From NCBI RefSeq assembly GCF_030732845.1, contig NZ_JASHKA010000002.1, positions 124,001-188,000 on the forward strand: a DNA stretch of 64,000 bases, given 5' to 3'. Source of the DNA: Roseibium sp. MMSF_3544 (GTDB lineage Bacteria > Pseudomonadota > Alphaproteobacteria > Rhizobiales > Stappiaceae). Shown here piece by piece: positions 1 to 64,000 of this stretch. The stretch's first letter is position 1. Each line of letters begins with the position of its first letter. The position numbers were made by a program, and so were the translations under genes. The notes under the pieces are model-generated. The model was not told the origin of the DNA and did no database searches. It was given only the letters and a program-made list of their open reading frames with translations.

Positions 1-47
1 GCATTTCGCGGCGTAACCCATAGGCCCTCAACCTCGCACACACATCC

Positions 48-1400
48 ATGTCTCCACCTTCGCCTGTAGAGGAAATCCCCGAGGTTCAGCCTTCCGCCTC
101 ACCGCTCACGAGGATCGGAGAAGCACGCTGGGTCCTGCTGACCGCGCTCGGGGTCGCAATTGCCGCCGTGGTTGCTTACGACCTGCCGGTTTGGCCTGCC
201 GTTGGCGGCGTTTTACTGATGGCGGCTGTTGCCGCATTCGTTCCCAGAAGATCTGCGAGCCGGCGCGTCAAGCTGAATACGCAGCGAGAAATGCGCAGGA
301 TGTGGCCCGGGACCGGTATGAAGGTCACGGTCGATGCTTTGCCGACACCATGCTTTGTCGCGGATGGACGCGGAATCACGCGATACGTCAATTCGCAGGC
401 CATGGCCACTTACGACGGCGTCAAGCCGGGCGATCCCCTGTCGTTTTCGTTGCGGGCTCCGTCCTTGCTCGAGGCTTTCGACCGCGTCTGTACAACGGGT
501 GAAGCGGAGCGGATCACCTGGATTGAAAAAGTCCCGACCGAGACCTGGTACGAAGCGCATATAGCACCGATTTACATGCCGGGTTCGGGCAGTCAGGAGC
601 GGGGCCGCGATCTGCCGGACTTCATTCTCGTCGTTATCCAGGACCTGACCGAGAACAAGCGCCTGGAACGCATGCGCACGGACTTTGTTGCCAACGCGAG
701 TCACGAATTGCGCACGCCGCTCGCCTCCCTGACCGGGTTCATCGAAACACTTCAGGGGCCGGCCAAGAATGATTTGGAAGCGCAGGACAGGTTCCTGTCG
801 ATCATGCTCGATCAGGCCGGGCGCATGCGGCGCCTGATCGATGACATTCTGTCGCTTTCCAGGATCGAACTGAAAGCTCACGTTCGTCCCGCAACAATTG
901 TCGATATGGGAGAAATCATCCGCCACACCGCCGACGCGCTTTCCCCGCTTGCAAGCGATCTGGGCGTTGAGATCAGGATCAATTTGCCGGATGCACCAGT
1001 GAGGCTCAAGGGTGACCGGGACGAACTGATCCAGGTGGCTGAGAACCTGATTGAAAATGCACTGAAGTACGGAAGTTCCGGAAAGGTGGTCGACGTTGGC
1101 CTGATGGAACAGGTAAGCGATCAGGACGCCCCCTGTTGGGTGCTCTCGGTTCGCGACTATGGCGAAGGCATCCCGCGCGAGCATTTGCCGAGGCTGACGG
1201 AACGATTCTACCGCGTCGATGTGGAAACCAGCCGCACGATGAAGGGCACCGGTCTCGGTCTTGCGATCGTGAAGCATATCCTCACCCGGCACCGTGCACG
1301 ACTGGAAGTGGAAAGCGAACCGGGCGAGGGGGCCCTGTTCAGAGTGAAGCTTCCGGCAATGGAAGAATCAGAAGGCGTTGTCGACAAACTCTCCGCTTGA
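48..1400 (+). CDS. phoR: Phosphate regulon sensor histidine kinase PhoR
   Basis: Membrane histidine kinase that phosphorylates PhoB when phosphate is scarce. Two hydrophobic segments lie near residues 28-64, a PAS-like region follows (about 95-200), then the kinase core: H-box SHELRTPL (about 220), N-box NLIENALKYG, G1 DYGEGIP and G2 GTGLGLAIV. The length (450 residues) is normal for alphaproteobacterial PhoR. Its position directly before pstS-pstC-pstA-pstB-phoU-phoB supports PhoR rather than another kinase. The ATG is preceded only by a poor ribosome site, and the gene starts 47 bases into the window, so an upstream start is conceivable. Confidence 0.93.
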   Translation: MSPPSPVEEIPEVQPSASPLTRIGEARWVLLTALGVAIAAVVAYDLPVWPAVGGVLLMAAVAAFVPRRSASRRVKLNTQREMRRMWPGTGMKVTVDALPTPCFVADGRGITRYVNSQAMATYDGVKPGDPLSFSLRAPSLLEAFDRVCTTGEAERITWIEKVPTETWYEAHIAPIYMPGSGSQERGRDLPDFILVVIQDLTENKRLERMRTDFVANASHELRTPLASLTGFIETLQGPAKNDLEAQDRFLSIMLDQAGRMRRLIDDILSLSRIELKAHVRPATIVDMGEIIRHTADALSPLASDLGVEIRINLPDAPVRLKGDRDELIQVAENLIENALKYGSSGKVVDVGLMEQVSDQDAPCWVLSVRDYGEGIPREHLPRLTERFYRVDVETSRTMKGTGLGLAIVKHILTRHRARLEVESEPGEGALFRVKLPAMEESEGVVDKLSA

Positions 1401-1817
1401 TCAAAAAGTTCTTCTGCTATGCCACGATACCGAATTTGGCAGATTTACGCGCCCGTACTTGGCTAGATTCCGGCCATAACGCGACGATTGCCTAGAAGGA
1501 TCCTGATTTTCGCAGCCCTCCTACAACCTTTTCTTGCATGCTCAATATTTTCAGCCCGATCGGGCTGCGGAGACGCGCAGAAATTTGGCGTTCACGCCTG
1601 CACCGAGTCGGACAGGGGCGTGAAAAGTCACATTGAGTGACACAAAAGATTCAAGAACGGGAAAAAGGCTAGGTTTTTCAATATTTTAAATTGTCACAAA
1701 ACTGAGAAATAACTGTCATAGAACTCTCATCCATCGGGCCTACGGTCCCCGCATCGACCGTGCATGTCCATGTGCGACGATCTTCTACAAACCTTGACAT
1801 TCAAAGGGAGTGGTCAA
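1401..1817. other. phoR-pstS intergenic region
   Basis: No gene is supported here. The right half carries the tandem Pho box and presumably the pst promoter. The left half shows no convincing terminator for phoR. An in-frame ATG at 1764 upstream of pstS lies within this stretch, but the GTG at 1818 is a better start. Confidence 0.6.
1691..1730 (+). promoter_or_regulatory. Tandem Pho box (PhoB sites) upstream of pstS
   Basis: PhoB half-sites with an 11-base period: TTGTCAC at 1691, a weaker CTGAGAA at 1702, CTGTCAT at 1713 and CTCTCAT at 1724. The 1713-1730 unit is close to the classical Pho box (7-base direct repeat, 4-base AT-rich spacer). The site lies about 90 bases before the pstS start, as expected for activation by the PhoB encoded downstream. 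Confidence 0.88.
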
Positions 1818-2855
1818 GTGAAATTTACGACCCTCGTTAGCGCAACTGCCCTGGCTGTTGCTTCTACTGCATTCGTTGGCGCAGCTCAGGCTCGCGACCA
1901 GGTCCAGGTTGCTGGTTCTTCTACGGTTCTGCCGTATGCTTCCATCGTCGCCGAAGCTTTCGGTGAGAACACCGACTTCCCGACCCCGGTTGTTGAGTCC
2001 GGTGGTTCTTCCGCTGGCCTGAAGCGTTTCTGTGAAGGTGTTGGCGAAAACACCATCGACGTTGCAAACGCTTCCCGTAAGATCCGCGAAAAAGAAATCA
2101 AAGCGTGTGCAGACGCTGGTGTGAAAGACATCATCGAAGTCCGCATCGGCTATGACGGCATCGTTTTTGCCTCGCAGAAAGACGGTCCTGCTTTCACCGC
2201 ATTTGAGCCGGTTGACGTCTTCAACGCTCTTGGCGCAAAGGTTCTGAAAGACGGTCAGATCGTCGACAACCCCTACAACAAGTGGGCTGAGTTCAACGCC
2301 GACCTTCCGGATGTTGACATTGCTGCCTTCATCCCGGGCACCAAGCACGGCACCCGCGAAGTCTTCGAAGAGAAGGTTCTGGCTGTTGGTTGTGAAGAGT
2401 CCGGCGCTCTGAAAGCCATGATCGACGGTGGCATGTCCGAAGACGACGCTGAAGATGCCTGCATCGCAGTCCGTCGCGACGGCAAGTCCGTTGACATCGA
2501 CGGTGACTACACCGAAACGCTTGCTCGCATCGACACCAACCCGAACGGCATCGGCGTCTTCGGTCTGGCGTTCTACGAGAACAACACCGACAAGCTCAAA
2601 GTCGCCACCATGAACGAGATCGCTCCGTCCACCGAGACGATCGCTTCCGGCGAGTATCCGGTTTCCCGCCCGCTGTATTTCTACGTCAAGAAAGCACATA
2701 TCGGCGTGATCCCGGGCCTGAAAGAATACGCTCAGTTCTTCATTGCTGACGAAATTGCTGGCCCGAGCGGCCCGCTGGCCAACTATGGCCTGGTTTCCGA
2801 CCCGGAGCTGGCTGCTGTGCAGGCTTCCGTCGCTAACGAAGAAACCATGCAGTAA
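1818..2855 (+). CDS. pstS: Phosphate ABC transporter, periplasmic phosphate-binding protein PstS
   Basis: Binds phosphate in the periplasm and delivers it to PstCA. The GTG start at 1818 is chosen because AAAGGGAG lies 6-13 bases upstream and the protein then begins directly with a signal peptide (VKFTTLVSATALAVASTAFV...AQA, cleavage before RDQVQVAG). An ATG 54 bases upstream would add a non-signal extension. Typical PstS elements are the AGSSTVLPYA start and the SGGSSAGLKRFC phosphate loop. Codon choice is restricted (many GCT, GTT and GGC codons), consistent with high expression. It is first in pstSCAB-phoU-phoB, behind the Pho box. Confidence 0.93.
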   Translation: MKFTTLVSATALAVASTAFVGAAQARDQVQVAGSSTVLPYASIVAEAFGENTDFPTPVVESGGSSAGLKRFCEGVGENTIDVANASRKIREKEIKACADAGVKDIIEVRIGYDGIVFASQKDGPAFTAFEPVDVFNALGAKVLKDGQIVDNPYNKWAEFNADLPDVDIAAFIPGTKHGTREVFEEKVLAVGCEESGALKAMIDGGMSEDDAEDACIAVRRDGKSVDIDGDYTETLARIDTNPNGIGVFGLAFYENNTDKLKVATMNEIAPSTETIASGEYPVSRPLYFYVKKAHIGVIPGLKEYAQFFIADEIAGPSGPLANYGLVSDPELAAVQASVANEETMQ

Positions 2856-2876
2856 TCGAGCTTCTGCTTGATTTGA

Positions 2877-2910
2877 GGGGGCGGCAGGTTCCGCCGCCCC
2901 CTTTTCTTTT
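2877..2910 (+). terminator. Hairpin with T-tract between pstS and pstC
   Basis: A perfect 9-bp GC stem (2877-2885 paired with 2893-2901, 7-base loop) is followed by TTTTCTTTT. It sits 20 bases after the pstS stop and 30 before pstC. It likely acts as a partial terminator that keeps binding-protein transcripts in excess over permease transcripts. Confidence 0.85.
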
Positions 2911-2939
2911 GGGGCTTTTCTACATATTCGGGGGAGCAA

Positions 2940-4412
2940 ATGCCTTTGTTCTGGCTCATCTTGATCGTGCTCGTCATCGCTGCGGTGGGGTACGTTCTGG
3001 GGCGGGCGCGGGCTATGTCCAGTGCCGGGGGAGAGCTAGCCGCTCTACATTCCCTACCGTCCTATTACGGGGCGAATGTCGCAATGAAGGTGGTCGTACC
3101 GGCCTTCCTGCTCCTGATTGTCTGGCTGCTCGCGCAGCCGTTTTACGTTAACAGCGTCATTTCGGACATGATCCCGGAAACGGCGATCGAAGAGGGCTCG
3201 TCCCGCGGCCTGGTGCTTGCCGAGGTGCGCCGTGCGGCTCGCGGTCTCGACAATGCCGTCGCGACCGGTGCGATGGACGAGGAGTTCGCGCGCAACGCCC
3301 GCGCCGATTTCGCGGATATCAGTACGCGTCTGAGGGACGCCGGCCAGATCGTGACCTCCGAAATCTCGCAGCCGATACTGCGGGCAGCGCAACGCTACCG
3401 CATCTTGAATTCAACCGGCAATCTGATCATGTCGGTTGCCGTCATATTGGTCGCGCTCTTTGCAGCGTTCTGGGCACTGCGGGAAACGAACGCAGAGTTT
3501 CGGGCGCGAAACGTGGTCGAGCAGGGGATCAAGGCGATCCTGATCGCGGCGGCTTCCATCGCCATACTGACGACGATCGGAATTGTGCTCTCGCTGGTGT
3601 TCAACACCTGGGAGTTCTTCCGGCTCTATCCCGCATCGGACTTCTTTTTCGGCCTGACCTGGTCACCGAGTTTCTCCGGGCGCGGCAGCTCGTCTCAGCT
3701 CGGCATCATCCCGCTTCTTTGGGGAACGTTCTACATCTCCATCGTTGCCCTATTGGTTGCGGTGCCGATCGGTCTCTTCGCAGCGGTTTACCTTTCCGAA
3801 TATGCAGGCCCGAAAGTTCGCGCCGTCGCAAAGCCGTTGCTGGAAGTACTGGCCGGTATCCCGACCATCGTTTACGGCCTCTTCGCCCTTTTGACGGTGG
3901 GTCCGCTTCTGCTCTCGGTCTTCGGCGATGAGGGGCTCGGGATCATGCAGGCCGGAACGGCTGTCATGACCGCCGGCCTCGTCATGGGCATCATGCTGAT
4001 CCCATTCGTGAGCTCCCTCTCGGACGACATCATCAACGCGGTGCCGCAGGCCATGCGTGACGGCTCCTACGGTCTGGGCGCAACCAAGTCAGAAACCGTT
4101 CGTCAGGTAATCCTGCCAGCCGCGCTTCCGGGCATCGTTGGTGCGATCCTGCTGGCGGCCTCAAGGGCGATCGGTGAAACGATGATCGTGGTTCTTGGCG
4201 CCGGTGCTGCCGCACGCCTCAGCCTCAATCCGTTCGAAGCTATGACAACGGTGACCGCCAAGATCGTCAGCCAGCTCACCGGTGATGCGGACTTTGCATC
4301 CCCTGTCGCGCTGGTCGCGTTTGCCCTTGGCATGACGCTCTTCGTGATCACCCTGGGTCTCAATATTGTTGCACTTTATATCGTGCGCAAATACCGGGAG
4401 CAGTATGACTGA
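2940..4412 (+). CDS. pstC: Phosphate ABC transporter permease PstC
   Basis: Inner-membrane permease subunit of the high-affinity phosphate transporter. It has an N-terminal membrane segment (about 3-22), a second near 45-65, and a soluble insert of about 90 residues before the conserved permease half, features that make alphaproteobacterial PstC longer (490 residues) than the E. coli protein. The conserved end includes the cytoplasmic EAA-type loop GLGATKSETVRQVILPAALP. The stop codon overlaps the pstA start by one base (TGATG), indicating translational coupling. Confidence 0.92.
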   Translation: MPLFWLILIVLVIAAVGYVLGRARAMSSAGGELAALHSLPSYYGANVAMKVVVPAFLLLIVWLLAQPFYVNSVISDMIPETAIEEGSSRGLVLAEVRRAARGLDNAVATGAMDEEFARNARADFADISTRLRDAGQIVTSEISQPILRAAQRYRILNSTGNLIMSVAVILVALFAAFWALRETNAEFRARNVVEQGIKAILIAAASIAILTTIGIVLSLVFNTWEFFRLYPASDFFFGLTWSPSFSGRGSSSQLGIIPLLWGTFYISIVALLVAVPIGLFAAVYLSEYAGPKVRAVAKPLLEVLAGIPTIVYGLFALLTVGPLLLSVFGDEGLGIMQAGTAVMTAGLVMGIMLIPFVSSLSDDIINAVPQAMRDGSYGLGATKSETVRQVILPAALPGIVGAILLAASRAIGETMIVVLGAGAAARLSLNPFEAMTTVTAKIVSQLTGDADFASPVALVAFALGMTLFVITLGLNIVALYIVRKYREQYD

Positions 4413-5761
4413 TGACCGACGCAACACTTCCTCCCGAGACGGCACAACCGGCTGCGAAAACTCCAATGCAGCCCAAATCGCTCTACGCGATTGATGACCT
4501 CACCCGTAAGCGCAACGCAGCCGAAAAGCGCTTCCAGGCCTATGGCATTACCGCCATCGGGATCGGTTTGTTCTTTCTTGTTGTGCTCGCTTACGCGATC
4601 ATCTCGCAGGGAATTCCGGCTTTTTCGCGCACCGTCGTTGAGGTCGAGTTCACTCTGACGCAGGCACAGTACGAGGAAGCCGAAGGCACGCTGTTCAAGA
4701 CGCGGGCCTACGAGGAGATCTTCATCGGTGCCCTGACCGGCCAGCTTCAGGATAGCGGGATCGAAACGCCTGTTGAACCGGAAGCCATTGAACGGATCGT
4801 CGGCAAGCCGGGCGGCACCATCCGTGAGTTTTTCCGGGAGAACGAGGACAGGCTGGGTGAGCCCGTTCAATTCGATCTGGCTGCGTCCTCCAGGGTCGAT
4901 GGCTATATGAGCGGCCGTATTACCCGGGAAAGCATGACAGACAGCCGGTTTTTGATGAAATCGGATCTGGATCTCGTGGACAACCTGGTCGAAGCGCAAG
5001 TGATCAAGACGGTCTTCAACTGGCCTTTCATCACCGGTGCCGACGCCGGTGTGGACAACGCTGCGGCTGCCGGGATCGGGGCGTCTGTGGTCGGATCGTT
5101 CTTTATGATGCTGGTGGTGCTGTTCCTGTCTCTGCCAATCGGTGTGGCCGCATCGATCTACCTGGAAGAATTCGCTCCGCAAAACAGGTTCACCGACCTC
5201 ATTGAGGTGAATATTTCGAACCTGGCCGCCGTTCCGTCGATCGTCTTCGGTATCCTGGGTCTGGCCGTATTCATTCAGTTCATGCACCTGCCGCAATCGG
5301 CTCCGCTGGTCGGTGGTCTGGTCCTGACGCTGATGACCCTTCCGACGATCATCATTTCGACACGTGCATCCTTAAAGGCGGTTCCACCGAGCATTCGCGA
5401 TGCTGCGCTTGGTGTCGGGGCCTCAAAGATGCAGGCGACATTCCATCACGTTCTGCCATTGGCAATGCCCGGAATCTTGACGGGCACGATTATCGGACTT
5501 GCGCAGGCGTTGGGTGAGACAGCTCCGCTGTTGCTGATTGGTATGGTCGGTTTCGTAGCGCGTGGCTATCCCGAGGGCTTCATCGAGGGTTTCACCGAGC
5601 CGAACTCGGCAATGCCTGCTCAGATCTACACCTGGGCGGCGCGGTCCGACCTCGCCTTTACAGAGAAAGCCTGGGGCGGAATTGTCGTCCTGCTGATCTT
5701 CCTCCTTTCGATGAACATTCTCGCGATCATCCTGCGCCGCAGGTTTGAGCGCCGCTGGTAA
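4412..5761 (+). CDS. pstA: Phosphate ABC transporter permease PstA
   Basis: Second permease subunit. The N-terminal half holds one membrane segment (about 50-72) and a roughly 150-residue soluble region typical of the long alphaproteobacterial PstA (the DUF3333-type extension, from family knowledge). The C-terminal half is the standard multi-span permease, with the ABC-contact loop [21 protein letters not shown]. Length is 449 residues. It overlaps the pstC stop by one base, and pstB follows after 11 bases. Confidence 0.92.
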
Positions 5762-5772
5762 GGATTGATGCG

Positions 5773-6570
5773 ATGAACGAGATGCCGAGTATTGAACAGG
5801 CGAACGCAATGAGCGACAGCAAGATCTCCGCGAACAAAGTCCAGGTCTACTATGGCGATACACACGCCATTAAGGACGTCGATATCGAGATTCAGCCTCG
5901 GTCGGTAACGTCCTTCATCGGACCGTCCGGTTGTGGCAAATCGACGTTCCTGCGGACCATCAACCGCATGAACGACACCATCGATATCTGCCGCGTCGAA
6001 GGCTCGATAAAGATCGACGGCGAAGACATCTATGATCCCAAGGTGGACCCGGTGCAGCTTCGCGCCAAGGTCGGAATGGTGTTCCAGAAACCGAATCCGT
6101 TCCCGAAATCGATCTATGACAACATCGCCTACGGTCCGCGCATTCACGGGCTGGCCCGTAACAAGGCGGAGCTTGATGACATCGTGTCCTCGAGCCTGCA
6201 AAAGGCGGGCCTCTGGGAAGAGGTCAAGAACCGCCTTGACGAGCCGGGAACCGGCATGTCAGGCGGGCAGCAGCAGCGCCTGTGTATTGCACGCGCAATC
6301 GCTGTCAGCCCGGAAGTGATCCTGATGGACGAGCCGTGCTCGGCGCTCGACCCGATTGCAACGGCAAAGGTCGAGGAACTGATCGACGAGTTGCGCGAGA
6401 ACTTCACGATCGTTATCGTGACGCACTCCATGCAACAGGCGGCCCGTGTCTCACAGCGTACTGCGTTCTTCCACCTCGGTATTCTGGTCGAAGAAGGTCC
6501 GACAGAGGACATCTTCACAAATCCGAAAGACAAGCGTACTCAGGACTACATCACTGGCCGCTTCGGCTAA
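5773..6570 (+). CDS. pstB: Phosphate ABC transporter ATP-binding protein PstB
   Basis: ATPase of the Pst transporter. Walker [10 protein letters not shown], the PstB-specific [17 protein letters not shown]-loop, signature [13 protein letters not shown], Walker [14 protein letters not shown] and the switch His in [11 protein letters not shown] are all present. The conserved core starts near residue 13, so the ATG at 5809 is an alternative start. A short gap separates it from phoU. Confidence 0.96.
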
Positions 6571-6601
6571 GCGTATTTCCGAATTCTGAAGGGGACACAG
6601 G

Positions 6602-7300
6602 ATGTCTGAACATACAGTCTCGGCCTATGACGAGGAACTGACGGAGATGGCCGGGAAGATCGCCGAGATGGGCGGTCTTGCCGAAGTTGCGTTCGCCGAT
6701 GCTGTCTCGGCGCTGGTTTCACAGGATCTCGAGCTGGCTAAATCCACCATTGCCAATGACGAAAGGCTCGACAATCTTCATCAGGAAGTGGAGATGAAGC
6801 TTGTTGAAATGATTGCCCGTCGTCAGCCGATGGGACAGGATCTGCGCGAAATCACAGCTGCCAGCCGGATTGCGAACGATCTGGAACGGGTCGGTGACCT
6901 TGCAAAGAACGTAGCCAAGCGCGTCATTGCGATCGACAGCGGCCTCAACTCGAAAAAGCTGGCAATTGGCGTCGAGCACATGACGGAGCTTGCATTGGCG
7001 CAGGTGAAACAGGTTCTGGATGCCTATACCCGCCGCGACGCTGAAGCTGCGCGTCGCGTTCAGGAAGCCGATGCGGAAGTCGACGCCATCTACACGTCGC
7101 TTTTCCGTGAGCTGCTGACCTACATGATGGAAGATCCGCGGGTTATCACGCAGTGTGTGCATCTGCTGTTCTGCGCCAAGAACATCGAGCGCATAGGCGA
7201 TCACGCCACGAACATCGCGGAAAACGTCTACTACATGGTCACGGGAGAACGCCTGCCGGAAGACCGTGAAAAGCTAGATGAAACGACAGGTGCCGTTTAA
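6602..7300 (+). CDS. phoU: Phosphate transport system regulatory protein PhoU
   Basis: Links the Pst transporter to PhoR and keeps the Pho regulon off when phosphate is plentiful. The protein (232 residues) is the usual all-helical two-repeat PhoU. Conserved elements include the ASRIANDLERVGDLAKNVAKR segment in repeat one and CAKNIERIGDHATNIAENV in repeat two, which carry metal-binding E/D residues. ATG at 6602 follows GAAGGGGACACAGG. It lies between pstB and phoB, the usual order. Confidence 0.95.
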   Translation: MSEHTVSAYDEELTEMAGKIAEMGGLAEVAFADAVSALVSQDLELAKSTIANDERLDNLHQEVEMKLVEMIARRQPMGQDLREITAASRIANDLERVGDLAKNVAKRVIAIDSGLNSKKLAIGVEHMTELALAQVKQVLDAYTRRDAEAARRVQEADAEVDAIYTSLFRELLTYMMEDPRVITQCVHLLFCAKNIERIGDHATNIAENVYYMVTGERLPEDREKLDETTGAV

Positions 7301-7369
7301 CCGCTGAATAGTCGCGGAATGTTTACGGTCGGCGCTCCCGTGCCGGCCGACAACTTGGAGCGAGAACGA

Positions 7370-8068
7370 ATGCCGAAGGTGCTCATCGTTGAAGACGAAG
7401 AACCGCTCAGCCTTCTTTTAAGATACAATTTGGAAGCAGAAGGATACCAGGTGGAGTCCTGTGTCCGGGGCGACGAGGCCGAAATTCGCCTGCGTGAAAG
7501 CCTGCCGGACCTGTTGCTGCTCGACTGGATGCTGCCCGGGCTCTCCGGGATCGAACTTTGCCGGCGCCTGCGCGCGCGCGAAGATACCGAACGCCTGCCG
7601 ATCATCATGCTGACGGCGCGCGGTGAAGAGGCAGAGAGGATCCGTGGACTGTCGACCGGCGCGGACGATTATGTGGTCAAGCCCTTTTCCGTCCCGGAGC
7701 TGATGGCACGCGTCAGGGCCATATTGCGCCGGGCCAGCCCCGAAGTCGTTTCCACGATGCTTCGGTCCGGTGACATCGAGCTTGATCGTGAAACCCACCG
7801 GGTGCGCCGCAACACCAAGGAAATTCATCTCGGCCCGACCGAGTTCCGCTTGCTGGAATTTTTGATGACCTCGCCCGGCCGCGTGTTTTCGCGCGAACAG
7901 TTGCTCGATGGCGTCTGGGGCCACGATGTCTATGTGGACGAACGCACGGTCGACGTCCACGTTGGGCGGCTGCGCAAGGCGCTGAACAAGGGCAAGGCCA
8001 AGGATCCCATCCGCACGGTGCGTGGCGCCGGCTACGCCTTCAACGATCAGTTTTCGATGGCGAGCTGA
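7370..8068 (+). CDS. phoB: Phosphate regulon response regulator PhoB
   Basis: OmpR/PhoB-family transcription factor that binds Pho boxes. Receiver domain: acidic pocket EDEE, phospho-acceptor Asp in LLLLDWMLPG, and conserved Lys in VVKPFS. A winged-helix effector domain follows (about 130-230) with the recognition segment DERTVDVHVGRLRKAL. The ATG at 7370 is chosen because GGAGCGAG lies upstream and MPKVLIVEDEE matches the normal PhoB start; a start at 7319 would add 17 atypical residues. Length is 232 residues. Confidence 0.95.
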   Translation: MPKVLIVEDEEPLSLLLRYNLEAEGYQVESCVRGDEAEIRLRESLPDLLLLDWMLPGLSGIELCRRLRAREDTERLPIIMLTARGEEAERIRGLSTGADDYVVKPFSVPELMARVRAILRRASPEVVSTMLRSGDIELDRETHRVRRNTKEIHLGPTEFRLLEFLMTSPGRVFSREQLLDGVWGHDVYVDERTVDVHVGRLRKALNKGKAKDPIRTVRGAGYAFNDQFSMAS

Positions 8069-8102
8069 TCAGGTTCCGCGTCAGACAGTCACGCGCATTT
8101 CA

Positions 8103-8130
8103 CAAAAAAGCCCGCCGGATTTGGCGGGCT
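8103..8130 (-). terminator. Intrinsic terminator of gcrA (possibly shared with phoB)
   Basis: An 8-bp stem (8109-8116 with 8123-8130, 6-base loop) is flanked on the minus-strand exit side by a run of seven T. This makes a strong terminator for gcrA. The plus-strand exit (TGGTTACTTTC) is weaker, but the hairpin lies between convergent genes and may serve both. Confidence 0.88.
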
Positions 8131-8158
8131 TGGTTACTTTCTCTGTTCGTGCGCCTGA

Positions 8159-8695
8159 TTACGACGCCTGAGCGACCGTCTTGCGCTCGCGGCGCCTGTC
8201 TGCGACCGGCTGATAGGCGATTTTGCAGTGGTACGCACAATAGGGAACGCCAGCGTCCGACACGCGACCGCAAAAGTAGAAATCGTCGGTCGCCGGATCA
8301 CCGATCGGCCACTTGCAGGTGCGTTCGGTCAACGTGAGGATTGTCGCGCGCTGAGAGATCGGGATAACCATGTCCGGAACAGGTTCAATCTCAGGCTTGG
8401 CTTCCACCGCCGGAATTGGGCTCACGTCCGCCTTCAGCGCCGTCGCGCCGATCGTCTGCGGGCTGTGCGATGGCTTTTTGGGCGCGCCGCTGGGGGACGG
8501 AGCGTTTGCTCTTGGGCGGCGCGGTTTGGCACTTGAGCTGGAGGTTTTGGCGCGTCCCGAAAGTCCGAGTCGATGCACTTTTCCGATCACGGCGTTGCGG
8601 GTCACGCCACCGAGTTCGCCTGCGATCTGACTGGCACTGAGTCCATCGCTCCAGAGTTTTTTGAGCAGTTCAACCCGTTCGTTCGTCCAACTCAT
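8159..8695 (-). CDS. gcrA: GcrA family cell-cycle regulator
   Basis: GcrA is an alphaproteobacterial sigma-70 cofactor that activates promoters carrying CcrM-methylated GANTC sites. The start MSWTNERVELLKKLW (ATG ending at 8695) is the conserved family N-terminus, followed by the DNA-binding stretch SASQIAGELGGVTRNAVIGK. A low-complexity Ser/Pro linker leads to the conserved C-terminal Cys-rich motif CKWPIGDP...FCG...YCAYHCKIAYQP that contacts sigma. Length is 178 residues. A CtrA box lies just upstream and a terminator downstream. Confidence 0.93.
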   Translation of the reverse strand: MSWTNERVELLKKLWSDGLSASQIAGELGGVTRNAVIGKVHRLGLSGRAKTSSSSAKPRRPRANAPSPSGAPKKPSHSPQTIGATALKADVSPIPAVEAKPEIEPVPDMVIPISQRATILTLTERTCKWPIGDPATDDFYFCGRVSDAGVPYCAYHCKIAYQPVADRRRERKTVAQAS

Positions 8696-8727
8696 TGCCC
8701 ACACCCTTTTGTTTGGCCTTTTGACCA

Positions 8728-8742
8728 TTAACCCCGTATTAA
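8728..8742. promoter_or_regulatory. CtrA box in the gcrA promoter region
   Basis: TTAACCCCGTATTAA matches the full CtrA consensus TTAA-N7-TTAA exactly. It lies 33-47 bases upstream of the gcrA start codon, a position suited to promoter control. In Caulobacter CtrA represses gcrA, so the same wiring is inferred here. Confidence 0.8.
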
Positions 8743-8960
8743 GCATGCTCATGCATGCCTAATGTGGCATATCTAGTGCCTCTTGGTGGTTTGAAACACG
8801 AGATGTCGTGTCTGATACGGGAGAGGTTACAATAACGTTAATTTGCGAGGCAACCGCCCGACTCAAACCAGTTGGGGATGAACAGACTTTTCCCCAGTTA
8901 TGGTAAGGTCTTCGCGGATTTTATGAATTTCAGCTTTGAGCCCACGTGAAACCATAACCA

Positions 8961-8991
8961 TTGACAGGCAATGGTGCGCACAGTGTATAAG
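8961..8991 (+). promoter_or_regulatory. Sigma-70-like promoter
   Basis: TTGACA at 8961-8966 and a TATAA-type -10 at 8986-8991, about 18 bases apart. Transcription would begin at or just before the perfect hairpin at 8997-9031. This is the best promoter-like sequence ahead of argD. Confidence 0.5.
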
Positions 8992-8996
8992 GAAGC

Positions 8997-9036
8997 CGCA
9001 ACGTGCCGCCTCATCGGGGCGGCACGTTGCGTTTTT
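8997..9036 (+). terminator. Perfect 14-bp hairpin followed by T5; terminator or attenuator ahead of argD
   Basis: Bases 8997-9010 pair perfectly with 9018-9031 (7-base loop), followed directly by TTTTT at 9032-9036. Structurally it is an intrinsic terminator. There is no plus-strand gene upstream to end, and it begins at the predicted start of the 8961 promoter. It could therefore be an attenuator, the 3' end of an upstream small RNA, or a very short transcript. Confidence 0.7.
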
Positions 9037-9219
9037 GGCTTATCCGCATCCGAAAGACGGACCGTCTGAGACGCAGGTTTCACCGGGTGCGGAGGCTGTT
9101 CCGGATCCCTGAATGGTCAATCGTCGCTGGGTTGGCATTGAGGCGATCGAAATCAACGATTAGGGGCATTGTGCGGCCTTAAGCCGAATGCGGAATGCTC
9201 CAGGGAGTAAGATGAGGTT

Positions 9220-10419
9220 ATGTCCGCGACTGCGCTTTTCGGAAACTATGCAAGATCGAACCTGACATTCGATCACGGGGAAGGTGTCTGGCTTGTTACC
9301 AAGGACGGCCGACGATTTCTCGATTGCGGTTCCGGCATCGCGGTGAACTCGTGCGGACACAGTCATCCTCACCTTGTGAAGGCCATGCAGGACCAGGCGG
9401 CGAAGCTCTGGCACGTTTCCAACCTGCACCAGATGCCGGAAGGCGAGCGTCTTGCTCAACGTCTCGTTGATGCAAGTTTCGCAGACAAGGTTCTGTTCGT
9501 GAATTCCGGCGCGGAAGCCATGGAAGCGGCGATCAAGTGCGCCCGCCGTTATCATTACGACAACGGGCAGCCGGACAGGTTTCACATTGTAACCTTCGAG
9601 GGCGCTTTTCATGGACGGACGCTTGCGACGATCGCAGCCGGCGGTCAGGCGAAATACCTTGAAGGCTTTGGACCGAAGGCGCCAGGCTTTGATCAGGTGC
9701 CAGCAGGCGATCTCGATGCGCTGAAGGCCGTGATTGGACCACAGACGGCTGCGATCGCCATCGAGCCGATCCAGGGCGAGGGTGGCATCCGCGAGATGCA
9801 GCCCGAATTCCTGCGTGCGTTGAGGCAGCTCTGCGACGACAACGGCATCCTGTTGATTTTCGATGAAATTCAGACAGGCGTTGGACGTACCGGCAAGTTG
9901 TTTGCCCATGAGTGGGCGGGCGTAGATCCCGACCTGATGGCAGTTGCCAAGGGCATCGGCGGTGGTTTTCCAATGGGGGCCTGCCTGGCAACAGCAGAAA
10001 CGGCTGCAGCGCTTGCTCCGGGAACGCACGGCACGACCTTCGGCGGCAATCCGCTTGCCATGGCTGCGGGCAATGCCGTGCTCGATGTCATTCTGGCGGA
10101 CGGTTTTCTGGAAGACGTTCAGAAAAAGGGCCTCAGCTTGAAGCAGAAGCTTGCGGGACTGGTCGACAGTCACCCGAAGGTGCTGGATCTGGTGCGCGGC
10201 ACCGGCCTGATGCTTGGACTGAAATGCGTCGTTCCTGCTGGCGACTACGTTGCAGCGGCCCGCGAAGTGGGGCTGCTGGCTGTGCCGGCCGGAGACAACG
10301 TGGTGCGCATCATGCCGCCGCTGACCATGACCGAAGACGAAATTGCAATTGCCGTGGAGCGCCTGGAACAGGCTGCACAGGCAGTTGAAGCAAAGCTTGT
10401 GGAAGGAGCGGCCGAATGA
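9220..10419 (+). CDS. argD: Acetylornithine aminotransferase ArgD
   Basis: PLP-dependent class III aminotransferase converting N-acetylglutamate semialdehyde to N-acetylornithine in arginine synthesis (possibly also the succinyl-DAP step). Hallmarks are the early [30 protein letters not shown] (phosphate contact), the cofactor Asp in [14 protein letters not shown], and the PLP-binding Lys in [13 protein letters not shown]. Length is 399 residues. Its end overlaps argF by 4 bases (ATGA), so they form one operon. The locus also has argF and hslO, which favours ArgD over a catabolic paralogue. Confidence 0.93.
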
Positions 10420-11345
10420 CCGCGAACGGAGCTTACCGGAATTTTCTGGACCTGACCGACTTCGAAGGCGAGGACTTGCGCGCCATTTTGGATACGGCGC
10501 GCAACATCAAGGCATCGCGCAACGGCATGCGCCGTGGTGAGGGGCCGCTTGCCGGCAAGGTGCTGGCGATGATCTTCGAACAGCCCTCCACCCGCACGCG
10601 CATTTCGTTTGATGTGGGAATGCGCGAACTCGGTGGTGAGACCCTGATGCTGACGGGCGCCGAGATGCAGCTCGGACGTGGCGAGACAATTGGTGACACC
10701 GCAAAGGTTCTGTCCCGTTTCGTCGACGCGATCATGATCCGGATCCTTGATCATAACGAACTGAATGAGCTTGCCGAGCACGCAACGGTTCCGGTGATCA
10801 ACGGCCTGACCAAGATCTCGCATCCTTGCCAGATCATGGCAGATTTGATGACATTTGAAGAACATCGCGGATCGATCCAGGGAAAAAGCGTTGCCTGGAC
10901 CGGGGACAGCAACAATGTTCTGGCGTCCTGGGTCCATGCGGCTCCCCGTCTGGACTTTGAATTGCGTATTGCAACGCCCTCCGAACTTGCGCCTCCCCAG
11001 GAGCTGATTGACACGGCCCGTGCCAAGGGTGGTTCCATTCAGCTGACCTCGGACCCATATGAAGCGGTCAAGGGGACCGACTGTGTGGTGACGGACTGCT
11101 GGGTATCGATGGGAGATGACGACACGGAATCGCGTCACAATCTCCTGAGCGCCTACCAGGTGAACGCGCGCCTGATGGCTGAAGCCAACAGGGATGCGCT
11201 GTTCATGCACTGTCTTCCAGCCCATCGCGGCGAAGAAGTGACATCCGAAGTCATGGACGGCCCCAACTCTGTTGTGTTTGATGAGGCCGAAAACAGGCTC
11301 CATGCCCAGAAGGGCATTCTTGCCTGGTGTTTCGGCGAAGGTTGA
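10416..11345 (+). CDS. argF: Ornithine carbamoyltransferase ArgF
   Basis: Transfers the carbamoyl group to ornithine to make citrulline. The carbamoyl-phosphate motif STRTR, the HPCQ motif and the C-terminal HCLP motif are present, together with the OTCase-specific ornithine loop (SMGDD). Length is 309 residues. It overlaps argD by 4 bases, and hslO follows after 12 bases. Confidence 0.96.
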
Positions 11346-11357
11346 GGCAAAGCCGAC

Positions 11358-12332
11358 GTGGCACTGAATCTTGATGAGCTGGGCATTACGCCCGCAGGGC
11401 TGGACGCTGTCCGGCCCTTTGCTGTAGAGGCGCTGGATGTGCGCGGACGGGCGGTCGCGCTTGGACCGGCCCTGGAGAGTATTCTGGACCGGCACGACTA
11501 TCCGGAGCCGGTCTCCCGCCTGCTTGCGGAAGCTATCGTGCTGACGAGCCTTCTCGGCACGTCGCTCAAGTTCGACGGGCGCTTTATTCTCCAAACGCAG
11601 ACCCAGGGACCGGTCTCCATGCTGGTGGTCGACTTTTCGTCACCGGGCGACGTGCGCGCCTGCGCAACGTTCGATGCCGCGCGCGTTCAAGCACTGACGG
11701 ACGCCGGCAAGGCGACGCCAGAGGCCTTGCTCGGTCACGGGCACCTGGCAATGACCATCGACCAGGGCCAGCATATGCAGCGATATCAGGGCCTCGTCGA
11801 GTTGGACGGGATTTCCCTGGAAGAAGTCGCGCGCCGGTATTTCGATCGCTCGGAGCAGATCCCGACGGAAGTCCGGCTTGGGGTCGGTGAGCTCTATACC
11901 CGCCCGGACGGTGAGGCTCTTCAAAAGACCTGGACTGCGGGCGGCATTCTCATTCAGTTTCTGCCTGAGGCGCCCGAACGCCTCGTGCAGGCCGACCTCG
12001 ATCCGGGAGACGCGCCTGAGGGCACGCTGCTGCATGAGATAGAGGAAGACGACGCTTGGGTTGAGGCCAAGGCGCTGGTTGAAACGGTCAACGATGTGGA
12101 ATTGACCGATCCGGAGGTCAGCGTCGAAACCCTGCTTTTCCGGCTGTTTCACGAACGCGGTGTGCGGCTGTTCGACCCGCAACCGCTTCTTGACCAGTGC
12201 CGGTGCTCGCAAGAGAAAATCGAGGGTGTTCTGTCCGGCTTCAGCGACGAGGAAATCGACGAGATGACCATCGATGGCAAGATCGTCGTGACGTGCGAGT
12301 TCTGTAATACGAAGTACGAATTCGATCGCTGA
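11358..12332 (+). CDS. hslO: Redox-regulated chaperone Hsp33
   Basis: Cytoplasmic holdase activated by oxidation. The C-terminal zinc-binding switch is intact: CRC (about residue 280) and CEFC (about 315), matching CxC-X27-32-CxxC. Residues 1-240 match the Hsp33 core (LGTSLKFDGRFILQTQTQGP). Length is 324 residues, slightly above the usual 290. Association with argD-argF is common in the Hyphomicrobiales. The apaG gene often found next is absent here. Confidence 0.94.
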   Translation: MALNLDELGITPAGLDAVRPFAVEALDVRGRAVALGPALESILDRHDYPEPVSRLLAEAIVLTSLLGTSLKFDGRFILQTQTQGPVSMLVVDFSSPGDVRACATFDAARVQALTDAGKATPEALLGHGHLAMTIDQGQHMQRYQGLVELDGISLEEVARRYFDRSEQIPTEVRLGVGELYTRPDGEALQKTWTAGGILIQFLPEAPERLVQADLDPGDAPEGTLLHEIEEDDAWVEAKALVETVNDVELTDPEVSVETLLFRLFHERGVRLFDPQPLLDQCRCSQEKIEGVLSGFSDEEIDEMTIDGKIVVTCEFCNTKYEFDR

Positions 12333-12506
12333 TCCGCGCATCTTCGGAACAATTTGGCGCATTCAGACACACTCGGTTACAATTTTGAGCGTGCCAAGTG
12401 CCGCCTGGGGGCCTATTCGGGGCTTGAATTTTGCAGTGCGAAGTAAATCTATTTGCTTGCAAGAAACTCTTTGGTGTCAACACTTGAAGCTCTGGTGCGC
12501 TTAGAA

Positions 12507-13922
12507 ATGTTGCAGTCCCTACCAGAGGACGCCGGTAACAAGCCGGTTTCCGAAGTTCTTCCGCCCGCCGACCCCAATCCGGGAACTGGTTGGCGCCGGG
12601 TCATGCTCGTTCTGAAAGCGCTGCTACAGGCCTTGATCGCGTTCGCGATACTGATCGCCGCTTTCATGGGGATGAAAACCCTGGTCGCGACCAAGCCGGA
12701 CGTCCCAAAGCGTCCGATCCAGGAGACGAGCTACGCCGTTGAGACGGTGACGGTGGCGCAGGGCGATTTCGCCCCGGATATCAACGTATTCGGCGAAACA
12801 ACGGCTGGCCGCGAAGTGGAGCTGCGGGCCCTTGTCGGAGGTGAGGTTGTGGACGTTCATCCCAACCTGAAGGCGGGCGGGCATGTTTCGGGCGGGGAAA
12901 TCCTGGTTGCGATCGACCGGTTCGACTATGAGGGCGCCGTCACTGAAGCCCAGGCGAATCTTGCCGAGGCTCAGGCAGGTCTGGTCGAAAGCGAGGGCCG
13001 CGTCGAACTTGAAAAGGCAAACGTCGTTCGCGCGCAGGAACAACTTGAGTTCGCGCAAAGGGATCTGGAACGGGCCGAGGAGCTTATCGGGCGCGGCGCG
13101 GTTACCGAGCGCACCGTCGATGACAGGCGGCTTCTGGTGTCGCAGCGCCAGCAGACCGTGGAGCAAAGGCAAAACTCGCTTGCGCTCGAGGAAGCAAAGG
13201 TTGTTCAGCAGAATGCCACGGTAAAGCGGCTTCAATGGCGATTGGAAAACGCCGAGCGTCAGTTGGAAAACACCATCTTGAGAGCTCCATTTGACGCAAT
13301 CGTGCGCAGCGAAGCGGCTGAACCCGGACGCCTCGTGAGCGTCAACGATGCAGTCGTTGCGCTTTACAGCAGCGACGACTTCGAAGTTCGCTTCACGTTG
13401 TCCGACAACCAGTACGGCCGACTTCTCGCCGATAGCGGAACCGTGGTGGATCGTCCCGTCGAAGTGACGTGGTACCTCGGCAACAAGGCGGTGACCTATC
13501 CGGCGACTGTCAGTCGTATCGGTGCGGACGTTGCCAGCACACGCGGTGGCGTCGATCTGATCGCGACGATTGACAACTCTGATGCATCTGTTCCGCTGCG
13601 TCCGGGTGCCTTTGTCGAGATTTCGCTGCCTGACCAGACCTATCGCGAAAGTTTCCGCATTCCGGAGACTGCGTACTACGGTGAAGGCACGGTCTACGTC
13701 GTCAAAGACAGCCGGCTGGTGCCGCGAGACGTGATCGCGCAGGCAATCGACAACGGTTTTATATTGGTCACAGGTGATCTGGAACCGGGTGAAACGCTGC
13801 TGACAACGCGCATACCGGAAGCCGGCGCCGGCCTATTGGTGAACGACGTAACCGGTGCGGCCGCCGCGACGGATGGAAATGTAGCCAGCACGGCGACCAG
13901 CCGTGACACGTCGGCCCAGTAG
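12507..13922 (+). CDS. RND efflux system periplasmic adaptor (membrane fusion protein)
   Basis: Adaptor linking the RND pump at 13937 to an outer-membrane channel. One N-terminal membrane segment (about 40-60 from this start) is followed by a biotinyl-lipoyl-like half, a long coiled-coil hairpin rich in E, A, Q and R (about 160-260) with ERAEELIGRGAVTERTVDD, and the beta-barrel domain with PGRLVSVNDAVV. The start is uncertain: ATG at 12507 or in-frame TTG at 12453, neither with a clear ribosome site. The RND gene follows after 14 bases. Confidence 0.88.
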   Translation: MLQSLPEDAGNKPVSEVLPPADPNPGTGWRRVMLVLKALLQALIAFAILIAAFMGMKTLVATKPDVPKRPIQETSYAVETVTVAQGDFAPDINVFGETTAGREVELRALVGGEVVDVHPNLKAGGHVSGGEILVAIDRFDYEGAVTEAQANLAEAQAGLVESEGRVELEKANVVRAQEQLEFAQRDLERAEELIGRGAVTERTVDDRRLLVSQRQQTVEQRQNSLALEEAKVVQQNATVKRLQWRLENAERQLENTILRAPFDAIVRSEAAEPGRLVSVNDAVVALYSSDDFEVRFTLSDNQYGRLLADSGTVVDRPVEVTWYLGNKAVTYPATVSRIGADVASTRGGVDLIATIDNSDASVPLRPGAFVEISLPDQTYRESFRIPETAYYGEGTVYVVKDSRLVPRDVIAQAIDNGFILVTGDLEPGETLLTTRIPEAGAGLLVNDVTGAAAATDGNVASTATSRDTSAQ

Positions 13923-13936
13923 CGGGAGGCCTGGCA

Positions 13937-16900
13937 ATGCGAGAGATCCGGTCCCGCGGCTTCCTTGAACTGATTGTTCGCCATGCGAACGCGGCAAATC
14001 TAATCATGGCCGTCATGGTGCTGTTCGGCGCCTACGGGCTCGCAAAGCTGAACACGCAGTTTTTCCCGACCGTCAAGATCGACAACATCTCCGTGACGAT
14101 CGTATGGCCGGGGGCCAGTGCCGAGGACGTTGCCTCGAATATCCTGGAAGTGATCGAGCCGGAACTGCGCTTTATCGACGGACTGGATGAGATCGTCTCC
14201 TACGGTCGGGAAGGCTCCGCGTCGGTGCGCATGGACTTCGTCGAAGGCACCAACATGCAGCAGGCCCTGTCCGATGTGGAGCAGGCGGTTGCCGGTGTCA
14301 CGACTTTGCCGATCGATTCAGAAACGCCCGTCATTTCCGCGTCGACCTTTACCGACGGTGTTGCGACAATCGCCTTGCGGGGTCCTTTTTCCGAACAGGC
14401 GCTCAAGGTGTTCGCCCGCCAGATCCGGGACGACCTGCTGGCCCGCGGGATCGACAAGGTCGAGCTCTATGGATACCGCGCACCGGAGTATCTGGTCGAA
14501 ATCCCGGAACGTGAGCTCAGGCGCCTCGATCTGACAATCGCCGACGTCGCCGGCCAGATCGCGGGCAACACGATCGACCTTCCGGCAGGCAATCTCGACG
14601 GCGCTGTCGAACGGCAGATCCGGGCCCTGTCGGAAGAAAGGTCACCGGAGGCCGTCGGTCGCATCGAGGTGAAGTCCTTCGCCTCGGGTGAGAAAACGCT
14701 TGTCGAGGACATCGGCACCGTCGTCAGGGATTTTGATTCAGGCGAGAACCAGGGTTTCTCGGACGGCACGCGCGCAATTGAACTTCAGATCCTGCGGACC
14801 GAAAAGACCGACACCCTGAAGGCTGCGCAGATCGTCGATGACTACCTTGCCGAAATTTCCCAGGAACTGCCGCAAACGCTGGAGATCCTGAAATATGATG
14901 TCCGCGCCGATGCGGTGAAGGGCCGGATCTCCCTTCTGGTCGAGAACGGCCTGACGGGTCTGGTGCTTGTCGTCGGGATCCTGTTTCTTTTCTTGAATGC
15001 GCGGATTGCGCTGTGGGTCGCTGCCGGCATCCCGGTCGCCATGATGGCAACGCTCGGCATCATGTGGCTGCTGGGTGAAAGCATCAACATGATCTCCATG
15101 TTCGCGCTCATTATGATGCTGGGCGTGATCGTTGACGATGCCATTGTCGTGGGTGAGCACACGGCCACACGCCGAAGTATGGGCGACAGTCCTGAAGACG
15201 CGGCGATCAACGGTGCGACAACCATGCTTGCGCCTATCTTTGCCGCGAGCCTCACGACGATTGCCGCTTTCCTGCCAATTCTGCTCGTGAGCGACGTCCT
15301 TGGGCAGATCATGGGCACTCTGCCTGTTGTGGTTGTCGCGGTCGTGATCGCGTCCCTGATCGAGTGCTTTTTGATCTTGCCGGGTCATCTGTCACATGCC
15401 CTCGGCAGCCGTCCGGGCTGGAGTTGGTGGCGTGTCGTGATTGTCGCCGGTGTGCCGGCCTTTTTCCTGAGCGCGCTTGTTGCGCAACCCGACATTTCGG
15501 TGCCGCCATATCTGGATGTGATCGATGACCCGCTTCGCAGCCTAAGGGACACAGCCGGTGTCTTCGTTTTTGAAATGGTGGTTATTGGCGTCTGTTTCCT
15601 GCTCGCGCTCGCCTTCGAATCCCTTCTCATGGCGCTGCGGCGGAAAAAGCAGCGCCGGGAAGACCCCGACCGGTCGAGCTGGTTCCGCCGCGGCTTCGAT
15701 ACCGGCTTCGGCTGGATACGCGACTATCCGTTCCGCGCCTTCGTGTCCGTTGCCGTTCATTGGCGATACGCGACGCTAGCCGTCGCTGTTTCTGCGATGA
15801 TCCTTGCCGTCGGTCTTGTTCAGGGCGGCCGGGTCGGCTTTACCTTTTTCCCCTCACCTGAAGCGGAGAACCTGACCGCGTCGATCTTCTTCCATGCCGG
15901 TATTCCGGAAGAAGAAGCAATTGCCGGGATCGCCCGGATCGAGCAGGCCTTGAAGGACGCGGAAGCAAATCTGACGCGTGACAACGGTGAAACGCTGATT
16001 GAGGCCACCTATGCCACACTCGGCCAGGCGGGCAACAATCGCGGCGACAACGTTGCCAACATCACCGTTCAGCTGACCCGCTCGGAAGACCGCACGACCC
16101 GCACGCCTGAAATTGTCCGGGCGTGGCGCGCTGCACTTCCTGCGATCCCGGGAACTTCACGCATTGCGGTAGCTGAGCGCCGGGGCGGTCCTCCTGGTCG
16201 TGATCTGGATATCCGATTGACCGGAGCGCCGCTCAAGGACCTGAAGGCCGCAGCTCAGAAACTTCAGCAGGAACTCTCGGCGTTTCCGGGCACGAGTGCC
16301 GTTTCGGACGATCTGCCTTGGGGGAAACCAGAGTTGCTGGTCGAACTGACGCCGCGCGGACGAGCGCTCGGCTTCACAGTGGAAAGTGCCGCCCGGCAGA
16401 TCCGCAACGCCTTTGAGGGCAATATCGCCCGGCGTTTCGCGGAAGGAGACGAAGAAGTCTCGGTAAGGGTCAAACAGATCTTCGATGCCGACGGAAGCGC
16501 CGCGCTCAGACAATTGTCGCTGAGAACGCCGGCAGGTGAGTTCGTGCCGTTGACGGAGGTGGTTGACCTGACCGACTCGCAAGGCTTCTCGGTCATTCTG
16601 CGTCGCGACGGCAGAACTCAGGTCTCTGTTGTTGCCGATGTCGACAGCACGATAACGTCGAACAACGAGATCATCGCCGAGCTGAGCAAAGAGTTCTTGC
16701 CGGAGCTAACGCAGCAATATGGCCTGGAATACTCCTTTGCGGGACGAGCGGAAGAGCAGTCGAACGCCTTCTCGGATCTTTTGACCGGCGTGATGATGGC
16801 CGTCGCCGGGATCTATATCATCCTGGCCGCGATCTTCGGCAGCTATTCCCGCCCGATCGTTGTGATGTCGATCATCCCCTTCGGGATCGTCGGTGCGATC

Positions 16901-17335
16901 GTCGGCCACTATCTGATGGGCTTCAATCTGACCATCTTGAGCATGATCGGTCTTCTGGGGCTCGCGGGCATTCTCGTCAACAACTCGATCATCCTGGTCG
17001 CGCGCTTTGAGCAACGTTTGGCCGCCGGCGAAGCCATCGATCAGGCGGCCATCGGGTCAAGTTGCGATCGTCTGCGGGCCGTCTTGTTGACGTCTATGAC
17101 CACGATCGGCGGCCTGCTGCCATTGATGTTCGAAACCAGCCTTCAGGCCCAGTTCCTGTTGCCGATGGCAATCACCATAGTGTTCGGACTGGCAACGGCC
17201 ACCGCGCTGGTGCTCGTGCTCGTACCGGCTCTTGTCATGATCGGTGATGATATCGGCGGCATTATCTTCCTGCGCCGGCGCCAGCACGCGCACGCGGCTT
17301 CCGGAGACGGACGCAGCATCACACCCGCTGAATGA
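13937..17335 (+). CDS. RND family efflux transporter permease (AcrB/AcrF family)
   Basis: Inner-membrane proton-driven pump. The first helix (about 17-35), FFPTVKIDNISVTIVWPGAS docking region, and paired porter domains are typical. TM4 carries the proton-relay acidic residues (MLGVIVDDAIVVGEH). At 1132 residues it exceeds the usual 1020-1050, mostly because the stretch around 485-640 between the two halves is expanded, with about two extra hydrophobic segments and a basic linker (RRKKQRRED). No outer-membrane factor is encoded nearby. The substrate cannot be predicted. Confidence 0.92.
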   Translation: MREIRSRGFLELIVRHANAANLIMAVMVLFGAYGLAKLNTQFFPTVKIDNISVTIVWPGASAEDVASNILEVIEPELRFIDGLDEIVSYGREGSASVRMDFVEGTNMQQALSDVEQAVAGVTTLPIDSETPVISASTFTDGVATIALRGPFSEQALKVFARQIRDDLLARGIDKVELYGYRAPEYLVEIPERELRRLDLTIADVAGQIAGNTIDLPAGNLDGAVERQIRALSEERSPEAVGRIEVKSFASGEKTLVEDIGTVVRDFDSGENQGFSDGTRAIELQILRTEKTDTLKAAQIVDDYLAEISQELPQTLEILKYDVRADAVKGRISLLVENGLTGLVLVVGILFLFLNARIALWVAAGIPVAMMATLGIMWLLGESINMISMFALIMMLGVIVDDAIVVGEHTATRRSMGDSPEDAAINGATTMLAPIFAASLTTIAAFLPILLVSDVLGQIMGTLPVVVVAVVIASLIECFLILPGHLSHALGSRPGWSWWRVVIVAGVPAFFLSALVAQPDISVPPYLDVIDDPLRSLRDTAGVFVFEMVVIGVCFLLALAFESLLMALRRKKQRREDPDRSSWFRRGFDTGFGWIRDYPFRAFVSVAVHWRYATLAVAVSAMILAVGLVQGGRVGFTFFPSPEAENLTASIFFHAGIPEEEAIAGIARIEQALKDAEANLTRDNGETLIEATYATLGQAGNNRGDNVANITVQLTRSEDRTTRTPEIVRAWRAALPAIPGTSRIAVAERRGGPPGRDLDIRLTGAPLKDLKAAAQKLQQELSAFPGTSAVSDDLPWGKPELLVELTPRGRALGFTVESAARQIRNAFEGNIARRFAEGDEEVSVRVKQIFDADGSAALRQLSLRTPAGEFVPLTEVVDLTDSQGFSVILRRDGRTQVSVVADVDSTITSNNEIIAELSKEFLPELTQQYGLEYSFAGRAEEQSNAFSDLLTGVMMAVAGIYIILAAIFGSYSRPIVVMSIIPFGIVGAIVGHYLMGFNLTILSMIGLLGLAGILVNNSIILVARFEQRLAAGEAIDQAAIGSSCDRLRAVLLTSMTTIGGLLPLMFETSLQAQFLLPMAITIVFGLATATALVLVLVPALVMIGDDIGGIIFLRRRQHAHAASGDGRSITPAE

Positions 17336-17344
17336 AGTTTGGGT

Positions 17345-17992
17345 TCAAGTCTCTAGCGATGTGGTGAATTTGGCGGTTGCTTTAGCCGCCAAACGAATGT
17401 TGCCGTCCAGCGTCGCCGGAGACTTGCCGCGCGGCCCGAAGTCGTGGTTCCCGTCTTCAAGGTAGGTCAGCGTGACGTGATCTGGCAGGTTCATCTCATC
17501 AAGTTCCACCTTGGACCCGAAGGGATCCCGGTCGCCCTGCAGGATCAGGACAGGGCGCTTGGCCTCTTCCAGAGGCGCCAGCCGCCAGTCTGCTTCCGGC
17601 CGGCCTGTCGGATGAAACGGATAGCCGTAACAGCAGATCCCCTTGACCCGGCCGGGCAGGGATCCGCCGCCGCCCAGCATGGCAGCGACCCGGCCTCCCA
17701 TGGATTTTCCGCCCAATAGCAAGGGACCTTCTGTTTCCTTCAGCAGGACCTGCAGCGCCGTCTGGAATTCGCCGATCAGCTTGTCGGCGCGCGGTGGTGG
17801 TCTTTTGGACCCGCCCGTCCGCCGTCCGGCCATATAGGCAAATTCGAACCGCGCAACAGCGACACCCTCCGCCGCAAGGGCCGTGGCGAGCTTGTCCATG
17901 AAGGTTGAGTCCATCGCGGCTCCGGCACCATGTGCCATCAGAAGTGTCGCGATCGGGTCCGTGTCAGGGCGTGTCCAGAGAAAGTCGCTCAT
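17345..17992 (-). CDS. Alpha/beta hydrolase of the KANL3/TEX30-like family
   Basis: Small cytoplasmic alpha/beta hydrolase-like protein (215 residues). LLMAHGAGAAMDS forms the oxyanion-side HG motif, GGKSMGGR carries the nucleophile Ser (about residue 96), LQGDRDPFG the acidic residue and DGNHDF the His. The family is best known as uncharacterised hydrolases related to dienelactone hydrolase. It is convergent with the RND gene (9-base gap) and divergent from the hydroxylase gene. The substrate is unknown. Confidence 0.8.
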   Translation of the reverse strand: MSDFLWTRPDTDPIATLLMAHGAGAAMDSTFMDKLATALAAEGVAVARFEFAYMAGRRTGGSKRPPPRADKLIGEFQTALQVLLKETEGPLLLGGKSMGGRVAAMLGGGGSLPGRVKGICCYGYPFHPTGRPEADWRLAPLEEAKRPVLILQGDRDPFGSKVELDEMNLPDHVTLTYLEDGNHDFGPRGKSPATLDGNIRLAAKATAKFTTSLET

Positions 17993-18128
17993 GGTGATGT
18001 GATCTGTCGCAGCTTAAATTGAAGAAATGCGGGCTATATATTCGCGAAAGATGAAATAGGTATCATCCAGTTACCGCTTGCACTACAGAGCCGCAATCGT
18101 CATTGCAAGCGGCTGGATTCGAAAAGGC

Positions 18129-19013
18129 ATGTTTGAACAGTTCGACATAAACCAGCTGCGCATGGCCTGCTTTGGCGGGATCTTTCTGATCATGGCCCTG
18201 CTGGAAGCCGGCCTGCCGCGGCGGCGTTTGGAAAACGGTCGGCTGAAACGCTGGCCGACCAATTGGGGGCTGATCCTCCTCGATTCCATTCTCGTCCGGC
18301 TCATCTTTCCGATCGGCGGCGTCGGGTTGGCGTTGCTGGCACAGGAAAAGGGTTGGGGCCTGTTCGGCATCCTGGGCTGGTCCGGCTTGCTGGCGGGTTT
18401 GATCACGTTCCTTGTGCTCGATCTGGCCGTCTGGGGCCAGCACGTTGCTTCCCACAAGGTGCCATGGTTCTGGCGCATCCACCGCGTCCATCATGCTGAC
18501 AGTGAAGTGGATGCAACAACGGCGCTGCGGTTTCATCCGATTGAGATCCTCCTGTCCTTCGTTTGGAAGGGGCTGGTGATTGTCGCGCTTGGCGGACCCG
18601 TCGAAGCCGTCCTGATATTTGAAATCGTGCTCAATGCCTCGGCGGTCTTCGGACACGCCAACGTCCGAATTCCCAAGGCTTTGGACCGGCTGCTCCGCTT
18701 CGTCATTGTCACCCCCGACATGCACCGGATTCATCATTCCGTGATCCACAGGGAAACGGATTCAAACTACGGGTTCTATCTTTCCGTCTGGGACAGGCTG
18801 TTCGGCACCTATATCGAAGAGCCCGAAAAAGGTCATGACGGCATGGAGATAGGCCTTGGCCCCTCGCTGACCCCCAAAGCCCACCAGCTTCCCTTCAGCC
18901 TGGCCATTCCGTTTTTGAACGTAAGGCGCGAGGTGCAGAAGGACCCGGATGAACGGATCGAAGGCGTGGGTGTCAAAAAAGCAATCAGTAAAAACTCAGC
19001 GGGAAATACCTGA
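18129..19013 (+). CDS. Sterol desaturase / fatty acid hydroxylase superfamily membrane protein
   Basis: Di-iron membrane oxygenase. Hydrophobic segments occupy roughly residues 10-30, 50-70 and 80-105. The His clusters are complete: HVASHK, HRVHHAD and MHRIHHSVIHRETDSNYG. The ATG at 18129 is chosen because AAAAGG precedes it and MFEQFDINQLR matches the usual short N-terminus. Likely roles are hydroxylation or desaturation of a lipid, but the substrate cannot be told. Its last 29 bases overlap the end of the convergent gene. Confidence 0.87.
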   Translation: MFEQFDINQLRMACFGGIFLIMALLEAGLPRRRLENGRLKRWPTNWGLILLDSILVRLIFPIGGVGLALLAQEKGWGLFGILGWSGLLAGLITFLVLDLAVWGQHVASHKVPWFWRIHRVHHADSEVDATTALRFHPIEILLSFVWKGLVIVALGGPVEAVLIFEIVLNASAVFGHANVRIPKALDRLLRFVIVTPDMHRIHHSVIHRETDSNYGFYLSVWDRLFGTYIEEPEKGHDGMEIGLGPSLTPKAHQLPFSLAIPFLNVRREVQKDPDERIEGVGVKKAISKNSAGNT

Positions 19014-19824
19014 GATAAAGCTCCCGGTAGATGCCCTTTTGCTGAAGCTGGCGGAGTGCGTAATTGAGCGCGGCGGTGCGCTCGGTATCCTCGGGCCGTG
19101 TCGCGATCGCCATGCCCTCGTCGAAGTAGCCCGGTTCCAGCCACGGCCCTCCGGAAAACCGGCAGCAGCCCGCGGCAGCTTCGCTCGGCAGCCAGAAGGC
19201 AAGGCTGAGCCCGTCACCGAAATGCGCATTGGCCGTGCCTGATTTAACAGCCTCGCGCGCGCCGGACACGGTCTCAAATCCGACAATTTCCGCGTCGGGC
19301 CAGAACCGTTTTGCAAACGCCTCGTATCGGGATCCTGAGACCACCGCGATGGTCTTGCCCGTCAACGCCTGCTCGTTGAAAGTATCCTGATTTTCGGCAA
19401 GGACAATGAAGCGTGCAGGCAGTTTCAGATAGTCATCTGTGAAGTTCAGCCGGCGGGTCACGGGCAGGTTGCGTGACAGGCCGGAGATGATCGCATCGCC
19501 TTCTTCTTCATCGAGAGCGGACAACAGGACATTGAAATCCTTGATCCTGAGGGCACAGGAACTGCCCAATTCCTGGCAGAGCGCGCGTGCAAGGTCGACA
19601 TTGAACCCTGTCAGCCGCCCTTGCGGATCCCGGAATACGAAAGGGGGGTAGTTGTCGGTTGCCAGAAACTGGATCTTGTCCGGGATGGAATTCGGCCGGT
19701 CATGAACCGCCTTTGGATCCCAGAAATTCGGCACACGCACATCCGTCTCCTGCGCCAACGTGATTGCAGGCGCAAGGAACAGGCAGAACACCGAGACTAA
19801 TAATGCGGCTGGCGAATTCTTCAT
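18985..19824 (-). CDS. Periplasmic solute-binding protein, family 3 (amino-acid ABC type)
   Basis: Secreted binding protein of the bacterial family 3. Starting at the ATG ending at 19824 gives a clean signal peptide (MKNSPAALLVSVFCLFLAPAITLAQ). FLATDNYPPFVFRDPQGRLTGFNVDLARALC is the classical family opening (quoted in part: YPPFVFRDPQGRLTGFNVDL). No permease or ATPase genes are adjacent, so it may act with a remote transporter or as a sensor partner. Length is 279 residues. It overlaps the hydroxylase gene tail-to-tail by 29 bases. Confidence 0.82.
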   Translation of the reverse strand: MKNSPAALLVSVFCLFLAPAITLAQETDVRVPNFWDPKAVHDRPNSIPDKIQFLATDNYPPFVFRDPQGRLTGFNVDLARALCQELGSSCALRIKDFNVLLSALDEEEGDAIISGLSRNLPVTRRLNFTDDYLKLPARFIVLAENQDTFNEQALTGKTIAVVSGSRYEAFAKRFWPDAEIVGFETVSGAREAVKSGTANAHFGDGLSLAFWLPSEAAAGCCRFSGGPWLEPGYFDEGMAIATRPEDTERTAALNYALRQLQQKGIYRELYLRYFPLSFY

Positions 19825-20102
19825 CAAACGGAGATTTGAACCTGTTTGCACAATTTTCCTGGTGACCCGCTCAGAGAAATGTGGCGCGAGTCACGCTTCG
19901 TCGCGGCCAATATAGCCGAATGTCGCGGGACAGGTCATCAAATAGGTGGTCGTTAGAAGGTTATAGAAATGGGTTCACCGACTATCCGTTCCTCAGGAAA
20001 CTCTAAACCACTTCCGTAGTCGCAAGCGTCGACCGGCCCAAAGTGAAGCCAGTCGACTTCTCTTTAGGCCGGTGTAACTACGTCTCTTCTGCTAACTTTT
20101 GA

Positions 20103-22253
20103 TCACGACTCAGGATCTGGTTTGGCAATATTCGGAACGTCTGCACTCGACTGAAGTGAGCCAAACTGCTTCAAAAAGGCTTCCTTTGCCTTCTTGGAAG
20201 TCGAAAAGTCATTTGCAGAAAGAAAGTCCGCTATGCTGCGGCCAACGATTGGTGCAGAGACGCTTGTTCCGTTCATGATCTGGCTGCTGCCGCCGCGACC
20301 TCCGGTGCCAACAAGTCCCGAGACCACTCGTGATCTGTCGCATATCGCGGAAGCGTCTGAGTCAAGCATCCCCTCATGAGGTTCGCCTGAGTAAATGGCA
20401 CGCAGTCCGTCACTTAATCGATGACCGGAAACCCTGATCATGCTTTCAGAGGTTGCCAGGCCGTTGAGCGTTCCGTATCGGGCGATACCTGCGTTCGCAT
20501 CATGCTCTTCGATGAACTCAGTCAGTTCGTCCCGGCGTTGTTGTTCCAGGGTCCAGCTCTGGTCTTCGAGATAGGACTGCCGACCTTCGCGCCGGAAAAA
20601 CGGCGGTGAATCATCACGCTGTATCCAGCCTTCTATGAGTTCTCCCGATGCGAGTTGAGCTTTAACCGAAATTTCCCACGCCCCCGGAGGTATGCTTGCC
20701 GTGTCATCTGCGATCGGGCGGGTTGGGGCAAGTGCGATCAGTATTCGCAGCTTCGGATAGTATTTTTTCCTATCGCTTGAACGTGAGTTGGGATCAGCAT
20801 TTGACGCGTCCAAAACATCGAATGTCACCCTGGCAACGATGTTATCGTCCAAATCCCGCAGCTCGCGATCTTCCTGTCCGGTCAGGGTGCCGACGTCAAA
20901 GGTTTCTTCAAGAATGGCGCCGTCGTCACCGAATGGCGGTTTCAGTGCAAGCGTGACCTTTTGTTCCGCTTGCACACTCTTCTTTTTCGGTTTTTCCGGC
21001 TTTGGAATCCAAACCTCAAGATAATTTGGAGATTTGTCCTGCGGTTGCGTGATCCAGTTCAGCTTGAGTTCATGCTCTCCTGCTTCCTCTGCCTCGACAT
21101 GCGCATGACCCTTGAGCAGGTATCTATTCCCGGCGGGCATGGGAACGAGCAATGGTCCGAGATCCGGGTCTTTGTCGAGTTTCGAAATCATCTCCTCGAC
21201 AAAACGCTCAAAGATGTGATCACCATTGTGGGGACCACCCGCGAGCCCGTAGCTGAAATTGACCACAAGCGGAATTCTTTTTCCCTTGGGTTTTCTTATT
21301 TCTTTGGCGACTCGCCTTGCCCGATCGACAATGTACTGCAAGCCCAAAATAGCGAACAGAGCGTAAAGTGCACCTGAACTTTCGACAGTTACTCTTCTGT
21401 TCAACTGAACCGCGACGATCCTTCGATCCTTTGCGTGTACTTCGACATCTCCGTTGGACAGCTCCGCGATACCGGTTCCTGCAATCCGTTTCACTGTATG
21501 ATCGCCAGGGTAGCCCGCCAGCGTGTCGAGAACAAAGGTGCCATGGCTAAACGCTTTGCTGAGCGTAGTCGCTTCCGATCTCGCAGGGTCGACCAGCCCG
21601 AGCGTACGAAGGGTTTTCTCCTCCGCATCTGAGTGCGCTCTTGCTTCTTTAATCTGTGCGGCGGAAATTTCTCTGCCGAACAATACGGTTGAAGGGTTGG
21701 AGCTCTCCGCGTCCAATCGTCCATCTTGCAGCCACGCGAAGTCGACGCGTGGATTGCCCTCAGCATCAACGAAGCGTTCATGGGCAACGTTTATTCCGTC
21801 ATCAATCACGCCAAAAATTACGGCTTTGTCAGGATCGACGCCGATCGATTTCAAGTCTCCCACTGACGGTTCTGCAAGGTCACTCGGAACCATCGCGTCG
21901 TCCAGCGGAGCAAGCTGCGCATAGATTTCTTTGGCGTCCTTCTGCGTGGGAGTTGTCAGGTTGCCGGAAAGATCGTCGAAGTTATTCCGTGAGAGTCGGT
22001 AGGAAAACGCGGACCCCTCGGGTTCCCAGATAACATTGCTTTTGTCGATTTGACGAAGATTCTGCGAATCTTTGCTCCCGTTTGATTTCTCATCCGGAAT
22101 TTTGAGCAAGATGAGAAACCAATGATTGTCCCTGCAATCTGTGAAGCGTTCGACATCCAGGCAATTTGGTGCTGTGTCGACCAGCCACCTGGTGTACGGA
22201 TCGACGGTGATCGGCCAGCTTACGGCCGGCTGCCATTGATAGGTTCCAGACAT
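20103..22253 (-). CDS. Subtilisin-like (S8) serine peptidase
   Basis: The catalytic triad is recognisable: Asp in VIFGVIDDGIN (about residue 150), His in SHGTFVLDTLAG (about 237), and Ser in MNGTSVSAPIVG near the C-terminus. A roughly 140-residue N-terminal region and a beta-rich insert (about 390-560) separate the conserved parts. No signal peptide is visible, so it is either cytoplasmic or exported by an unrecognised route. The ATG at 22253 is preferred; a GTG at 22283 would overlap the upstream gene by 10 bases. It is last in a three-gene minus-strand cassette. Confidence 0.85.
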   Translation of the reverse strand: MSGTYQWQPAVSWPITVDPYTRWLVDTAPNCLDVERFTDCRDNHWFLILLKIPDEKSNGSKDSQNLRQIDKSNVIWEPEGSAFSYRLSRNNFDDLSGNLTTPTQKDAKEIYAQLAPLDDAMVPSDLAEPSVGDLKSIGVDPDKAVIFGVIDDGINVAHERFVDAEGNPRVDFAWLQDGRLDAESSNPSTVLFGREISAAQIKEARAHSDAEEKTLRTLGLVDPARSEATTLSKAFSHGTFVLDTLAGYPGDHTVKRIAGTGIAELSNGDVEVHAKDRRIVAVQLNRRVTVESSGALYALFAILGLQYIVDRARRVAKEIRKPKGKRIPLVVNFSYGLAGGPHNGDHIFERFVEEMISKLDKDPDLGPLLVPMPAGNRYLLKGHAHVEAEEAGEHELKLNWITQPQDKSPNYLEVWIPKPEKPKKKSVQAEQKVTLALKPPFGDDGAILEETFDVGTLTGQEDRELRDLDDNIVARVTFDVLDASNADPNSRSSDRKKYYPKLRILIALAPTRPIADDTASIPPGAWEISVKAQLASGELIEGWIQRDDSPPFFRREGRQSYLEDQSWTLEQQRRDELTEFIEEHDANAGIARYGTLNGLATSESMIRVSGHRLSDGLRAIYSGEPHEGMLDSDASAICDRSRVVSGLVGTGGRGGSSQIMNGTSVSAPIVGRSIADFLSANDFSTSKKAKEAFLKQFGSLQSSADVPNIAKPDPES

Positions 22254-22273
22254 TGTAACAACACGGCCTCGAT

Positions 22274-23455
22274 TTATTTCCACTCGTCTTTGGCTAATTT
22301 CCAGATATGCGCCAATTGTGGAATGGCGTGGTTGACAGTCACAAGATCGGTGCCAATGTCGACGAGTTCGCCAGATCTGCGCGAACCGGTCTTGTAGTAG
22401 TCACGGATCGAATAATCTGTGGTTGACGCCCTGGTGAGCTCTGCCGCTTCGTCTTCGCCTGCCACAGCGGCATCAAATGTGACGGGTTTGATGGACGTGG
22501 GGTTGCCGGCCGTCGATTGCGCGCGCGCTTCGAAATATTCTGCAAGGCAAAGTCCGAGCGCCGCTCCGGATATGCTGTCTGCTGGAAAGTGCAGGCCCGC
22601 AACCGTGCGATTGACGGCAATACGCTCGGCCTGAAGCATCATCATCCGTTCGTAGTGGTTTTCATCCGTATCGGACTTTGACTGATTACCGGAAATTTTG
22701 GTCAGCATCAGCGCCATCGCGGCTGCTTCGGTTGCGTGGCCGGACGGCAATGCGCCATGGCCGGGCATGGGGATTGCAGGCTGAACAGACGCCGAATAGA
22801 GGTCCGGTCGCTTACAAGCCAGCGCCATTTTGACGTTTTGGACAACGGCTGTGGCAAAGCGTTGCACAATGCCCAACAACTCCAGTGTACGCTTTGTGCG
22901 GTCTGGATGGAGTGAGACGATGATACCGAAATAGTGATCTGGATAGCCGGTCTGATTGACTATCTCTGCGAGGCGGTCGACACGCAGGTCGGCGTAGGAG
23001 AGAACAAGATTCATCTGTCCTTTGAAAAAGTTCTCGCTTGGCCGCTTGATGGTTGCCAGGTTTTTCACCGGGCCTGCACATGGGTTGGTTCGCTCTTCAT
23101 CGCGGTGCGCGATCTGAACGGCCACCGCCCCATCCGTTGAGATGCGCAAGCCGCTCATCAATTCACCATGGATCACCATCGAACGCGCCCAACCTGGCCA
23201 GGCCATCGTATCCTTTGGGTCTTCAAATCCTAAGTGGGTAACGGACTGCGTTTCCCAGCTGGAGCGCGGTCCGACAATGCCGTCGCGCGCGTTGACGATA
23301 CTCTGTGCCATGTATCCGGAAAACTGACGTCCGCCAGCCCCGGACGTCCCAGAAGTCCCGCTTGTACCAGAAGTGCCGGATGTTCCGCTTGTACCAGATG
23401 TACCGGACGTTCCACTGGTGCCTGATGTGCCGCTAGCCCCGCCTTCAAATGCCAT
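22274..23455 (-). CDS. PAP2 / vanadium-dependent haloperoxidase family protein with N-terminal Gly-Thr-Ser repeats
   Basis: The C-terminal half carries the PAP2/haloperoxidase signature: KRPDLY, then GALPSGHATEAAA (about residue 240) and NRTVAGLHFPADSISG (about 290), giving the PSGH and R-x5-H-x3-D elements. It could be a haloperoxidase or a phosphatase; the sequence does not decide. The N-terminus is a run of ten GTS triplets (residues 9-38) with no signal peptide. AGGAGAG lies just upstream of the ATG. The regulator stop is 21 bases upstream and the protease follows, so the three are probably co-transcribed. Confidence 0.8.
   Translation of the reverse strand: MAFEGGASGTSGTSGTSGTSGTSGTSGTSGTSGTSGTSGAGGRQFSGYMAQSIVNARDGIVGPRSSWETQSVTHLGFEDPKDTMAWPGWARSMVIHGELMSGLRISTDGAVAVQIAHRDEERTNPCAGPVKNLATIKRPSENFFKGQMNLVLSYADLRVDRLAEIVNQTGYPDHYFGIIVSLHPDRTKRTLELLGIVQRFATAVVQNVKMALACKRPDLYSASVQPAIPMPGHGALPSGHATEAAAMALMLTKISGNQSKSDTDENHYERMMMLQAERIAVNRTVAGLHFPADSISGAALGLCLAEYFEARAQSTAGNPTSIKPVTFDAAVAGEDEAAELTRASTTDYSIRDYYKTGSRRSGELVDIGTDLVTVNHAIPQLAHIWKLAKDEWK
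23342..23431 (-). repeat. Ten tandem Gly-Thr-Ser codon triplets
   Basis: Ten 9-base units encode GTS in succession. Codons vary between units (Gly by GGC, GGA, GGT and GGG; Ser by TCA, AGT, TCC, TCT and AGC), so the repeat is conserved at protein rather than DNA level and is not a fresh slippage product. Confidence 0.95.
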
Positions 23456-23476
23456 TTTACTCTCCTGAAATTAATG

Positions 23477-25183
23477 TCAGCGTCTTGGAATGCCGCTATT
23501 TTCGAGGGCATCTGCCCATTCTCGACCTATCTCTAGTTCAGCGGCTGGGTGTGCGGATAGGTAGCTTTCAATAGTGAATTTTGGGTACATCTTGAGCAGG
23601 ATCGAAGCAGCGGCTCTCGCCTCGTCAAAACGGTGCAGGCCGTCTAGTGCAACGATTTTTGTTCTGATCGCCGATGCGTGGTGCCTGTTGAGATCAAGAG
23701 ACTCTTCGGCCAGCTTCAAGGCGGCTTGAAAATTTTTTCCGGACAAATGTGCCGTGCCCGAAAGGTTTTTGTAGAGATACCCTCCGGGATCCAGCGGGGT
23801 CAGAAGGCGGCCTCGATCCGTATAGGCTATCGCTTCGCGGCCTTCGCCTTCAAAAGCATACATGATACCTTTCCAAAACCAGGCGACAGCATTGTTTTCG
23901 TTCTGGGCAAGAACATCATTGAAAGTGACCGAAGCGCGTCCGTAATCCCTCTCAAGCTGATAGGAAACGACACCGTCCATCACTTGCGAGAAGCTGCAAT
24001 CCGGATCGGCGTCAAGTGCCCTGGAAACCATCTCACGAGCGGCGCGTCTTTCGTCCTCAATATTCGTGCCCCAGCCCTGCGCAAGAAACAGAATGTACCA
24101 TTGCGCAAGCCAGGCGTAAGGAAGGGACGAAGGGCCTAGCCGCTCGATAATGTTCTTGAGATGCTTATGCGACCGCAGCACGCTGGCCAGGTCCTGCCGA
24201 TGCATCAGGGCGATTGCCGACATCAACAGAGTGTGCGCGTTGACGTCTTCAATATTCCTGGTGCGAATGTCGCGCATCGCTCCCTTGAAGAGTGAGTCGA
24301 CGATGTAATTCGCAATTTCATGAAGGACCTCAGCACTGCCCTTGAGCCAGTCTTTGCTGGAACGTGTGAACCGTTTTGAATTGACAATCACACCGGAGGC
24401 ACTGTCGGTGAACTCGATGTCCAATGTAATGTCACCGTGAGAGGTTCTCAAAAAGCCTGTCGCTACATAGTCGACACCGTAGCTCTTTTGTAGGCGGTCG
24501 AGGTCGGCATTGATGAATCCTGTTGCCCGGCACGACAAATGGGAAATCACGTCAATACCGTGTGCCCTGGCGATTATTCGAGACAAATCGCCCGCAATCA
24601 TGTCACCAAAGAATGGATCGATGCCGTCACTCGCCGAATGGGAGAACGGTAGTATCGCGATCGCAGGCCGCAATTTCGTCAGATCATTGAAGCCGGACGA
24701 TATAGAGGATTCCTGCTTGATTGAGACAGGGGCTTTCGCGTGCAAGCCCGTACTGATGTCGCTCTCCAGACCTGCAACGATCTGTTGTCGCTGCTCCGTG
24801 AGCCACGCTTCGAAACCGTCTGCGCCAGAGGGATTGAGACCCTCAAGCAACATTCCTTCTTGCGGTGAACCGACAAACCGGACTGCCGGGAGGTTGATCC
24901 AGACATCCTGATTGGTTGTTCCGATCAAGAGATCATAATTGTCGCCCAAAGCGCGTTTAATGTTAGCAAGGGACTGTCGCAAACTTGCCCGGCCATGCTG
25001 CGCGCCGGATCTCGGCCACAGCATGTCCTGCAACCATGATCTGGTCCGGCGCCCATTTGGCGCTGACGCCAACAGAGCAAACATGGCAGCCGTTTTGCCC
25101 GTGAGCGGTAATACGTCACCGTTCTCAGAAGTTGAGCAAGTAAATGTCCCATACATCCTGATAAATATTAACGTATTGGCCAC
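23477..25183 (-). CDS. SARP-like transcriptional regulator with TolB-like and TPR regions
   Basis: The N-terminal ~100 residues resemble the OmpR/SARP winged helix (LIFIRMYGTF opening, LRQSLANIKRALGD recognition segment). A middle region (about 185-310) begins PAIAILPFSHSASDGIDPFF, typical of the TolB-like domain found beside such DNA-binding domains and adenylate cyclases. The rest is TPR-like helical repeats. The start is uncertain: GTG at 25183 behind GGGGGT is used, TTG at 25198 or ATG at 25156 are alternatives. It heads the cassette with the haloperoxidase-like and protease genes and probably controls it. Confidence 0.75.
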   Translation of the reverse strand: MANTLIFIRMYGTFTCSTSENGDVLPLTGKTAAMFALLASAPNGRRTRSWLQDMLWPRSGAQHGRASLRQSLANIKRALGDNYDLLIGTTNQDVWINLPAVRFVGSPQEGMLLEGLNPSGADGFEAWLTEQRQQIVAGLESDISTGLHAKAPVSIKQESSISSGFNDLTKLRPAIAILPFSHSASDGIDPFFGDMIAGDLSRIIARAHGIDVISHLSCRATGFINADLDRLQKSYGVDYVATGFLRTSHGDITLDIEFTDSASGVIVNSKRFTRSSKDWLKGSAEVLHEIANYIVDSLFKGAMRDIRTRNIEDVNAHTLLMSAIALMHRQDLASVLRSHKHLKNIIERLGPSSLPYAWLAQWYILFLAQGWGTNIEDERRAAREMVSRALDADPDCSFSQVMDGVVSYQLERDYGRASVTFNDVLAQNENNAVAWFWKGIMYAFEGEGREAIAYTDRGRLLTPLDPGGYLYKNLSGTAHLSGKNFQAALKLAEESLDLNRHHASAIRTKIVALDGLHRFDEARAAASILLKMYPKFTIESYLSAHPAAELEIGREWADALENSGIPRR

Positions 25184-25323
25184 AGCTACCCCCGACAAGC
25201 TCTCAATTGATAGATCAAGTTACTGAGGTGAATCCAGATGCGAAGTGCCGATTCACACTTTTTTAACGCAGTAGAGAGGGAAAACAACTGTAAAACAAGA
25301 TGGCAAACGTGGGAGCTAAAAGA

Positions 25324-25527
25324 ATGCAAAACGAGGCCAATGTGATCAAAATCGGCGAGATTTCTTTGGAAATAAAAAGTTTGGTGGATCTGCATAATCA
25401 TTGGCCCGAAATCAGCAACCGTCTTCGTCAGGCGATAGAAGGCGGGGAGATTGAAGACGAAGATCTCTGCAAAATCGTAGAATGGCTGATCATTCTTGGC
25501 GACAAAACGCTGTTTCGGTCGAACTAG
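25324..25527 (+). CDS. Small hypothetical protein divergent from the SARP-like regulator
   Basis: An acidic 67-residue protein with no Cys, signal peptide or membrane segment. GGGAG lies 8 bases ahead of the ATG at 25324, making it a better start than the ATG at 25300. I do not recognise a family. Its place head-to-head with the regulator suggests a link to the protease/haloperoxidase cassette, but that is inference. Confidence 0.45.
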   Translation: MQNEANVIKIGEISLEIKSLVDLHNHWPEISNRLRQAIEGGEIEDEDLCKIVEWLIILGDKTLFRSN

Positions 25528-26431
25528 CCATTTTGCATCGCGCTTCTAAACAGTTCTTAGCGTATGTAACACCTGTTGCATGCACAGCCGGGTTTGCTAT
25601 GCGTGTTTGAACTTTTTTTACTCAAGCTTTTTCGGACACCGGGTTAGATCCTCATAGGAAATCCCGGTACGATTGTATCGCAAAGATCTCACCCAATTTG
25701 ATCATACCGGAAGCGTTGGCCAGGATGTTGCCAAGGCTGCACCTGTGTGGTCGACCGGGCGCGAGAGATGTTTGGTGTCCAAGAACACCAACCTGGCGAC
25801 TATGGTTTGTGTCCAACCGAACCTCGTCACAGCACGCATCCTTTCGACCTCGGAATATGTCCGGGATGCGGGTGCCGCAGCTCCCCATGAGGTGAGGTGT
25901 CTTTCTGCAGCACATACGTATTTCTCCGATGTTAAGGCCAAGCATGTCGAGGCAGAAATCCAACTGGCAAACGTATGAAAAGTCACTTTGCAAAATCAGG
26001 ACCCAGAAGTGCTGTCTTTACTTGCTAAATTTCTAATGCTTTGAATCAATAAAAGTCGAAATTTTACTAACAACCTTTGATTGAATCGGGTTTTTTCCTT
26101 CGTGTGAATTTGAATTCACGCTTTTCTCACGCGCACAGTCACGACGAATATTGTAAGACTATTCCTCAACAGCAAGGCGCATGTGAGTGCCCATCACGAA
26201 CAATAAGACTGCAACAGAAAGAGCCGGAAAAGACGGCCTCGAAAAAAGAAAGAAAGTCAGTTCGGCTTTAAGCCAGGCGGCTCATCAGACACCGGATAAC
26301 CGGTGCGTGGCTGCCGGAAAAGCCGAAATGAGGAAGACAGCCCCATCGACCGTCCCATCGTGAACGGTTGCGGCCCCAAAAGGCCGGTCTCTTCCTCGAG
26401 CCACGTAACGACGAGAGCTTTGGAGGTAGTC
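25528..26431. other. About 0.9 kb without a supported gene
   Basis: Open frames of about 100 codons exist on both strands at 25652-25993, but none has a credible ribosome site or recognisable motif. The composition looks less GC-rich than neighbouring genes. It may hold decayed coding sequence; nothing specific can be named. Confidence 0.5.
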
Positions 26432-27331
26432 ATGTACGCCGATATCCTGGAAGCGACGGTCCTGAACAACACGCGGTACGAAAAAGACCCGAACAGGTGC
26501 CTGGCCTACCAGCTCTTGGACGACAATCGCGTGCCGCTCACAGAGGAACAAGTCGCGGTGGAATGGGCGGCCTCCGGTAAGGGTGAGGAGTGCGATCCGC
26601 TTCGGGTGCACCGCTCACCGATCCAGGTCTGCGCAAGCGGCGATTCGTGGATCAACATTGTCGTCGAGGTCTCAAGGTTCCATGGCTACAACCGGACGTT
26701 TTTCGATATCCTGGAAGGGTATTACCAGACAGCGTGTTCAGCCTGGCCGGGACATTGCTTCGACAAGCTGATCAACAAAAAACCCTTCAGGGTTCATGTC
26801 GACACCGGTGTCTACGACTATTTCGTCTTCTCGGGCGGTGGAAACGAGTTTCTGGGCGGTGCTGCGTTGACAAGGCTCCTGAAGGAAAGGGACGCCACAC
26901 TGGGCGCCGAGAGGCCGGAAGACTGCCTTCACATGGATCGGTTTGAGGCCGTTCTTGAAAAGCTGAAGGGCGGTTATGTCGACCTTGCCAAGCACATTGC
27001 CAAACGGGCACCGCGCACGCAGCTCCTGGTCCACGGCTACGATTATCCTGTTGCCCGCAGCGATGGTCCGTGGTTCGGGCGGCCCTTTGTGAAGCGCAAT
27101 TTCCGCTTCGAGGCGGACAAGGACCTGATCACGAGCATTCTGACGTATCTGATTGACCGGTTTTATGATGTCCTACAGGAAGTTGACGACGAGTTCCCGA
27201 ATGTCACGCTGGTCGACATCCGCAACGTGGTGCGAGGTCGCTGGACGGACGAGTTCCACCCGGACATCGAAGCCTCGAAAGATATCGCCGGGTTTTACCG
27301 GAACGTCATCGATGGGTATCCCATCGTTTGA
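26432..27331 (+). CDS. SGNH/GDSL-type hydrolase-like protein
   Basis: Signature blocks of an SGNH esterase/lipase are visible: GDSWINI (block I, nucleophile Ser, about residue 76), SGGGNEFLGG (block III, Asn) and TDEFHPD (block V, Asp and His) near the C-terminus. No signal peptide is apparent. The ATG at 26432 is chosen because GGAGG lies 5 bases upstream. The protein is 299 residues and stands alone between an empty region and a strong terminator. Substrate unknown. Confidence 0.75.
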   Translation: MYADILEATVLNNTRYEKDPNRCLAYQLLDDNRVPLTEEQVAVEWAASGKGEECDPLRVHRSPIQVCASGDSWINIVVEVSRFHGYNRTFFDILEGYYQTACSAWPGHCFDKLINKKPFRVHVDTGVYDYFVFSGGGNEFLGGAALTRLLKERDATLGAERPEDCLHMDRFEAVLEKLKGGYVDLAKHIAKRAPRTQLLVHGYDYPVARSDGPWFGRPFVKRNFRFEADKDLITSILTYLIDRFYDVLQEVDDEFPNVTLVDIRNVVRGRWTDEFHPDIEASKDIAGFYRNVIDGYPIV

Positions 27332-27434
27332 CCAACTGATTTCGCGGGAAACCGCACCAGACATTTTTGCCGAAAGGTCCGTTTGGATCTGAAGCGCCAT
27401 ACCTTTGAATAAAGACTGTTTTTTAGGAATATTC

Positions 27435-27467
27435 AGTGGCGGAGCCTGGCTCCGCCACTTATTTTTT
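27435..27467 (+). terminator. Intrinsic terminator of the SGNH hydrolase gene
   Basis: A 10-bp perfect GC-rich stem (27435-27444 with 27450-27459, 5-base loop) is followed by ATTTTTTT. It lies about 100 bases after the stop. Confidence 0.93.
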
Positions 27468-27626
27468 TGCCAGTTGCAGCGCGTTTATCTCTATCGAAAA
27501 AACTCGCCTGACCAGTCGCAACTTCGTTTCCTCAATACTACTTTGAGAGTGTGATCATCATCATGGATTGACACGATTTGCTGTAACCATGCATTTTTTG
27601 CCAAGGTGCCGGAAAGAGGAGGGGCC

Positions 27627-28592
27627 TTGGCTGACCAGATTGTATTTGTCGTTTATCCAGGGATCACGCTTCTGGACCTTGCCGGGCCTTTAAACGTCTT
27701 TTCGGGCCTGCATCAAACGGCGTCGGGGGAGGCCCGTTATGACATTGCGCTTGTGTCCGCAGAGGGTGGCACGGTTCCAACGGACGTGATGATTTCCGTG
27801 GAGACGGATGCCTCGGCCGATTGGACTGACGTTCCTATCCATACGCTCATCACAATCGGCGGGACCGGCGTTTACGCCGCCGCTGCGGATAGCGCGTTTG
27901 TCGCCAATATCAGGAAAATGGCGCAAAACGCGGCTCGTGTCGGTTCGGTCTGCAATGGCGCTTACTTGCTGGCCGCCGCGGGATGTCTGGATCATCGAAG
28001 AGCGGCGACACATTGGGACGCCGTCAAGCGTTTGCAGAATGATTTCCCGAAAGTGCGTGTCGAGGTCGATCCCGTCTACATCAACGACGGCGGAGTCTGG
28101 ACATCTGCAGGGGTGACAGCCGGGATCGACATGGCGTTGGCTTTGTTGGCCGAAGACCTGGGCCGCGACGTTGCCCTGAGACGCGCGCAATATCTCGTGA
28201 CCTATATGGTGCGGCCCGGTGGGCAATCGCAGTTCAGTGCTGTTCTGGAAAGACAGTGCGCAGATCGGTCGGGGACCTTTGATGAACTTCATGCCTGGAT
28301 CGCGCAAAATCTCGCTGACGATCTGCGTGTCGAGCAGCTCGCGCAATATCAGAACATGAGCGTTCGAAGTTTTTACAGAGCCTATGTCTCGACGGTTGGG
28401 CTTACGCCTGCAAAAACCGTTGAAACCATCAGGGTCGACACCGCCAGGGAGTTGCTGGAGACGACGAAAGCCGGTGTCAAAGCGATAGCAGTTCGCTGTG
28501 GTTTCAAAAACGAGGAGCGGTTGAGACGAGCGTTTACGCGCCAAGTAGGTGTTACACCCACTGAGTATCGAGACCGGTTTCAATCCGCCTGA
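27627..28592 (+). CDS. GlxA-family AraC transcriptional regulator (DJ-1/PfpI + AraC)
   Basis: The N-terminal 190 residues form a DJ-1/PfpI-like domain, including the VCNGAYLLAAAGCLDHRRAATHW elbow around the usual Cys (here shown in part, SVCNGAYLLAAAG). The C-terminus is an AraC helix-turn-helix pair ending in GFKNEERLRRAFTRQVGVTP. The TTG at 27627 behind GAGGAGGGG is preferred over GTG at 27606. The family often controls amine or betaine metabolism genes; the next gene (alpha/beta hydrolase) may be a target. Confidence 0.87.
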   Translation: MADQIVFVVYPGITLLDLAGPLNVFSGLHQTASGEARYDIALVSAEGGTVPTDVMISVETDASADWTDVPIHTLITIGGTGVYAAAADSAFVANIRKMAQNAARVGSVCNGAYLLAAAGCLDHRRAATHWDAVKRLQNDFPKVRVEVDPVYINDGGVWTSAGVTAGIDMALALLAEDLGRDVALRRAQYLVTYMVRPGGQSQFSAVLERQCADRSGTFDELHAWIAQNLADDLRVEQLAQYQNMSVRSFYRAYVSTVGLTPAKTVETIRVDTARELLETTKAGVKAIAVRCGFKNEERLRRAFTRQVGVTPTEYRDRFQSA

Positions 28593-28768
28593 TGTGAAAC
28601 TGCCAGAGGCATCAACGCGTGGCCGCAGATTGGCAGAAAACGACGGTGAACTGTCAGATTGGCCGGTTCATTATCGGCTAGGGTTCGGCAACTCGGGAGT
28701 AGGGTCGAGCCCAATGCAGGTCTCGTTCACACCCAGCATGTGAACTCCGTCAACACAGGTGTTTATCG

Positions 28769-29533
28769 TTGGAAAGAATTTGTCTGGTCCATGGTCTTAT
28801 CGGCGCCCTGAATGCACCGGAGATCCTGCAGCCCTTTGCGGGACGTCTCAGTGTGAGCGCACCGGATCTGCTGGGCTACGGGCAGTTCGCCGACCATTCC
28901 ACTGTGTCGCTCACAATTGAGGATCAGGCGCAGCATGTGATTGCGCATCTGGAGGCAGACGGTCCGGTGCATCTGGTCGGTCATTCGGTCGGTGGCGCTG
29001 TGGCCGTTTTCGTGGCCGGGTTACGCCCGGATCTGGTGAAAAGCCTGATCAGCGTTGAGGGAAACTTCACATTGAAGGACGCATTCTGGTCGTCCAGGAT
29101 CGCAGGCCAGAAGGCAGAAGATGTCGAACAGGTCCTTGAGGACTTTCGGACCGACTCCGTCACATGGATCAAGGGCGCGATTGATGCGCCAGATGAACTC
29201 GCCATCCGGCTTGCGCCCGAGCTGCTGTCCAACCAACCCGCGTCCACGATCAAGGCCCAGGCAACGGCCGTTGTTGCCGCAACGCGTGGCCCGGAATACC
29301 TTGAAGGCATCCGCGCGCTCATGGAAAGCGATCTTCCGGTTCACTTGATCGCCGGTGCGCGGTCCGCTGCGGGATGGGACACGCCCGATTGGGCCAATCA
29401 GCTCTGCACCTCCCGGATCAACATACCGGACACGGGGCACCTGATGATGATCGAAAACCCGCAGAGATTTGCTGCCTGTGTGGCGCAGTGCGTTGTCTTA
29501 TCGGAAAGCGTCGCTCACGATCGGAGGTCATGA
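28769..29533 (+). CDS. Alpha/beta hydrolase
   Basis: HG oxyanion motif near the start (LVHGLIGALN), nucleophile elbow GHSVGGAV (about residue 72) and a C-terminal PDTGHLM His give a complete alpha/beta hydrolase triad. Length is 254 residues. The start is a TTG with no clear ribosome site and is uncertain. The stop overlaps the LysE gene start region, so the two are co-transcribed. Substrate unknown. Confidence 0.8.
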   Translation: MERICLVHGLIGALNAPEILQPFAGRLSVSAPDLLGYGQFADHSTVSLTIEDQAQHVIAHLEADGPVHLVGHSVGGAVAVFVAGLRPDLVKSLISVEGNFTLKDAFWSSRIAGQKAEDVEQVLEDFRTDSVTWIKGAIDAPDELAIRLAPELLSNQPASTIKAQATAVVAATRGPEYLEGIRALMESDLPVHLIAGARSAAGWDTPDWANQLCTSRINIPDTGHLMMIENPQRFAACVAQCVVLSESVAHDRRS

Positions 29534-30159
29534 TGAGCATTGAGCTCTGGTTGGGATATGTTGTTGCCTGCGTGATTGTGGTGTTGATCCCGGGGCCGAA
29601 CATCATTTTTACCGTCAGCTATGCCATTCGTGACGGAGCCCGCTCTGGTTTCGCAACCATTCCCGGCGTGTTGTTCGGTGCGTTGATTGCCATGTCACTT
29701 TCCCTGGCAGGGGCAGGTGCCATTCTCGCAGCTTCGGCCTTCTGGTTCGGTGTCCTTAAAGTTGTTGGTGCCTTTTACCTGATGTGGTTGGCCTATTCTC
29801 TTTGGACATCCCCTGTCGAAGCCTTTCAGTCCGATGGTGCCAACAAGCACAAACCGCTCGGCAGGCTCTTTTGGCAAGGCACACTCATCAGCCTGTTGAA
29901 TCCGAAGGGGCCACCCTTCTACGTCGCCTTCGTTCCTCAATTCGTGGATCCGGGAGGTCCGGTATTGCCGCAATTTACAATCCTCATCGGGACGTTTATG
30001 GGCGTTGCATTCGTCAACTGTGTCCTCTGGCTCGTGACAGCCTGTGCCATGCGCCGGCATTTTCATAGTCCAAGAGTATTGAAGCTCTTCAGCCGCGCGG
30101 GCGCGAGTTGTCTGTTTGCTGCCAGTGTCTTGACGCTTCGTGGGTCCCGCGTCGGCTAA
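29533..30159 (+). CDS. LysE/RhtB family amino-acid exporter
   Basis: Inner-membrane efflux protein of about six spans. The family opening IPGPNIIFTVSYAIRDGARSG and the loop KVVGAFYLMWLAYSLW are clear. The ATG at 29533 is used because GGAGGT lies 5 bases upstream; the ATG at 29530 is an alternative. It overlaps the hydrolase stop by one base. Exported substrate not predictable. Confidence 0.88.
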   Translation: MSIELWLGYVVACVIVVLIPGPNIIFTVSYAIRDGARSGFATIPGVLFGALIAMSLSLAGAGAILAASAFWFGVLKVVGAFYLMWLAYSLWTSPVEAFQSDGANKHKPLGRLFWQGTLISLLNPKGPPFYVAFVPQFVDPGGPVLPQFTILIGTFMGVAFVNCVLWLVTACAMRRHFHSPRVLKLFSRAGASCLFAASVLTLRGSRVG

Positions 30160-30309
30160 AAACCAAAGCTTCGCGCCGGGGAGACATTTATTTAGTTAGC
30201 CAGTTAAATTTCGGCAAGGCTTGATGAAATTGCCGGTCGAACTCCGTGAGCTCGTTTGCGATGCGGAAGCACTTTTACGACAAGCAGTCTGTGCCCGCCG
30301 GGACACGCC

Positions 30310-31155
30310 TTATTCGAATTCGATCTGTGTGAGGGCGGCGTCGAAAAAAGGATAGATCTCGCCGCCGCTTGCGCGCGAGATTACAAAGCGATGCGGAACC
30401 ATGACGCCGTCGACCTCGCGGTAATCAGACCTCGTCACATGTTCGCCCGAACCGTGATACGAGGTCGACAGGTCTCCGTCCTCTTCGGCAGCCATGAAAA
30501 CCATTCGCCCGTCTTCATCGAAATGGGCAATCATGGCTGCGCGCAGTCCATCAGCTTCAACGATTGCCCTTGCGCTGTTCTCGTTGATCGGTTCCCAGCG
30601 CACGGGTCCCCCCGGCAGCAGGGCTTGTGGGAACAGAGCACTTTCCAGCAACCAGCGACGAAGGGAAATAACGTTCAGTTCAGGCGTTTCTGCCTCGTCG
30701 ACGACGGTGAGGACCGACATCACTTTTGCTTTCATTTCCATCTCACCTTCCGCAAAGAAATCATAGGCCCGTGCCCAGATGCCGGGAACAATCGGCGTGG
30801 TTGCTGAAAACATGAGCGCCGGTTCTCCGATTGCGATGACTTGCTCGGCTGTTGTGAGATTGAAGTCTTCCGTTTGCGGACGGCGGAACTGGCCTTCGGC
30901 TGAAACGCGCACGATGTTTGCCGTCGTCACGCCGTTCGGAAACACAAAGTCGAAATAGCGCTGAACCGGGGCGGGCAGAGACTCAATGTCTTCCCGGCTG
31001 ACAGGCTGACGCACTTCGGTGAGCCCGATTTCTGACACGTGTTCGCGAAACTGCGAGATATCGCGCTCCGTCAAAAACGAGCCGGTTGCGACAAGGCCGG
31101 CGATCCCTGCACCAATCAATCCGACGCCCAGAGCAGTCCACTTCAGGATGTGCAT
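30310..31155 (-). CDS. Uncharacterised DUF6544-like protein
   Basis: The protein (281 residues) starts with one membrane anchor (about 5-25), then a soluble domain with the LPAPVQRYFDF and GPVRWEPI elements that I associate with the DUF6544 family. No enzymatic motif is visible. It is divergent from the TetR gene at 31423, which is probably its regulator. Confidence 0.65.
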   Translation of the reverse strand: MHILKWTALGVGLIGAGIAGLVATGSFLTERDISQFREHVSEIGLTEVRQPVSREDIESLPAPVQRYFDFVFPNGVTTANIVRVSAEGQFRRPQTEDFNLTTAEQVIAIGEPALMFSATTPIVPGIWARAYDFFAEGEMEMKAKVMSVLTVVDEAETPELNVISLRRWLLESALFPQALLPGGPVRWEPINENSARAIVEADGLRAAMIAHFDEDGRMVFMAAEEDGDLSTSYHGSGEHVTRSDYREVDGVMVPHRFVISRASGGEIYPFFDAALTQIEFE

Positions 31156-31422
31156 TGACTTCCCTTTCTCGAATTCTAAAGGCGTACATTTTTGTACGGA
31201 TTTGATTTACGTAATGATGTGTACGGTTTTTGTCAACACGCGGCTTCGACGCGGGAAGCTTCAAGCGTGCTAACAAAGGCACTCAGCGTTTTGTGCGGAG
31301 GAGGTTCCTGAAGCGCGGCACGTCACGATGAGTGCACCGAGGGCCAGTTCTCCGCGTTTGTTGAAATTTCAGCTTGCCCCGTTTCCGTAATGCTTGTTAC
31401 GGTTTTAGAAATCGAGGTGGGA

Positions 31423-32025
31423 ATGCGAGAAGAAAACCGGACAATTCGACAAAGACAGATTGAAGACGCGGCCTATGAGGTTTTGCAGGAAAAGGGCTAC
31501 AGCGGAACCTCGATGCTGGCCGTCGCCAAGAAGGCCCGTGCCTCGAACGAAACACTCTACAACTGGTATGGCGACAAACGGGGTTTGTTTCGCGCACTCG
31601 TGGTGAGGAATGCGGAAGAGGTAAAAACCTATCTGGAAACGGAACTTCAGACCGATCACGATGCCAGATCAATCTTGTCGACCCTTGGGCCGAAACTCCT
31701 TGGCCTTCTGACCAGCGAGCGGGCGATCGCCCTGAACAGGGCAGCCGCAGCCGATAGCTCGGGCGAGCTGGGGGCGACACTGGCGCAATCTGGCCGCGAG
31801 GCTGTGCTCCCGTTGCTGAAGCGCGTCATGGAGCGCGCAAAACGCGAAGGATTGATCGTGTTCCGGCGCAGCGAGGAAGCCGTCGGCCTCTACCTGGACC
31901 TGCTGGTCGGAGACTTGCAGATCCGCCGTGCGATCGGCAGTGTGGATGTCCCCACCAATCAATTCTGCAAAAAGCGTTCAGACGCCGCGCTCACGCGTCT
32001 GCAGAAACTCCTTCAAGACGATTGA
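31423..32025 (+). CDS. TetR family transcriptional regulator
   Basis: N-terminal helix-turn-helix of the TetR type: AAYEVLQEKGYSGTSMLAVAKKA...NETLYNWYGDKRGLFRAL (partly quoted). The C-terminal ~140 residues form the variable ligand domain. The ATG at 31423 follows GAGGTGGGA, so it beats the upstream ATG at 31390. It lies divergent from the DUF6544-like gene and tail-to-tail with the LysR gene. Confidence 0.88.
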   Translation: MREENRTIRQRQIEDAAYEVLQEKGYSGTSMLAVAKKARASNETLYNWYGDKRGLFRALVVRNAEEVKTYLETELQTDHDARSILSTLGPKLLGLLTSERAIALNRAAAADSSGELGATLAQSGREAVLPLLKRVMERAKREGLIVFRRSEEAVGLYLDLLVGDLQIRRAIGSVDVPTNQFCKKRSDAALTRLQKLLQDD

Positions 32026-32046
32026 CCGTGCTGCCCGTTCAAACCG

Positions 32047-33060
32047 TCAATCGAAAACCTGTCTCTCCACCTGTTCTGCAGGTTGGCTTGAGGATGTGTA
32101 AGTACGTTCACTTTGCGGAACTTCGACGAGCTTCTGGTTGACGAAGTCAATGAAAGACTGTTCGGCGCGCTTAAGGCGCGCTTTCGGGTTCGTAACAAAC
32201 TGCACGTCAATTTCCAGCGTGTCCTCGTAAGGGGGCAGACGCCAGAGGATCCCTTTTTCTTCGTATCTTCGGGCAAAGTGGACGGGCAGCGGACCAAATC
32301 CCAAACCGGCAAGAATCATTCGAAGCGCTTCATCCAGATGAGAGGTGTAGCCTGTCACGCTCTCGTCGAGTTTATGGTGCGCCCGCATAAGCGCGACCGG
32401 ACGCAAAGCATCCCAAAGCTGGTCCGTTTTGAAGGTCACGGAAGAATGTCCGCGCAGGTCCTTCAAAGAAAGATTGGATTTGCCGAACAGGGGGTGTGTC
32501 GAGCCGCAGAAGAAGCCGAAGTAATGGCGGTAGAACAGTTCGTAGTTCAGGCGCGGATCTTTTTCGTAGATCTGGCAAATCCCCAAGCCTGCGCGTTTCT
32601 CCAGAACGCTTTGGTGCGCTTCGCCACTCGCCATGACGTCGATCTGAAAACAGACCTTTGGATGGCGTTTGTGGAAGGTGTGAAGGACGTCGTTGAAAAA
32701 TGCGCTCTGAATGGTGCTGAACGCAGCAATAGTAACGTTGCCCGTCAACTCGTCTTCGACGGTCTGACCCACACCCACTGCACGCGAAATGGTCCCGTAT
32801 ATGTCAACACATTCCTGGTAGAGATGCTGTCCAGCCGGTGTCACGCGGAAGGTTGAGGGGCTTCGGTCTATCAGGCGAATTTCAACGCGATCTTCCAAAC
32901 GTTTGAGAGCCTGGCTGACGGAAGGTTGACGAAGACCAAGCCTGGCCGCGCCCTTGGTTACACCGCCTTCCTGGACCACGATCATAAAGGTGCGCAACAA
33001 GTTCCAGTCGAGCTCGCGGGTGATCCGGTCAATCTTTGCAGCCAAGTCATGATCATCCAT
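32047..33060 (-). CDS. LysR family transcriptional regulator
   Basis: Typical LysR protein: helix-turn-helix TKGAARLGLRQPSVSQALKRLED (about 33-55), followed by a periplasmic-binding-protein-like effector domain. It carries a ~17-residue extension before the usual start. ATG at 33060 is used; ATG at 33081 overlaps an inverted repeat and would be an alternative. It is divergent from the BKACE operon and probably controls it. Confidence 0.85.
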   Translation of the reverse strand: MDDHDLAAKIDRITRELDWNLLRTFMIVVQEGGVTKGAARLGLRQPSVSQALKRLEDRVEIRLIDRSPSTFRVTPAGQHLYQECVDIYGTISRAVGVGQTVEDELTGNVTIAAFSTIQSAFFNDVLHTFHKRHPKVCFQIDVMASGEAHQSVLEKRAGLGICQIYEKDPRLNYELFYRHYFGFFCGSTHPLFGKSNLSLKDLRGHSSVTFKTDQLWDALRPVALMRAHHKLDESVTGYTSHLDEALRMILAGLGFGPLPVHFARRYEEKGILWRLPPYEDTLEIDVQFVTNPKARLKRAEQSFIDFVNQKLVEVPQSERTYTSSSQPAEQVERQVFD

Positions 33061-33067
33061 GCCTATG

Positions 33068-33081
33068 ATGGTAATCACCAT
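33068..33081. promoter_or_regulatory. Possible LysR operator between lysR and the BKACE operon
   Basis: ATGGT (33068-33072) and ACCAT (33077-33081) form an inverted repeat in the divergent promoter region, the shape expected for a LysR recognition site (T-N10/11-A). It could serve autorepression and operon activation. It is short, so chance is possible. Confidence 0.35.
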
Positions 33082-33148
33082 TATCTATTTTGTCTATGAT
33101 GATTGATTTCCTACCCTTTCGGTGTCTCACGCACATCGGGGGGAACGA

Positions 33149-34078
33149 GTGCAGCAGAAAGTTATCATCACCTGCGCGGTAACGGGGTCGGTACACACGC
33201 CGACCATGAGCCCTAATCTGCCTGTCACGCCCTCGGAAATTGCCGAGGCTGCCATTGCGGCATCTGAGGCAGGAGCGGCAATTCTGCATCTGCATGCCAG
33301 GGATCCGGAAACGGGCGCCCCCAATGGAGACATTGAGCTCTTTCGTCAGTTTCTGCCCCGGATCAAGCAATCAAGCGACGCTGTTTTGAACGTGACAACA
33401 GGCGGCAGTTCACAGATGAGCGTCGAAGAGCGGGTCGCTGCCCCTTTCGAGCTTTCCCCGGAGATGTGCTCTTTGAACATGGGGTCGATGAATTTCGGTC
33501 TGTTCCCCATGGCTGAGCGGTATTCGGAGTGGAAGCATGATTGGGAAAAACAGTTCCTTGAGAATACGCGGAGCACGTTTTTTCGTAATACTTTCAGCGA
33601 CATCGACACGATATTGGCAAAGCTGGGTGATGAACAGGGAACGCGTTTTGAATTCGAGTGCTATGACACCGGGCACATAAACGCAGTCGCTTTCTATCTT
33701 CGCCAGGGACGGATAAAGCCGCCGGTTTTCCTGCAATTCGTCATGGGCATTCTGGGCGGGTCAGACGCATCCGCCGACACCCTGATGCATATGAAATCCA
33801 CTGCCGATCGGCTGTTGGGGAACCAGTACAGGTTTTCCGTGTTGGCCGCGGGCCGCCAGCAGATGCCGCTCGGCACGATGGGGGCCGTCCTGGGCGGCAA
33901 CGTGCGCGTCGGTCTTGAAGACAGCTTGATGATCGAACGCGGCAAGCTCGCCGACAGCAATGCGCAGCAAGTCCAGAAAATCCGCCGGATCGTTGAAGAG
34001 CTCGGACTGACAGTCGCGAGGCCCTTTGAAGTGCGCGAAATCCTTGAGCTCAAGGGCGGGGACAAAACGGGGTTCTGA
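33149..34078 (+). CDS. 3-keto-5-aminohexanoate cleavage enzyme family protein (BKACE, DUF849)
   Basis: Beta-keto acid cleavage enzymes condense a beta-keto acid with acetyl-CoA to give acetoacetate and a new acyl-CoA. The family opening (KVIITCAVTGS), the HLHARDPETGAPNGD zinc-site segment and GGNVRVGLEDSL are present. GTG at 33149 is used because GGGGGGAA precedes it and QQKVIITCAVTGS is the normal N-terminus. The iron alcohol dehydrogenase follows after 6 bases and a thioesterase next, suggesting oxidation, cleavage and CoA release. Substrate not determinable. Confidence 0.9.
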   Translation: MQQKVIITCAVTGSVHTPTMSPNLPVTPSEIAEAAIAASEAGAAILHLHARDPETGAPNGDIELFRQFLPRIKQSSDAVLNVTTGGSSQMSVEERVAAPFELSPEMCSLNMGSMNFGLFPMAERYSEWKHDWEKQFLENTRSTFFRNTFSDIDTILAKLGDEQGTRFEFECYDTGHINAVAFYLRQGRIKPPVFLQFVMGILGGSDASADTLMHMKSTADRLLGNQYRFSVLAAGRQQMPLGTMGAVLGGNVRVGLEDSLMIERGKLADSNAQQVQKIRRIVEELGLTVARPFEVREILELKGGDKTGF

Positions 34079-34084
34079 CAGAGA

Positions 34085-35257
34085 ATGAACGCGTTCACCT
34101 TCAACACAACGCAGCGTGTCGTTTCAGCTCCCGGAGCTGCAGGGAACCTTGGTGCCCTGGCTGAAAATTTGCTTGGGCCCCGTGCTTTGTTCGTCACCGA
34201 CGCAGGCATCCGGAAAGCAGGACTTGAATCTCGCGCGATCGCTTCGCTCGAAGCACACGCCATCAAGGTCTGCATGTTCGACAAGGTCGAATCCAACCCG
34301 AGCATCGGCACAGTACAGAGCGCGACCGAGATGGCGCTTGCCGCCGGTTGTTCCGGGGTCGTCGCTCTTGGTGGCGGGTCGTCGCTCGATGTTGCGAAGA
34401 TGGTGGCGCTGCTTGCAGGTTCGAATGAAGACATAGACGACGTCTGGGGCGTGAACAATGCCAAGGGGCCACGGCTGCCGCTCGTTCTGATCCCGACGAC
34501 TGCAGGAACCGGTTCGGAGGCGACCCCCGTATCTATCATTACGGTGTCGGGTGCAGAAAAACGCGGCGTGTCATCGCCGCTCCTTTTACCGGATATCGCA
34601 ATTCTTGATGCGGAACTCACGCTCAGCCTGCCTGCAGCGGCAACAGCTGCCACTGGCGTCGATGCGATGGTACACGCGATCGAGGCTTACTCTTCAAGGA
34701 ACGCCAACAACAACCCGTTCTCAGCCTTGCTGGCCGAAAAGGCACTTCAATTGCTCGGCGGAAACATCGAGACGGCCGTTTTCGATCCGGGAAATATGGA
34801 GGCTCGGAGCAATATGCTTCTTGGCTCCTATGTTGCCGGCGTGGCCTTCGCGAATTCTCCCGTCGCTGCTGTTCATGCGCTCGCTTACCCGATCGGCGGC
34901 CATTTCCATGTGCCTCACGGGCTGTCGAATGCGCTGATTTTGGGAGAGGTCTTGCGGTTCAACGCCGATGAGACCGCCAACGGATCGATGCAGCTGTATT
35001 CAAGGCTCGCACCGATGGCGTTTCCTCATTTGGACAAGCTTCAGGATACCTCTGCCAGGTGCGCCGCGTTCATTGAATCGCTGGCAGACCTTTGCCAGAG
35101 GCTTGGTCTGCAAAGCCGGCTTCGGGATGTTGGCATTGCCAAAACCGATCTTGCGCTGCTCGCCAGGGAAGCGATGAAGCAGACACGTCTTTTGGTCAAC
35201 AATCCGCGCGTTGTCGCCGAAGCGGACGCACTGGCCATCTACAAAGCGGCCTGGTGA
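34085..35257 (+). CDS. Iron-containing alcohol dehydrogenase
   Basis: NAD(P)-dependent type III alcohol dehydrogenase. GGGSSLDVAKM (about residues 98-108) is the cofactor loop, PTTAGTGSEATPVSI is the conserved core, and metal ligands are the Asp in GVDAMVHAIEAY plus His residues in AVHALAYPIGGHFHVPHG. Length is 390 residues. It lies between BKACE and thioesterase genes and could supply the beta-keto acid from a beta-hydroxy acid. Confidence 0.92.
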   Translation: MNAFTFNTTQRVVSAPGAAGNLGALAENLLGPRALFVTDAGIRKAGLESRAIASLEAHAIKVCMFDKVESNPSIGTVQSATEMALAAGCSGVVALGGGSSLDVAKMVALLAGSNEDIDDVWGVNNAKGPRLPLVLIPTTAGTGSEATPVSIITVSGAEKRGVSSPLLLPDIAILDAELTLSLPAAATAATGVDAMVHAIEAYSSRNANNNPFSALLAEKALQLLGGNIETAVFDPGNMEARSNMLLGSYVAGVAFANSPVAAVHALAYPIGGHFHVPHGLSNALILGEVLRFNADETANGSMQLYSRLAPMAFPHLDKLQDTSARCAAFIESLADLCQRLGLQSRLRDVGIAKTDLALLAREAMKQTRLLVNNPRVVAEADALAIYKAAW

Positions 35258-35261
35258 ACAC

Positions 35262-35750
35262 ATGGCCCACCAGACCCCTCTTCATCGAAACGATTTCCCG
35301 GTTCTCATGAATGTGCAGACCAGATGGAGTGACAATGATGTCTACGGCCACCTGAACAACACCGTTCACTACAAGCTGTTCGACACAGTTTTGAATCTTT
35401 GGCTGATCGAGAACCGTTTACTCGATCCGGCACACAGCGATGTCATTGCGCTCGTTGTTGAAACCGGCTGCACGTTCTTTGCCGAACTGGCCTATCCTCA
35501 ACAGATTGTTGCAGGCATGCGCACCGAGCGCATCGGCCGTACCTCGATCACCTACAGATTTGCTCTTTTTGGCAAGGCTGACCAGGCGGCCGCACAAGGG
35601 TATCTCACACATGTTTTGGTTGACCGCGCCTCCCGGAAGCCGCGCGCGATTCCAGAGCCATGGGCGGCGGCACTCCAGACAATTCAGAGACTTGAGACCA
35701 AATCGGGTTCCGACGGGACCTGGGCGGGGGATCGCATCCACGACACCTAG
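35262..35750 (+). CDS. Acyl-CoA thioesterase (hot-dog fold)
   Basis: 4HBT-type thioesterase: RWSDNDVYGHLNNTVHYKLFD contains the catalytic Asp and the central helix (quoted in part: RWSDNDVYGHLNNTVHY). Length is 162 residues. The ATG at 35262 starts 4 bases after the dehydrogenase stop. In the carnitine pathway the BKACE product is released by such a thioesterase; here the same chemistry is likely on a related substrate. Confidence 0.85.
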   Translation: MAHQTPLHRNDFPVLMNVQTRWSDNDVYGHLNNTVHYKLFDTVLNLWLIENRLLDPAHSDVIALVVETGCTFFAELAYPQQIVAGMRTERIGRTSITYRFALFGKADQAAAQGYLTHVLVDRASRKPRAIPEPWAAALQTIQRLETKSGSDGTWAGDRIHDT

Positions 35751-35866
35751 CGGTGTCTTCGTCCCGCTGATGCTTTCGCTTCCCGGATCGATCGGAAGCG
35801 GGAACACCAACCAAAGGCAGACCAGAGACAACAGACTTAAGAACGTTAAACAAAGGAGACCTTCCA

Positions 35867-36871
35867 ATGAGTATCACGAAACTGAGTTCAGGCCTGACGG
35901 CGGGCTTGCTGGGCATCCTTGTGGCGTCAGCAGCACTGGCTGACGACGTTACGCTGCGCTTTGCAGGCGTCTTTCCGATTGATCACCAGGGTACCAAGAT
36001 GATGGAGCAGGTTGCCGCCGACGTGGCAGCTGCCGATGTCGGCCTGAAAATCGACGTGTTCCCCGCAAACCAGCTTGGTTCCGGTGAAGCGCTTTTTGAG
36101 GATGTTGCGCGTGGCAATATCGATCTTGCCGCCGCGTTCATCTACGCCGACACGGACCCGCGGCTCGAATTTCTGTCCATGCCGTTTCTCGTCAGTGGAT
36201 GGGACGACATGAACAACATCCTGCGCAACATGGATTCTGAGTACAACAAGATCCTCCAGGAAATCACCGATGAGTACGGTGTAAGCGTGATGGCGCAAAA
36301 CCCGGAAGGGTTCGTCGGCATCGTTGCAACGCAGGAGCCCACGAACTGGAACAATTTTGACGACAAGGGAATGAACATTCGCGTCTGGTCGTCACCCTCG
36401 GTCAAGGCCATGGTTGAGACTCTAGGATTTCAGGCAACGACAATGGCCTGGGGCGACATCTTTCCGGCGATCCAGTCGGGAATCGTCGATGGCGCGATCT
36501 GCTGCACCAAGACAGCCACCTACTCGATCTTTGCCCAGTCTGATGTCGGCACGCATTTTGTCGAGTACAACTCGATCTCCGAACTCACATCGTTTTATGC
36601 GTCTCAACGCACGCTCGACAAACTGAACGACGCGCAACGCGAGGCGCTTCAGGCGGCGATGTCCAAAGCGTCAGACGATTTCTTTAACTACAACCGCGAA
36701 AACGATGCTGCGTTCGGTCAAAAGCTGATCGACAGCGGTTACACGATCCTGAGTCTCAGCGACGAAGAACAGGCGGCCATGGCTGCCCATGTTCAGGAAA
36801 ACATCTGGCCGATGATGGCCGACAACGTTGGTCAGGACGTCATCGATCGCCTGCTTGCTGCGAAGAACTGA
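35867..36871 (+). CDS. TRAP transporter solute-binding protein (DctP family)
   Basis: Periplasmic receptor of a TRAP system, usually for carboxylates. A signal peptide (about 1-24, ending ALA before DDVTLRFAG) and the DctP core with the LGSGEALFEDVARGNIDLA and NIRVWSSP segments are present; the Arg in the latter normally binds the substrate carboxylate. AAGGAG lies 9 bases ahead of the ATG. The membrane subunits follow directly. Confidence 0.92.
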   Translation: MSITKLSSGLTAGLLGILVASAALADDVTLRFAGVFPIDHQGTKMMEQVAADVAAADVGLKIDVFPANQLGSGEALFEDVARGNIDLAAAFIYADTDPRLEFLSMPFLVSGWDDMNNILRNMDSEYNKILQEITDEYGVSVMAQNPEGFVGIVATQEPTNWNNFDDKGMNIRVWSSPSVKAMVETLGFQATTMAWGDIFPAIQSGIVDGAICCTKTATYSIFAQSDVGTHFVEYNSISELTSFYASQRTLDKLNDAQREALQAAMSKASDDFFNYNRENDAAFGQKLIDSGYTILSLSDEEQAAMAAHVQENIWPMMADNVGQDVIDRLLAAKN

Positions 36872-36957
36872 ACCTCCCCGAGCGAACTGGGCCGGCTTTC
36901 ATGTCGGCCCCATTTTTCGCTTTCGCCTCAGCACCGGGACCGAAGAAGGGAAGGGCA

Positions 36958-37506
36958 ATGGCAACACATGTAACCGATGAGCTGCCGGCAATAATCGGAA
37001 AGCCGATGCGATGGATGCTCGTTGCGATGAAGGCGATTGTGATCTTCTCCGGCTTCCTGATGGCGTTCACCTTTGGTTTGGTGGTGGTAATCCGTTACGG
37101 CTTCGGCGGCGATCTGTTTGCGTACGAAGAATGGCTTCTAGCCATCAGCATCGTCGGCTTCTTTGCCGGTGCCGTGCTGGCCTCGGAGCGAAGGCTTCAC
37201 ATCAACGCGGATATCCTGGGCATCGTCATCAGCGATCCCAAGCTGATCTGGTGGCGCGGCTTTGCGGTGCTCCTGATCGAACTCGTCGTAACGCTGTTCA
37301 TCGTCTATGCGTGTTACGTGTCTCTGGCCGACGATTTCTCCTTTCCGCGCCTGCGCTCGACACCCGTCCTGCGCATTCCATTCGTTTCCTGGCGGATCGC
37401 CATCGCCATTGGTTTTGGCTTCATGGCGATGTTCTCCGCTGCCCATCTTTACGTCCATATCCGCAAGGGTATGGGGCTTCCTCTTAGATCGGAGGCTGCA
37501 AAATGA
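36958..37506 (+). CDS. TRAP transporter small permease (DctQ)
   Basis: Four-helix DctQ subunit (182 residues) with EEWLLAISIVGFFAGAVLASERRLHINADIL as the family core (quoted in part: EEWLLAISIVGFF). The ATG at 36958 is used because GAAGGGAAGGG precedes it. Its stop overlaps the DctM start by 4 bases (ATGA). Confidence 0.88.
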   Translation: MATHVTDELPAIIGKPMRWMLVAMKAIVIFSGFLMAFTFGLVVVIRYGFGGDLFAYEEWLLAISIVGFFAGAVLASERRLHINADILGIVISDPKLIWWRGFAVLLIELVVTLFIVYACYVSLADDFSFPRLRSTPVLRIPFVSWRIAIAIGFGFMAMFSAAHLYVHIRKGMGLPLRSEAAK

Positions 37507-38795
37507 TTATCACCGGAAGTCTGCTTATTGTCTGCTTGATGCTTCTTCTGGGCGTGAGCGTCTTTGTTGCGTTCGGATCTGTTCTGATTTTCATCGCTTT
37601 GGTCGGGGACCAGTCCATTTCGGGTTACCTGCCGACAGGGGCGACCGGGGTCAGGTCACTCGTGTTGCTTGCCATTCCGCTGTTCATGATCGCCGGCGGC
37701 ATCATGGAGAAGGGCAGGATAGCCGCGCCACTTGTGTCGTTGGCCGAGATGTTCATCGGCCATATCAAAGGTGGGTTGAGTGCAGCGGGTGTTCTGGCCT
37801 GTGGTGTGTTCGGTTCGATCTCCGGAAGCGCGAACGCGACACTCACCTGTATCGGCGGGATCATGATGCCGCACCTGGTGCGGAACAAATACCCGGCCGG
37901 GCAGTCCGCCGCGCTCATTGTTTGCGCCAGCCCTTTAGGACTGCTGATCCCGCCAAGTGCGTCGCACATTCTTTATGGCTGGGTTGCCCAGCAACACGTT
38001 CTGAAGTGCTTCCTGTCCACGGTGATCCCGGCGATCATTTTGATCACGCTGCTGATCATCACCAATCAGTTCATGCTGCGGAAATACGACAATATCCAAC
38101 TCAAGGACCGCCCCAAACCGTTCATCCCCACGTTCATAGGCGAGGGGCGCCTGGCGGGGCCGGCCCTGATGATGCCGGTGATCATCCTGGGTGGCATCTA
38201 CGGCGGCATCATGACCCCGACCGAAGCGGCCGGGATCGCCGTTGTCTATGCAATCCCGATTGCAATCTACTTTTATCGCGGACTTACGTGGAAATCATTG
38301 GCCCAGACCGTCGGCAATTCCGGCGTGACCATCGGCGTTGTGATGGTGATGATCTTCATGGTGCTGATCGTTTCCGACAACCTGATCGCTCAGGGCGCTC
38401 CGCAGCTTGCAAAGGAACTGGTTTATTCGGTTTCGGACAATCCAATCGTCATTCTTTTGATGATCAACGTCGTGATGATTTTGATCGGAATGCTCATGGA
38501 CGACATTTCCGGACTGTTGCTGGCAACACCCATCCTGCTTCCGATTGCTCAAAGCGTTGGTGTTGATCCGATCCATTTCGCTGCCATCATTGGCGTCAAT
38601 CTCGGCATGGCAAACATCACTCCACCGACGGCACCCTTGCTCTATCTCGGTGCCCAGATTTGTGACACGCCGGTCTCCAAGATGCTTTGGCCGACACTGG
38701 TGTTCATCGTTTTTGCGTGGTTGCCGACGCTGATACTGACCACGTTCGTACCCGAACTCGCGCTTTGGCTGCCTGACCTGCTGCTTGGACGATAA
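37503..38795 (+). CDS. TRAP transporter large permease (DctM)
   Basis: Multi-span DctM subunit (430 residues). PLFMIAGGIMEKGRIA, SGSANATLTCIGGIMMP and PPSASHILYGWVAQQ are typical signatures. It forms a tripartite transporter with the two preceding genes and is inside the BKACE locus, suggesting import of its substrate. Confidence 0.93.
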   Translation: MIITGSLLIVCLMLLLGVSVFVAFGSVLIFIALVGDQSISGYLPTGATGVRSLVLLAIPLFMIAGGIMEKGRIAAPLVSLAEMFIGHIKGGLSAAGVLACGVFGSISGSANATLTCIGGIMMPHLVRNKYPAGQSAALIVCASPLGLLIPPSASHILYGWVAQQHVLKCFLSTVIPAIILITLLIITNQFMLRKYDNIQLKDRPKPFIPTFIGEGRLAGPALMMPVIILGGIYGGIMTPTEAAGIAVVYAIPIAIYFYRGLTWKSLAQTVGNSGVTIGVVMVMIFMVLIVSDNLIAQGAPQLAKELVYSVSDNPIVILLMINVVMILIGMLMDDISGLLLATPILLPIAQSVGVDPIHFAAIIGVNLGMANITPPTAPLLYLGAQICDTPVSKMLWPTLVFIVFAWLPTLILTTFVPELALWLPDLLLGR

Positions 38796-38823
38796 GCGCA
38801 AGTGCCGAAAACGGAGAAGAAAA

Positions 38824-39234
38824 GTGTATAAGAAGGTAATTGTGGCGCTTTCGCTGGAGCACGGGATTAGCGATCTTGCACTCACGGTCGCCCGAAGCCT
38901 GGTTTCTGAGGATGGGGCGATCACGGCAGCTCATGTTTATGAGCCGCCCAACAGCTCGATCCTTGTCTACCTAGATGAAGAGGTTGTCGAAAAGTCGCAG
39001 CAAAGGGCGAAAGACAAGCTTGGAGACCGGGTCAAGGATGAGCCTGACATCACGTCGGTCCTGCTTGAGGGACAATCTGCCGGTTACACAATCACCGAAT
39101 ACGCGAACACCCACGATGCGGACTGTATCGTGATCGGCTCGCATCGTCCTGGCGTGAAAGATTTTTTCCTCGGTTCGACCGCCGCGCGGGTCGTGCGTCA
39201 TGCACACTGCTCTGTCCATGTCCTGCGTGTCTGA
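38824..39234 (+). CDS. Universal stress protein (UspA family)
   Basis: Single-domain ATP-binding Usp (136 residues). The nucleotide loop IGSHRPGVKDFFLGSTAARV matches G-2x-G-9x-G(S/T). A GTG at 38824 is used, with GGAG upstream; VYKKVIVALS matches the usual first strand. Small Usp genes commonly end TRAP operons and may modulate transport. Confidence 0.87.
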   Translation: MYKKVIVALSLEHGISDLALTVARSLVSEDGAITAAHVYEPPNSSILVYLDEEVVEKSQQRAKDKLGDRVKDEPDITSVLLEGQSAGYTITEYANTHDADCIVIGSHRPGVKDFFLGSTAARVVRHAHCSVHVLRV

Positions 39235-39339
39235 GCGACTTCCAGCTTCTGCCAGTGTTATGAAACAGAGCCGTTCATTCGATCTAACCCACAACAGGTA
39301 ACCGAGCCGGCATCGGGACGTCTGAGATAGAGGAGAATT

Positions 39340-40692
39340 ATGTCGGGCCCTAACTCAAAAATTCTGCATCGGATCATAGGTGCGAAGGTACCGCAGATCG
39401 TATCAAGTTCCGGGATCCATCTTCGTGATGCGAGCGGGCGGGACATTGTCGATGCATCAGGTGGAGCGGCTGTGGCTTGTCTGGGCCATTCCCACCCGAA
39501 GATCATTGCTGCGATGGAAGCCCAGATGGCATCTGTCTGCTACGTGCACAGCGGCAGCTTCACCACTCCGATTGTCGAGGAACTGGGACGGGTCATGGCC
39601 GAAAATGCACCGGACACGATCAATCACACCTATCTTGTGAGTGGCGGGTCGGAGGCGGTTGAGTCGGCCATCAAGCTGGCACGGCAATATCATGTAGAAA
39701 CCGGTTCACCGGACCGCCGCCATATCATCGCGCGGCGCCAAAGCTACCATGGCAATACCTTCGGTGCCTTGTCGGCAAGCGGCCATCGCGCGCGCCGCAA
39801 GATTTATGAGCCGATGCTCGTACCATTTCATCATGTCGATCCCTGCTACTTCTATCGACACGCCGAATCCGGAGAAACACCCGAGGACTACGGCCGTCGT
39901 GCCGCGGACAGCCTTGAGGTAAAGATTGCCGAACTTGGCACCGAGAATGTGGCTGCTTTCATTGCAGAGACCGTCGTCGGAGCAACCCTTGGAGCTGCAA
40001 CAGCGGAAGCAGGCTATTTTCGCCGCATTCGAGAAATCTGCGACAAGCACAACGTTCTGCTCATTCTGGACGAGGTGATGTCGGGTCTCGGGCGCACGGG
40101 CACGATGCACGCCTTCGAGCAGGAAGGGATCGTCCCGGATATGGTCACTTTGGCGAAGGGTCTCGCTGGAGGTTATCAACCGATCGGCGCGGTGATGATT
40201 GAAGATCGTGTCTATGGCGCGCTCGCCCGGGGCAGCCGCGCGTTTCAGCATGGCCTGACCTATTCGGGCCACCCGGTTGCTGCCGCCGCCGCGCTTGCGG
40301 TCCAGCAAGAAATCGCGGAACAGAACCTACTCTCAAACGTTGGCGAGATGGGAAATAGGCTTGCGAGCGGGCTCAAAACCCGGCTTGAGGCTCACCCTTA
40401 TGTTGGCCATTTCAGAGGCAGAGGGCTTTTGCAGGCCTTTGAATTGGTTGCCGATCGCGACACAAAAGCCCCCTTCGATGCTTCGCTGAAAATAAACGAA
40501 CGCCTGAAAGATACGGCGATGGATCTGGGGCTCATGATCTATCCGAGTGGTGGATGCGCGGATGGTGTGAATGGCGACCACCTTTTGATCGCCCCGCCCT
40601 TCAATGTCACGGCGGACGAAATAGACAAGATCGTGGATCTGGTCGGCCTGACTGTGGATCAAGTCTTCAGCGAAATCTCATTTGAGAAGTGA
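39340..40692 (+). CDS. Class III aminotransferase
   Basis: PLP-dependent omega-type aminotransferase (450 residues). SGGSEAVESAIKLARQY, LILDEVMSGLGRTGTM and TLAKGLAGGYQPIGAV (with the Schiff-base Lys) are the conserved elements. It follows the Usp gene after about 105 bases and precedes an M20 deacylase. The amino donor is not predictable; ectoine/diaminobutyrate, GABA or beta-alanine-type substrates are possible. Confidence 0.9.
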   Translation: MSGPNSKILHRIIGAKVPQIVSSSGIHLRDASGRDIVDASGGAAVACLGHSHPKIIAAMEAQMASVCYVHSGSFTTPIVEELGRVMAENAPDTINHTYLVSGGSEAVESAIKLARQYHVETGSPDRRHIIARRQSYHGNTFGALSASGHRARRKIYEPMLVPFHHVDPCYFYRHAESGETPEDYGRRAADSLEVKIAELGTENVAAFIAETVVGATLGAATAEAGYFRRIREICDKHNVLLILDEVMSGLGRTGTMHAFEQEGIVPDMVTLAKGLAGGYQPIGAVMIEDRVYGALARGSRAFQHGLTYSGHPVAAAAALAVQQEIAEQNLLSNVGEMGNRLASGLKTRLEAHPYVGHFRGRGLLQAFELVADRDTKAPFDASLKINERLKDTAMDLGLMIYPSGGCADGVNGDHLLIAPPFNVTADEIDKIVDLVGLTVDQVFSEISFEK

Positions 40693-40744
40693 ACATGAAC
40701 CGCACCGGTTCATAGAGCAGTGCGCGCGGTTTGTTTGAGGTGCC

Positions 40745-42037
40745 ATGGATAGCGAACTGAAAACGAAAATCATACACGCCGTCGATGCCGGCTTCGAGCG
40801 GCAGCTCGAGTTTCTGAAGGCGTTGACTGCTGAGCCGTCGACACGCGGCAACGAACAGTCTGCGCAAGCGTTAATGGAAGATGCGCTTCGAGCACGAGGG
40901 TATGATGTCGATCGCTGGCTAATCGATGTGAATGACATTGCCCATCTGCCTGGGTTTTCGCCAGTTCACGGAAACTATGAGGATGCCGTCAATGTTGTTG
41001 GAAGCCATCTCAGCCGCACGCAGAAAGGAAACAGTCTGATCCTGAACGGGCACATCGATGTTGTCCCCGTTGGCCCTCTGGATATGTGGCACACCGCACC
41101 CTTTAAGCCAGTCATCGACGGTAAGTGGATGCACGGGCGCGGGGCTGGCGACATGAAAGCGGGGCTGACTGCGAACCTCTTTGCGCTTGATGCGCTTCGT
41201 GAATTGAAGTTTCAGCCCGCTGCGAATGTCTATGTGCAATCGGTTGTCGAAGAAGAATGCACCGGCAACGGCGCGCTTGCGTGTCTTCAGCGTGGTTACA
41301 AGGCCGATGCTGCACTAATTCCGGAGCCTTTTGATGAGGTGCTGACCAGTGCACAGGTGGGTGTGTTGTGGTTTCAGGTTCATCTGAGAGGTGCCCCAAT
41401 GCACGTTGCCTATGCGGAAAAGGGCGGTAATGCGATCGACGCTGCAATGCCGATTATTGCTGCGCTCCACGCGATGGAAGAGCGCTGGAACGAAGCTGAT
41501 CGCAGGCATCCGGAATATGCTGCACACACCCATGCCCTGAACCTGAATGTGGGCAAGATCGCTGGCGGTGACTGGACGAGTTCTGTTCCTGCCTGGTGTA
41601 CGTTGGACATTCGCATGGGGTTGTTTCCGGGCCAGGATTTGGCGACAGCCAAGGCCGAGATCGAAGCCACCATTCGTGAGGTTGCCCGATCCCAGGCATT
41701 TTTAAGGTCCAACCCGCCGGAAGTCGTCTATCACGGGTTCCAGGCCGAGGGGTATGCACTCTCCGATGACAGATCGCCCAAGGCGAAGGCGGCAATCGGC
41801 GCGCTTGCATCAGCCCATCGCACCGTGCTTGGCACTTCACTTGAAAGCCGTCCGTCTACCGCGACAACCGATGCACGTTTCTTTGGGCTTTATGCCGAAA
41901 TCCCCGCGCTTGTCTATGGCCCCACAGCCGAAGCAATCCACGGCTTCAATGAACGCGTCGATCTGGAATCGTTGCGCCGTGTTACGCAAACCACGGCACT
42001 CTTTGTTGCCGAGTGGTGCGGTCTTGAACAATCTTGA
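40745..42037 (+). CDS. ArgE/DapE family M20 deacylase
   Basis: Zinc-dependent amidohydrolase of the M20 family (430 residues). NGHIDVVPVG supplies the first zinc His and general Asp, GRGAGDMKAG the bridging Asp, and VVEEECTGNGA the catalytic Glu-Glu. It would remove an acyl group from an N-acyl amino acid, giving a free amine for the aminotransferase upstream. Exact substrate unknown. Confidence 0.88.
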   Translation: MDSELKTKIIHAVDAGFERQLEFLKALTAEPSTRGNEQSAQALMEDALRARGYDVDRWLIDVNDIAHLPGFSPVHGNYEDAVNVVGSHLSRTQKGNSLILNGHIDVVPVGPLDMWHTAPFKPVIDGKWMHGRGAGDMKAGLTANLFALDALRELKFQPAANVYVQSVVEEECTGNGALACLQRGYKADAALIPEPFDEVLTSAQVGVLWFQVHLRGAPMHVAYAEKGGNAIDAAMPIIAALHAMEERWNEADRRHPEYAAHTHALNLNVGKIAGGDWTSSVPAWCTLDIRMGLFPGQDLATAKAEIEATIREVARSQAFLRSNPPEVVYHGFQAEGYALSDDRSPKAKAAIGALASAHRTVLGTSLESRPSTATTDARFFGLYAEIPALVYGPTAEAIHGFNERVDLESLRRVTQTTALFVAEWCGLEQS

Positions 42038-42097
42038 CGCCGGAGACTTTCTTTTCGAAGAAAAGGGGATCTGAGCCCCGTGTCGTTCACACGGACC

Positions 42098-42661
42098 TTA
42101 ACTGGCGCCAGTTTCGATGAGTTGAACCAGGCGCCGCATTCTGGAGCCGGCGAGGTGGACGTTATCAAGCACCGCTTCGTCGATCTCGTCGCTTTCCGAC
42201 AATTCCGCTGGACCACCAAGGCTGTTTTCCAACGCCTCGTTCCTTGAGCTGACGTCCAGTCGATGGGTCGTTTCGCGTAACCGGTCTGAGAGAAAGAGGG
42301 CCAAAGCCCGGTATAGGCGGGCGGCAAAGGCAATGTCCGTTTGAAGGCGGTCATGGATCAGAGGCAGAGAAATTGACAGATATCGTCCTGGCTGTTCAGC
42401 AATCACGGATGTCGACGGCGGCTTCTTTTCGACCAGCGACATCTCCCCGACAACATCACCTGCACCAAGACTGGCAACGGCGGGACCTTCTCCCAGAAAA
42501 ACCCCGAACTTGCCTTCCAGCAAAATATGGAAGTGTGTCAGAGGCACGCCCGCGTCGACCAACTTGTCGCCGACCTCAATTGCGTGAACTTTCCCCTCGG
42601 ACGCAAACCAGACCACGTCTTCTTCATTCAGGCTGCCCAAGATATAGAGGACTTTTTTCAT
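42098..42661 (-). CDS. Cyclic nucleotide-binding domain protein (Crp-like sensor without clear DNA-binding domain)
   Basis: The first ~120 residues form a cNMP-binding fold (GKFGVFLGEGPAVASLGAGDVVGEMSLVEKKP, quoted in part: GAGDVVGEMSLVEKKPPS), with a helical tail and no winged helix. The conserved phosphate-binding Arg is not obvious. ATG at 42661 has GAGGAG upstream; 26 bases separate it from the ABC exporter stop, so it is the last gene of the exporter operon. It may regulate export or sense a nucleotide; this is inference. Confidence 0.75.
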   Translation of the reverse strand: MKKVLYILGSLNEEDVVWFASEGKVHAIEVGDKLVDAGVPLTHFHILLEGKFGVFLGEGPAVASLGAGDVVGEMSLVEKKPPSTSVIAEQPGRYLSISLPLIHDRLQTDIAFAARLYRALALFLSDRLRETTHRLDVSSRNEALENSLGGPAELSESDEIDEAVLDNVHLAGSRMRRLVQLIETGAS

Positions 42662-42687
42662 TATCTGGCTCCTCTGCCAAATCCGGT

Positions 42688-44937
42688 TCAAACCGTTTGC
42701 CGCTTCGCCATCTTATGGAACAAGGGGCTGGTTTCGAGGAGTTCTTCAAAAGAACCGTTTGCCTTGATGCGCCCGTCGTCCATGAGAAAGATCCTGTCGG
42801 CGTTCCTGATGGTGCTCAATCGATGGGCGATCACTATTCGGGTGATATTGAGTTTCTCCAAACTCTCGGTCACGACCGCTTGCGTTCTGTTGTCGAGCGC
42901 ACTGGTCGCCTCGTCGAGAAACAAAATGGCCGGATTGAGAACCAGGGCCCTTGCGATCAGAACTCTTTGCCTTTGGCCTCCCGAAAGGCTTGACCCACCT
43001 TCGGTAAGGGGTGTGTGCAAGCCCATTGGAAACGCCTTGAGATCACTTTCCAAGCCGGCCGCCAAACATGCTTCCAGACAGCGTTCGTGATCGATATTCG
43101 TTGCACCGCGAATGTTGTCCAGAATTGTTCCGGCGTGGACTTTTCCGTTCTGCGTCACAACGCCGATCTGCCGTCGAAGCAGGGGCAGATCAAGTTTTGA
43201 GATGTCCTGATTGTCGAACGTGATCGTTCCGGAAAAGGGCTTTTCCAACCCAAGCATCAAGCGCATGACCGTCGACTTGCCGGAGCCGGAAGAGCCGACG
43301 ATGGCGACGTGCTCGCCTGCCTCAATCTTGAAGGAGACACCCTTGATGACTTCCAGGCCTTCCAGATAACCAAATCTGACCGATGAGAGTTCGATGGAAC
43401 CCTTCAGCTTTTTGGGTTTTGCAGCCTGGTGCCCCACTTCCGGCTCCGTTTGCAAGATAACCTGACCGCGTTTCCATTCCGGCTGCAAGGCAACGAGGTC
43501 CAGCGCCAGTGTCGCCAGTCCCTGGAACGCGAATTGAAAGCTCCCGAAGGCTGCCAGAAAGGCTATGAAAGTCCCCGCCGAGCTCTGTGAAGAAGACCCG
43601 AGAATGCTCGCGGAGAACAGGGCAATCAGGCCGAAGCCGGCATAAAGCTCAAGGAAGCCGGCAAACTGTCCGGAGCGATGTTGCGTGCGCAAGATGGCTG
43701 CCTGGGAACTGGCAAACTTGTCCGCCCAACGGGCGAGGAACCGGACTTCGCTGGCGGAGGCCCGCAACTTCGCGATGCCGGTAAACACCTGAAAGACGTA
43801 GCCGGAAAGCCAGCCGCTGAGCTCTGCGATTTTCAGATGATCTCGTCTCAGATAAAGGCCGAGAGAGATACTTGCAGCAACGAGAATTATGACATAGCCG
43901 AGGGCGATGAAGGCGAGCTGCGGGCTATAGAAGTACATCAGCGCGAAGTAAAACCCCGAAAAAATAATCGTAACCAGACTGTTCAGTACGATCGAAACGC
44001 ACATCTCGCGCAAAGAAAGAAGCCCATGATACCGGGCTTGCAGGTCTCCGGAGGAGTGGGTGTTGAAGAAGCTGACAGGAAGGGCAAGCAGCGTGTTCCA
44101 GATTGCAGAGGCAAACAGTTGCTTCGATTTGCCATTGGCCCGAAGGACCAATCGCTGTCTGGTAACCGAAAGCAGATAGTTGAGCACCGCAATGACCGCC
44201 AAAGCCACCCCGAGTTGAGAGAGCATGTTCCGCTCAAGACCCGGGATTAGCGTGTCGACAACGACTGCGGTGGCAATCGGAACCAGGGTCCCCAGAGCTG
44301 CAATCAAACCCCCGAAGATTGCCGCGCCGATCAGTTCTGAACGGATCGAAGGCAGAATGAACCAGGCCAGCGACAAGGGGGAGCTGATGTTTTGCGGCAA
44401 GCTGGGATGAATTTCAAAGGCGATGGGCTTTAGTTGCCGGGCGATCTTTTCGGTTACCTTGATCGGTTCGGGATTACCGGGAGCAACAAGGTCGTAGCCG
44501 CCTGACCGGCGCCGAATGAGGGCAACAGCCGATTGTTCTTCTGAAGCTGCTCCATCGCTTTCGGCAGCTTCAATCATCAGGCCCGCAAGGTTTCCATGGT
44601 CCTTCTCCCACCAATTGGCGGGAAGAACGATTTGCCGCGTTCTAGCGCCGAAAACATGCGCAGCATCTTGAATTGTAACCGTGCTAAGGCCGCTGAACGC
44701 GGATCGGGTGCGCGGAACCGCCTCGAGCCCATTGGCTCTGAATATCAGGTCGACGACTTGCGCCTGTTCAGGCAAATCCTGTCTGAAAGTGACCTTTCCA
44801 AGACGCTCGACAACTCGATCAAGGCGGGAAAAACTTCTTTCAAGACGGTCCGATTGACTGAGCTTCGCAGGCCGGGCCGCCTCCAGGCTCGCCGCTTCGG
44901 AACCGCTTCGTTTGTCCTGATCGGGCTGTTGCAACAT
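42688..44937 (-). CDS. ABC exporter (NHLM-type second ABC, permease + ATPase)
   Basis: Fused exporter of 749 residues. Residues 1-180 form an N-terminal domain without peptidase residues, followed by a six-span membrane domain (about 200-480). The ATPase contains VGSSGSGKSTVMR, LSGGQRQRVLIARA and ILFLDEATSALD. The arrangement matches the second exporter (NHLM_micro_ABC2 type) of bacteriocin-like systems. It follows the C39 exporter after 6 bases, so the two probably work as a pair. Confidence 0.88.
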   Translation of the reverse strand: MLQQPDQDKRSGSEAASLEAARPAKLSQSDRLERSFSRLDRVVERLGKVTFRQDLPEQAQVVDLIFRANGLEAVPRTRSAFSGLSTVTIQDAAHVFGARTRQIVLPANWWEKDHGNLAGLMIEAAESDGAASEEQSAVALIRRRSGGYDLVAPGNPEPIKVTEKIARQLKPIAFEIHPSLPQNISSPLSLAWFILPSIRSELIGAAIFGGLIAALGTLVPIATAVVVDTLIPGLERNMLSQLGVALAVIAVLNYLLSVTRQRLVLRANGKSKQLFASAIWNTLLALPVSFFNTHSSGDLQARYHGLLSLREMCVSIVLNSLVTIIFSGFYFALMYFYSPQLAFIALGYVIILVAASISLGLYLRRDHLKIAELSGWLSGYVFQVFTGIAKLRASASEVRFLARWADKFASSQAAILRTQHRSGQFAGFLELYAGFGLIALFSASILGSSSQSSAGTFIAFLAAFGSFQFAFQGLATLALDLVALQPEWKRGQVILQTEPEVGHQAAKPKKLKGSIELSSVRFGYLEGLEVIKGVSFKIEAGEHVAIVGSSGSGKSTVMRLMLGLEKPFSGTITFDNQDISKLDLPLLRRQIGVVTQNGKVHAGTILDNIRGATNIDHERCLEACLAAGLESDLKAFPMGLHTPLTEGGSSLSGGQRQRVLIARALVLNPAILFLDEATSALDNRTQAVVTESLEKLNITRIVIAHRLSTIRNADRIFLMDDGRIKANGSFEELLETSPLFHKMAKRQTV

Positions 44938-44943
44938 GGTCTG

Positions 44944-47100
44944 CTAGGCCTCGATCAGTTCTGCGTAGCGATTGTTCAATGCAATCAGCTCGTCATGGGT
45001 GCCACGTTCCGCCACGTTGCCGTTATCGAGAACCAGTATCTCATCGCAGTCGCGAATGGTGCTCAGTCTGTGGGCAATCACAACGAGAGTGATGCCGCGC
45101 GCCTTGATGGCACGCATGATATCCACCTCGCAGATTGCATCCAGTGCGCTGGTTGCCTCGTCCAGAACGAGAATGTCCGGGTTTGTCGCCAGGGCGCGCG
45201 CAATTTCCAGCCGCTGTCTTTGTCCTCCCGAGAAGTTCACACCATCCTGTGCGACGAGGCTGTCATACCCGCCGGCGCGCGACGAAATGACGTCGTGAAT
45301 CTGAGCGTCCTTGGCAGCTACTATGATCTGCTCCTCTGAGAGCGTTTCGTCCCACATGGACACGTTTTCCCGGACGGAGCCTTCAAACAAGACAATCTCC
45401 TGGTCCAGATAGGAGACGCAATTCGCCAACTTGTTTCGAGGCCAGGACCGGATTGGCATTCCCCCGATCCGGACCTCTCCGGCTGTCGGCGTCAGAAGTC
45501 CAGCCACCAGGCGGCCGATTGTCGACTTGCCCGATCCGGATGCGCCCACGAGCGCGACACTGCCACCAGGCGCTACACTAAGGGAGAAACCCTCTATGAG
45601 CGGATCGGCCAGGGGCAGGTAGCCGAAGCTTATGTTTTCGACCTCAAGAGTTCCTGTATCTTCGGGGGCAATGCCTCGCTCAAGCGCCGGCTCAAAACGT
45701 CGGTCGACCGGATGGCGCACAACGTCTTCGATCCTGTCCGTGTAGGAGCGAATTTCCTGAAACGATGTCACCATGCCAGTGAGCGTGAGCAGGGGAGCGG
45801 AAAAGCTGACTGCCAGGCTTTGAAATGCAACCAGCGAGCCGATGGTCATCGATCCGTTCATGACCGCTCGCCCACCCAGCACAAGAATGGCGGCCGTTGT
45901 CAGCGCATTGAGCAGCACCGGAAGGTTTTGGGTCAGCAGAAGGCGTTTTCCCAGGTCCTGCTCGATATCGAGAATTTTTGTCTGAGAGCCTGCCCACCTT
46001 TGGAAGAAGGCATCTTCCGATCCTGCTGCCTTGTAGCTCTCCATGTCCGCCAGTCCGGACAAGGCCACGCCATGGAGTTTCCCGCCCTCAACCGACAGTT
46101 TGCGGTGGCCTTCGGCCGCTTGTTTTCCCGCCAGGACGACAGCAACAATGCTGAACAGGGAGAGCAAAACCACGCAGGCGGTGATGAGCGGGCTGTAACT
46201 CAACATCAGCCCCAGAAAAAACACGCCTGTGATCAGACTGAGGAAACTGGCAGCAATATCACCGGTAAGGAGCCCGGCAAGCCCCGTGCTCAGGTCAAGC
46301 CGTGTGGCAATGTCGCCGGCAAAGCGCGTTCCGAAAAACGCAATCGGAAGCTTCAGCAGATGAATGAACATCCTGCGTGTTTCCCGAACTGCCAATTGCG
46401 CATGCGCTTTGATGAGCTGAAGTCGTTGCAGCTCCGACAAAGCGAAGCGCAACAGAAATGTCAGCGCCATTCCCCCAAGCAGCGGCAAAAGCCAGTTGTC
46501 ATGGCCCTGGACAAGGATCTGGTCGACGAAAACGCTTGAGAAAATGGGAATGGCGAGCCCGGGCAGGATGAGCGCAAGGCTCGCGAGAAAAACGAAAAAG
46601 ATACTGCTTCGCAGCCCCTTCGTGCGTGCGAACAGTGCCTTTGCGAGACTTGGACGGTCGTCCGTCTTGACGAAGTCGGGACCGGGCTCGAACACAAGCA
46701 CGACCCCGGTGAACATCGCGTCGAAGCGTTCCTGATCCACCTTGCGTCTGCCATTGGCTGGATCATTGAGAAAAAAGTGCGTTTTGTTGAAGCCTTCCAG
46801 AACCAGGAAATGGCAAAAGTCGACAAAGATGATTGCCGGCAGCGAGATCTTTGCAAGCATGTCCGGCTCCGCCTTGAAGCCTTTCGCCGTCATGCCGTTT
46901 TGTCGTGCTGCTTTCAGGATATTGGTGGCCTTGGACCCGTCTCGCGAGACGCCGCATGCTTCGCGCAAGGTCTCCAGCGGCAGAAACCGGCCGTGATGTG
47001 CCAGGACCATGGAAAGGGAAGCTGCGCCACATTCTGCCGCTTCCATTTGCAGTACGGTTGGTACCTTTCGCCGATTACGCACCCAGCCCGGAAACCCCAC
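44944..47100 (-). CDS. C39 peptidase-containing ABC exporter (NHLM-type first ABC)
   Basis: Exporter that cleaves double-glycine-type leaders while exporting the peptide. N-terminal C39 domain: catalytic Cys in MEAAECGAAS, His in FCHFLVLEG and Asp in FFLNDPANG are all in place. Membrane domain and ATPase (GASGSGKSTIG, FSGGQRQRLEIARALA, ILVLDEATSALD) follow. GTG at 47100 is chosen, 4 bases beyond the HlyD stop; other starts at 47181 (overlapping) or GTG at 47082 are possible. The C39 region resembles the NHLM_micro_ABC1 family. Confidence 0.9.
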   Translation of the reverse strand: MGFPGWVRNRRKVPTVLQMEAAECGAASLSMVLAHHGRFLPLETLREACGVSRDGSKATNILKAARQNGMTAKGFKAEPDMLAKISLPAIIFVDFCHFLVLEGFNKTHFFLNDPANGRRKVDQERFDAMFTGVVLVFEPGPDFVKTDDRPSLAKALFARTKGLRSSIFFVFLASLALILPGLAIPIFSSVFVDQILVQGHDNWLLPLLGGMALTFLLRFALSELQRLQLIKAHAQLAVRETRRMFIHLLKLPIAFFGTRFAGDIATRLDLSTGLAGLLTGDIAASFLSLITGVFFLGLMLSYSPLITACVVLLSLFSIVAVVLAGKQAAEGHRKLSVEGGKLHGVALSGLADMESYKAAGSEDAFFQRWAGSQTKILDIEQDLGKRLLLTQNLPVLLNALTTAAILVLGGRAVMNGSMTIGSLVAFQSLAVSFSAPLLTLTGMVTSFQEIRSYTDRIEDVVRHPVDRRFEPALERGIAPEDTGTLEVENISFGYLPLADPLIEGFSLSVAPGGSVALVGASGSGKSTIGRLVAGLLTPTAGEVRIGGMPIRSWPRNKLANCVSYLDQEIVLFEGSVRENVSMWDETLSEEQIIVAAKDAQIHDVISSRAGGYDSLVAQDGVNFSGGQRQRLEIARALATNPDILVLDEATSALDAICEVDIMRAIKARGITLVVIAHRLSTIRDCDEILVLDNGNVAERGTHDELIALNNRYAELIEA

Positions 47101-47104
47101 CCGC

Positions 47105-48379
47105 TCAGTCCTTCCACAGGGCTTGGAGCCGGTCAGCGAGGCCGGGCATGGCGATATCGGCAACCGGTTCGCGGGCAACAACGAAAGCTGCGGTCAAAAG
47201 CGTGCCGGGGCGGATTTCGTCATCAGGTCCTTGGCTTGACGACCAGCTTAACCCGCTGACCGTCGATGGATCTCTTTCAAGCCGAACCCGGACCTCAAAC
47301 GAACTCGACCCGCCAGAAAGTTCCTGGGCCAGACGTTCGTTGCGCAAATTGGTGCGAATGCTTTCGAAGCTGGCCGGCAACGCGGAAACATAAACGACGT
47401 GACCGCGAATGAACCCGTATCTGGATTTCTTGAACAGGCTGGGAACAACCTCGGCAAGCATGCCTGGTTTGATCTTCTTGCCGTCCACGGAAGACACATA
47501 GATGAGAGCCTCGGTTTCCAGTTCATCGCCGGGCATCTCGACTGCCAAAGTTGCAATCGCTTCACCGGCGTCGATCACGTCGCCTTCATTGACCCGAACC
47601 TCGAGGACCTGGCCGCTATGAGGGCTTGTAATCGCCTGCTCAAGATTGAGACGGCGCTTCATGCGTTCAATGGACCGGATTTGCTGCTCGATCTTGAGGT
47701 TCTCATCAAGCAGGGCGAGATCCCGCTCAACCTTTTCTTCCAGAAAACTTGACCGCATGGAACGGCGTTCGTTTTCCAGTCCCAGCAACCGTTCCCGGGC
47801 GTTGGCCAGCTCAAGCTCGACCGCGATAAGGCTCGCCGGTGTCGTCAGCTGTTTCTCAACAAGCGCAGCGATGCTGTCAACGCGGCTTTCAAGCAACTCC
47901 TTCCTGCGGATCATCATTTTTTCAACTTGATCCAGCCCTGCGATTCTGGAGTTCCTCACGTTGGATTTCAGCTCTTCCTGTTCCTGGGAAAAGGCAACGA
48001 GGGAGGCGAGCCGTTGTTGGGAATCCTCCAGGGCGGCTTCGGCGTTCGCCAGCTCCAGCTTGAGCCTGGTTCGATTGAACCTGGCGATGACCTGGTCTTT
48101 TTCGACATAGTCTCCAACGGCAAGGTTCAGCCGGTCTATGCGTCCGGCTGCCTCCGAGGAGACTTCATTCAAGCCCTGTTGCTGAAGGAGAATACCGCCA
48201 CCGCTGACCTTGACAGGGGCATCTGCAAACAGGGCCCAGACAAAGGCGAGCAGGATGCACGCAATCAGGATCAGAAGCGATATCCACGCACCCGCGGAAA
48301 CGAGTGAATAGGGGCGGTCCAGCTGTTCGGGCGACGAAAGTCTGTCGAGGGCAGCCTGTCTGTAAATTTGTTTGGTCAT
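47105..48379 (-). CDS. HlyD-family membrane fusion protein of the peptide exporter
   Basis: Type I secretion adaptor (424 residues): one membrane segment (about 28-52), a lipoyl-like half with GRIDRLNLAVGDYVEKDQ, a long coiled coil (about 95-230), and a second beta-barrel half SGQVLEVRVNEGDVIDAGE. It resembles the NHLM-type HlyD. First gene of the exporter operon on the minus strand. Confidence 0.9.
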   Translation of the reverse strand: MTKQIYRQAALDRLSSPEQLDRPYSLVSAGAWISLLILIACILLAFVWALFADAPVKVSGGGILLQQQGLNEVSSEAAGRIDRLNLAVGDYVEKDQVIARFNRTRLKLELANAEAALEDSQQRLASLVAFSQEQEELKSNVRNSRIAGLDQVEKMMIRRKELLESRVDSIAALVEKQLTTPASLIAVELELANARERLLGLENERRSMRSSFLEEKVERDLALLDENLKIEQQIRSIERMKRRLNLEQAITSPHSGQVLEVRVNEGDVIDAGEAIATLAVEMPGDELETEALIYVSSVDGKKIKPGMLAEVVPSLFKKSRYGFIRGHVVYVSALPASFESIRTNLRNERLAQELSGGSSSFEVRVRLERDPSTVSGLSWSSSQGPDDEIRPGTLLTAAFVVAREPVADIAMPGLADRLQALWKD

Positions 48380-49019
48380 GACCGTATCAATTGCTCAAAC
48401 GTTCCGGCAATGCCGCTTCCAAGCACAATCCGGCTGGAAAAATTCACCGGCGATCAAAGATCCGATGTACTTGGACGCTACGCATGGTAACCCTGCCTGC
48501 GCTGCTTTGTTAAGACCAGCCTTAAAGTTTGCCGCCCCGCAGCGCCTCCCGTTCAAAGTCGATACTGTAGAAGTACTGCCAGGTGGTCCCGGCTTCTAGG
48601 TTGCAGGGGCGTGCGCCTGCAATTTAGTGTCTTCAAGAACTGACCCGAACTCTTGATCAAAGACGACGCGTCTTTCCGCCTCTGCTGTTTCGTTAAGCTG
48701 TCGGTCGCGGTTGCACATTCAGCGAAAGACAGAAATGATATCTGCTCACGGTTTGGCCTGAAGGTTCGGCAGCAAATTGTGCGCTTCGGTTCACGTCAAC
48801 GGTTTTGCGGATCTGTGTTTCAAATTCAGGCTGTTGCAGGTTTTTTGACAGCAAGGCATTTCGGGAGGTGGACAGGATTTGGAAAATGGTGCCCCGGCGA
48901 CCCGAATAGGGTTCGTGCCGATAATCCTGAAATCTTCGATTGCGTTCCCGGAGCCGAGGATTTTGCGGCAGACTCGGAACAAACCGTTAAGCCGTAAGGG
49001 CGTCCAGGCCTGTCCGGCG
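48380..49019. other. Intergenic region upstream of the exporter operon
   Basis: About 640 bases without a supported gene, holding the promoter side of both the exporter operon (leftward) and the hypothetical gene (rightward). An in-frame extension of the next gene back to 48879 (TTG start) is possible, with GGGAGG 11 bases ahead. No clear promoter or hairpin was recognised. Confidence 0.5.
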
Positions 49020-49607
49020 GTGAACGTGCTCGAAAAACGCGTGATCGAGGTCCTTGCACCCTATTCAGTTCAGATCAGATGTGTGGAGTCAGAGCCGGGC
49101 ACATTTGATTTTCATCTCATCAATCAGGGAACGCATATCGCCGCGGACCGGTTCAAGGACCTGTTTTACGTGCATGAGCCTCACGGGTGGCGGACACCCA
49201 AGGTTCCTGTTGTCCAGATTTCCATTCCGCACTTTTTTGTCTGCGACACTGTCTGCTACTTGAACATGCTGCCGGCTTTTGCGTCTCCCGACGGGGTCAG
49301 GGCGCCGGGTATGCTGGTTTCCGGCCGCTACCCGATGCACAAGTGGCCGCGCAGCATCAACTTCGCGTTCGAGTGGAGCGACAAAGACGTCGATTTCAAG
49401 ATGTCGCGGGGGCAACCGCTTTGCTATCTGCTGCCGGAAACAGAAGATCCCGCCGGTCAGATAGAACTTGTTCCGGCAAAGATGACACAGGCGCTGGCAA
49501 CTTACCGCGCACGCTTTGAAGGCGTCACACAATACACGCCGAATGCCGAAAGTTTGTTCCAGGAGATTGAAAAATACAGACCGGAAAAGTTGCTTGAGGA
49601 GATTTAA
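49020..49607 (+). CDS. Hypothetical protein (possible DUF6065-like)
   Basis: About 195 residues from the GTG at 49020; an upstream TTG at 48879 would add 47 residues of low-quality sequence. Recognisable stretches are ISIPHFFVCDTVCYLNMLP, SINFAFEWSDKDVDF and RGQPLCYLLPETEDP, which remind me of DUF6065 proteins; this is a weak resemblance. No signal peptide or membrane segment. It lies between the exporter and the methyltransferase and may belong to the cluster. Confidence 0.6.
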   Translation: MNVLEKRVIEVLAPYSVQIRCVESEPGTFDFHLINQGTHIAADRFKDLFYVHEPHGWRTPKVPVVQISIPHFFVCDTVCYLNMLPAFASPDGVRAPGMLVSGRYPMHKWPRSINFAFEWSDKDVDFKMSRGQPLCYLLPETEDPAGQIELVPAKMTQALATYRARFEGVTQYTPNAESLFQEIEKYRPEKLLEEI

Positions 49608-49742
49608 CCGGGACTTCGAGGACGCCAGAAAAAAGTCTGCAAGCGGCTACGGCCTGCGAAGACACGCTCGAAATCTGAGCCTGCCCCGGTTTCCCAGGGA
49701 ACTAGTCGATCTGGAAACACTGATTTTGCGAGGATGTAACCT

Positions 49743-50033
49743 TTGAATATCTTCTCAGACGCGTGTGTGCGCCTCAAATACAGCGGTGGAACAGTGAGCT
49801 TCTGTCTGGAGAGCGACCAATCCAGTTATGCCGGCACCACTGTTCATATGCCTTTCGATGCCTTCATCGCGATGCAGGCAGCCTTTTCCAACGAGATGGA
49901 CGCACTCAAGGAAAAGCACCAACACTGGTTGGCATCGCACGCAGCCGAGGTCCCGGCTTCGGAAACTGAGGCTCCAACGCATCAAACCAGAGAGCCTTTG
50001 GGTGTGAAAATCGCCTCGGTATCAACGGGTTGA
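49743..50033 (+). CDS. Small hypothetical protein
   Basis: 96 residues, from a TTG behind GCGAGGATG. Acidic/His-rich C-terminal half, two Cys near the start, no leader-like segment. I do not recognise it. Position downstream of 49020-49607 on the same strand suggests a two-gene unit. Confidence 0.45.
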   Translation: MNIFSDACVRLKYSGGTVSFCLESDQSSYAGTTVHMPFDAFIAMQAAFSNEMDALKEKHQHWLASHAAEVPASETEAPTHQTREPLGVKIASVSTG

Positions 50034-50061
50034 ACTGAGTGTGCCGTGGTGCAGGCAGGTC

Positions 50062-50652
50062 CTATTTCATCGCCTGCGAGGCGACGTCGCGTTTCTGGAT
50101 CACCAGTTGCCCTGCATGACACAACACGATCTGACATTTTGTTGCGTGCGCGCCCAAAAAGGAATTTGAGGCCCGAACAACGCTGTCTTCCCACCAGCGT
50201 CCCAAAACGTAGTCGTCGAGACAAATCAAACCGCCGTCCCGGCAGACCCGGAAGCTCTGTGCAAGATCTGCGGCAACAGCCTCGTAGGTATGGTCGCCGT
50301 CGATGTAAATGAAATCCAGGGAACCGTCCGGAAGCTTTGCGAGTGCGTCCTCGGAACGTTCCGCATGCAAGATCACACGGCCTGTTGAAATGTCTTCCGA
50401 GAACCGGTTTTCGACGCCGGACCTGATCGCAGTCATGTCTTCAGCGCTTTGTGCGCCATACCAGGCCTTGTCATAGGTCGGCTCGTGACGGGTTCCGAAC
50501 GGGTCGATCAGGTGCAGGCGGCGGGGCTTTGCAATTGAAAGGATTCGTTCGCTGAAGTCGCCTCTCCAGACTCCAACTTCGGCGCCTTCCGCATGTTCTG
50601 GAAACAGGGACAAGATGTGGTCGCGGAAAGATTGCACTGTGGTCTCCGTCAT
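50062..50652 (-). CDS. Class I SAM-dependent methyltransferase (Methyltransf_24-like)
   Basis: The protein (196 residues from ATG at 50652) has the SAM-binding loop EGAEVGVWRGDFSERIL and the acidic LDFIYIDGDHTYEAV strand typical of Methyltransf_24 enzymes that act on sugars or glycan precursors. A TTG at 50697 would add 15 residues. Probably acts on a carbohydrate or small molecule in the surrounding glycosylation/sulfation cluster. Confidence 0.82.
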   Translation of the reverse strand: MTETTVQSFRDHILSLFPEHAEGAEVGVWRGDFSERILSIAKPRRLHLIDPFGTRHEPTYDKAWYGAQSAEDMTAIRSGVENRFSEDISTGRVILHAERSEDALAKLPDGSLDFIYIDGDHTYEAVAADLAQSFRVCRDGGLICLDDYVLGRWWEDSVVRASNSFLGAHATKCQIVLCHAGQLVIQKRDVASQAMK

Positions 50653-50958
50653 CCTGAAAGGCGGAAAATCCGGCTGACCGAAACCGCTGCTATCCAAACA
50701 TGCAACAACAGGATGATGTTGTATACTTCAGTTGATTATCTGGCGCTGAAACCTGAATGCGCGCGTCTGATGGCGATGTTTTTGTTTGCAAGTTGTTAGG
50801 GTACGGACCCATTCATTTGGCTCAACTGGTAGGGATGAATTTGCTCGGATACGAAGCGCAAAGCTCCAGGAAAACCGTTTGTCGGCCGTTCCTTGCAGCT
50901 CATCGCCGTTTGATGAGCCAATTCAACCAAGTGAATGAGCCTCGACCTTAGGCCCTCG

Positions 50959-52650
50959 ATGATGTCCTCACAATCCAAGAATGATGCTCATCGTACTGCT
51001 GCGCCCTATGCCCTTTTGCATCATCCCGACATTGTTGAACGGCCGGGATTGCCCCCCATCGGCAGGCACGTGGCCGGGCGCGGCATGCTTAATGGTATTT
51101 TTCAGCACACCGTTCAACAGTCCTTGCATGCGGTGACCGAACATCCTGGCCACGCAGATCATTTCACTGACCTCGCGGCTCAGGCGGGTTGGAAAGGCGA
51201 GGTCGCGTTCTACGGCCTGGATACGTTTTTCGAGCAAGCCGGACCAGGGACGCTGGTCTTGCCCGGGCCTTCGCTCGCGCCGTTCGCGCAACGACGGGCA
51301 AGTTCCATCGGGTCCCGCCATGCTCTTTGCGGGCTCACCCACACGATGGCAACCGCGCAAATGGTCAACGAAATCTACCAACTTTTTTGCGTTCCTCTAA
51401 TGCCGGGGGACACGATCATATGCACGTCAAAGGCGGTGCGTGACGTTGTGCGTTATCAGTTCGATCGCGCCATCGAGACAGGTTGGGCACCTGCCGGTCA
51501 TGCTCCGGATCTGCCCGTCATACCGCTCGGCATCAACTGCGCAAGCTTCGCATCAAGTTCGAAGGATCGAGCCCTTTGGCGCAAGAGACTGAAGCTTGAT
51601 CAGGACGACATAATGCTGCTGTCGATCGGACGCTTGGCAACGTTTGAGAAACTGCATCCCGCACCGCTGTTCTCAGCTGTCCAGCGGGCTTCATCAAGCA
51701 TATCTTCAAAACTGCATCTGATGATGTGCGGCTGGTTTCAGGATGACCGTGAAGAGCAGGCACATCGGGAAATGGCAGCAGCCTTTGCACCCGACATCCG
51801 GGTAACTTTCCCGAACGGCCGCGACGAACAGACCAAGCTGGGTCTGTTGCGGGCGGCCGACATGTTCGTTTTTCCGGTCGACAATATCCAGGAAACCTTC
51901 GGGCTGGCGCCCGTTGAGGCAATGGCTGCCGGGTTACCGGTCGTGGCCTCGGACTGGAACGGTTTGTCAGAGACGATCGTGGATGGTGAAACCGGACTGA
52001 AGGCTGCCACCTTTATGGCGGCGCCACGCACCGGCGATGGACTTGCAGAAATGTACACGGACGGATCGGCCCCTTATCCGCAGTATCTTGGAAGCATACA
52101 ACAAAGGGTGGCGGTCGATCTCGGACGTTTTTCCGAGGCGATCGTCGCACTTGCTGCAGATCCGGAAAAACGCAAGGCAATGGGAGCCGCAGCGCGTCGC
52201 CGGGCCCGCGAGGCCTATGATTGGTCGGTCATTGTCCCGCAGCTGGAGGAACTGTGGGCAGCCATGGCACAACGTGCGCGTGGCGCCGGATCGAAGCCTT
52301 TTCAAGCGCCCCAGGGCACGCCTCCATCCCATCCGAACCCGTTGCTGCAGTACCGGGGTTATGCCAGCGCGCAACTGACCAGCGACCACTTGCTTCGCAA
52401 CGCGAAGCCTCTGACCGGTGAACAGATGCTTGATCACATCAGGCTGACCGGAGCCACCTTGCCCGACTTCATGCCGGTTTCCCCCAATCTGCTGCTGGAG
52501 GTCAGCCATAAACTGGTTCGCAGCGGCACGGTTTCTGTTGGTGGACTGGCAGAGATCCTGGATCACTCCTTTGACGAGATCGCAGCCGCGGTAATCTGGT
52601 TGGCCAAATTCAATCTGGTGCAGATTTCCAGCGCAGAGGAGCGGATATGA
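50959..52650 (+). CDS. Glycosyltransferase family 4
   Basis: GT-B glycosyltransferase (563 residues). The nucleotide-sugar E-x7-E motif is ETFGLAPVE, followed by AMAAGLPVVASDWNGLSETI, and a central LSIGRLATFEKLHPAP opens the C-terminal Rossmann domain. A C-terminal tail of ~110 residues follows. ATGs at 50935, 50959 and 50962 are possible starts. Its stop overlaps the sulfotransferase start (ATGA), implying coupled synthesis and sulfation of a sugar. Confidence 0.85.
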   Translation: MMSSQSKNDAHRTAAPYALLHHPDIVERPGLPPIGRHVAGRGMLNGIFQHTVQQSLHAVTEHPGHADHFTDLAAQAGWKGEVAFYGLDTFFEQAGPGTLVLPGPSLAPFAQRRASSIGSRHALCGLTHTMATAQMVNEIYQLFCVPLMPGDTIICTSKAVRDVVRYQFDRAIETGWAPAGHAPDLPVIPLGINCASFASSSKDRALWRKRLKLDQDDIMLLSIGRLATFEKLHPAPLFSAVQRASSSISSKLHLMMCGWFQDDREEQAHREMAAAFAPDIRVTFPNGRDEQTKLGLLRAADMFVFPVDNIQETFGLAPVEAMAAGLPVVASDWNGLSETIVDGETGLKAATFMAAPRTGDGLAEMYTDGSAPYPQYLGSIQQRVAVDLGRFSEAIVALAADPEKRKAMGAAARRRAREAYDWSVIVPQLEELWAAMAQRARGAGSKPFQAPQGTPPSHPNPLLQYRGYASAQLTSDHLLRNAKPLTGEQMLDHIRLTGATLPDFMPVSPNLLLEVSHKLVRSGTVSVGGLAEILDHSFDEIAAAVIWLAKFNLVQISSAEERI

Positions 52651-53375
52651 TTGTGTTCAATGCCGGCCTCCCACGATCCGGAACTGTGTTGGTGGGAGCG
52701 ATTGTCCGCGCCATGTTCGAAGGTGAGGGCGCAACCGTCACGCAGCATAACCCCCATGGCCCGGAATTGGCCGTCCTCTTGTCAAAGCTTCTGGAAGCAC
52801 GTTCAGAAGGGGCACAGGTCGACCTCATCCATACGCATGGCTGGCCGGATGTGCTGCCGCATGAATTTTTGGCGAATGACAACGTCACGGGGTTCCTTTG
52901 CCATCGTGACCCTCGCGATGTTTGTGTCTCTTTGATGGGTCTGCACGATATGACTTTTGAAGAGGCGGTCGAGTTCACGTTGGGGAATTTGTCGCTGTTC
53001 TATGCAATGCGATCTCAAACGGCATGGCCCACGATCGACTACCGGGATCTTCATGACCGCAAGCTGGATCAGATCCACGGTATTGCGAAGCATCTTGGGT
53101 TCCAGCTTTCCGAAGAACGTGCTCACCAAATCGATGATGCGACGTCGGTTACAAGGCACCGGGCGATCATGGAGCAGCTTCGCGCCGGCAATGTGAACCA
53201 CATGATCGTGCGCAAAAACAGGCACCGCGATTTGCGCGAAGACGCTCACAGCCTCATCAACGACCGGCATATTCAGTCTGGTGAGATTGGCCGCTGGCGA
53301 CGGGAGCTCTCCCCGGAGCAACAGGCCACGGTTACAGCCGCCTTCACAAGTTTTCCCGATCTCACATCAGAATGA
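52647..53375 (+). CDS. Sulfotransferase family protein
   Basis: PAPS-dependent sulfotransferase (242 residues). The 5'-phosphosulfate loop is GLPRSGTVLVG (residues 7-17) and the 3'-phosphate motif is CHRDPRDVCVSLMG. The acceptor is unknown. Overlap with the glycosyltransferase by 4 bases suggests the acceptor is the product of that enzyme. Confidence 0.85.
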   Translation: MIVFNAGLPRSGTVLVGAIVRAMFEGEGATVTQHNPHGPELAVLLSKLLEARSEGAQVDLIHTHGWPDVLPHEFLANDNVTGFLCHRDPRDVCVSLMGLHDMTFEEAVEFTLGNLSLFYAMRSQTAWPTIDYRDLHDRKLDQIHGIAKHLGFQLSEERAHQIDDATSVTRHRAIMEQLRAGNVNHMIVRKNRHRDLREDAHSLINDRHIQSGEIGRWRRELSPEQQATVTAAFTSFPDLTSE

Positions 53376-53427
53376 ACGCAGGTCTGGACAACGAACCTAG
53401 GATGCAGACCGAAAGTCGCCAAGACAG

Positions 53428-54195
53428 TCATTCGATACGATAGCCAAAGCGCTCCAGCGCACCGGCATAAGGTGCCAGGCCTTCCACGATCGAGGCTCTG
53501 GCACTGGTTGAAAGCGTTTCGATGAGACCACGGTTTCGATCCGCAAAGTCTCCGATCGGCGCTCCGATCGGTTCGCGCCGCTCACGCACCTTGCTGGCGT
53601 CCAACACACTGCCCAAGACTGTTTCGGGATCGCTGGTCAGATCTTCATAACTGATCCAAATGTCGCTGACCTCATGCAGGTCGGCCTGCATCGCGAACCG
53701 TTCTCCGCAAATTTTCCCCAAGAACCGAAAGTAGGCCGCAGCATCCGGAAGATCCACGCGCCCGTACGGGCACCAGTTGCATTGGACGACTTCAGGAGGA
53801 TAGCGCTGCGACCAGCTCGCACAAATTGCCAGAGGATGCCGTGTCAGCAAGACCAGGGACTGGGGGAACTCTGAAAACGCTTCCATCAGGCGATGCATCC
53901 GGCAAAGGTTTGGCGGTGATTTTTCAACGACCACGCGGGCATTTCGCGCCCTGGTGCGGCAGGCCTCCAGCCAGATGGGGCGTATCTCATCGAAGTTTTC
54001 CGGCACAGGGGGGTTCCACCGGGTCTCCCCGTTGTAAAGCTGTGGCGTGAGCCACTGTCCTTCACATCGGTCCTCAATGCCCGTGAACCCCGGCACGGAG
54101 GTCAGAAGACGGGCCAGCAAAGTGGACCCGGAGCTGGGCTGGGCTCCGACAAAAATCCAGGAGGGTGTCTTTCGCATACCGCTAGACGGTTTCAT
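53428..54195 (-). CDS. Sulfotransferase family protein
   Basis: Second sulfotransferase, different from the one at 52647. The 5'-phosphosulfate loop is GAQPSSGSTLLARLL, the 3'-phosphate site TRHPLAICASWSQR. Length is ~255 residues from the ATG ending at 54195; ATG at 54177 or an upstream start at 54270 are alternatives. A truncated, deleted copy lies at 55753-55940. Confidence 0.82.
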   Translation of the reverse strand: MKPSSGMRKTPSWIFVGAQPSSGSTLLARLLTSVPGFTGIEDRCEGQWLTPQLYNGETRWNPPVPENFDEIRPIWLEACRTRARNARVVVEKSPPNLCRMHRLMEAFSEFPQSLVLLTRHPLAICASWSQRYPPEVVQCNWCPYGRVDLPDAAAYFRFLGKICGERFAMQADLHEVSDIWISYEDLTSDPETVLGSVLDASKVRERREPIGAPIGDFADRNRGLIETLSTSARASIVEGLAPYAGALERFGYRIE

Positions 54196-54403
54196 CGGAA
54201 TTTTCCGGTGGCCAGGGGCGTTTGGCTTGTCCAAATCCCACTGGCCCAAAAACAAGAGCGGCAGGACCATCGGCCCCGCCTCACTTCATGTTGCAATGCA
54301 GAAAATGTCGGCTGCGAGCCCTTTGTGGCCCGGCTCATGTTGTGCAAGAGGCTCATCTCAGCCCCCGGGCGCTGAGGCCCAGGGATCGCGCAGGGACGTC
54401 CGA

Positions 54404-55456
54404 TCATGGGCGCTGCATAGGTTTTTCGGTTAACGCGTCCCAGGCGTCTTCTTGCGTTCGCGCGGCCTGCAAGCTGTCCCAGACCTCTGCCACAAAGGGG
54501 TCAGCCGCGGCCATCTCGGAAACAAGCGCGTCCCAGGCTGCCCGGAGGCTGTCCAGTGTCTCGGGGCTGTAAAGGCGGACGTCCACGCCTTGTTCTGCCA
54601 GTTGTGCGACGGCGGCGGCTTGTGAGTATTCCATCCGCAGGACCGAACGCATCGCGTTGGTTCTGGCCGCCATGTCGATGATCGTGCGCTGGCTGTCTGT
54701 CAGGCCGTCCCAAACGTCGCGGTTGATGACCAACTCAATCATCGTCGAGGGTTGGTGCCAGCCGGGGAAATAGTAGAAAGAAGCCACCTGCGGAAATCCC
54801 AGCGCAAGATCCACCTGAGGAAAGCTGAACTCGGTCCCGTCGATGACGCCACGTTCAAGCGATGGAAAGATCTCTCCGCCTGGGATCAGCACAGTATCCG
54901 CACCTATGCTTGCCAGCACTTCCGAGGCCAGCCCCGTCCAGCGCAGCTTGAGCCCGTCAAAATCGTTGGTCCCTTCGATGGGGGTGTTGAACCAGCCGCC
55001 CGATTCCATGCCGGTGAAGGTTAGTGGCATAGTCACAAGGTTAAAGCCCGCATCGTCATACATACGCTGATTGAGCTCGAGCCCGCCGCCTTCGTAGAAC
55101 CAGGCCATATAATCGAGCGCCTGCGGACCGAACGGCATCGACGTGAAAAACGACGCAACGGGCAAGGACCCATGAAGGTATGCCGCAGCGGTATAGCCCG
55201 CTTCGATCTCGCCGTCAGAGACCGCCTGTTGAATGTCGAACGGTGGGACAATCGCGCCAGGTTCCGCCAGCTCTATCTGGATCGTCCCGCCGGAGGCTGC
55301 CTCGACCTCTGCTTCGAACTGCCGGATCGTGTTTATGACCGGAAGGCTGGTCGAAAAAGCAGATTGCAGGGTGATTGTGATATCCTGCGCAAGGCTCGGC
55401 CCGCTCATGGCCACAAAGGGTAATGCAGCTAGGGCCAGTTTCGTCATCTTTGTCAT
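54404..55456 (-). CDS. TRAP transporter solute-binding protein (DctP family), orphan
   Basis: Binding protein of 350 residues with a signal peptide (about 1-24, PSLAQ before DITITLQS) and DctP motifs (DFDGLKLRWTGLASEVL, ERGVIDGTEFSFPQVD, quoted in part). GGAGG lies 7 bases ahead of the ATG. No DctQ or DctM genes are adjacent, so it must use a remote pair or have another role. It lies between an intact sulfotransferase and its broken copy, which suggests it arrived with or after that duplication. Confidence 0.87.
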   Translation of the reverse strand: MTKMTKLALAALPFVAMSGPSLAQDITITLQSAFSTSLPVINTIRQFEAEVEAASGGTIQIELAEPGAIVPPFDIQQAVSDGEIEAGYTAAAYLHGSLPVASFFTSMPFGPQALDYMAWFYEGGGLELNQRMYDDAGFNLVTMPLTFTGMESGGWFNTPIEGTNDFDGLKLRWTGLASEVLASIGADTVLIPGGEIFPSLERGVIDGTEFSFPQVDLALGFPQVASFYYFPGWHQPSTMIELVINRDVWDGLTDSQRTIIDMAARTNAMRSVLRMEYSQAAAVAQLAEQGVDVRLYSPETLDSLRAAWDALVSEMAAADPFVAEVWDSLQAARTQEDAWDALTEKPMQRP

Positions 55457-55752
55457 GTTGTCCTCCGGGACTGTTGCGCTAGTTTCTTAGGGTACGCGAT
55501 AGTCGATGCGGCGCATTGGATCATGCTCCGTTACTGGCCGGACTATCACCGACATCTCTACCTCAAATTCGCTTCTTGAAAGGAGCTTCCGCTACAACTC
55601 TAAAGATCGCAAGGGCCGGAAAAGCTGGCCTTGGCGAAACGCGCAGCGTCACGCAATTTGGGCTCCATAGCCGCATTCGCCACGCGCACAACCAACGGCT
55701 GCTTCTAAATCTGGGTCAGAAATGCTTGACGTTTGGATCAGATTTGAATGAT

Positions 55753-55940
55753 GTGATTTTTCAACGACCACGCGGGCATTTCGCGCCCGGGTGCGGCAGT
55801 CCTCCAGCCAGATGGGATGTACCTCATCGAAGTTTTCCGGCACGGAGGTCAGAAGACGGGCCAGCAAAGTAGACCCGGAGCTGGGCTGGGCTCCGGCAAT
55901 AGCCAAAAGAGTGTCTTTCGCATAACGCTAGACGGTTTCA
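55753..55940 (-). pseudogene. Sulfotransferase remnant (partial duplicate of 53428-54195)
   Basis: Nearly identical to part of the sulfotransferase gene: 55753-55843 matches 53916-54006 and 55844 onward matches 54097 onward. A 90-base (30-codon) segment is missing exactly between two copies of CCGGCAC (54000-54006 and 54090-54096 in the intact gene). The remnant keeps the GAQPSSGSTLLARLLTSVP loop and the RNARVVVEK segment, but lacks the rest. Similarity continues weakly to about 55968, into the end of the FkbM gene. Confidence 0.9.
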
Positions 55941-55951
55941 CCCATGTCTTC

Positions 55952-56740
55952 CTATGGCCAGGGACGGTCTTGCCGTGAGGTGATCTCGTCTTCTCCAATC
56001 TCGCCGCCAAACCGTTCCGCCGGGATGCACAGCATGTTCACGGAGAATATTCCCGGGAAGATATTCTCGCTTTCTCCGAAAAAATTGTCGGGGTTGAACA
56101 GCGGCGGTGTGCTCCACATGAGCCGATAATCAAGGTCGAACAAGTGCCCGATAAGTTCAGCGGAGTTCTCCGACCGGTCGTTTTCAATCATCATCAACGG
56201 CCGGTACCGGCTGATCAACCCGGATGCACCTTTGAGAACGGCAAGCTCCATTCCCTCCACGTCGATCTTCATCAGATGAAGCGCGCCAGGATCAAGGACG
56301 TCATCGAGGCGGACCTGGGCAATCTGTTCGCCGCCGGTCGAAGTCGAAAGCGCAACACCGCCAAAATTGCCTTCCGTCGAATAGTCGGTCTCCGGCAGGC
56401 AAAGCGCGTCTGCGCTATCCCCGACCGCGACATTGTGGATCGTCACATTGCTGGGCTTTACTTGCGCGAGATTTGCTTCCAGCAGGCGGAAAAGCCGTGG
56501 TTGTGGCTCAAATACGTGCAGCGTGCCGCGTTCGGTCAAATGGCGTGCCAGCGGGACGCTTTGCGTTCCGATGTGAGCGCCCACCTCAACAACCGTATGT
56601 CCTGGTTTGCACAAACGGAGCAGAAAGGCCGTTTCAAGCTCAGAGAATTCGCCGTATTTGGCGAGCGATGCGCCGATCCAGGTGTCGTGACGCAGAAATC
56701 GAAACCGGCCATGCCGTCCATCGATTTGAGCCTCACACAT
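55952..56740 (-). CDS. FkbM family methyltransferase
   Basis: SAM-dependent methyltransferase (262 residues from ATG at 56740). VVEVGAHIGTQSVPLARHL is the SAM loop, HVFEPQPRLFRLLEANL follows, and LDPGALHLMKIDVEGMELAVLKGA is the FkbM hallmark (quoted in part: LMKIDVEGMELAVLKGA). A start at 56848 would overlap the upstream gene by 116 bases. It overlaps the upstream gene by 8 bases here. Likely acts on a sugar or other hydroxyl-bearing product. Confidence 0.87.
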   Translation of the reverse strand: MCEAQIDGRHGRFRFLRHDTWIGASLAKYGEFSELETAFLLRLCKPGHTVVEVGAHIGTQSVPLARHLTERGTLHVFEPQPRLFRLLEANLAQVKPSNVTIHNVAVGDSADALCLPETDYSTEGNFGGVALSTSTGGEQIAQVRLDDVLDPGALHLMKIDVEGMELAVLKGASGLISRYRPLMMIENDRSENSAELIGHLFDLDYRLMWSTPPLFNPDNFFGESENIFPGIFSVNMLCIPAERFGGEIGEDEITSRQDRPWP

Positions 56741-57515
56741 TTTCGTAAACACCCAGGCCTGGTGGATGGCCCCTCGGGTATCGCATACCGTATCGGGGAG
56801 GCTCATAGTGGTTTTCGGCGGTGTAGGGTGCACAAAAGTGATCTCCAATCAGATCATTGCGCACAAAAAAGGCATTCACGCCGGAAAAGCAGCAGCCCAC
56901 AAGCGCATACCCTTTTTCGCTTCCAAGCTTTTCCAATGCGGAGAGGCTTGCGCCGAAAAAACTGCTCCCGTCCCAATGTTCGTGCGGTTCATACGGCACC
57001 GTCAGGGAAAGGGGAGGTTTCAAGGTGGCGTTATATTCAATGACAACGACACGGGGCCGGATTGCCTCAAGCGCTTTCCAGAGCCAGTAGTCGTGGTAGT
57101 CCGTGTCGATCGAAAGCAGATCCACATCGCCATCGTCGCGGAACAGCTCGTTGATATTGTCGGGCGTGACCACGGCGTTCTGGCAGCGCAATCGGCCAGC
57201 CTTCAGGAAAACGTCAAATGTACCGCGAATGTCTTCGACGGCTGAGGCGTCGCTTTCGCACCAGTGCCCACTCCAACCCGTCAACAGCAAGAATACAGAA
57301 TTGCATTCGAGGCCGTTCTGCACGCCAAACTCTATAAATCGGCGATTTTCAACGCCGATACGGCGATAGATCTCTTGCAGGATCCCGTCTTCGTCGTTTT
57401 GCGAGTAAATCTTTGCGCCGGACGCAAGGAGACGCCCGGCCTCGCGGTACCGAGGCCGATCGAGCGTTTCTTCATAATAGGCAAGCCAGCCGGGATCGCC
57501 GGTGCTGAAACTCAT
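56733..57515 (-). CDS. FkbM-like methyltransferase-family protein
   Basis: 260 residues. IYSQNDEDGILQEIYRRIG and FIEFGVQNGLECNSVFLLL are conserved in a family related to FkbM enzymes; DVDLLSIDTDYHDYWLWKAL resembles the DVE(G)-type second motif. The protein is not a canonical methyltransferase, so function remains uncertain. Its 5' end is repeated as a broken copy at 58043-58143. Confidence 0.7.
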   Translation of the reverse strand: MSFSTGDPGWLAYYEETLDRPRYREAGRLLASGAKIYSQNDEDGILQEIYRRIGVENRRFIEFGVQNGLECNSVFLLLTGWSGHWCESDASAVEDIRGTFDVFLKAGRLRCQNAVVTPDNINELFRDDGDVDLLSIDTDYHDYWLWKALEAIRPRVVVIEYNATLKPPLSLTVPYEPHEHWDGSSFFGASLSALEKLGSEKGYALVGCCFSGVNAFFVRNDLIGDHFCAPYTAENHYEPPRYGMRYPRGHPPGLGVYENV

Positions 57516-57555
57516 ACCCTGGACCCTGGTTGGCGGCTCATTGCAAGCTGAGGTC

Positions 57556-57807
57556 CTAACGCTTCAGCTTGTCGGTGCCCTTAATGCTTGGAGTCGAGAT
57601 CGGCTTGTCAGGGTCACCCGCAAACAGCGTGGCAGCAGCAAAACCAGGGCTCGCATTAATGGTGTCTTTGTTCAACTTTGCGTCAATGGTTAGCCCCTTT
57701 GTGGCCATTGCCTGGGTGAACTTTCCGGCTCCAACCACATCGTCCAGCTGTTCATCGGTTAGCTGCTCGGGCTTTTCTTCAGTTGAATCTTTTTTTTCGT
57801 CAGACAT
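57556..57807 (-). CDS. Secreted peptide precursor B with C39-type leader
   Basis: 83 residues. The leader is highly charged (MSDEKKDSTEEKPEQ) and contains LTDEQLDDVVGAGKF, with the leader-type double-small motif Gly-Ala at residues 26-27. C39 cleavage after Ala27 would release a 56-residue core without Cys or Tyr. The end is STPSIKGTDKLKR. It matches the peptide at 58184-58432 in leader and C-terminal end, with a variable centre. Substrate of the exporter pair at 42.7-47.1 kb by inference. Confidence 0.75.
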   Translation of the reverse strand: MSDEKKDSTEEKPEQLTDEQLDDVVGAGKFTQAMATKGLTIDAKLNKDTINASPGFAAATLFAGDPDKPISTPSIKGTDKLKR

Positions 57808-57831
57808 TTTTTCTCGCTATCGTTTGATGTC

Positions 57832-57852
57832 GACCGCCATTAAATTGCGGTC
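57832..57852 (-). promoter_or_regulatory. Conserved hairpin upstream of peptide gene B
   Basis: GACCGC (57832-57837) pairs with GCGGTC (57847-57852), 9-base loop, immediately after the broken TPR stop and 25 bases before the peptide start. A matching hairpin precedes peptide A. It could regulate translation of the peptides. Confidence 0.45.
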
Positions 57853-57980
57853 ATGGAAAATTTAGTCCGCTGCTCAATGCTGCGACTATAGCGTCTTCTT
57901 CGGCTGATTGGCAAACCTCGAACCATCGCTCAGTCCAGTCGGACAGCCCATTGCAGACGCGCGAGACGAGCCTCGCCCGG
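57851..57980 (-). pseudogene. Remnant of the TPR-glycosyltransferase 3' end
   Basis: An open frame here ends RVCNGLSDWTERWFEVC...EDAIVAALSSGLNFP. It corresponds to the last ~40 residues of the TPR-glycosyltransferase (RVRDALSAWTEQWQEVC...KDAIVHGLSERTHFP). It lacks any upstream TPR or transferase coding sequence, so it is a duplication scar rather than a gene. Confidence 0.85.
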
Positions 57981-58042
57981 TGCTCACAATGGGATAGCAG
58001 GGCGTCCGCTTCCTGTTCTGTGATGTTGCCCCGTAGAGCGCT

Positions 58043-58143
58043 GTGCAACTCGCACGCAAACGTCCGGCCTCACGGTATCGAGGCCGGTCAAGTGTTTCTT
58101 CATGGCAGGCAAGTCAACCGGTATCGCAGGTTCCGAAACCTAT
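58043..58143 (-). pseudogene. Remnant of the FkbM-like gene 5' end
   Basis: Corresponds to the first ~30 codons of the gene at 56733-57515. The start codon is changed (ATG to ATA at 58141-58143), and a stop appears at codon 10. The segment EETLDRPRYREAGRL is still recognisable. It is a scar of the tandem duplication. Confidence 0.85.
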
Positions 58144-58183
58144 ATCCGGACCCGGACTGCAGGCTGACTTGTCAGCTGAGATC

Positions 58184-58432
58184 CTAGCGTTTCAGTTTGT
58201 CGATGCCCTTGACGCCGGGCGTTGTGATTGTGTTGGCGCGGCCACCAAAAATCGTATCACCGACAACACCGGGACCTGCAAACAGCGTGTCGTTGTTCAC
58301 CAACGCGTCAACGCTGATCGCTTTCGTGACACGGGCCTGGGTGAACTTGCCGGCACCAACCACATCGTTCAGCTCTTCGTCGGTCAGCTGCTCGGGCTTG
58401 TCTTCAGTTGAATCTTTTTTGTCGTCGGACAT
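58184..58432 (-). CDS. Secreted peptide precursor A with C39-type leader
   Basis: 82 residues from the ATG at 58432, chosen because the upstream context aligns with peptide B; a GTG at 58444 is also in frame. Leader MSDDKKDSTEDKPEQ then LTDEELNDVVGAGKF, Gly-Ala at 26-27. The predicted core has 55 residues, no Cys and no Tyr, is Gly/Thr/Asn-rich and ends TTPGVKGIDKLKR. The LTDEEL...VVGAG leader is of the type handled by C39 exporters in NHLM/Nif11-like systems. Confidence 0.75.
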   Translation of the reverse strand: MSDDKKDSTEDKPEQLTDEELNDVVGAGKFTQARVTKAISVDALVNNDTLFAGPGVVGDTIFGGRANTITTPGVKGIDKLKR

Positions 58433-58458
58433 TTGTTTGCTCACTATCGCTTGATTTC

Positions 58459-58479
58459 GACCGCCATAAAATTTCGGTC
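58459..58479 (-). promoter_or_regulatory. Conserved hairpin upstream of peptide gene A
   Basis: GACCG (58459-58463) pairs with CGGTC (58475-58479), starting inside the stop codon of the TPR-glycosyltransferase. The same structure, with one more pair, precedes peptide B. Confidence 0.4.
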
Positions 58480-59899
58480 ATGGAAAATGTGTTCGTTCAC
58501 TCAATCCGTGCACTATAGCGTCTTTTTCGGCGGGTTTGCAAACCTCCTGCCACTGCTCCGTCCAGGCGGAAAGCGCGTCGCGAACGCGCGAAATGAAGCT
58601 GGCCCAGCTGTCATTTTCGTCGAAGCGAAACAATCTCATGCCGGGATACCATGGCGTCTCAAGCTGATCGGTCATGAAACGCCAGTCCGCCCTGGGTGTG
58701 AGGAGTGTCCAGCACGGCACGTCGAGGCCCCCGGCCAGATGACAGAATGAGGTGTCAATCGTGATGACGAGATCAAGCTGCTGAACAAGCGCGGCGTCGT
58801 CGGCAAAGTCCTCAAGGTCGCCGGTAAGATCAACGATCAGGGCTTCAGCTCCGTGTTCTTCGATGTCGCCTTGCGGAGCACCGCGTTGAAAGCTGTAAAA
58901 GTCCACACCGGCCACTTCCGTCAATCCGACAAAGTGCGAAAAGGGACAGCTTCGGTTCAGTTTTTCCCGGTTTCCGGACCAGGTCAAACCGACTTTCGGT
59001 TGACCGGTTTGAGGAAGAACGCATGAAGGTTGCCCGGCCTTGAGATAGGGGAAGCGGGTGGCGATCTGATCATAACCTGTCCCGAGTTTGGCCGGCAGGG
59101 AGGGAAAGGCGACACTCACATGGTGTGGGTGCGTTGGTTCTCCAACGGCTACAAAGGGGATCTCCGGGAAACTCGCCTGAAACAGCCTCAAGAGAGGTTT
59201 CTGCACCAGTCCGCAAATGGGCCCGTCAGCGCGCTCCTGGAGGGGCAGCAGAAAACGTGAGAACTGCAAGACATCGCCCAGTCCCTGCTCGGCATGAACC
59301 AGAAGGCTGCGCCCCTTTAGGGCGTCTCCCTGCCAGGCCGGGGCGACGTGTTCGCTCTGCGTGTCGGGTTCCAGGCTCAGGCGTATTTCATAGTCTTGAA
59401 AACCTTCCTGAATTCGGCCGAGATGCAGCCGGGTTATGCCCAATGTCAACCGTGTTTCAGTATCGTCCGGTTCCAGGTCCAGCGCAGCCTTGAGTTCTGT
59501 TTCCGCCTTTTCGAAATGGCGGTTGGCGAAGTGCGCCATACCCAGCATTTTCAGGTAGATCGGCTCTTCGGGGTCGAGCCTGTGCGCCTGCTGGAAGGCA
59601 TGAAGGGCAGAGACATTGTCTGCGATTTCAAGATAGGCGTTTCCAAGGTTCGACCAGGCGTCTGCATCCTCGGGCTCATCCGCAAGGGAGCGGCGATAGC
59701 AGCCGATCGCAGCTCGCGGATAACCCATGGCGCGCAGCGCGACACCCAGATCGTTATAGACCGCGCTTTGCCGGGGATGGTTCGCGAGTGCCCTTTTGTA
59801 GAGTGCTCGGGCCTTTTCGACCTCACCCTCAAGGTGCAGTTGACGTGCCTGCTGATAGAGCTCGACGGCCCGCTCTTCATCCTGTTGAGTGTCTGCCAT
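58478..59899 (-). CDS. TPR-repeat protein with C-terminal glycosyltransferase-like domain
   Basis: Residues ~10-170 hold four or five TPR units (ALYKRALANHPRQSAVYNDLGVALRAMG-type repeats). A GT-B-like half follows, with VHAEQGLGDVLQFSRFL and LVITIDTSFCHLAGGLDVPCWTLL, both typical of TPR-linked glycosyltransferase proteins of flagellar and surface-glycan loci. ATG at 59899 is used; GTG at 59929 is an alternative. It is directly upstream of peptide A (45 bases), so they may be co-transcribed. Confidence 0.82.
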   Translation of the reverse strand: MADTQQDEERAVELYQQARQLHLEGEVEKARALYKRALANHPRQSAVYNDLGVALRAMGYPRAAIGCYRRSLADEPEDADAWSNLGNAYLEIADNVSALHAFQQAHRLDPEEPIYLKMLGMAHFANRHFEKAETELKAALDLEPDDTETRLTLGITRLHLGRIQEGFQDYEIRLSLEPDTQSEHVAPAWQGDALKGRSLLVHAEQGLGDVLQFSRFLLPLQERADGPICGLVQKPLLRLFQASFPEIPFVAVGEPTHPHHVSVAFPSLPAKLGTGYDQIATRFPYLKAGQPSCVLPQTGQPKVGLTWSGNREKLNRSCPFSHFVGLTEVAGVDFYSFQRGAPQGDIEEHGAEALIVDLTGDLEDFADDAALVQQLDLVITIDTSFCHLAGGLDVPCWTLLTPRADWRFMTDQLETPWYPGMRLFRFDENDSWASFISRVRDALSAWTEQWQEVCKPAEKDAIVHGLSERTHFP

Positions 59900-60010
59900 C
59901 TTGGTACCGCCCGGTAGCTCGCCCGTCACGGCAGGTGCTTCATATTGCAGCCCGATTGCCGTGCACCTAGAATTTCGTGCTTGTTCGGATTAGAGGCAGG
60001 TGGCCGAGAA

Positions 60011-60415
60011 ATGGCAAACATAAAAATTGAGGTGTCTCCGGGAGACTTTTTCGACAGGCTCACAATCCTGCGAATAAAGAAGCTGCGTTCCGACGCTCCG
60101 CAAACCGATGCTGCCCAAGCGAAACTCGCAGCCTTCGAAGCACTTCGGCGAACGCATTTCCACGATGGGCAAGAGCTGGAAGCACTTGAGGAGAAGCTGA
60201 AGAAACGCAACGAGGACCTTTGGGACCTTGAAAACCGGGTGCGCACGTTCACGCATCCCCTTCAGTCTTCTCAAATGGAAGACTATGTTTCCGTCGCGCG
60301 GGCGATATTCTCCTTCAACGAGGACCGGTCCGCGCTCAAACGCGAAATCGACCTCCTCTTTTCCGATGACAGTGATGAAATCAAGTCATACGACGCCGAC
60401 GCGGGGAACGAATAG
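60011..60415 (+). CDS. DUF6165-like hypothetical protein
   Basis: 134 residues: IKIEVSPGDFFDRLTILRIKKLR followed by a long charged helix is typical of a small family often found beside sulfotransferase and glycan genes (assigned as DUF6165 from memory). No enzymatic motif. ATG at 60011 chosen over TTG at 59945. Divergent from the TPR-glycosyltransferase. Confidence 0.65.
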   Translation: MANIKIEVSPGDFFDRLTILRIKKLRSDAPQTDAAQAKLAAFEALRRTHFHDGQELEALEEKLKKRNEDLWDLENRVRTFTHPLQSSQMEDYVSVARAIFSFNEDRSALKREIDLLFSDDSDEIKSYDADAGNE

Positions 60416-60528
60416 CCCCTGATTTCTGACCGCTTGGGCGCTCCGGAAAAAGCTGCGGGAAGACCTTTGAGCGGTCTTTCAGTGAACTTGGAAAGTGTCT
60501 TTGGCGCAGACTTGGTCATCGAATGATC

Positions 60529-60602
60529 TGGAGCGGGTGAAGGGAATCGAACCCTCGTCTTAAGCTTGGGAAGCTCCTGCTCTACCATTGAGCTACACCC
60601 GC
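60529..60602 (-). tRNA. tRNA-Gly (CCC anticodon)
   Basis: The complementary strand folds as a complete tRNA: acceptor GCGGGTG with CACCCGC, D-arm GCTC/GAGC, anticodon loop TTCCCAA (anticodon CCC), T-arm loop TTCGATT and encoded CCA. The first anticodon-stem pair is a G-A mismatch, a minor oddity. Confidence 0.95.
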
Positions 60603-60699
60603 CGCGTGAGGTGTTATCTGAGCTGACTTGGTGACTGTGTCAAGCTGGGTGTTTGCTTTTCCGTCTTAGTTGATCTTGCGCTGCAGCGTAGAAATCGCC

Positions 60700-61548
60700 A
60701 TGTTCGCGCCGGCGCGGCAGCGCTTCAGCAAAACGGTCAAACTCCGGGTCAGGTACATGCGAAATCAGGTCAGGGCGCTGGTCACCTCACGCAATTGGGA
60801 ATTCTGCATCATTTCGATCATCGTGCTGAATGCGGTGACGCTTGGGCTGGAAACAAGCAAACCCGTGATGAACAGCGTCGGTGACTGGCTGGTTCTGATC
60901 GACCAGATCATTCTGGGCATCTTCGTCGTTGAACTGGCCTTGCGGCTTTACGCGCACGGGCTGAAATTCTTCAAGGATCCTTGGAGCATCTTCGACTTTG
61001 TCATCGTCGCGATCGCGTTGCTTCCTTCAACGGGCACCCTGGCCGTTCTTCGGTCCTTGCGTATCCTGCGTGTCCTGCGCCTGATATCTGTCGTCCCGTC
61101 GCTGCGCCGGGTGATTGGCGGCCTGATCGCCGCGCTTCCGGGCATGGGCTCCATTGTCGTGCTGATGGCGCTGGTCTTTTATGTCTTCGGCGTCATGGCG
61201 ACCAAGCTGTTCGGTGAGGCCTTTCCCGAATGGTTCGGTGATCTCGGCGCATCGCTCTATTCGCTGTTCCAGATCATGACGCTGGAAAGCTGGTCCATGG
61301 GCATCGTCCGCCCGGTCATGGAGGTCTACCCCCATGCCTGGCTGTTTTTCGTGCCCTTTATCCTCTGTACTGCTTTCACGGTTCTAAACCTCTTCATCGG
61401 TATTATCGTTTCCGCCATGCAGGAGGAGCACGAGGCAGAAGCCGATGCCAACCGGCAGGCAATCCACGATGAAACAGGTCAGATTCTGGAAGAGGTCAAG
61501 GCACTGCGCGCAGAGCTGAAGGAACTGCGGACCGCTGTCCGGCAGTGA
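60700..61548 (+). CDS. Voltage-gated sodium channel (NaChBac/NavAb family)
   Basis: Six-span single-domain channel of 282 residues. The S4 voltage sensor has Arg every third position (LRSLRILRVLRLISVVPSLRR). The selectivity filter TLESWSMGIVRP is of the sodium-selective BacNav type. A C-terminal coiled coil (ILEEVKALRAELKELRT) matches the tetramerisation helix. ATG at 60700 is preferred over TTG at 60670. Confidence 0.93.
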   Translation: MFAPARQRFSKTVKLRVRYMRNQVRALVTSRNWEFCIISIIVLNAVTLGLETSKPVMNSVGDWLVLIDQIILGIFVVELALRLYAHGLKFFKDPWSIFDFVIVAIALLPSTGTLAVLRSLRILRVLRLISVVPSLRRVIGGLIAALPGMGSIVVLMALVFYVFGVMATKLFGEAFPEWFGDLGASLYSLFQIMTLESWSMGIVRPVMEVYPHAWLFFVPFILCTAFTVLNLFIGIIVSAMQEEHEAEADANRQAIHDETGQILEEVKALRAELKELRTAVRQ

Positions 61549-61699
61549 CGGGTCATGTTGGTTTCGCCAAAACCACTGCGCTGAACTTGTTGCATGAAGT
61601 TCACGACTTTGCGTCTTTTTGGCTAACCGAAATGCGCTCCCGCAGGGTTCTGAATTGACCGCGCTTGCCTTTCCGTGAAACGCGTGATTTGTCAGAGAC

Positions 61700-63154
61700 A
61701 TGACAGCAGAACCAAAGGGCACCATTGCAGCAGGTCATCAGCTCACCGCGGAGGCGGGGGCGTCCATGCTGCGTGAGGGCGGGAACGCCATTGATGCAGC
61801 CATTGCCGCACTCTCCATGGCCTGCGTGTGCGAACCGGTTCTGGCGTCTCCCGGCGGTGGCGGCTTTGCCATGATCCGCGACGGGCAGACCGGAAGAACG
61901 GCATTGCTCGACTTTTTTCCGCAAACACCGAAGCAGAAACGCGGTGATTTGGCAGATGGATTTCGCAGTATCACGGCCGATTTCGGATCAGCGACACAGA
62001 CGTTCCACATCGGTCCTGCGACAGTTGCAACGCCGGGCTTTCTCCCCGGTCTCACAACATTGCATGAAAACGGCGCGGCTCTCTCTTTCGCGGACCTCTT
62101 CGCTCCCGCGATCGAGGCCGGCCGATCCGGTCACCGGGTCACCCGGTATCAGCATTACCTGTCGACGGTGGTGCGGCCGATTCTGACCGCGACTGCGCCT
62201 GCGCGAACTCTCTTCGCCCCTTCAGGTGATCTCGCGGCTGCCGGATCGGATTTCTACAATTCAGACCTTGCCGATCTGTTTTCCGAACTGGCGCGCTCCA
62301 GCTGGCTTCAAACAGGTGCCGCCGACCGGCTGCTGGCGATGCAGCAAGGCAGCGGACATCTGACACGGGAAGACCTGGAAGGATACGAAGTGGTTGCGCG
62401 TGAGCCGCTTGGTGTTGATGTTGGCGGCGCAACCGTTTTTCTCAATCCGTTGCCGGCCGCATGCGGTACGCTGATCAGCTACGCATTCATGCAACTGGAT
62501 GGCTGCGATATGACCGGCATGGCCAATGCGCTTAACGCAACCGACAAGGCGCGCCTGTCGGCCCGTGGAGATCTCGGCAGGCTTTTGGATCGCCCGCTGC
62601 GCCAGAAGGGAACGACGCATATTTCGACTGTCGACGCCTCCGGGAACGCCTGTTCGGTCACCGTGTCCAACGGAACCGGCAATGGTGAGATCGTCGACGG
62701 CTACGGTTTCATGCCGAACAACATTCTCGGAGAAGAGGATGTCAATCCGCACGGTTCGGCCGACTGGCCGGCGGACACGAGGCTTGCCTCGATGATGTGC
62801 CCGACCCTGATCGACGCACCGGATGGACGCCTGATCGCGCTTGGGTCAGGTGGGTCCAACAGGATCCGCTCGGCGATCTTTCAGGTTGTCGCCCGCATGT
62901 GCCTTGCAGACGCCGAGCTGGCGGAGGCTGTACGCGCACCGCGGCTCCACGTCGAAAATGATCATCTCGACGTCGAAGAACCCGGCGCAGGCGGTGCGAT
63001 TGCGCCCCTGCAAGACCTTTTCCCGGATCACCGCATCTGGCCGGAAAAAAACATGTTCTTCGGCGGTGTGCATGCTGTCTGCGCCGACAGCAGCGGGCAG
63101 TTTACGAGCATTGGAGACGATCGCAGGGAAGGTGCAGCGATCGTCGTTGCGTGA
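61700..63154 (+). CDS. Gamma-glutamyltransferase family protein
   Basis: Ntn-hydrolase precursor that cleaves itself before a Thr; GTTHISTVDASGNACSVT (about residue 310) contains the catalytic Thr, and SNGTGNGEIVDGYGFMPNNILGE follows. 484 residues is shorter than classic GGT (~580). No signal peptide is visible, so it may be cytoplasmic. Role could be glutathione or gamma-glutamyl compound breakdown. Confidence 0.88.
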   Translation: MTAEPKGTIAAGHQLTAEAGASMLREGGNAIDAAIAALSMACVCEPVLASPGGGGFAMIRDGQTGRTALLDFFPQTPKQKRGDLADGFRSITADFGSATQTFHIGPATVATPGFLPGLTTLHENGAALSFADLFAPAIEAGRSGHRVTRYQHYLSTVVRPILTATAPARTLFAPSGDLAAAGSDFYNSDLADLFSELARSSWLQTGAADRLLAMQQGSGHLTREDLEGYEVVAREPLGVDVGGATVFLNPLPAACGTLISYAFMQLDGCDMTGMANALNATDKARLSARGDLGRLLDRPLRQKGTTHISTVDASGNACSVTVSNGTGNGEIVDGYGFMPNNILGEEDVNPHGSADWPADTRLASMMCPTLIDAPDGRLIALGSGGSNRIRSAIFQVVARMCLADAELAEAVRAPRLHVENDHLDVEEPGAGGAIAPLQDLFPDHRIWPEKNMFFGGVHAVCADSSGQFTSIGDDRREGAAIVVA

Positions 63155-63250
63155 GGCTGGATCGCAGGGCGCGGCCAAATCAGCTTGTAGCTCGTCCGGG
63201 ATGACGGTGGAGGGTATGGATATCACGAAAATCTACCCTCAAAACCGTCT

Positions 63251-63290
63251 TCTTCATCCTGAGGAGCCGCTTTAGCGGCGTCTCGAAGGA
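63251..63290. repeat. Intergenic palindromic repeat element
   Basis: CCTGAGGAGCCGCTTTAGCGG with flanking CATC and CGTCTCGAAGGAT forms a hairpin (GCCGC-TTTA-GCGGC core). Repeats of this kind are common between genes in Rhizobiales genomes. Confidence 0.7.
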
Positions 63291-63319
63291 TAGGCGGCAG
63301 GCTCTTGATTTGGCAGAGC

Positions 63320-63356
63320 ATTCTTCGAGACGGACCTGGCGCTCCTCCTCAGGATT
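63320..63356. repeat. Second related repeat, opposite orientation
   Basis: CATTCTTCGAGACGGACCTG with CTCCTCCTCAGGATTAGG downstream is related to the first element read on the other strand, with a diverged centre. The pair suggests a BIME-like arrangement. Confidence 0.55.
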
Positions 63357-63611
63357 AGGCAAGGGCGCCCGTCGACAGAGCACATTCGCAACGATTGTCC
63401 TCCCTGTCTCTGAAGGCGCCGCGCTAACGTCGGTTCTTGAGTTGCGTATGAACGGGCGCGAGCGGAGCGCGGTGTCCCCCCTTGCTGTCGAAGACCGTTT
63501 GCCAGCCATGTGTCCCGGGTGATGCTGGAAGCTCTCTAACAAGCGCGGATCTTTTCGTGCGGTCCTGAAACCTCGAAGGCTGCGCCTGGGCCTTTCGAAC
63601 CTCAGGCCACC

Positions 63612-63728
63612 TCAATAGCCTCGCCGTTCTTCCGTGGACGGCGGCTCAGAGGTCGTCGGTCCGGCTGTCTGGCAACCGGCGAGCACCGGTCCCAAGAGCA
63701 TCGCGGCCAGCAACAGTTTCACTTTCAT
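63612..63728 (-). CDS. Small lipoprotein
   Basis: 38 codons: MKVKLLLAAMLLGPVLAGC is a textbook lipoprotein signal with lipobox LAGC (Cys19), followed by a short Pro/Thr/Glu-rich tail (QTAGPTTSEPPSTEERRGY). GGAGTTGA lies ahead of the ATG at 63728. Too short to assign a role; entericidin-like or lysis-related lipoproteins have similar size. Confidence 0.65.
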   Translation of the reverse strand: MKVKLLLAAMLLGPVLAGCQTAGPTTSEPPSTEERRGY

Positions 63729-63821
63729 CTTCAACTCCGTCTCTTCGTACACCGGAGTTACGTAAACATCAGCCTCCGCCGATCACCGAAATCTGCAAAT
63801 CCTTCGCGAAAGCGTCGGGGG

Positions 63822-64000
63822 TCACGACAATTGCAGCGCGGCGAGATCCTCTTCCGGCCCCTCGACGGTCAGCGTGACGCCATCTTCGGTGAAAGCCCTT
63901 GTGACCACCTTGAGCCCGAGCGCGGCGATCCGGCGTTCAAGCTCGGAGCTCGATGCGAAGTCTGCACTGATGGTCCGGGTGATCATCTTCTGGAATGGGA
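63822..64000 (-). CDS. C-terminal part of a hypothetical protein (cut by window end)
   Basis: An open frame runs from the window edge to a TGA at 63822-63824: the end reads MITRTISADFASSSELERR followed by ...VTRAFTEDGVTLTVEGPEEDLAALQLS (quoted in parts). It could equally be a complete 54-residue protein starting at the ATG at 63986. Family not recognised. Confidence 0.4.
   Translation of the reverse strand, partial: PFQKMITRTISADFASSSELERRIAALGLKVVTRAFTEDGVTLTVEGPEEDLAALQLS

Follow-up and report, generated by a model that had tools for sequence, protein, structure and literature searches.

The 64,000-nucleotide stretch of Roseibium DNA analysed here (the window) encodes an NHLM-type exporter operon together with two short double-glycine-leader precursor peptides that lie among glycosyl-, methyl- and sulfotransferase genes. 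Our preferred reading, held tentatively and at a little short of even probability, is that these short-leader precursors are decorated by the glyco-, methyl- and sulfotransferases and then cut and exported by the window NHLM system. Its parts differ in strength: export of the window peptides by the NHLM system is fairly likely, and their decoration with sugar, methyl or sulfate is something that we infer.

An NHLM-type exporter operon

The exporter operon spans 42098-48379, with all four genes on the minus strand, in agreement with a sequence-only reading of this DNA that had described an operon of HlyD, C39 ABC exporter, second ABC exporter and cyclic-nucleotide-binding genes.

42098..42691, minus strand: short cNMP-binding protein, 197 aa, last gene of the exporter operon (PF00027, 42.4 bits)
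42688..44937, minus strand: NHLM ABC2, permease/ATPase without peptidase (TIGR03797 the best model)
44944..47181, minus strand: NHLM ABC1 with C39 peptidase (TIGR03796, PF03412)
47105..48379, minus strand: NHLM HlyD-type membrane fusion protein (TIGR03794)

The exporter trio had been equated with TIGR03794, TIGR03796 and TIGR03797, which holds for the first two: HlyD scores 285.8 bits (cut-off 156.2) and ABC1 923.9 bits (cut-off 853.3). ABC2 reaches 667.9 bits, below the TIGR03797 cut-off of 709.4, yet this is the best model for the protein and the gene lies inside the operon. The cNMP protein scores 91 bits against TIGR03896 (cut-off 161.05), in an alignment covering positions 134-314 of the 317 in the model, and ORFs 39-42% identical to it also follow the exporter genes elsewhere in this family, in a different genus (five genomes). 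Assignment of the locus as an NHLM exporter is supported by these matches, with ABC2 and the cNMP protein below their cut-offs. The C39 domain of ABC1 contains the cysteine box QMEAAECGAASL; neither of the other two C39 matches found genome-wide has one. Scanning the genome contigs with ABC2 yielded nothing useful, the 11 hits being distant ABC transporters.

Short-leader precursor peptides

The two window peptides are encoded 9 kb from the exporter, and a third paralogue, P0003, lies on another contig (C7).

57556..57807, minus strand: precursor peptide 1 (P0001), 83 aa, leader ...QLTDEQLDDVVGA, followed by GKF...
58184..58444, minus strand: precursor peptide 2 (P0002), leader ...QLTDEELNDVVGA, followed by GKF...

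P0001 and P0002 are 63% identical double-glycine precursors, each with a C39-type box score of 12, which bears out their earlier description as paralogous leader peptides. P0002 starts at a GTG at 58444, or at an ATG at 58432 that gives 82 aa, so that the precursors P0001, P0002 and P0003 are 83, 82 and 84 aa long, with cores of 56, 55 and 59 aa. The leaders have 27 or 25 residues and end in VVGA or VTGG. All three cores contain Ser/Thr and none has Cys, Tyr or Trp. The cleavage box has Leu at positions 2 and 7 and Val or Leu at position 10, followed by G-G/A, within a short ORF; it departs from the pattern at position 1 (Gln rather than an acidic residue, P0001 and P0002) and at positions 3 and 6 (Asn and Ala, P0003), and it resembles the NHLP/N11P logo described in PMC2887384. 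In a six-frame scan of window ORFs of 40-200 aa, the two peptides are the only ones with a box score of at least 11, and a score of at least 12 occurred in 0 of 20 mononucleotide shuffles, the score having been devised after the peptides had been seen. Leader removal by the C39 domain of ABC1 is predicted from the cleavage box. Hairpins 5′ of the two peptide genes are no better than those of shuffled sequences (z 0.55 and -1.18).

By model searches, the precursors belong neither to NHLP nor to Nif11. The NHLP model TIGR03793 matches none of P0001-P0003, nor anything at the three loci in a whole-genome search; the Nif11 model TIGR03798 likewise does not match P0001-P0003, and its one match in the whole genome (13.1 bits) is elsewhere. 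No Nif11 or NHLP precursor is over cut-off genome-wide. On contig C55, a YcaO protein (PF02624, 104.7 bits; 75.9 against the SagD-family model, below its cut-off of 219.25) adjoins an NHLP-like protein that scores 21.3 bits against TIGR03793 (cut-off 50.9). The match covers the model only as far as position 63 of 77, and no GG box was seen in the NHLP-like protein. ‘NHLP’ matches on contig C61 were rejected, being by eye a nitrile hydratase alpha subunit beside a beta-like gene.

Enzyme genes around the peptides

The genes and remnants of the cluster, and the tRNA gene beside it, are as follows.

49023..49607, plus strand: protein of no Pfam or NCBIfam family
50062..50697, minus strand: class I methyltransferase (Methyltransf_24, PF13578, 61.8 bits, cut-off 26.3)
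50935..52650, plus strand: GT4 glycosyltransferase with an additional C-terminal part (PF00534, 77.5 bits)
52647..53375, plus strand: sulfotransferase ST1, start overlapping the GT4 stop (PF00685, 39.8 bits, cut-off 22)
53428..54270, minus strand: sulfotransferase ST3 (PF13469, 44.7 bits, cut-off 27)
54404-55456: DctP gene within the cluster
about 55650..56010, minus strand: decayed ST3 duplicate directly downstream of FkbM (ST3-like stretches in a three-frame reading)
55952..56848, minus strand: FkbM methyltransferase (PF05050, 68 bits; TIGR01444, 90.3 against a cut-off of 37.7)
56733..57515, minus strand: FkbM-like protein, overlapping FkbM (PF05050, 12.5 bits, below the cut-off of 22.7)
57808..58183, minus strand: duplication scar, with remnants of the FkbM-like N-terminus and the TPR-GT C-terminus
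58478..59929, minus strand: TPR-GT, with N-terminal TPR (TPR_2, 71.5 bits) and a weak GT9-like C-terminus
59945..60415, plus strand: protein with only sub-cut-off matches (DUF4254, 24.1; DUF7801, 22.2; DUF6165, 18.7 bits)
60529..60602, minus strand: tRNA-Gly(CCC), 3′ end towards the cluster

Most of the enzymes proposed from the letters stand. Both sulfotransferases are intact and, like the GT4 enzyme, over their Pfam cut-offs. The TPR-glycosyltransferase is upheld in its TPR part, and its GT9-like part scores below cut-off (PF01075, 16.8 bits against 22); two of the three methyltransferase-like proteins (Methyltransf_24 and FkbM) pass, and the third is only weakly FkbM-like. AlphaFold models of the FkbM-like protein and TPR-GT are of low confidence (pLDDT 38.8 and 41.8). 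The decayed ST3 duplicate (13.9 bits against PF13469, under cut-off), the remnants between the peptides and the DctP gene inside the cluster had been missed. The reported absence of the usual maturation enzymes holds among the scanned window ORFs, which cover the 1-42 kb part incompletely and include no lanthionine or cyclodehydratase match; near the peptides no LanM, YcaO or radical SAM gene was recognised.

TPR-GT is encoded upstream of peptide 2, with a gap of 33 bp to its GTG or 45 bp to its ATG, and OGT TPR regions appear among the PDB matches of the protein. Its relatives, some annotated as TPR-containing glycosyltransferases, are common on plasmids (104 records), and a leader peptide was found at 0 of 29 of their loci (±1.5 kb), ORFs judged non-peptide by eye being left out. 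Plasmid homologues of the GT4 enzyme include one that adjoins FkbM and DUF4214 genes and another that adjoins only a different glycosyltransferase; the 49023..49607 product has a single plasmid homologue (Paracoccus aminophilus), with an annotated glycosyltransferase and sulfotransferase within about 8 kb. There is no island by composition, because GC stays between 0.54 and 0.62. The 3′ end of the tRNA-Gly has no second copy within the window, and a promoter scan found 3 against 1.7 expected.

A tandem duplication and a second locus

The apparent operon order is TPR-GT / peptide 2 / peptide 1 / FkbM-like / FkbM. Judged by sequence, the two window peptides come from tandem duplication of a TPR-GT/peptide/methyltransferase unit, of which the enzyme duplicates were lost and the peptides kept. 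Between the peptides dN is 0.22 and dS 0.82 (dN/dS about 0.26), with dN/dS values of 0.063/0.355 for the leader and 0.314/1.17 for the core, and both P0001 and P0002 remain under purifying selection.

P0003 was found on contig C7 (28 bits, E 1.6e-5) by a model built without it. It sits between an upstream TPR protein gene and a sulfotransferase gene, in a segment of ~3.5 kb bordered by a tRNA-Gly and a 58-bp partial repeat of that tRNA-Gly. The C7 sulfotransferase belongs to the same Pfam family as ST1, yet blastp aligns only 10 residues, and in tblastn against plasmids it has no match at 1e-5. The C7 TPR protein scores 16.3 bits against TPR_2, below the cut-off of 27 that several of its relatives pass, and has no glycosyltransferase family match in Pfam or NCBIfam; with a profile of seven relatives, only TPR regions were matched among the best 60 of 350 PDB matches. 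An RDxD stretch is invariant in 7/7 aligned relatives, and by eye this stretch suggests that the C-terminal domain is perhaps glycosyltransferase-like. No leader peptide was found near the relatives (0 of 11 regions in 10 genomes, again with ORFs judged non-peptide by eye left out; in the locus counts these were one each in L098, L084, L092, L094 and L096). The view of the C7 locus as a partly parallel second instance of a peptide beside TPR-protein and sulfotransferase genes is supported by its gene content.

Distribution of the peptides and related exporters

The peptide family is nearly confined to the source genome among the 45 genus, 397 order and 385 class genomes surveyed; therefore the peptide-enzyme link rests on two loci in one genome. 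A single further genome, G142, has a similar leader, in a weak match (E 8.7e-4; 1 of the 397 order genomes). It also has an NHLM exporter with HlyD and ABC1 over cut-off, and its ABC1 peptidase is the sister of the window ABC1 peptidase (97/98 support, in a tree of 24 sampled). G142 ABC1 is 50% identical to that of the window, and plasmid exporters are almost as close to it, with 48.1% in Azospirillum oryzae. The expected co-occurrence of peptide and exporter in other genomes is thus seen in this one weak match, homologues being almost absent elsewhere. Peptides and exporter of G142 are on separate short contigs; inspection by eye of the one with the peptides (9.4 kb) revealed no glycan gene. 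A match in G492 (E 0.008) was rejected as chance, lying inside a 701-aa open frame. P0002 and P0003 have no tblastn match in plasmids at E<=10, and a scan of viral contigs with the three-peptide alignment found none.

Short-leader double-glycine peptides also adjoin NHLM exporters on Bradyrhizobium (CB82) and Ensifer (PDNC004) plasmids, and candidates lie by an NHLM exporter on Methylobacterium pMRAD01. The Ensifer peptide has a similar MSDxKKD short leader and is encoded 267 bp after ABC2; the Ensifer ABC1 scores 829.2 against TIGR03796, slightly under the cut-off of 853.3. No glycosyltransferase or sulfotransferase is annotated adjoining the Bradyrhizobium locus, in an incomplete gene table, and none was recognised by eye in the stretch read at the Ensifer locus.

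A proposed pathway and its alternatives

In the preferred reading, the window would be the export hub and main biosynthetic operon of a small double-glycine-leader peptide family. Short precursors with Ser/Thr-containing, Cys/Tyr/Trp-free cores would be made and, in the cytosol, bound by the TPR part of the protein encoded just upstream of each peptide; this protein – TPR-GT in the window, the TPR protein at C7 – would O-glycosylate Ser/Thr, as FlmG does on flagellin. FkbM-type methyltransferases and sulfotransferases would then modify the attached sugar, sulfation being placed on the sugar because there is no Tyr for RaxX-type sulfation. Finally, the C39 domain of ABC1 would cleave after GA/GG and the HlyD/ABC1/ABC2 complex would export the product; the peptide from the other contig would leave in trans by the same complex. 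Cutting and export are assigned to ABC1 because of the cleavage box and because the sole cysteine-box C39 domain found is its own. A more elaborate version – a dispersed double-glycine family with TPR-guided O-glycosylation in the cytosol, a methylated and sulfated glycan, unlinked loci and one NHLM exporter, adding distinct catalytic domains for the window and C7 enzymes, a tRNA-Gly-bounded cassette and a sulfoglycopeptide branch of NHLM cargo – is somewhat less probable.

Only slightly less probable than the preferred reading is a simpler account, in which the peptides are cut and exported unmodified and the TPR-protein, methyltransferase and sulfotransferase genes are mere neighbours that serve surface polysaccharide, flagellin or another protein. 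In its favour, some NHLM loci pair short-leader peptides with none of these enzymes, as far as annotated or recognised. The plasmid-borne relatives of TPR-GT, common as they are, had no adjoining peptide at the surveyed loci, and the TPR and GT-B enzyme FlmG acts on flagellin (PMC7591256). Unmodified export leaves unexplained why the peptide was duplicated jointly with the ends of the glycosyltransferase and methyltransferase genes, as it does the tRNA-bounded segment of TPR protein, peptide and sulfotransferase on C7.

It is improbable, in our view, that the exporter serves other cargo, such as the NHLP-like C55 protein with its neighbouring YcaO gene, and that the window peptides leave the cell by some other route or not at all: the NHLP-like match is truncated, lacks a visible GG box and is on a different contig, whereas the window peptides bear the C39 box and G142, with its similar leader, has the sister exporter. 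The presence of sulfotransferase genes close to a double-glycine peptide and to an exporter of the C39/HlyD type also recalls raxX-raxSTAB (PMC6637879). A RaxX-like system with a tyrosine-sulfated peptide is nevertheless scarcely credible, tyrosine sulfation being excluded because none of the three cores has a Tyr.

If decoration followed by NHLM export is correct, glycan decoration and sulfation would join the chemistry of NHLM-exported double-glycine peptides, TPR-type glycosyltransferases, known from work on flagellin and as OGT, would be linked to small secreted peptides, and a single exporter would serve unlinked cassettes in trans. The C7 cassette (a TPR enzyme with no assigned catalytic family, an 84-aa peptide and a sulfotransferase) would offer a compact test case for enzymes beside tiny genes as peptide maturases.

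Comparison with known systems

The window system resembles NHLM systems with NHLP or Nif11 precursors in its HlyD and C39-ABC proteins over cut-offs, an ABC2 with TIGR03797 as best model and a similar cleavage box. It differs in a leader of 25-27 residues without NHLP or Nif11 model match, in having no recognised LanM, YcaO or radical SAM nearby, and in the below-cut-off scores of ABC2 and the cNMP protein. The loci of Bradyrhizobium, Ensifer and Methylobacterium share the short leader, GG/GA box and exporter trio; unlike the window, those of Bradyrhizobium and Ensifer have no glycosyltransferase or sulfotransferase annotated or recognised adjoining in the stretches read. Glycocins carry Cys. 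The proposed product would be like them a glycosylated, leader-cut, exported peptide, and unlike them the window and C7 cores have no Cys; glycocin-type S-glycosylation was rejected on the zero Cys of the three cores, and S-glycosylation or disulfides are not expected because the cores lack Cys. To see in this system a separate class of peptide export was an overstatement, given these short-leader peptides by NHLM exporters and cyanobacterial precursors, only 121 of 290 of which were assigned to NHLP or N11P (PMC3140520). Among the matches listed, no open-licence PMC paper described glycosylated or sulfated NHLM cargo.

The raxX-raxSTAB locus combines a double-glycine peptide, a C39/HlyD-type type I exporter and a sulfotransferase (PMC6637879), a combination shared by the window, which differs in its Tyr-free cores and in the TPR-GT and FkbM genes at the locus. 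FlmG, a TPR and GT-B enzyme that glycosylates flagellin, is likened to TPR-GT by architecture: both come from alphaproteobacteria and have an N-terminal TPR, followed in TPR-GT by a putative glycosyltransferase-type part, but the substrate of FlmG is flagellin, whereas the neighbour of TPR-GT is a small peptide.

Exporter and precursor operons

The window carries a real, coherent locus built around two operons:

42098-48379, minus strand: exporter operon in the order HlyD, C39-ABC1, ABC2, cNMP protein (NHLM models)
59929-55952, minus strand: apparent operon of TPR-glycosyltransferase (TPR-GT), peptide 2, peptide 1, FkbM-like protein, FkbM methyltransferase

The sequence-only reading had equated the exporter with the NHLM export trio, and this holds for HlyD (285.8 bits, equivalog cut-off 156.2) and the C39-ABC exporter ABC1 (923.9 bits, cut-off 853.3), but not fully for the second ABC protein, ABC2, for which TIGR03797 is the best model at 667.9 bits, under its cut-off of 709.4. 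The short cNMP protein scores 91 bits with TIGR03896, also under cut-off (161.05). ABC1 contains one of three C39 domains in the genome (PF03412 search, E<=1) and is alone in having the cysteine box (VLQMEAAECGAASL), which is absent from the aligned stretch of the other two; HlyB-type C39-like domains likewise lack it. Because this is the sole cysteine-box C39 domain found in the genome, ABC1 is most likely the protein that would cut the window peptides and their third paralogue, P0003, if any C39 exporter cuts them.

The two precursors, P0001 and P0002 (peptides 1 and 2), are 63% identical and have no Pfam or NCBIfam matches above cut-off, the best being chance-level lantibiotic models. Their leaders end in QLTDEQLDDVVGA/G and QLTDEELNDVVGA/G (slash, leader end), near the cleavage-site logo that PMC2887384 describes for NHLP/N11P (acidic residues at positions 1, 4 and 6, Leu at 2 and 7, Ser/Thr at 3, and Val/Leu at 10) and departing from it in having Gln at position 1. 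With a cleavage-box score devised after both peptides had been seen, a six-frame scan of 40-200 aa ORFs across the whole window gave P0001 and P0002 alone at scores of at least 11, and none of 20 mononucleotide shuffles reached 12 or above. The cores of P0001, P0002 and P0003 are 56, 55 and 59 aa long with 10, 8 and 12 Ser/Thr residues, and have no Cys, Tyr or Trp.

The GT portion of TPR-GT is weakly GT9-like (16.8 bits, cut-off 22), and the FkbM-like protein matches under cut-off. Between the operons lie a Methyltransf_24 protein, a GT4, two sulfotransferases, a DctP gene and proteins without family. The DctP solute-binding gene is at 54404-55456 (minus strand) within the cluster, and a DctM permease gene is at 37503-38795. 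Elsewhere, at 20106-25198 (minus strand), is a three-gene run encoding a 726-aa protein with a subtilase match under cut-off, a PAP2 protein whose N-terminus is a collagen-like (GTS)n stretch, and a protein with TPRs that by eye looks like a regulator.

Duplication and a third paralogue

The two peptide regions align over 505 columns at 76% identity, and the gap between P0001 and P0002 holds remnants of the FkbM-like N-terminus and the TPR-GT C-terminus. The TPR-GT/peptide/methyltransferase unit thus underwent tandem duplication, with the surplus enzyme ends decaying and both peptides remaining open; the peptides show purifying selection overall (dN 0.22, dS 0.82). A decayed copy of the sulfotransferase ST3 (53428-54270, minus strand) is located after FkbM, and suggests that a sulfotransferase was formerly part of the peptide operon.

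One further family member in the genome, P0003 on contig C7, was found at 28 bits (E 1.6e-5) using a two-row model that excluded P0003 itself. It lies in a segment of ~3.5 kb (about 7489-11075 of L012, C7:142000-153152) in which a TPR protein, P0003 and a sulfotransferase were recognised, bounded by:

L012 7489-7563: tRNA-Gly(GCC), left bound
L012 11018-11075: 58-bp partial tRNA-Gly(GCC) repeat, 52/58 identical, right bound

The repeat spans position 24 to the 3′ end of the tRNA plus six bases, and the 25-base tRNA 3′ end, allowing up to four mismatches, was matched in 0 of 30 mononucleotide shuffles. Such a pairing of a tRNA gene with a partial copy typically points to integration at the tRNA; no integrase was recognised in the segment, its remaining small ORFs being read by eye. 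The window cluster likewise begins next to the 3′ end of a tRNA-Gly(CCC), which has no second copy within the window.

On C7, the gene for the 368-aa TPR protein precedes P0003 with a spacing of 61 bp, and the sulfotransferase (PF00685, 38.4 bits, cut-off 22) faces it. The TPR match of the 368-aa protein is weak (16.3 bits, cut-off 27); four of six relatives scanned are above TPR cut-offs (L089, L092, L093, L095) and two below (L086, L090). No Pfam or NCBIfam family matches its C-terminal part, its plasmid relatives, where they bear annotation, are named only as TPR proteins (apart from one place with another name), and the best 60 PDB matches listed for a profile of seven relatives are to TPR regions only. 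Read by eye, it is a probable glycosyltransferase, because an RDxD stretch is invariant across the seven relatives and relatives occur near those of TPR-GT in 3 of 11 regions (L088, L094, L096); blastp at E<=1 gave no match between it and TPR-GT. One relative (L092 7130-10230, genome G787) overlaps an ABC transporter gene whose product shares 33.7% identity with ABC1 over 398 aligned columns, outside the C39 domain.

Distribution

NHLM HlyD is above cut-off in 13 of 87 family genomes, own included, with Nif11-like peptides (by eye) nearby in G013 and G044; NHLP matches are above cut-off in 6 of 14 genomes searched (five g4 genomes and G084). Searches for members of the window peptide family gave 1/45 genomes of the genus (own), 2/397 of the order (own and G142, E 8.7e-4) and 2/385 of the class (own and G492, the latter set aside as chance).

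In G142, two short ORFs in tandem have leader ends VLPDEDLDQVTGG, and the exporter parts of this genome, looked for after the peptides, include NHLM HlyD (295 bits) and ABC1 (960.5 bits). Co-occurrence of a similar leader with the exporter in G142 is a single case from a weak match, with peptides and exporter on separate short contigs; reading the peptide surroundings by eye gave no recognisable glycan gene. The ABC1 of G142 shares 50% identity with that of the window, as against 34.5-44.9% for the best ABC1 per family locus (12 loci compared) and up to 48.1% for plasmid ABC1s. In a 24-member ABC1 tree (window, G142, 12 family loci and 10 of 19 plasmid records) the window and G142 are sisters (support 97/98); the exporters of Bradyrhizobium and Ensifer both branch elsewhere.

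Cargo and decoration

The window peptides are probably exported by this NHLM system. A real rival for the exporter's cargo is an NHLP-like/YcaO locus on contig C55 of the same genome. The genome has no Nif11 leaders above cut-off and three NHLP matches, all under cut-off; the third is a 115-aa protein adjoining the C55 YcaO gene, but no GG box was seen in it. The other two were rejected as lying, by eye, within a nitrile hydratase alpha gene. The group at L151 (C55:56000-66500) 2877-7169, comprising a 663-aa protein (regulator-like by eye), two small proteins, one of them the NHLP-like one, and the YcaO protein, is possibly a separate RiPP locus.

That the peptides leave with decoration is the reading we prefer, at somewhat under an even chance: a TPR-guided enzyme would O-glycosylate core Ser/Thr in the cytosol, the sugar would then be methylated and sulfated, and C39 cleavage followed by export would come last. 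Genes, homology, cleavage box, selection, duplication and the tRNA-bounded segment are established by the sequence data, whereas the chemical steps and the export itself are inferred. Export without decoration is almost as likely. The neighbourhoods of the enzyme families speak against decoration. No adjacent leader peptide was found within 1.5 kb on either side at the 29 TPR-GT-relative loci listed from 72 matching genomes, or in 11 regions (10 genomes) around C7-TPR-protein relatives, using a leader pattern like that for the window peptides and dropping by eye, as other genes or antisense frames, one ORF each in L098, L084, L092, L094 and L096. Because of these null counts, both families appear mostly to serve other roles, and recruitment to peptides would be lineage-specific. 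One GT4 relative adjoins FkbM and DUF4214 genes, a setting to be expected if these are general surface-glycan genes, and a second adjoins a glycosyltransferase only.

Comparison with known systems

Short-leader NHLM cargo by itself is not new: it occurs in Bradyrhizobium and Ensifer, with candidates in Methylobacterium, and PMC3140520 counts 290 cyanobacterial precursors, only 121 of them NHLP or N11P. Near the NHLM exporter of Bradyrhizobium CB82 (L158 20530-27035), six short-leader double-glycine peptides are annotated, two sequences each being present twice, with no annotated maturases in that stretch, and Methylobacterium pMRAD01 has candidate short-leader peptides at its exporter. In Ensifer PDNC004, whose ABC1 is slightly under the TIGR03796 cut-off (829.2 against 853.3), a 47-aa peptide, MSDNKKD...DELPDAALDMVSGG, lies 267 bp past ABC2 (L168 16709-16852) and is near in style to the MSDDKKD... 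of the window peptides; a GNAT protein follows it in a record nearly without gene table.

The unusual part is the link of the peptides to TPR-GT, methyltransferase and sulfotransferase genes. The suggestion of a different class of exported peptide system is not sustained, and on present evidence the locus is a variant of NHLM-exported double-glycine peptides rather than a new category. The proposed TPR-guided glycosylation may be compared with FlmG, described in PMC7591256 as having a TPR domain that binds flagellin and a GT-B-type C-terminal domain; there the target is flagellin, and here it would be an exported peptide.
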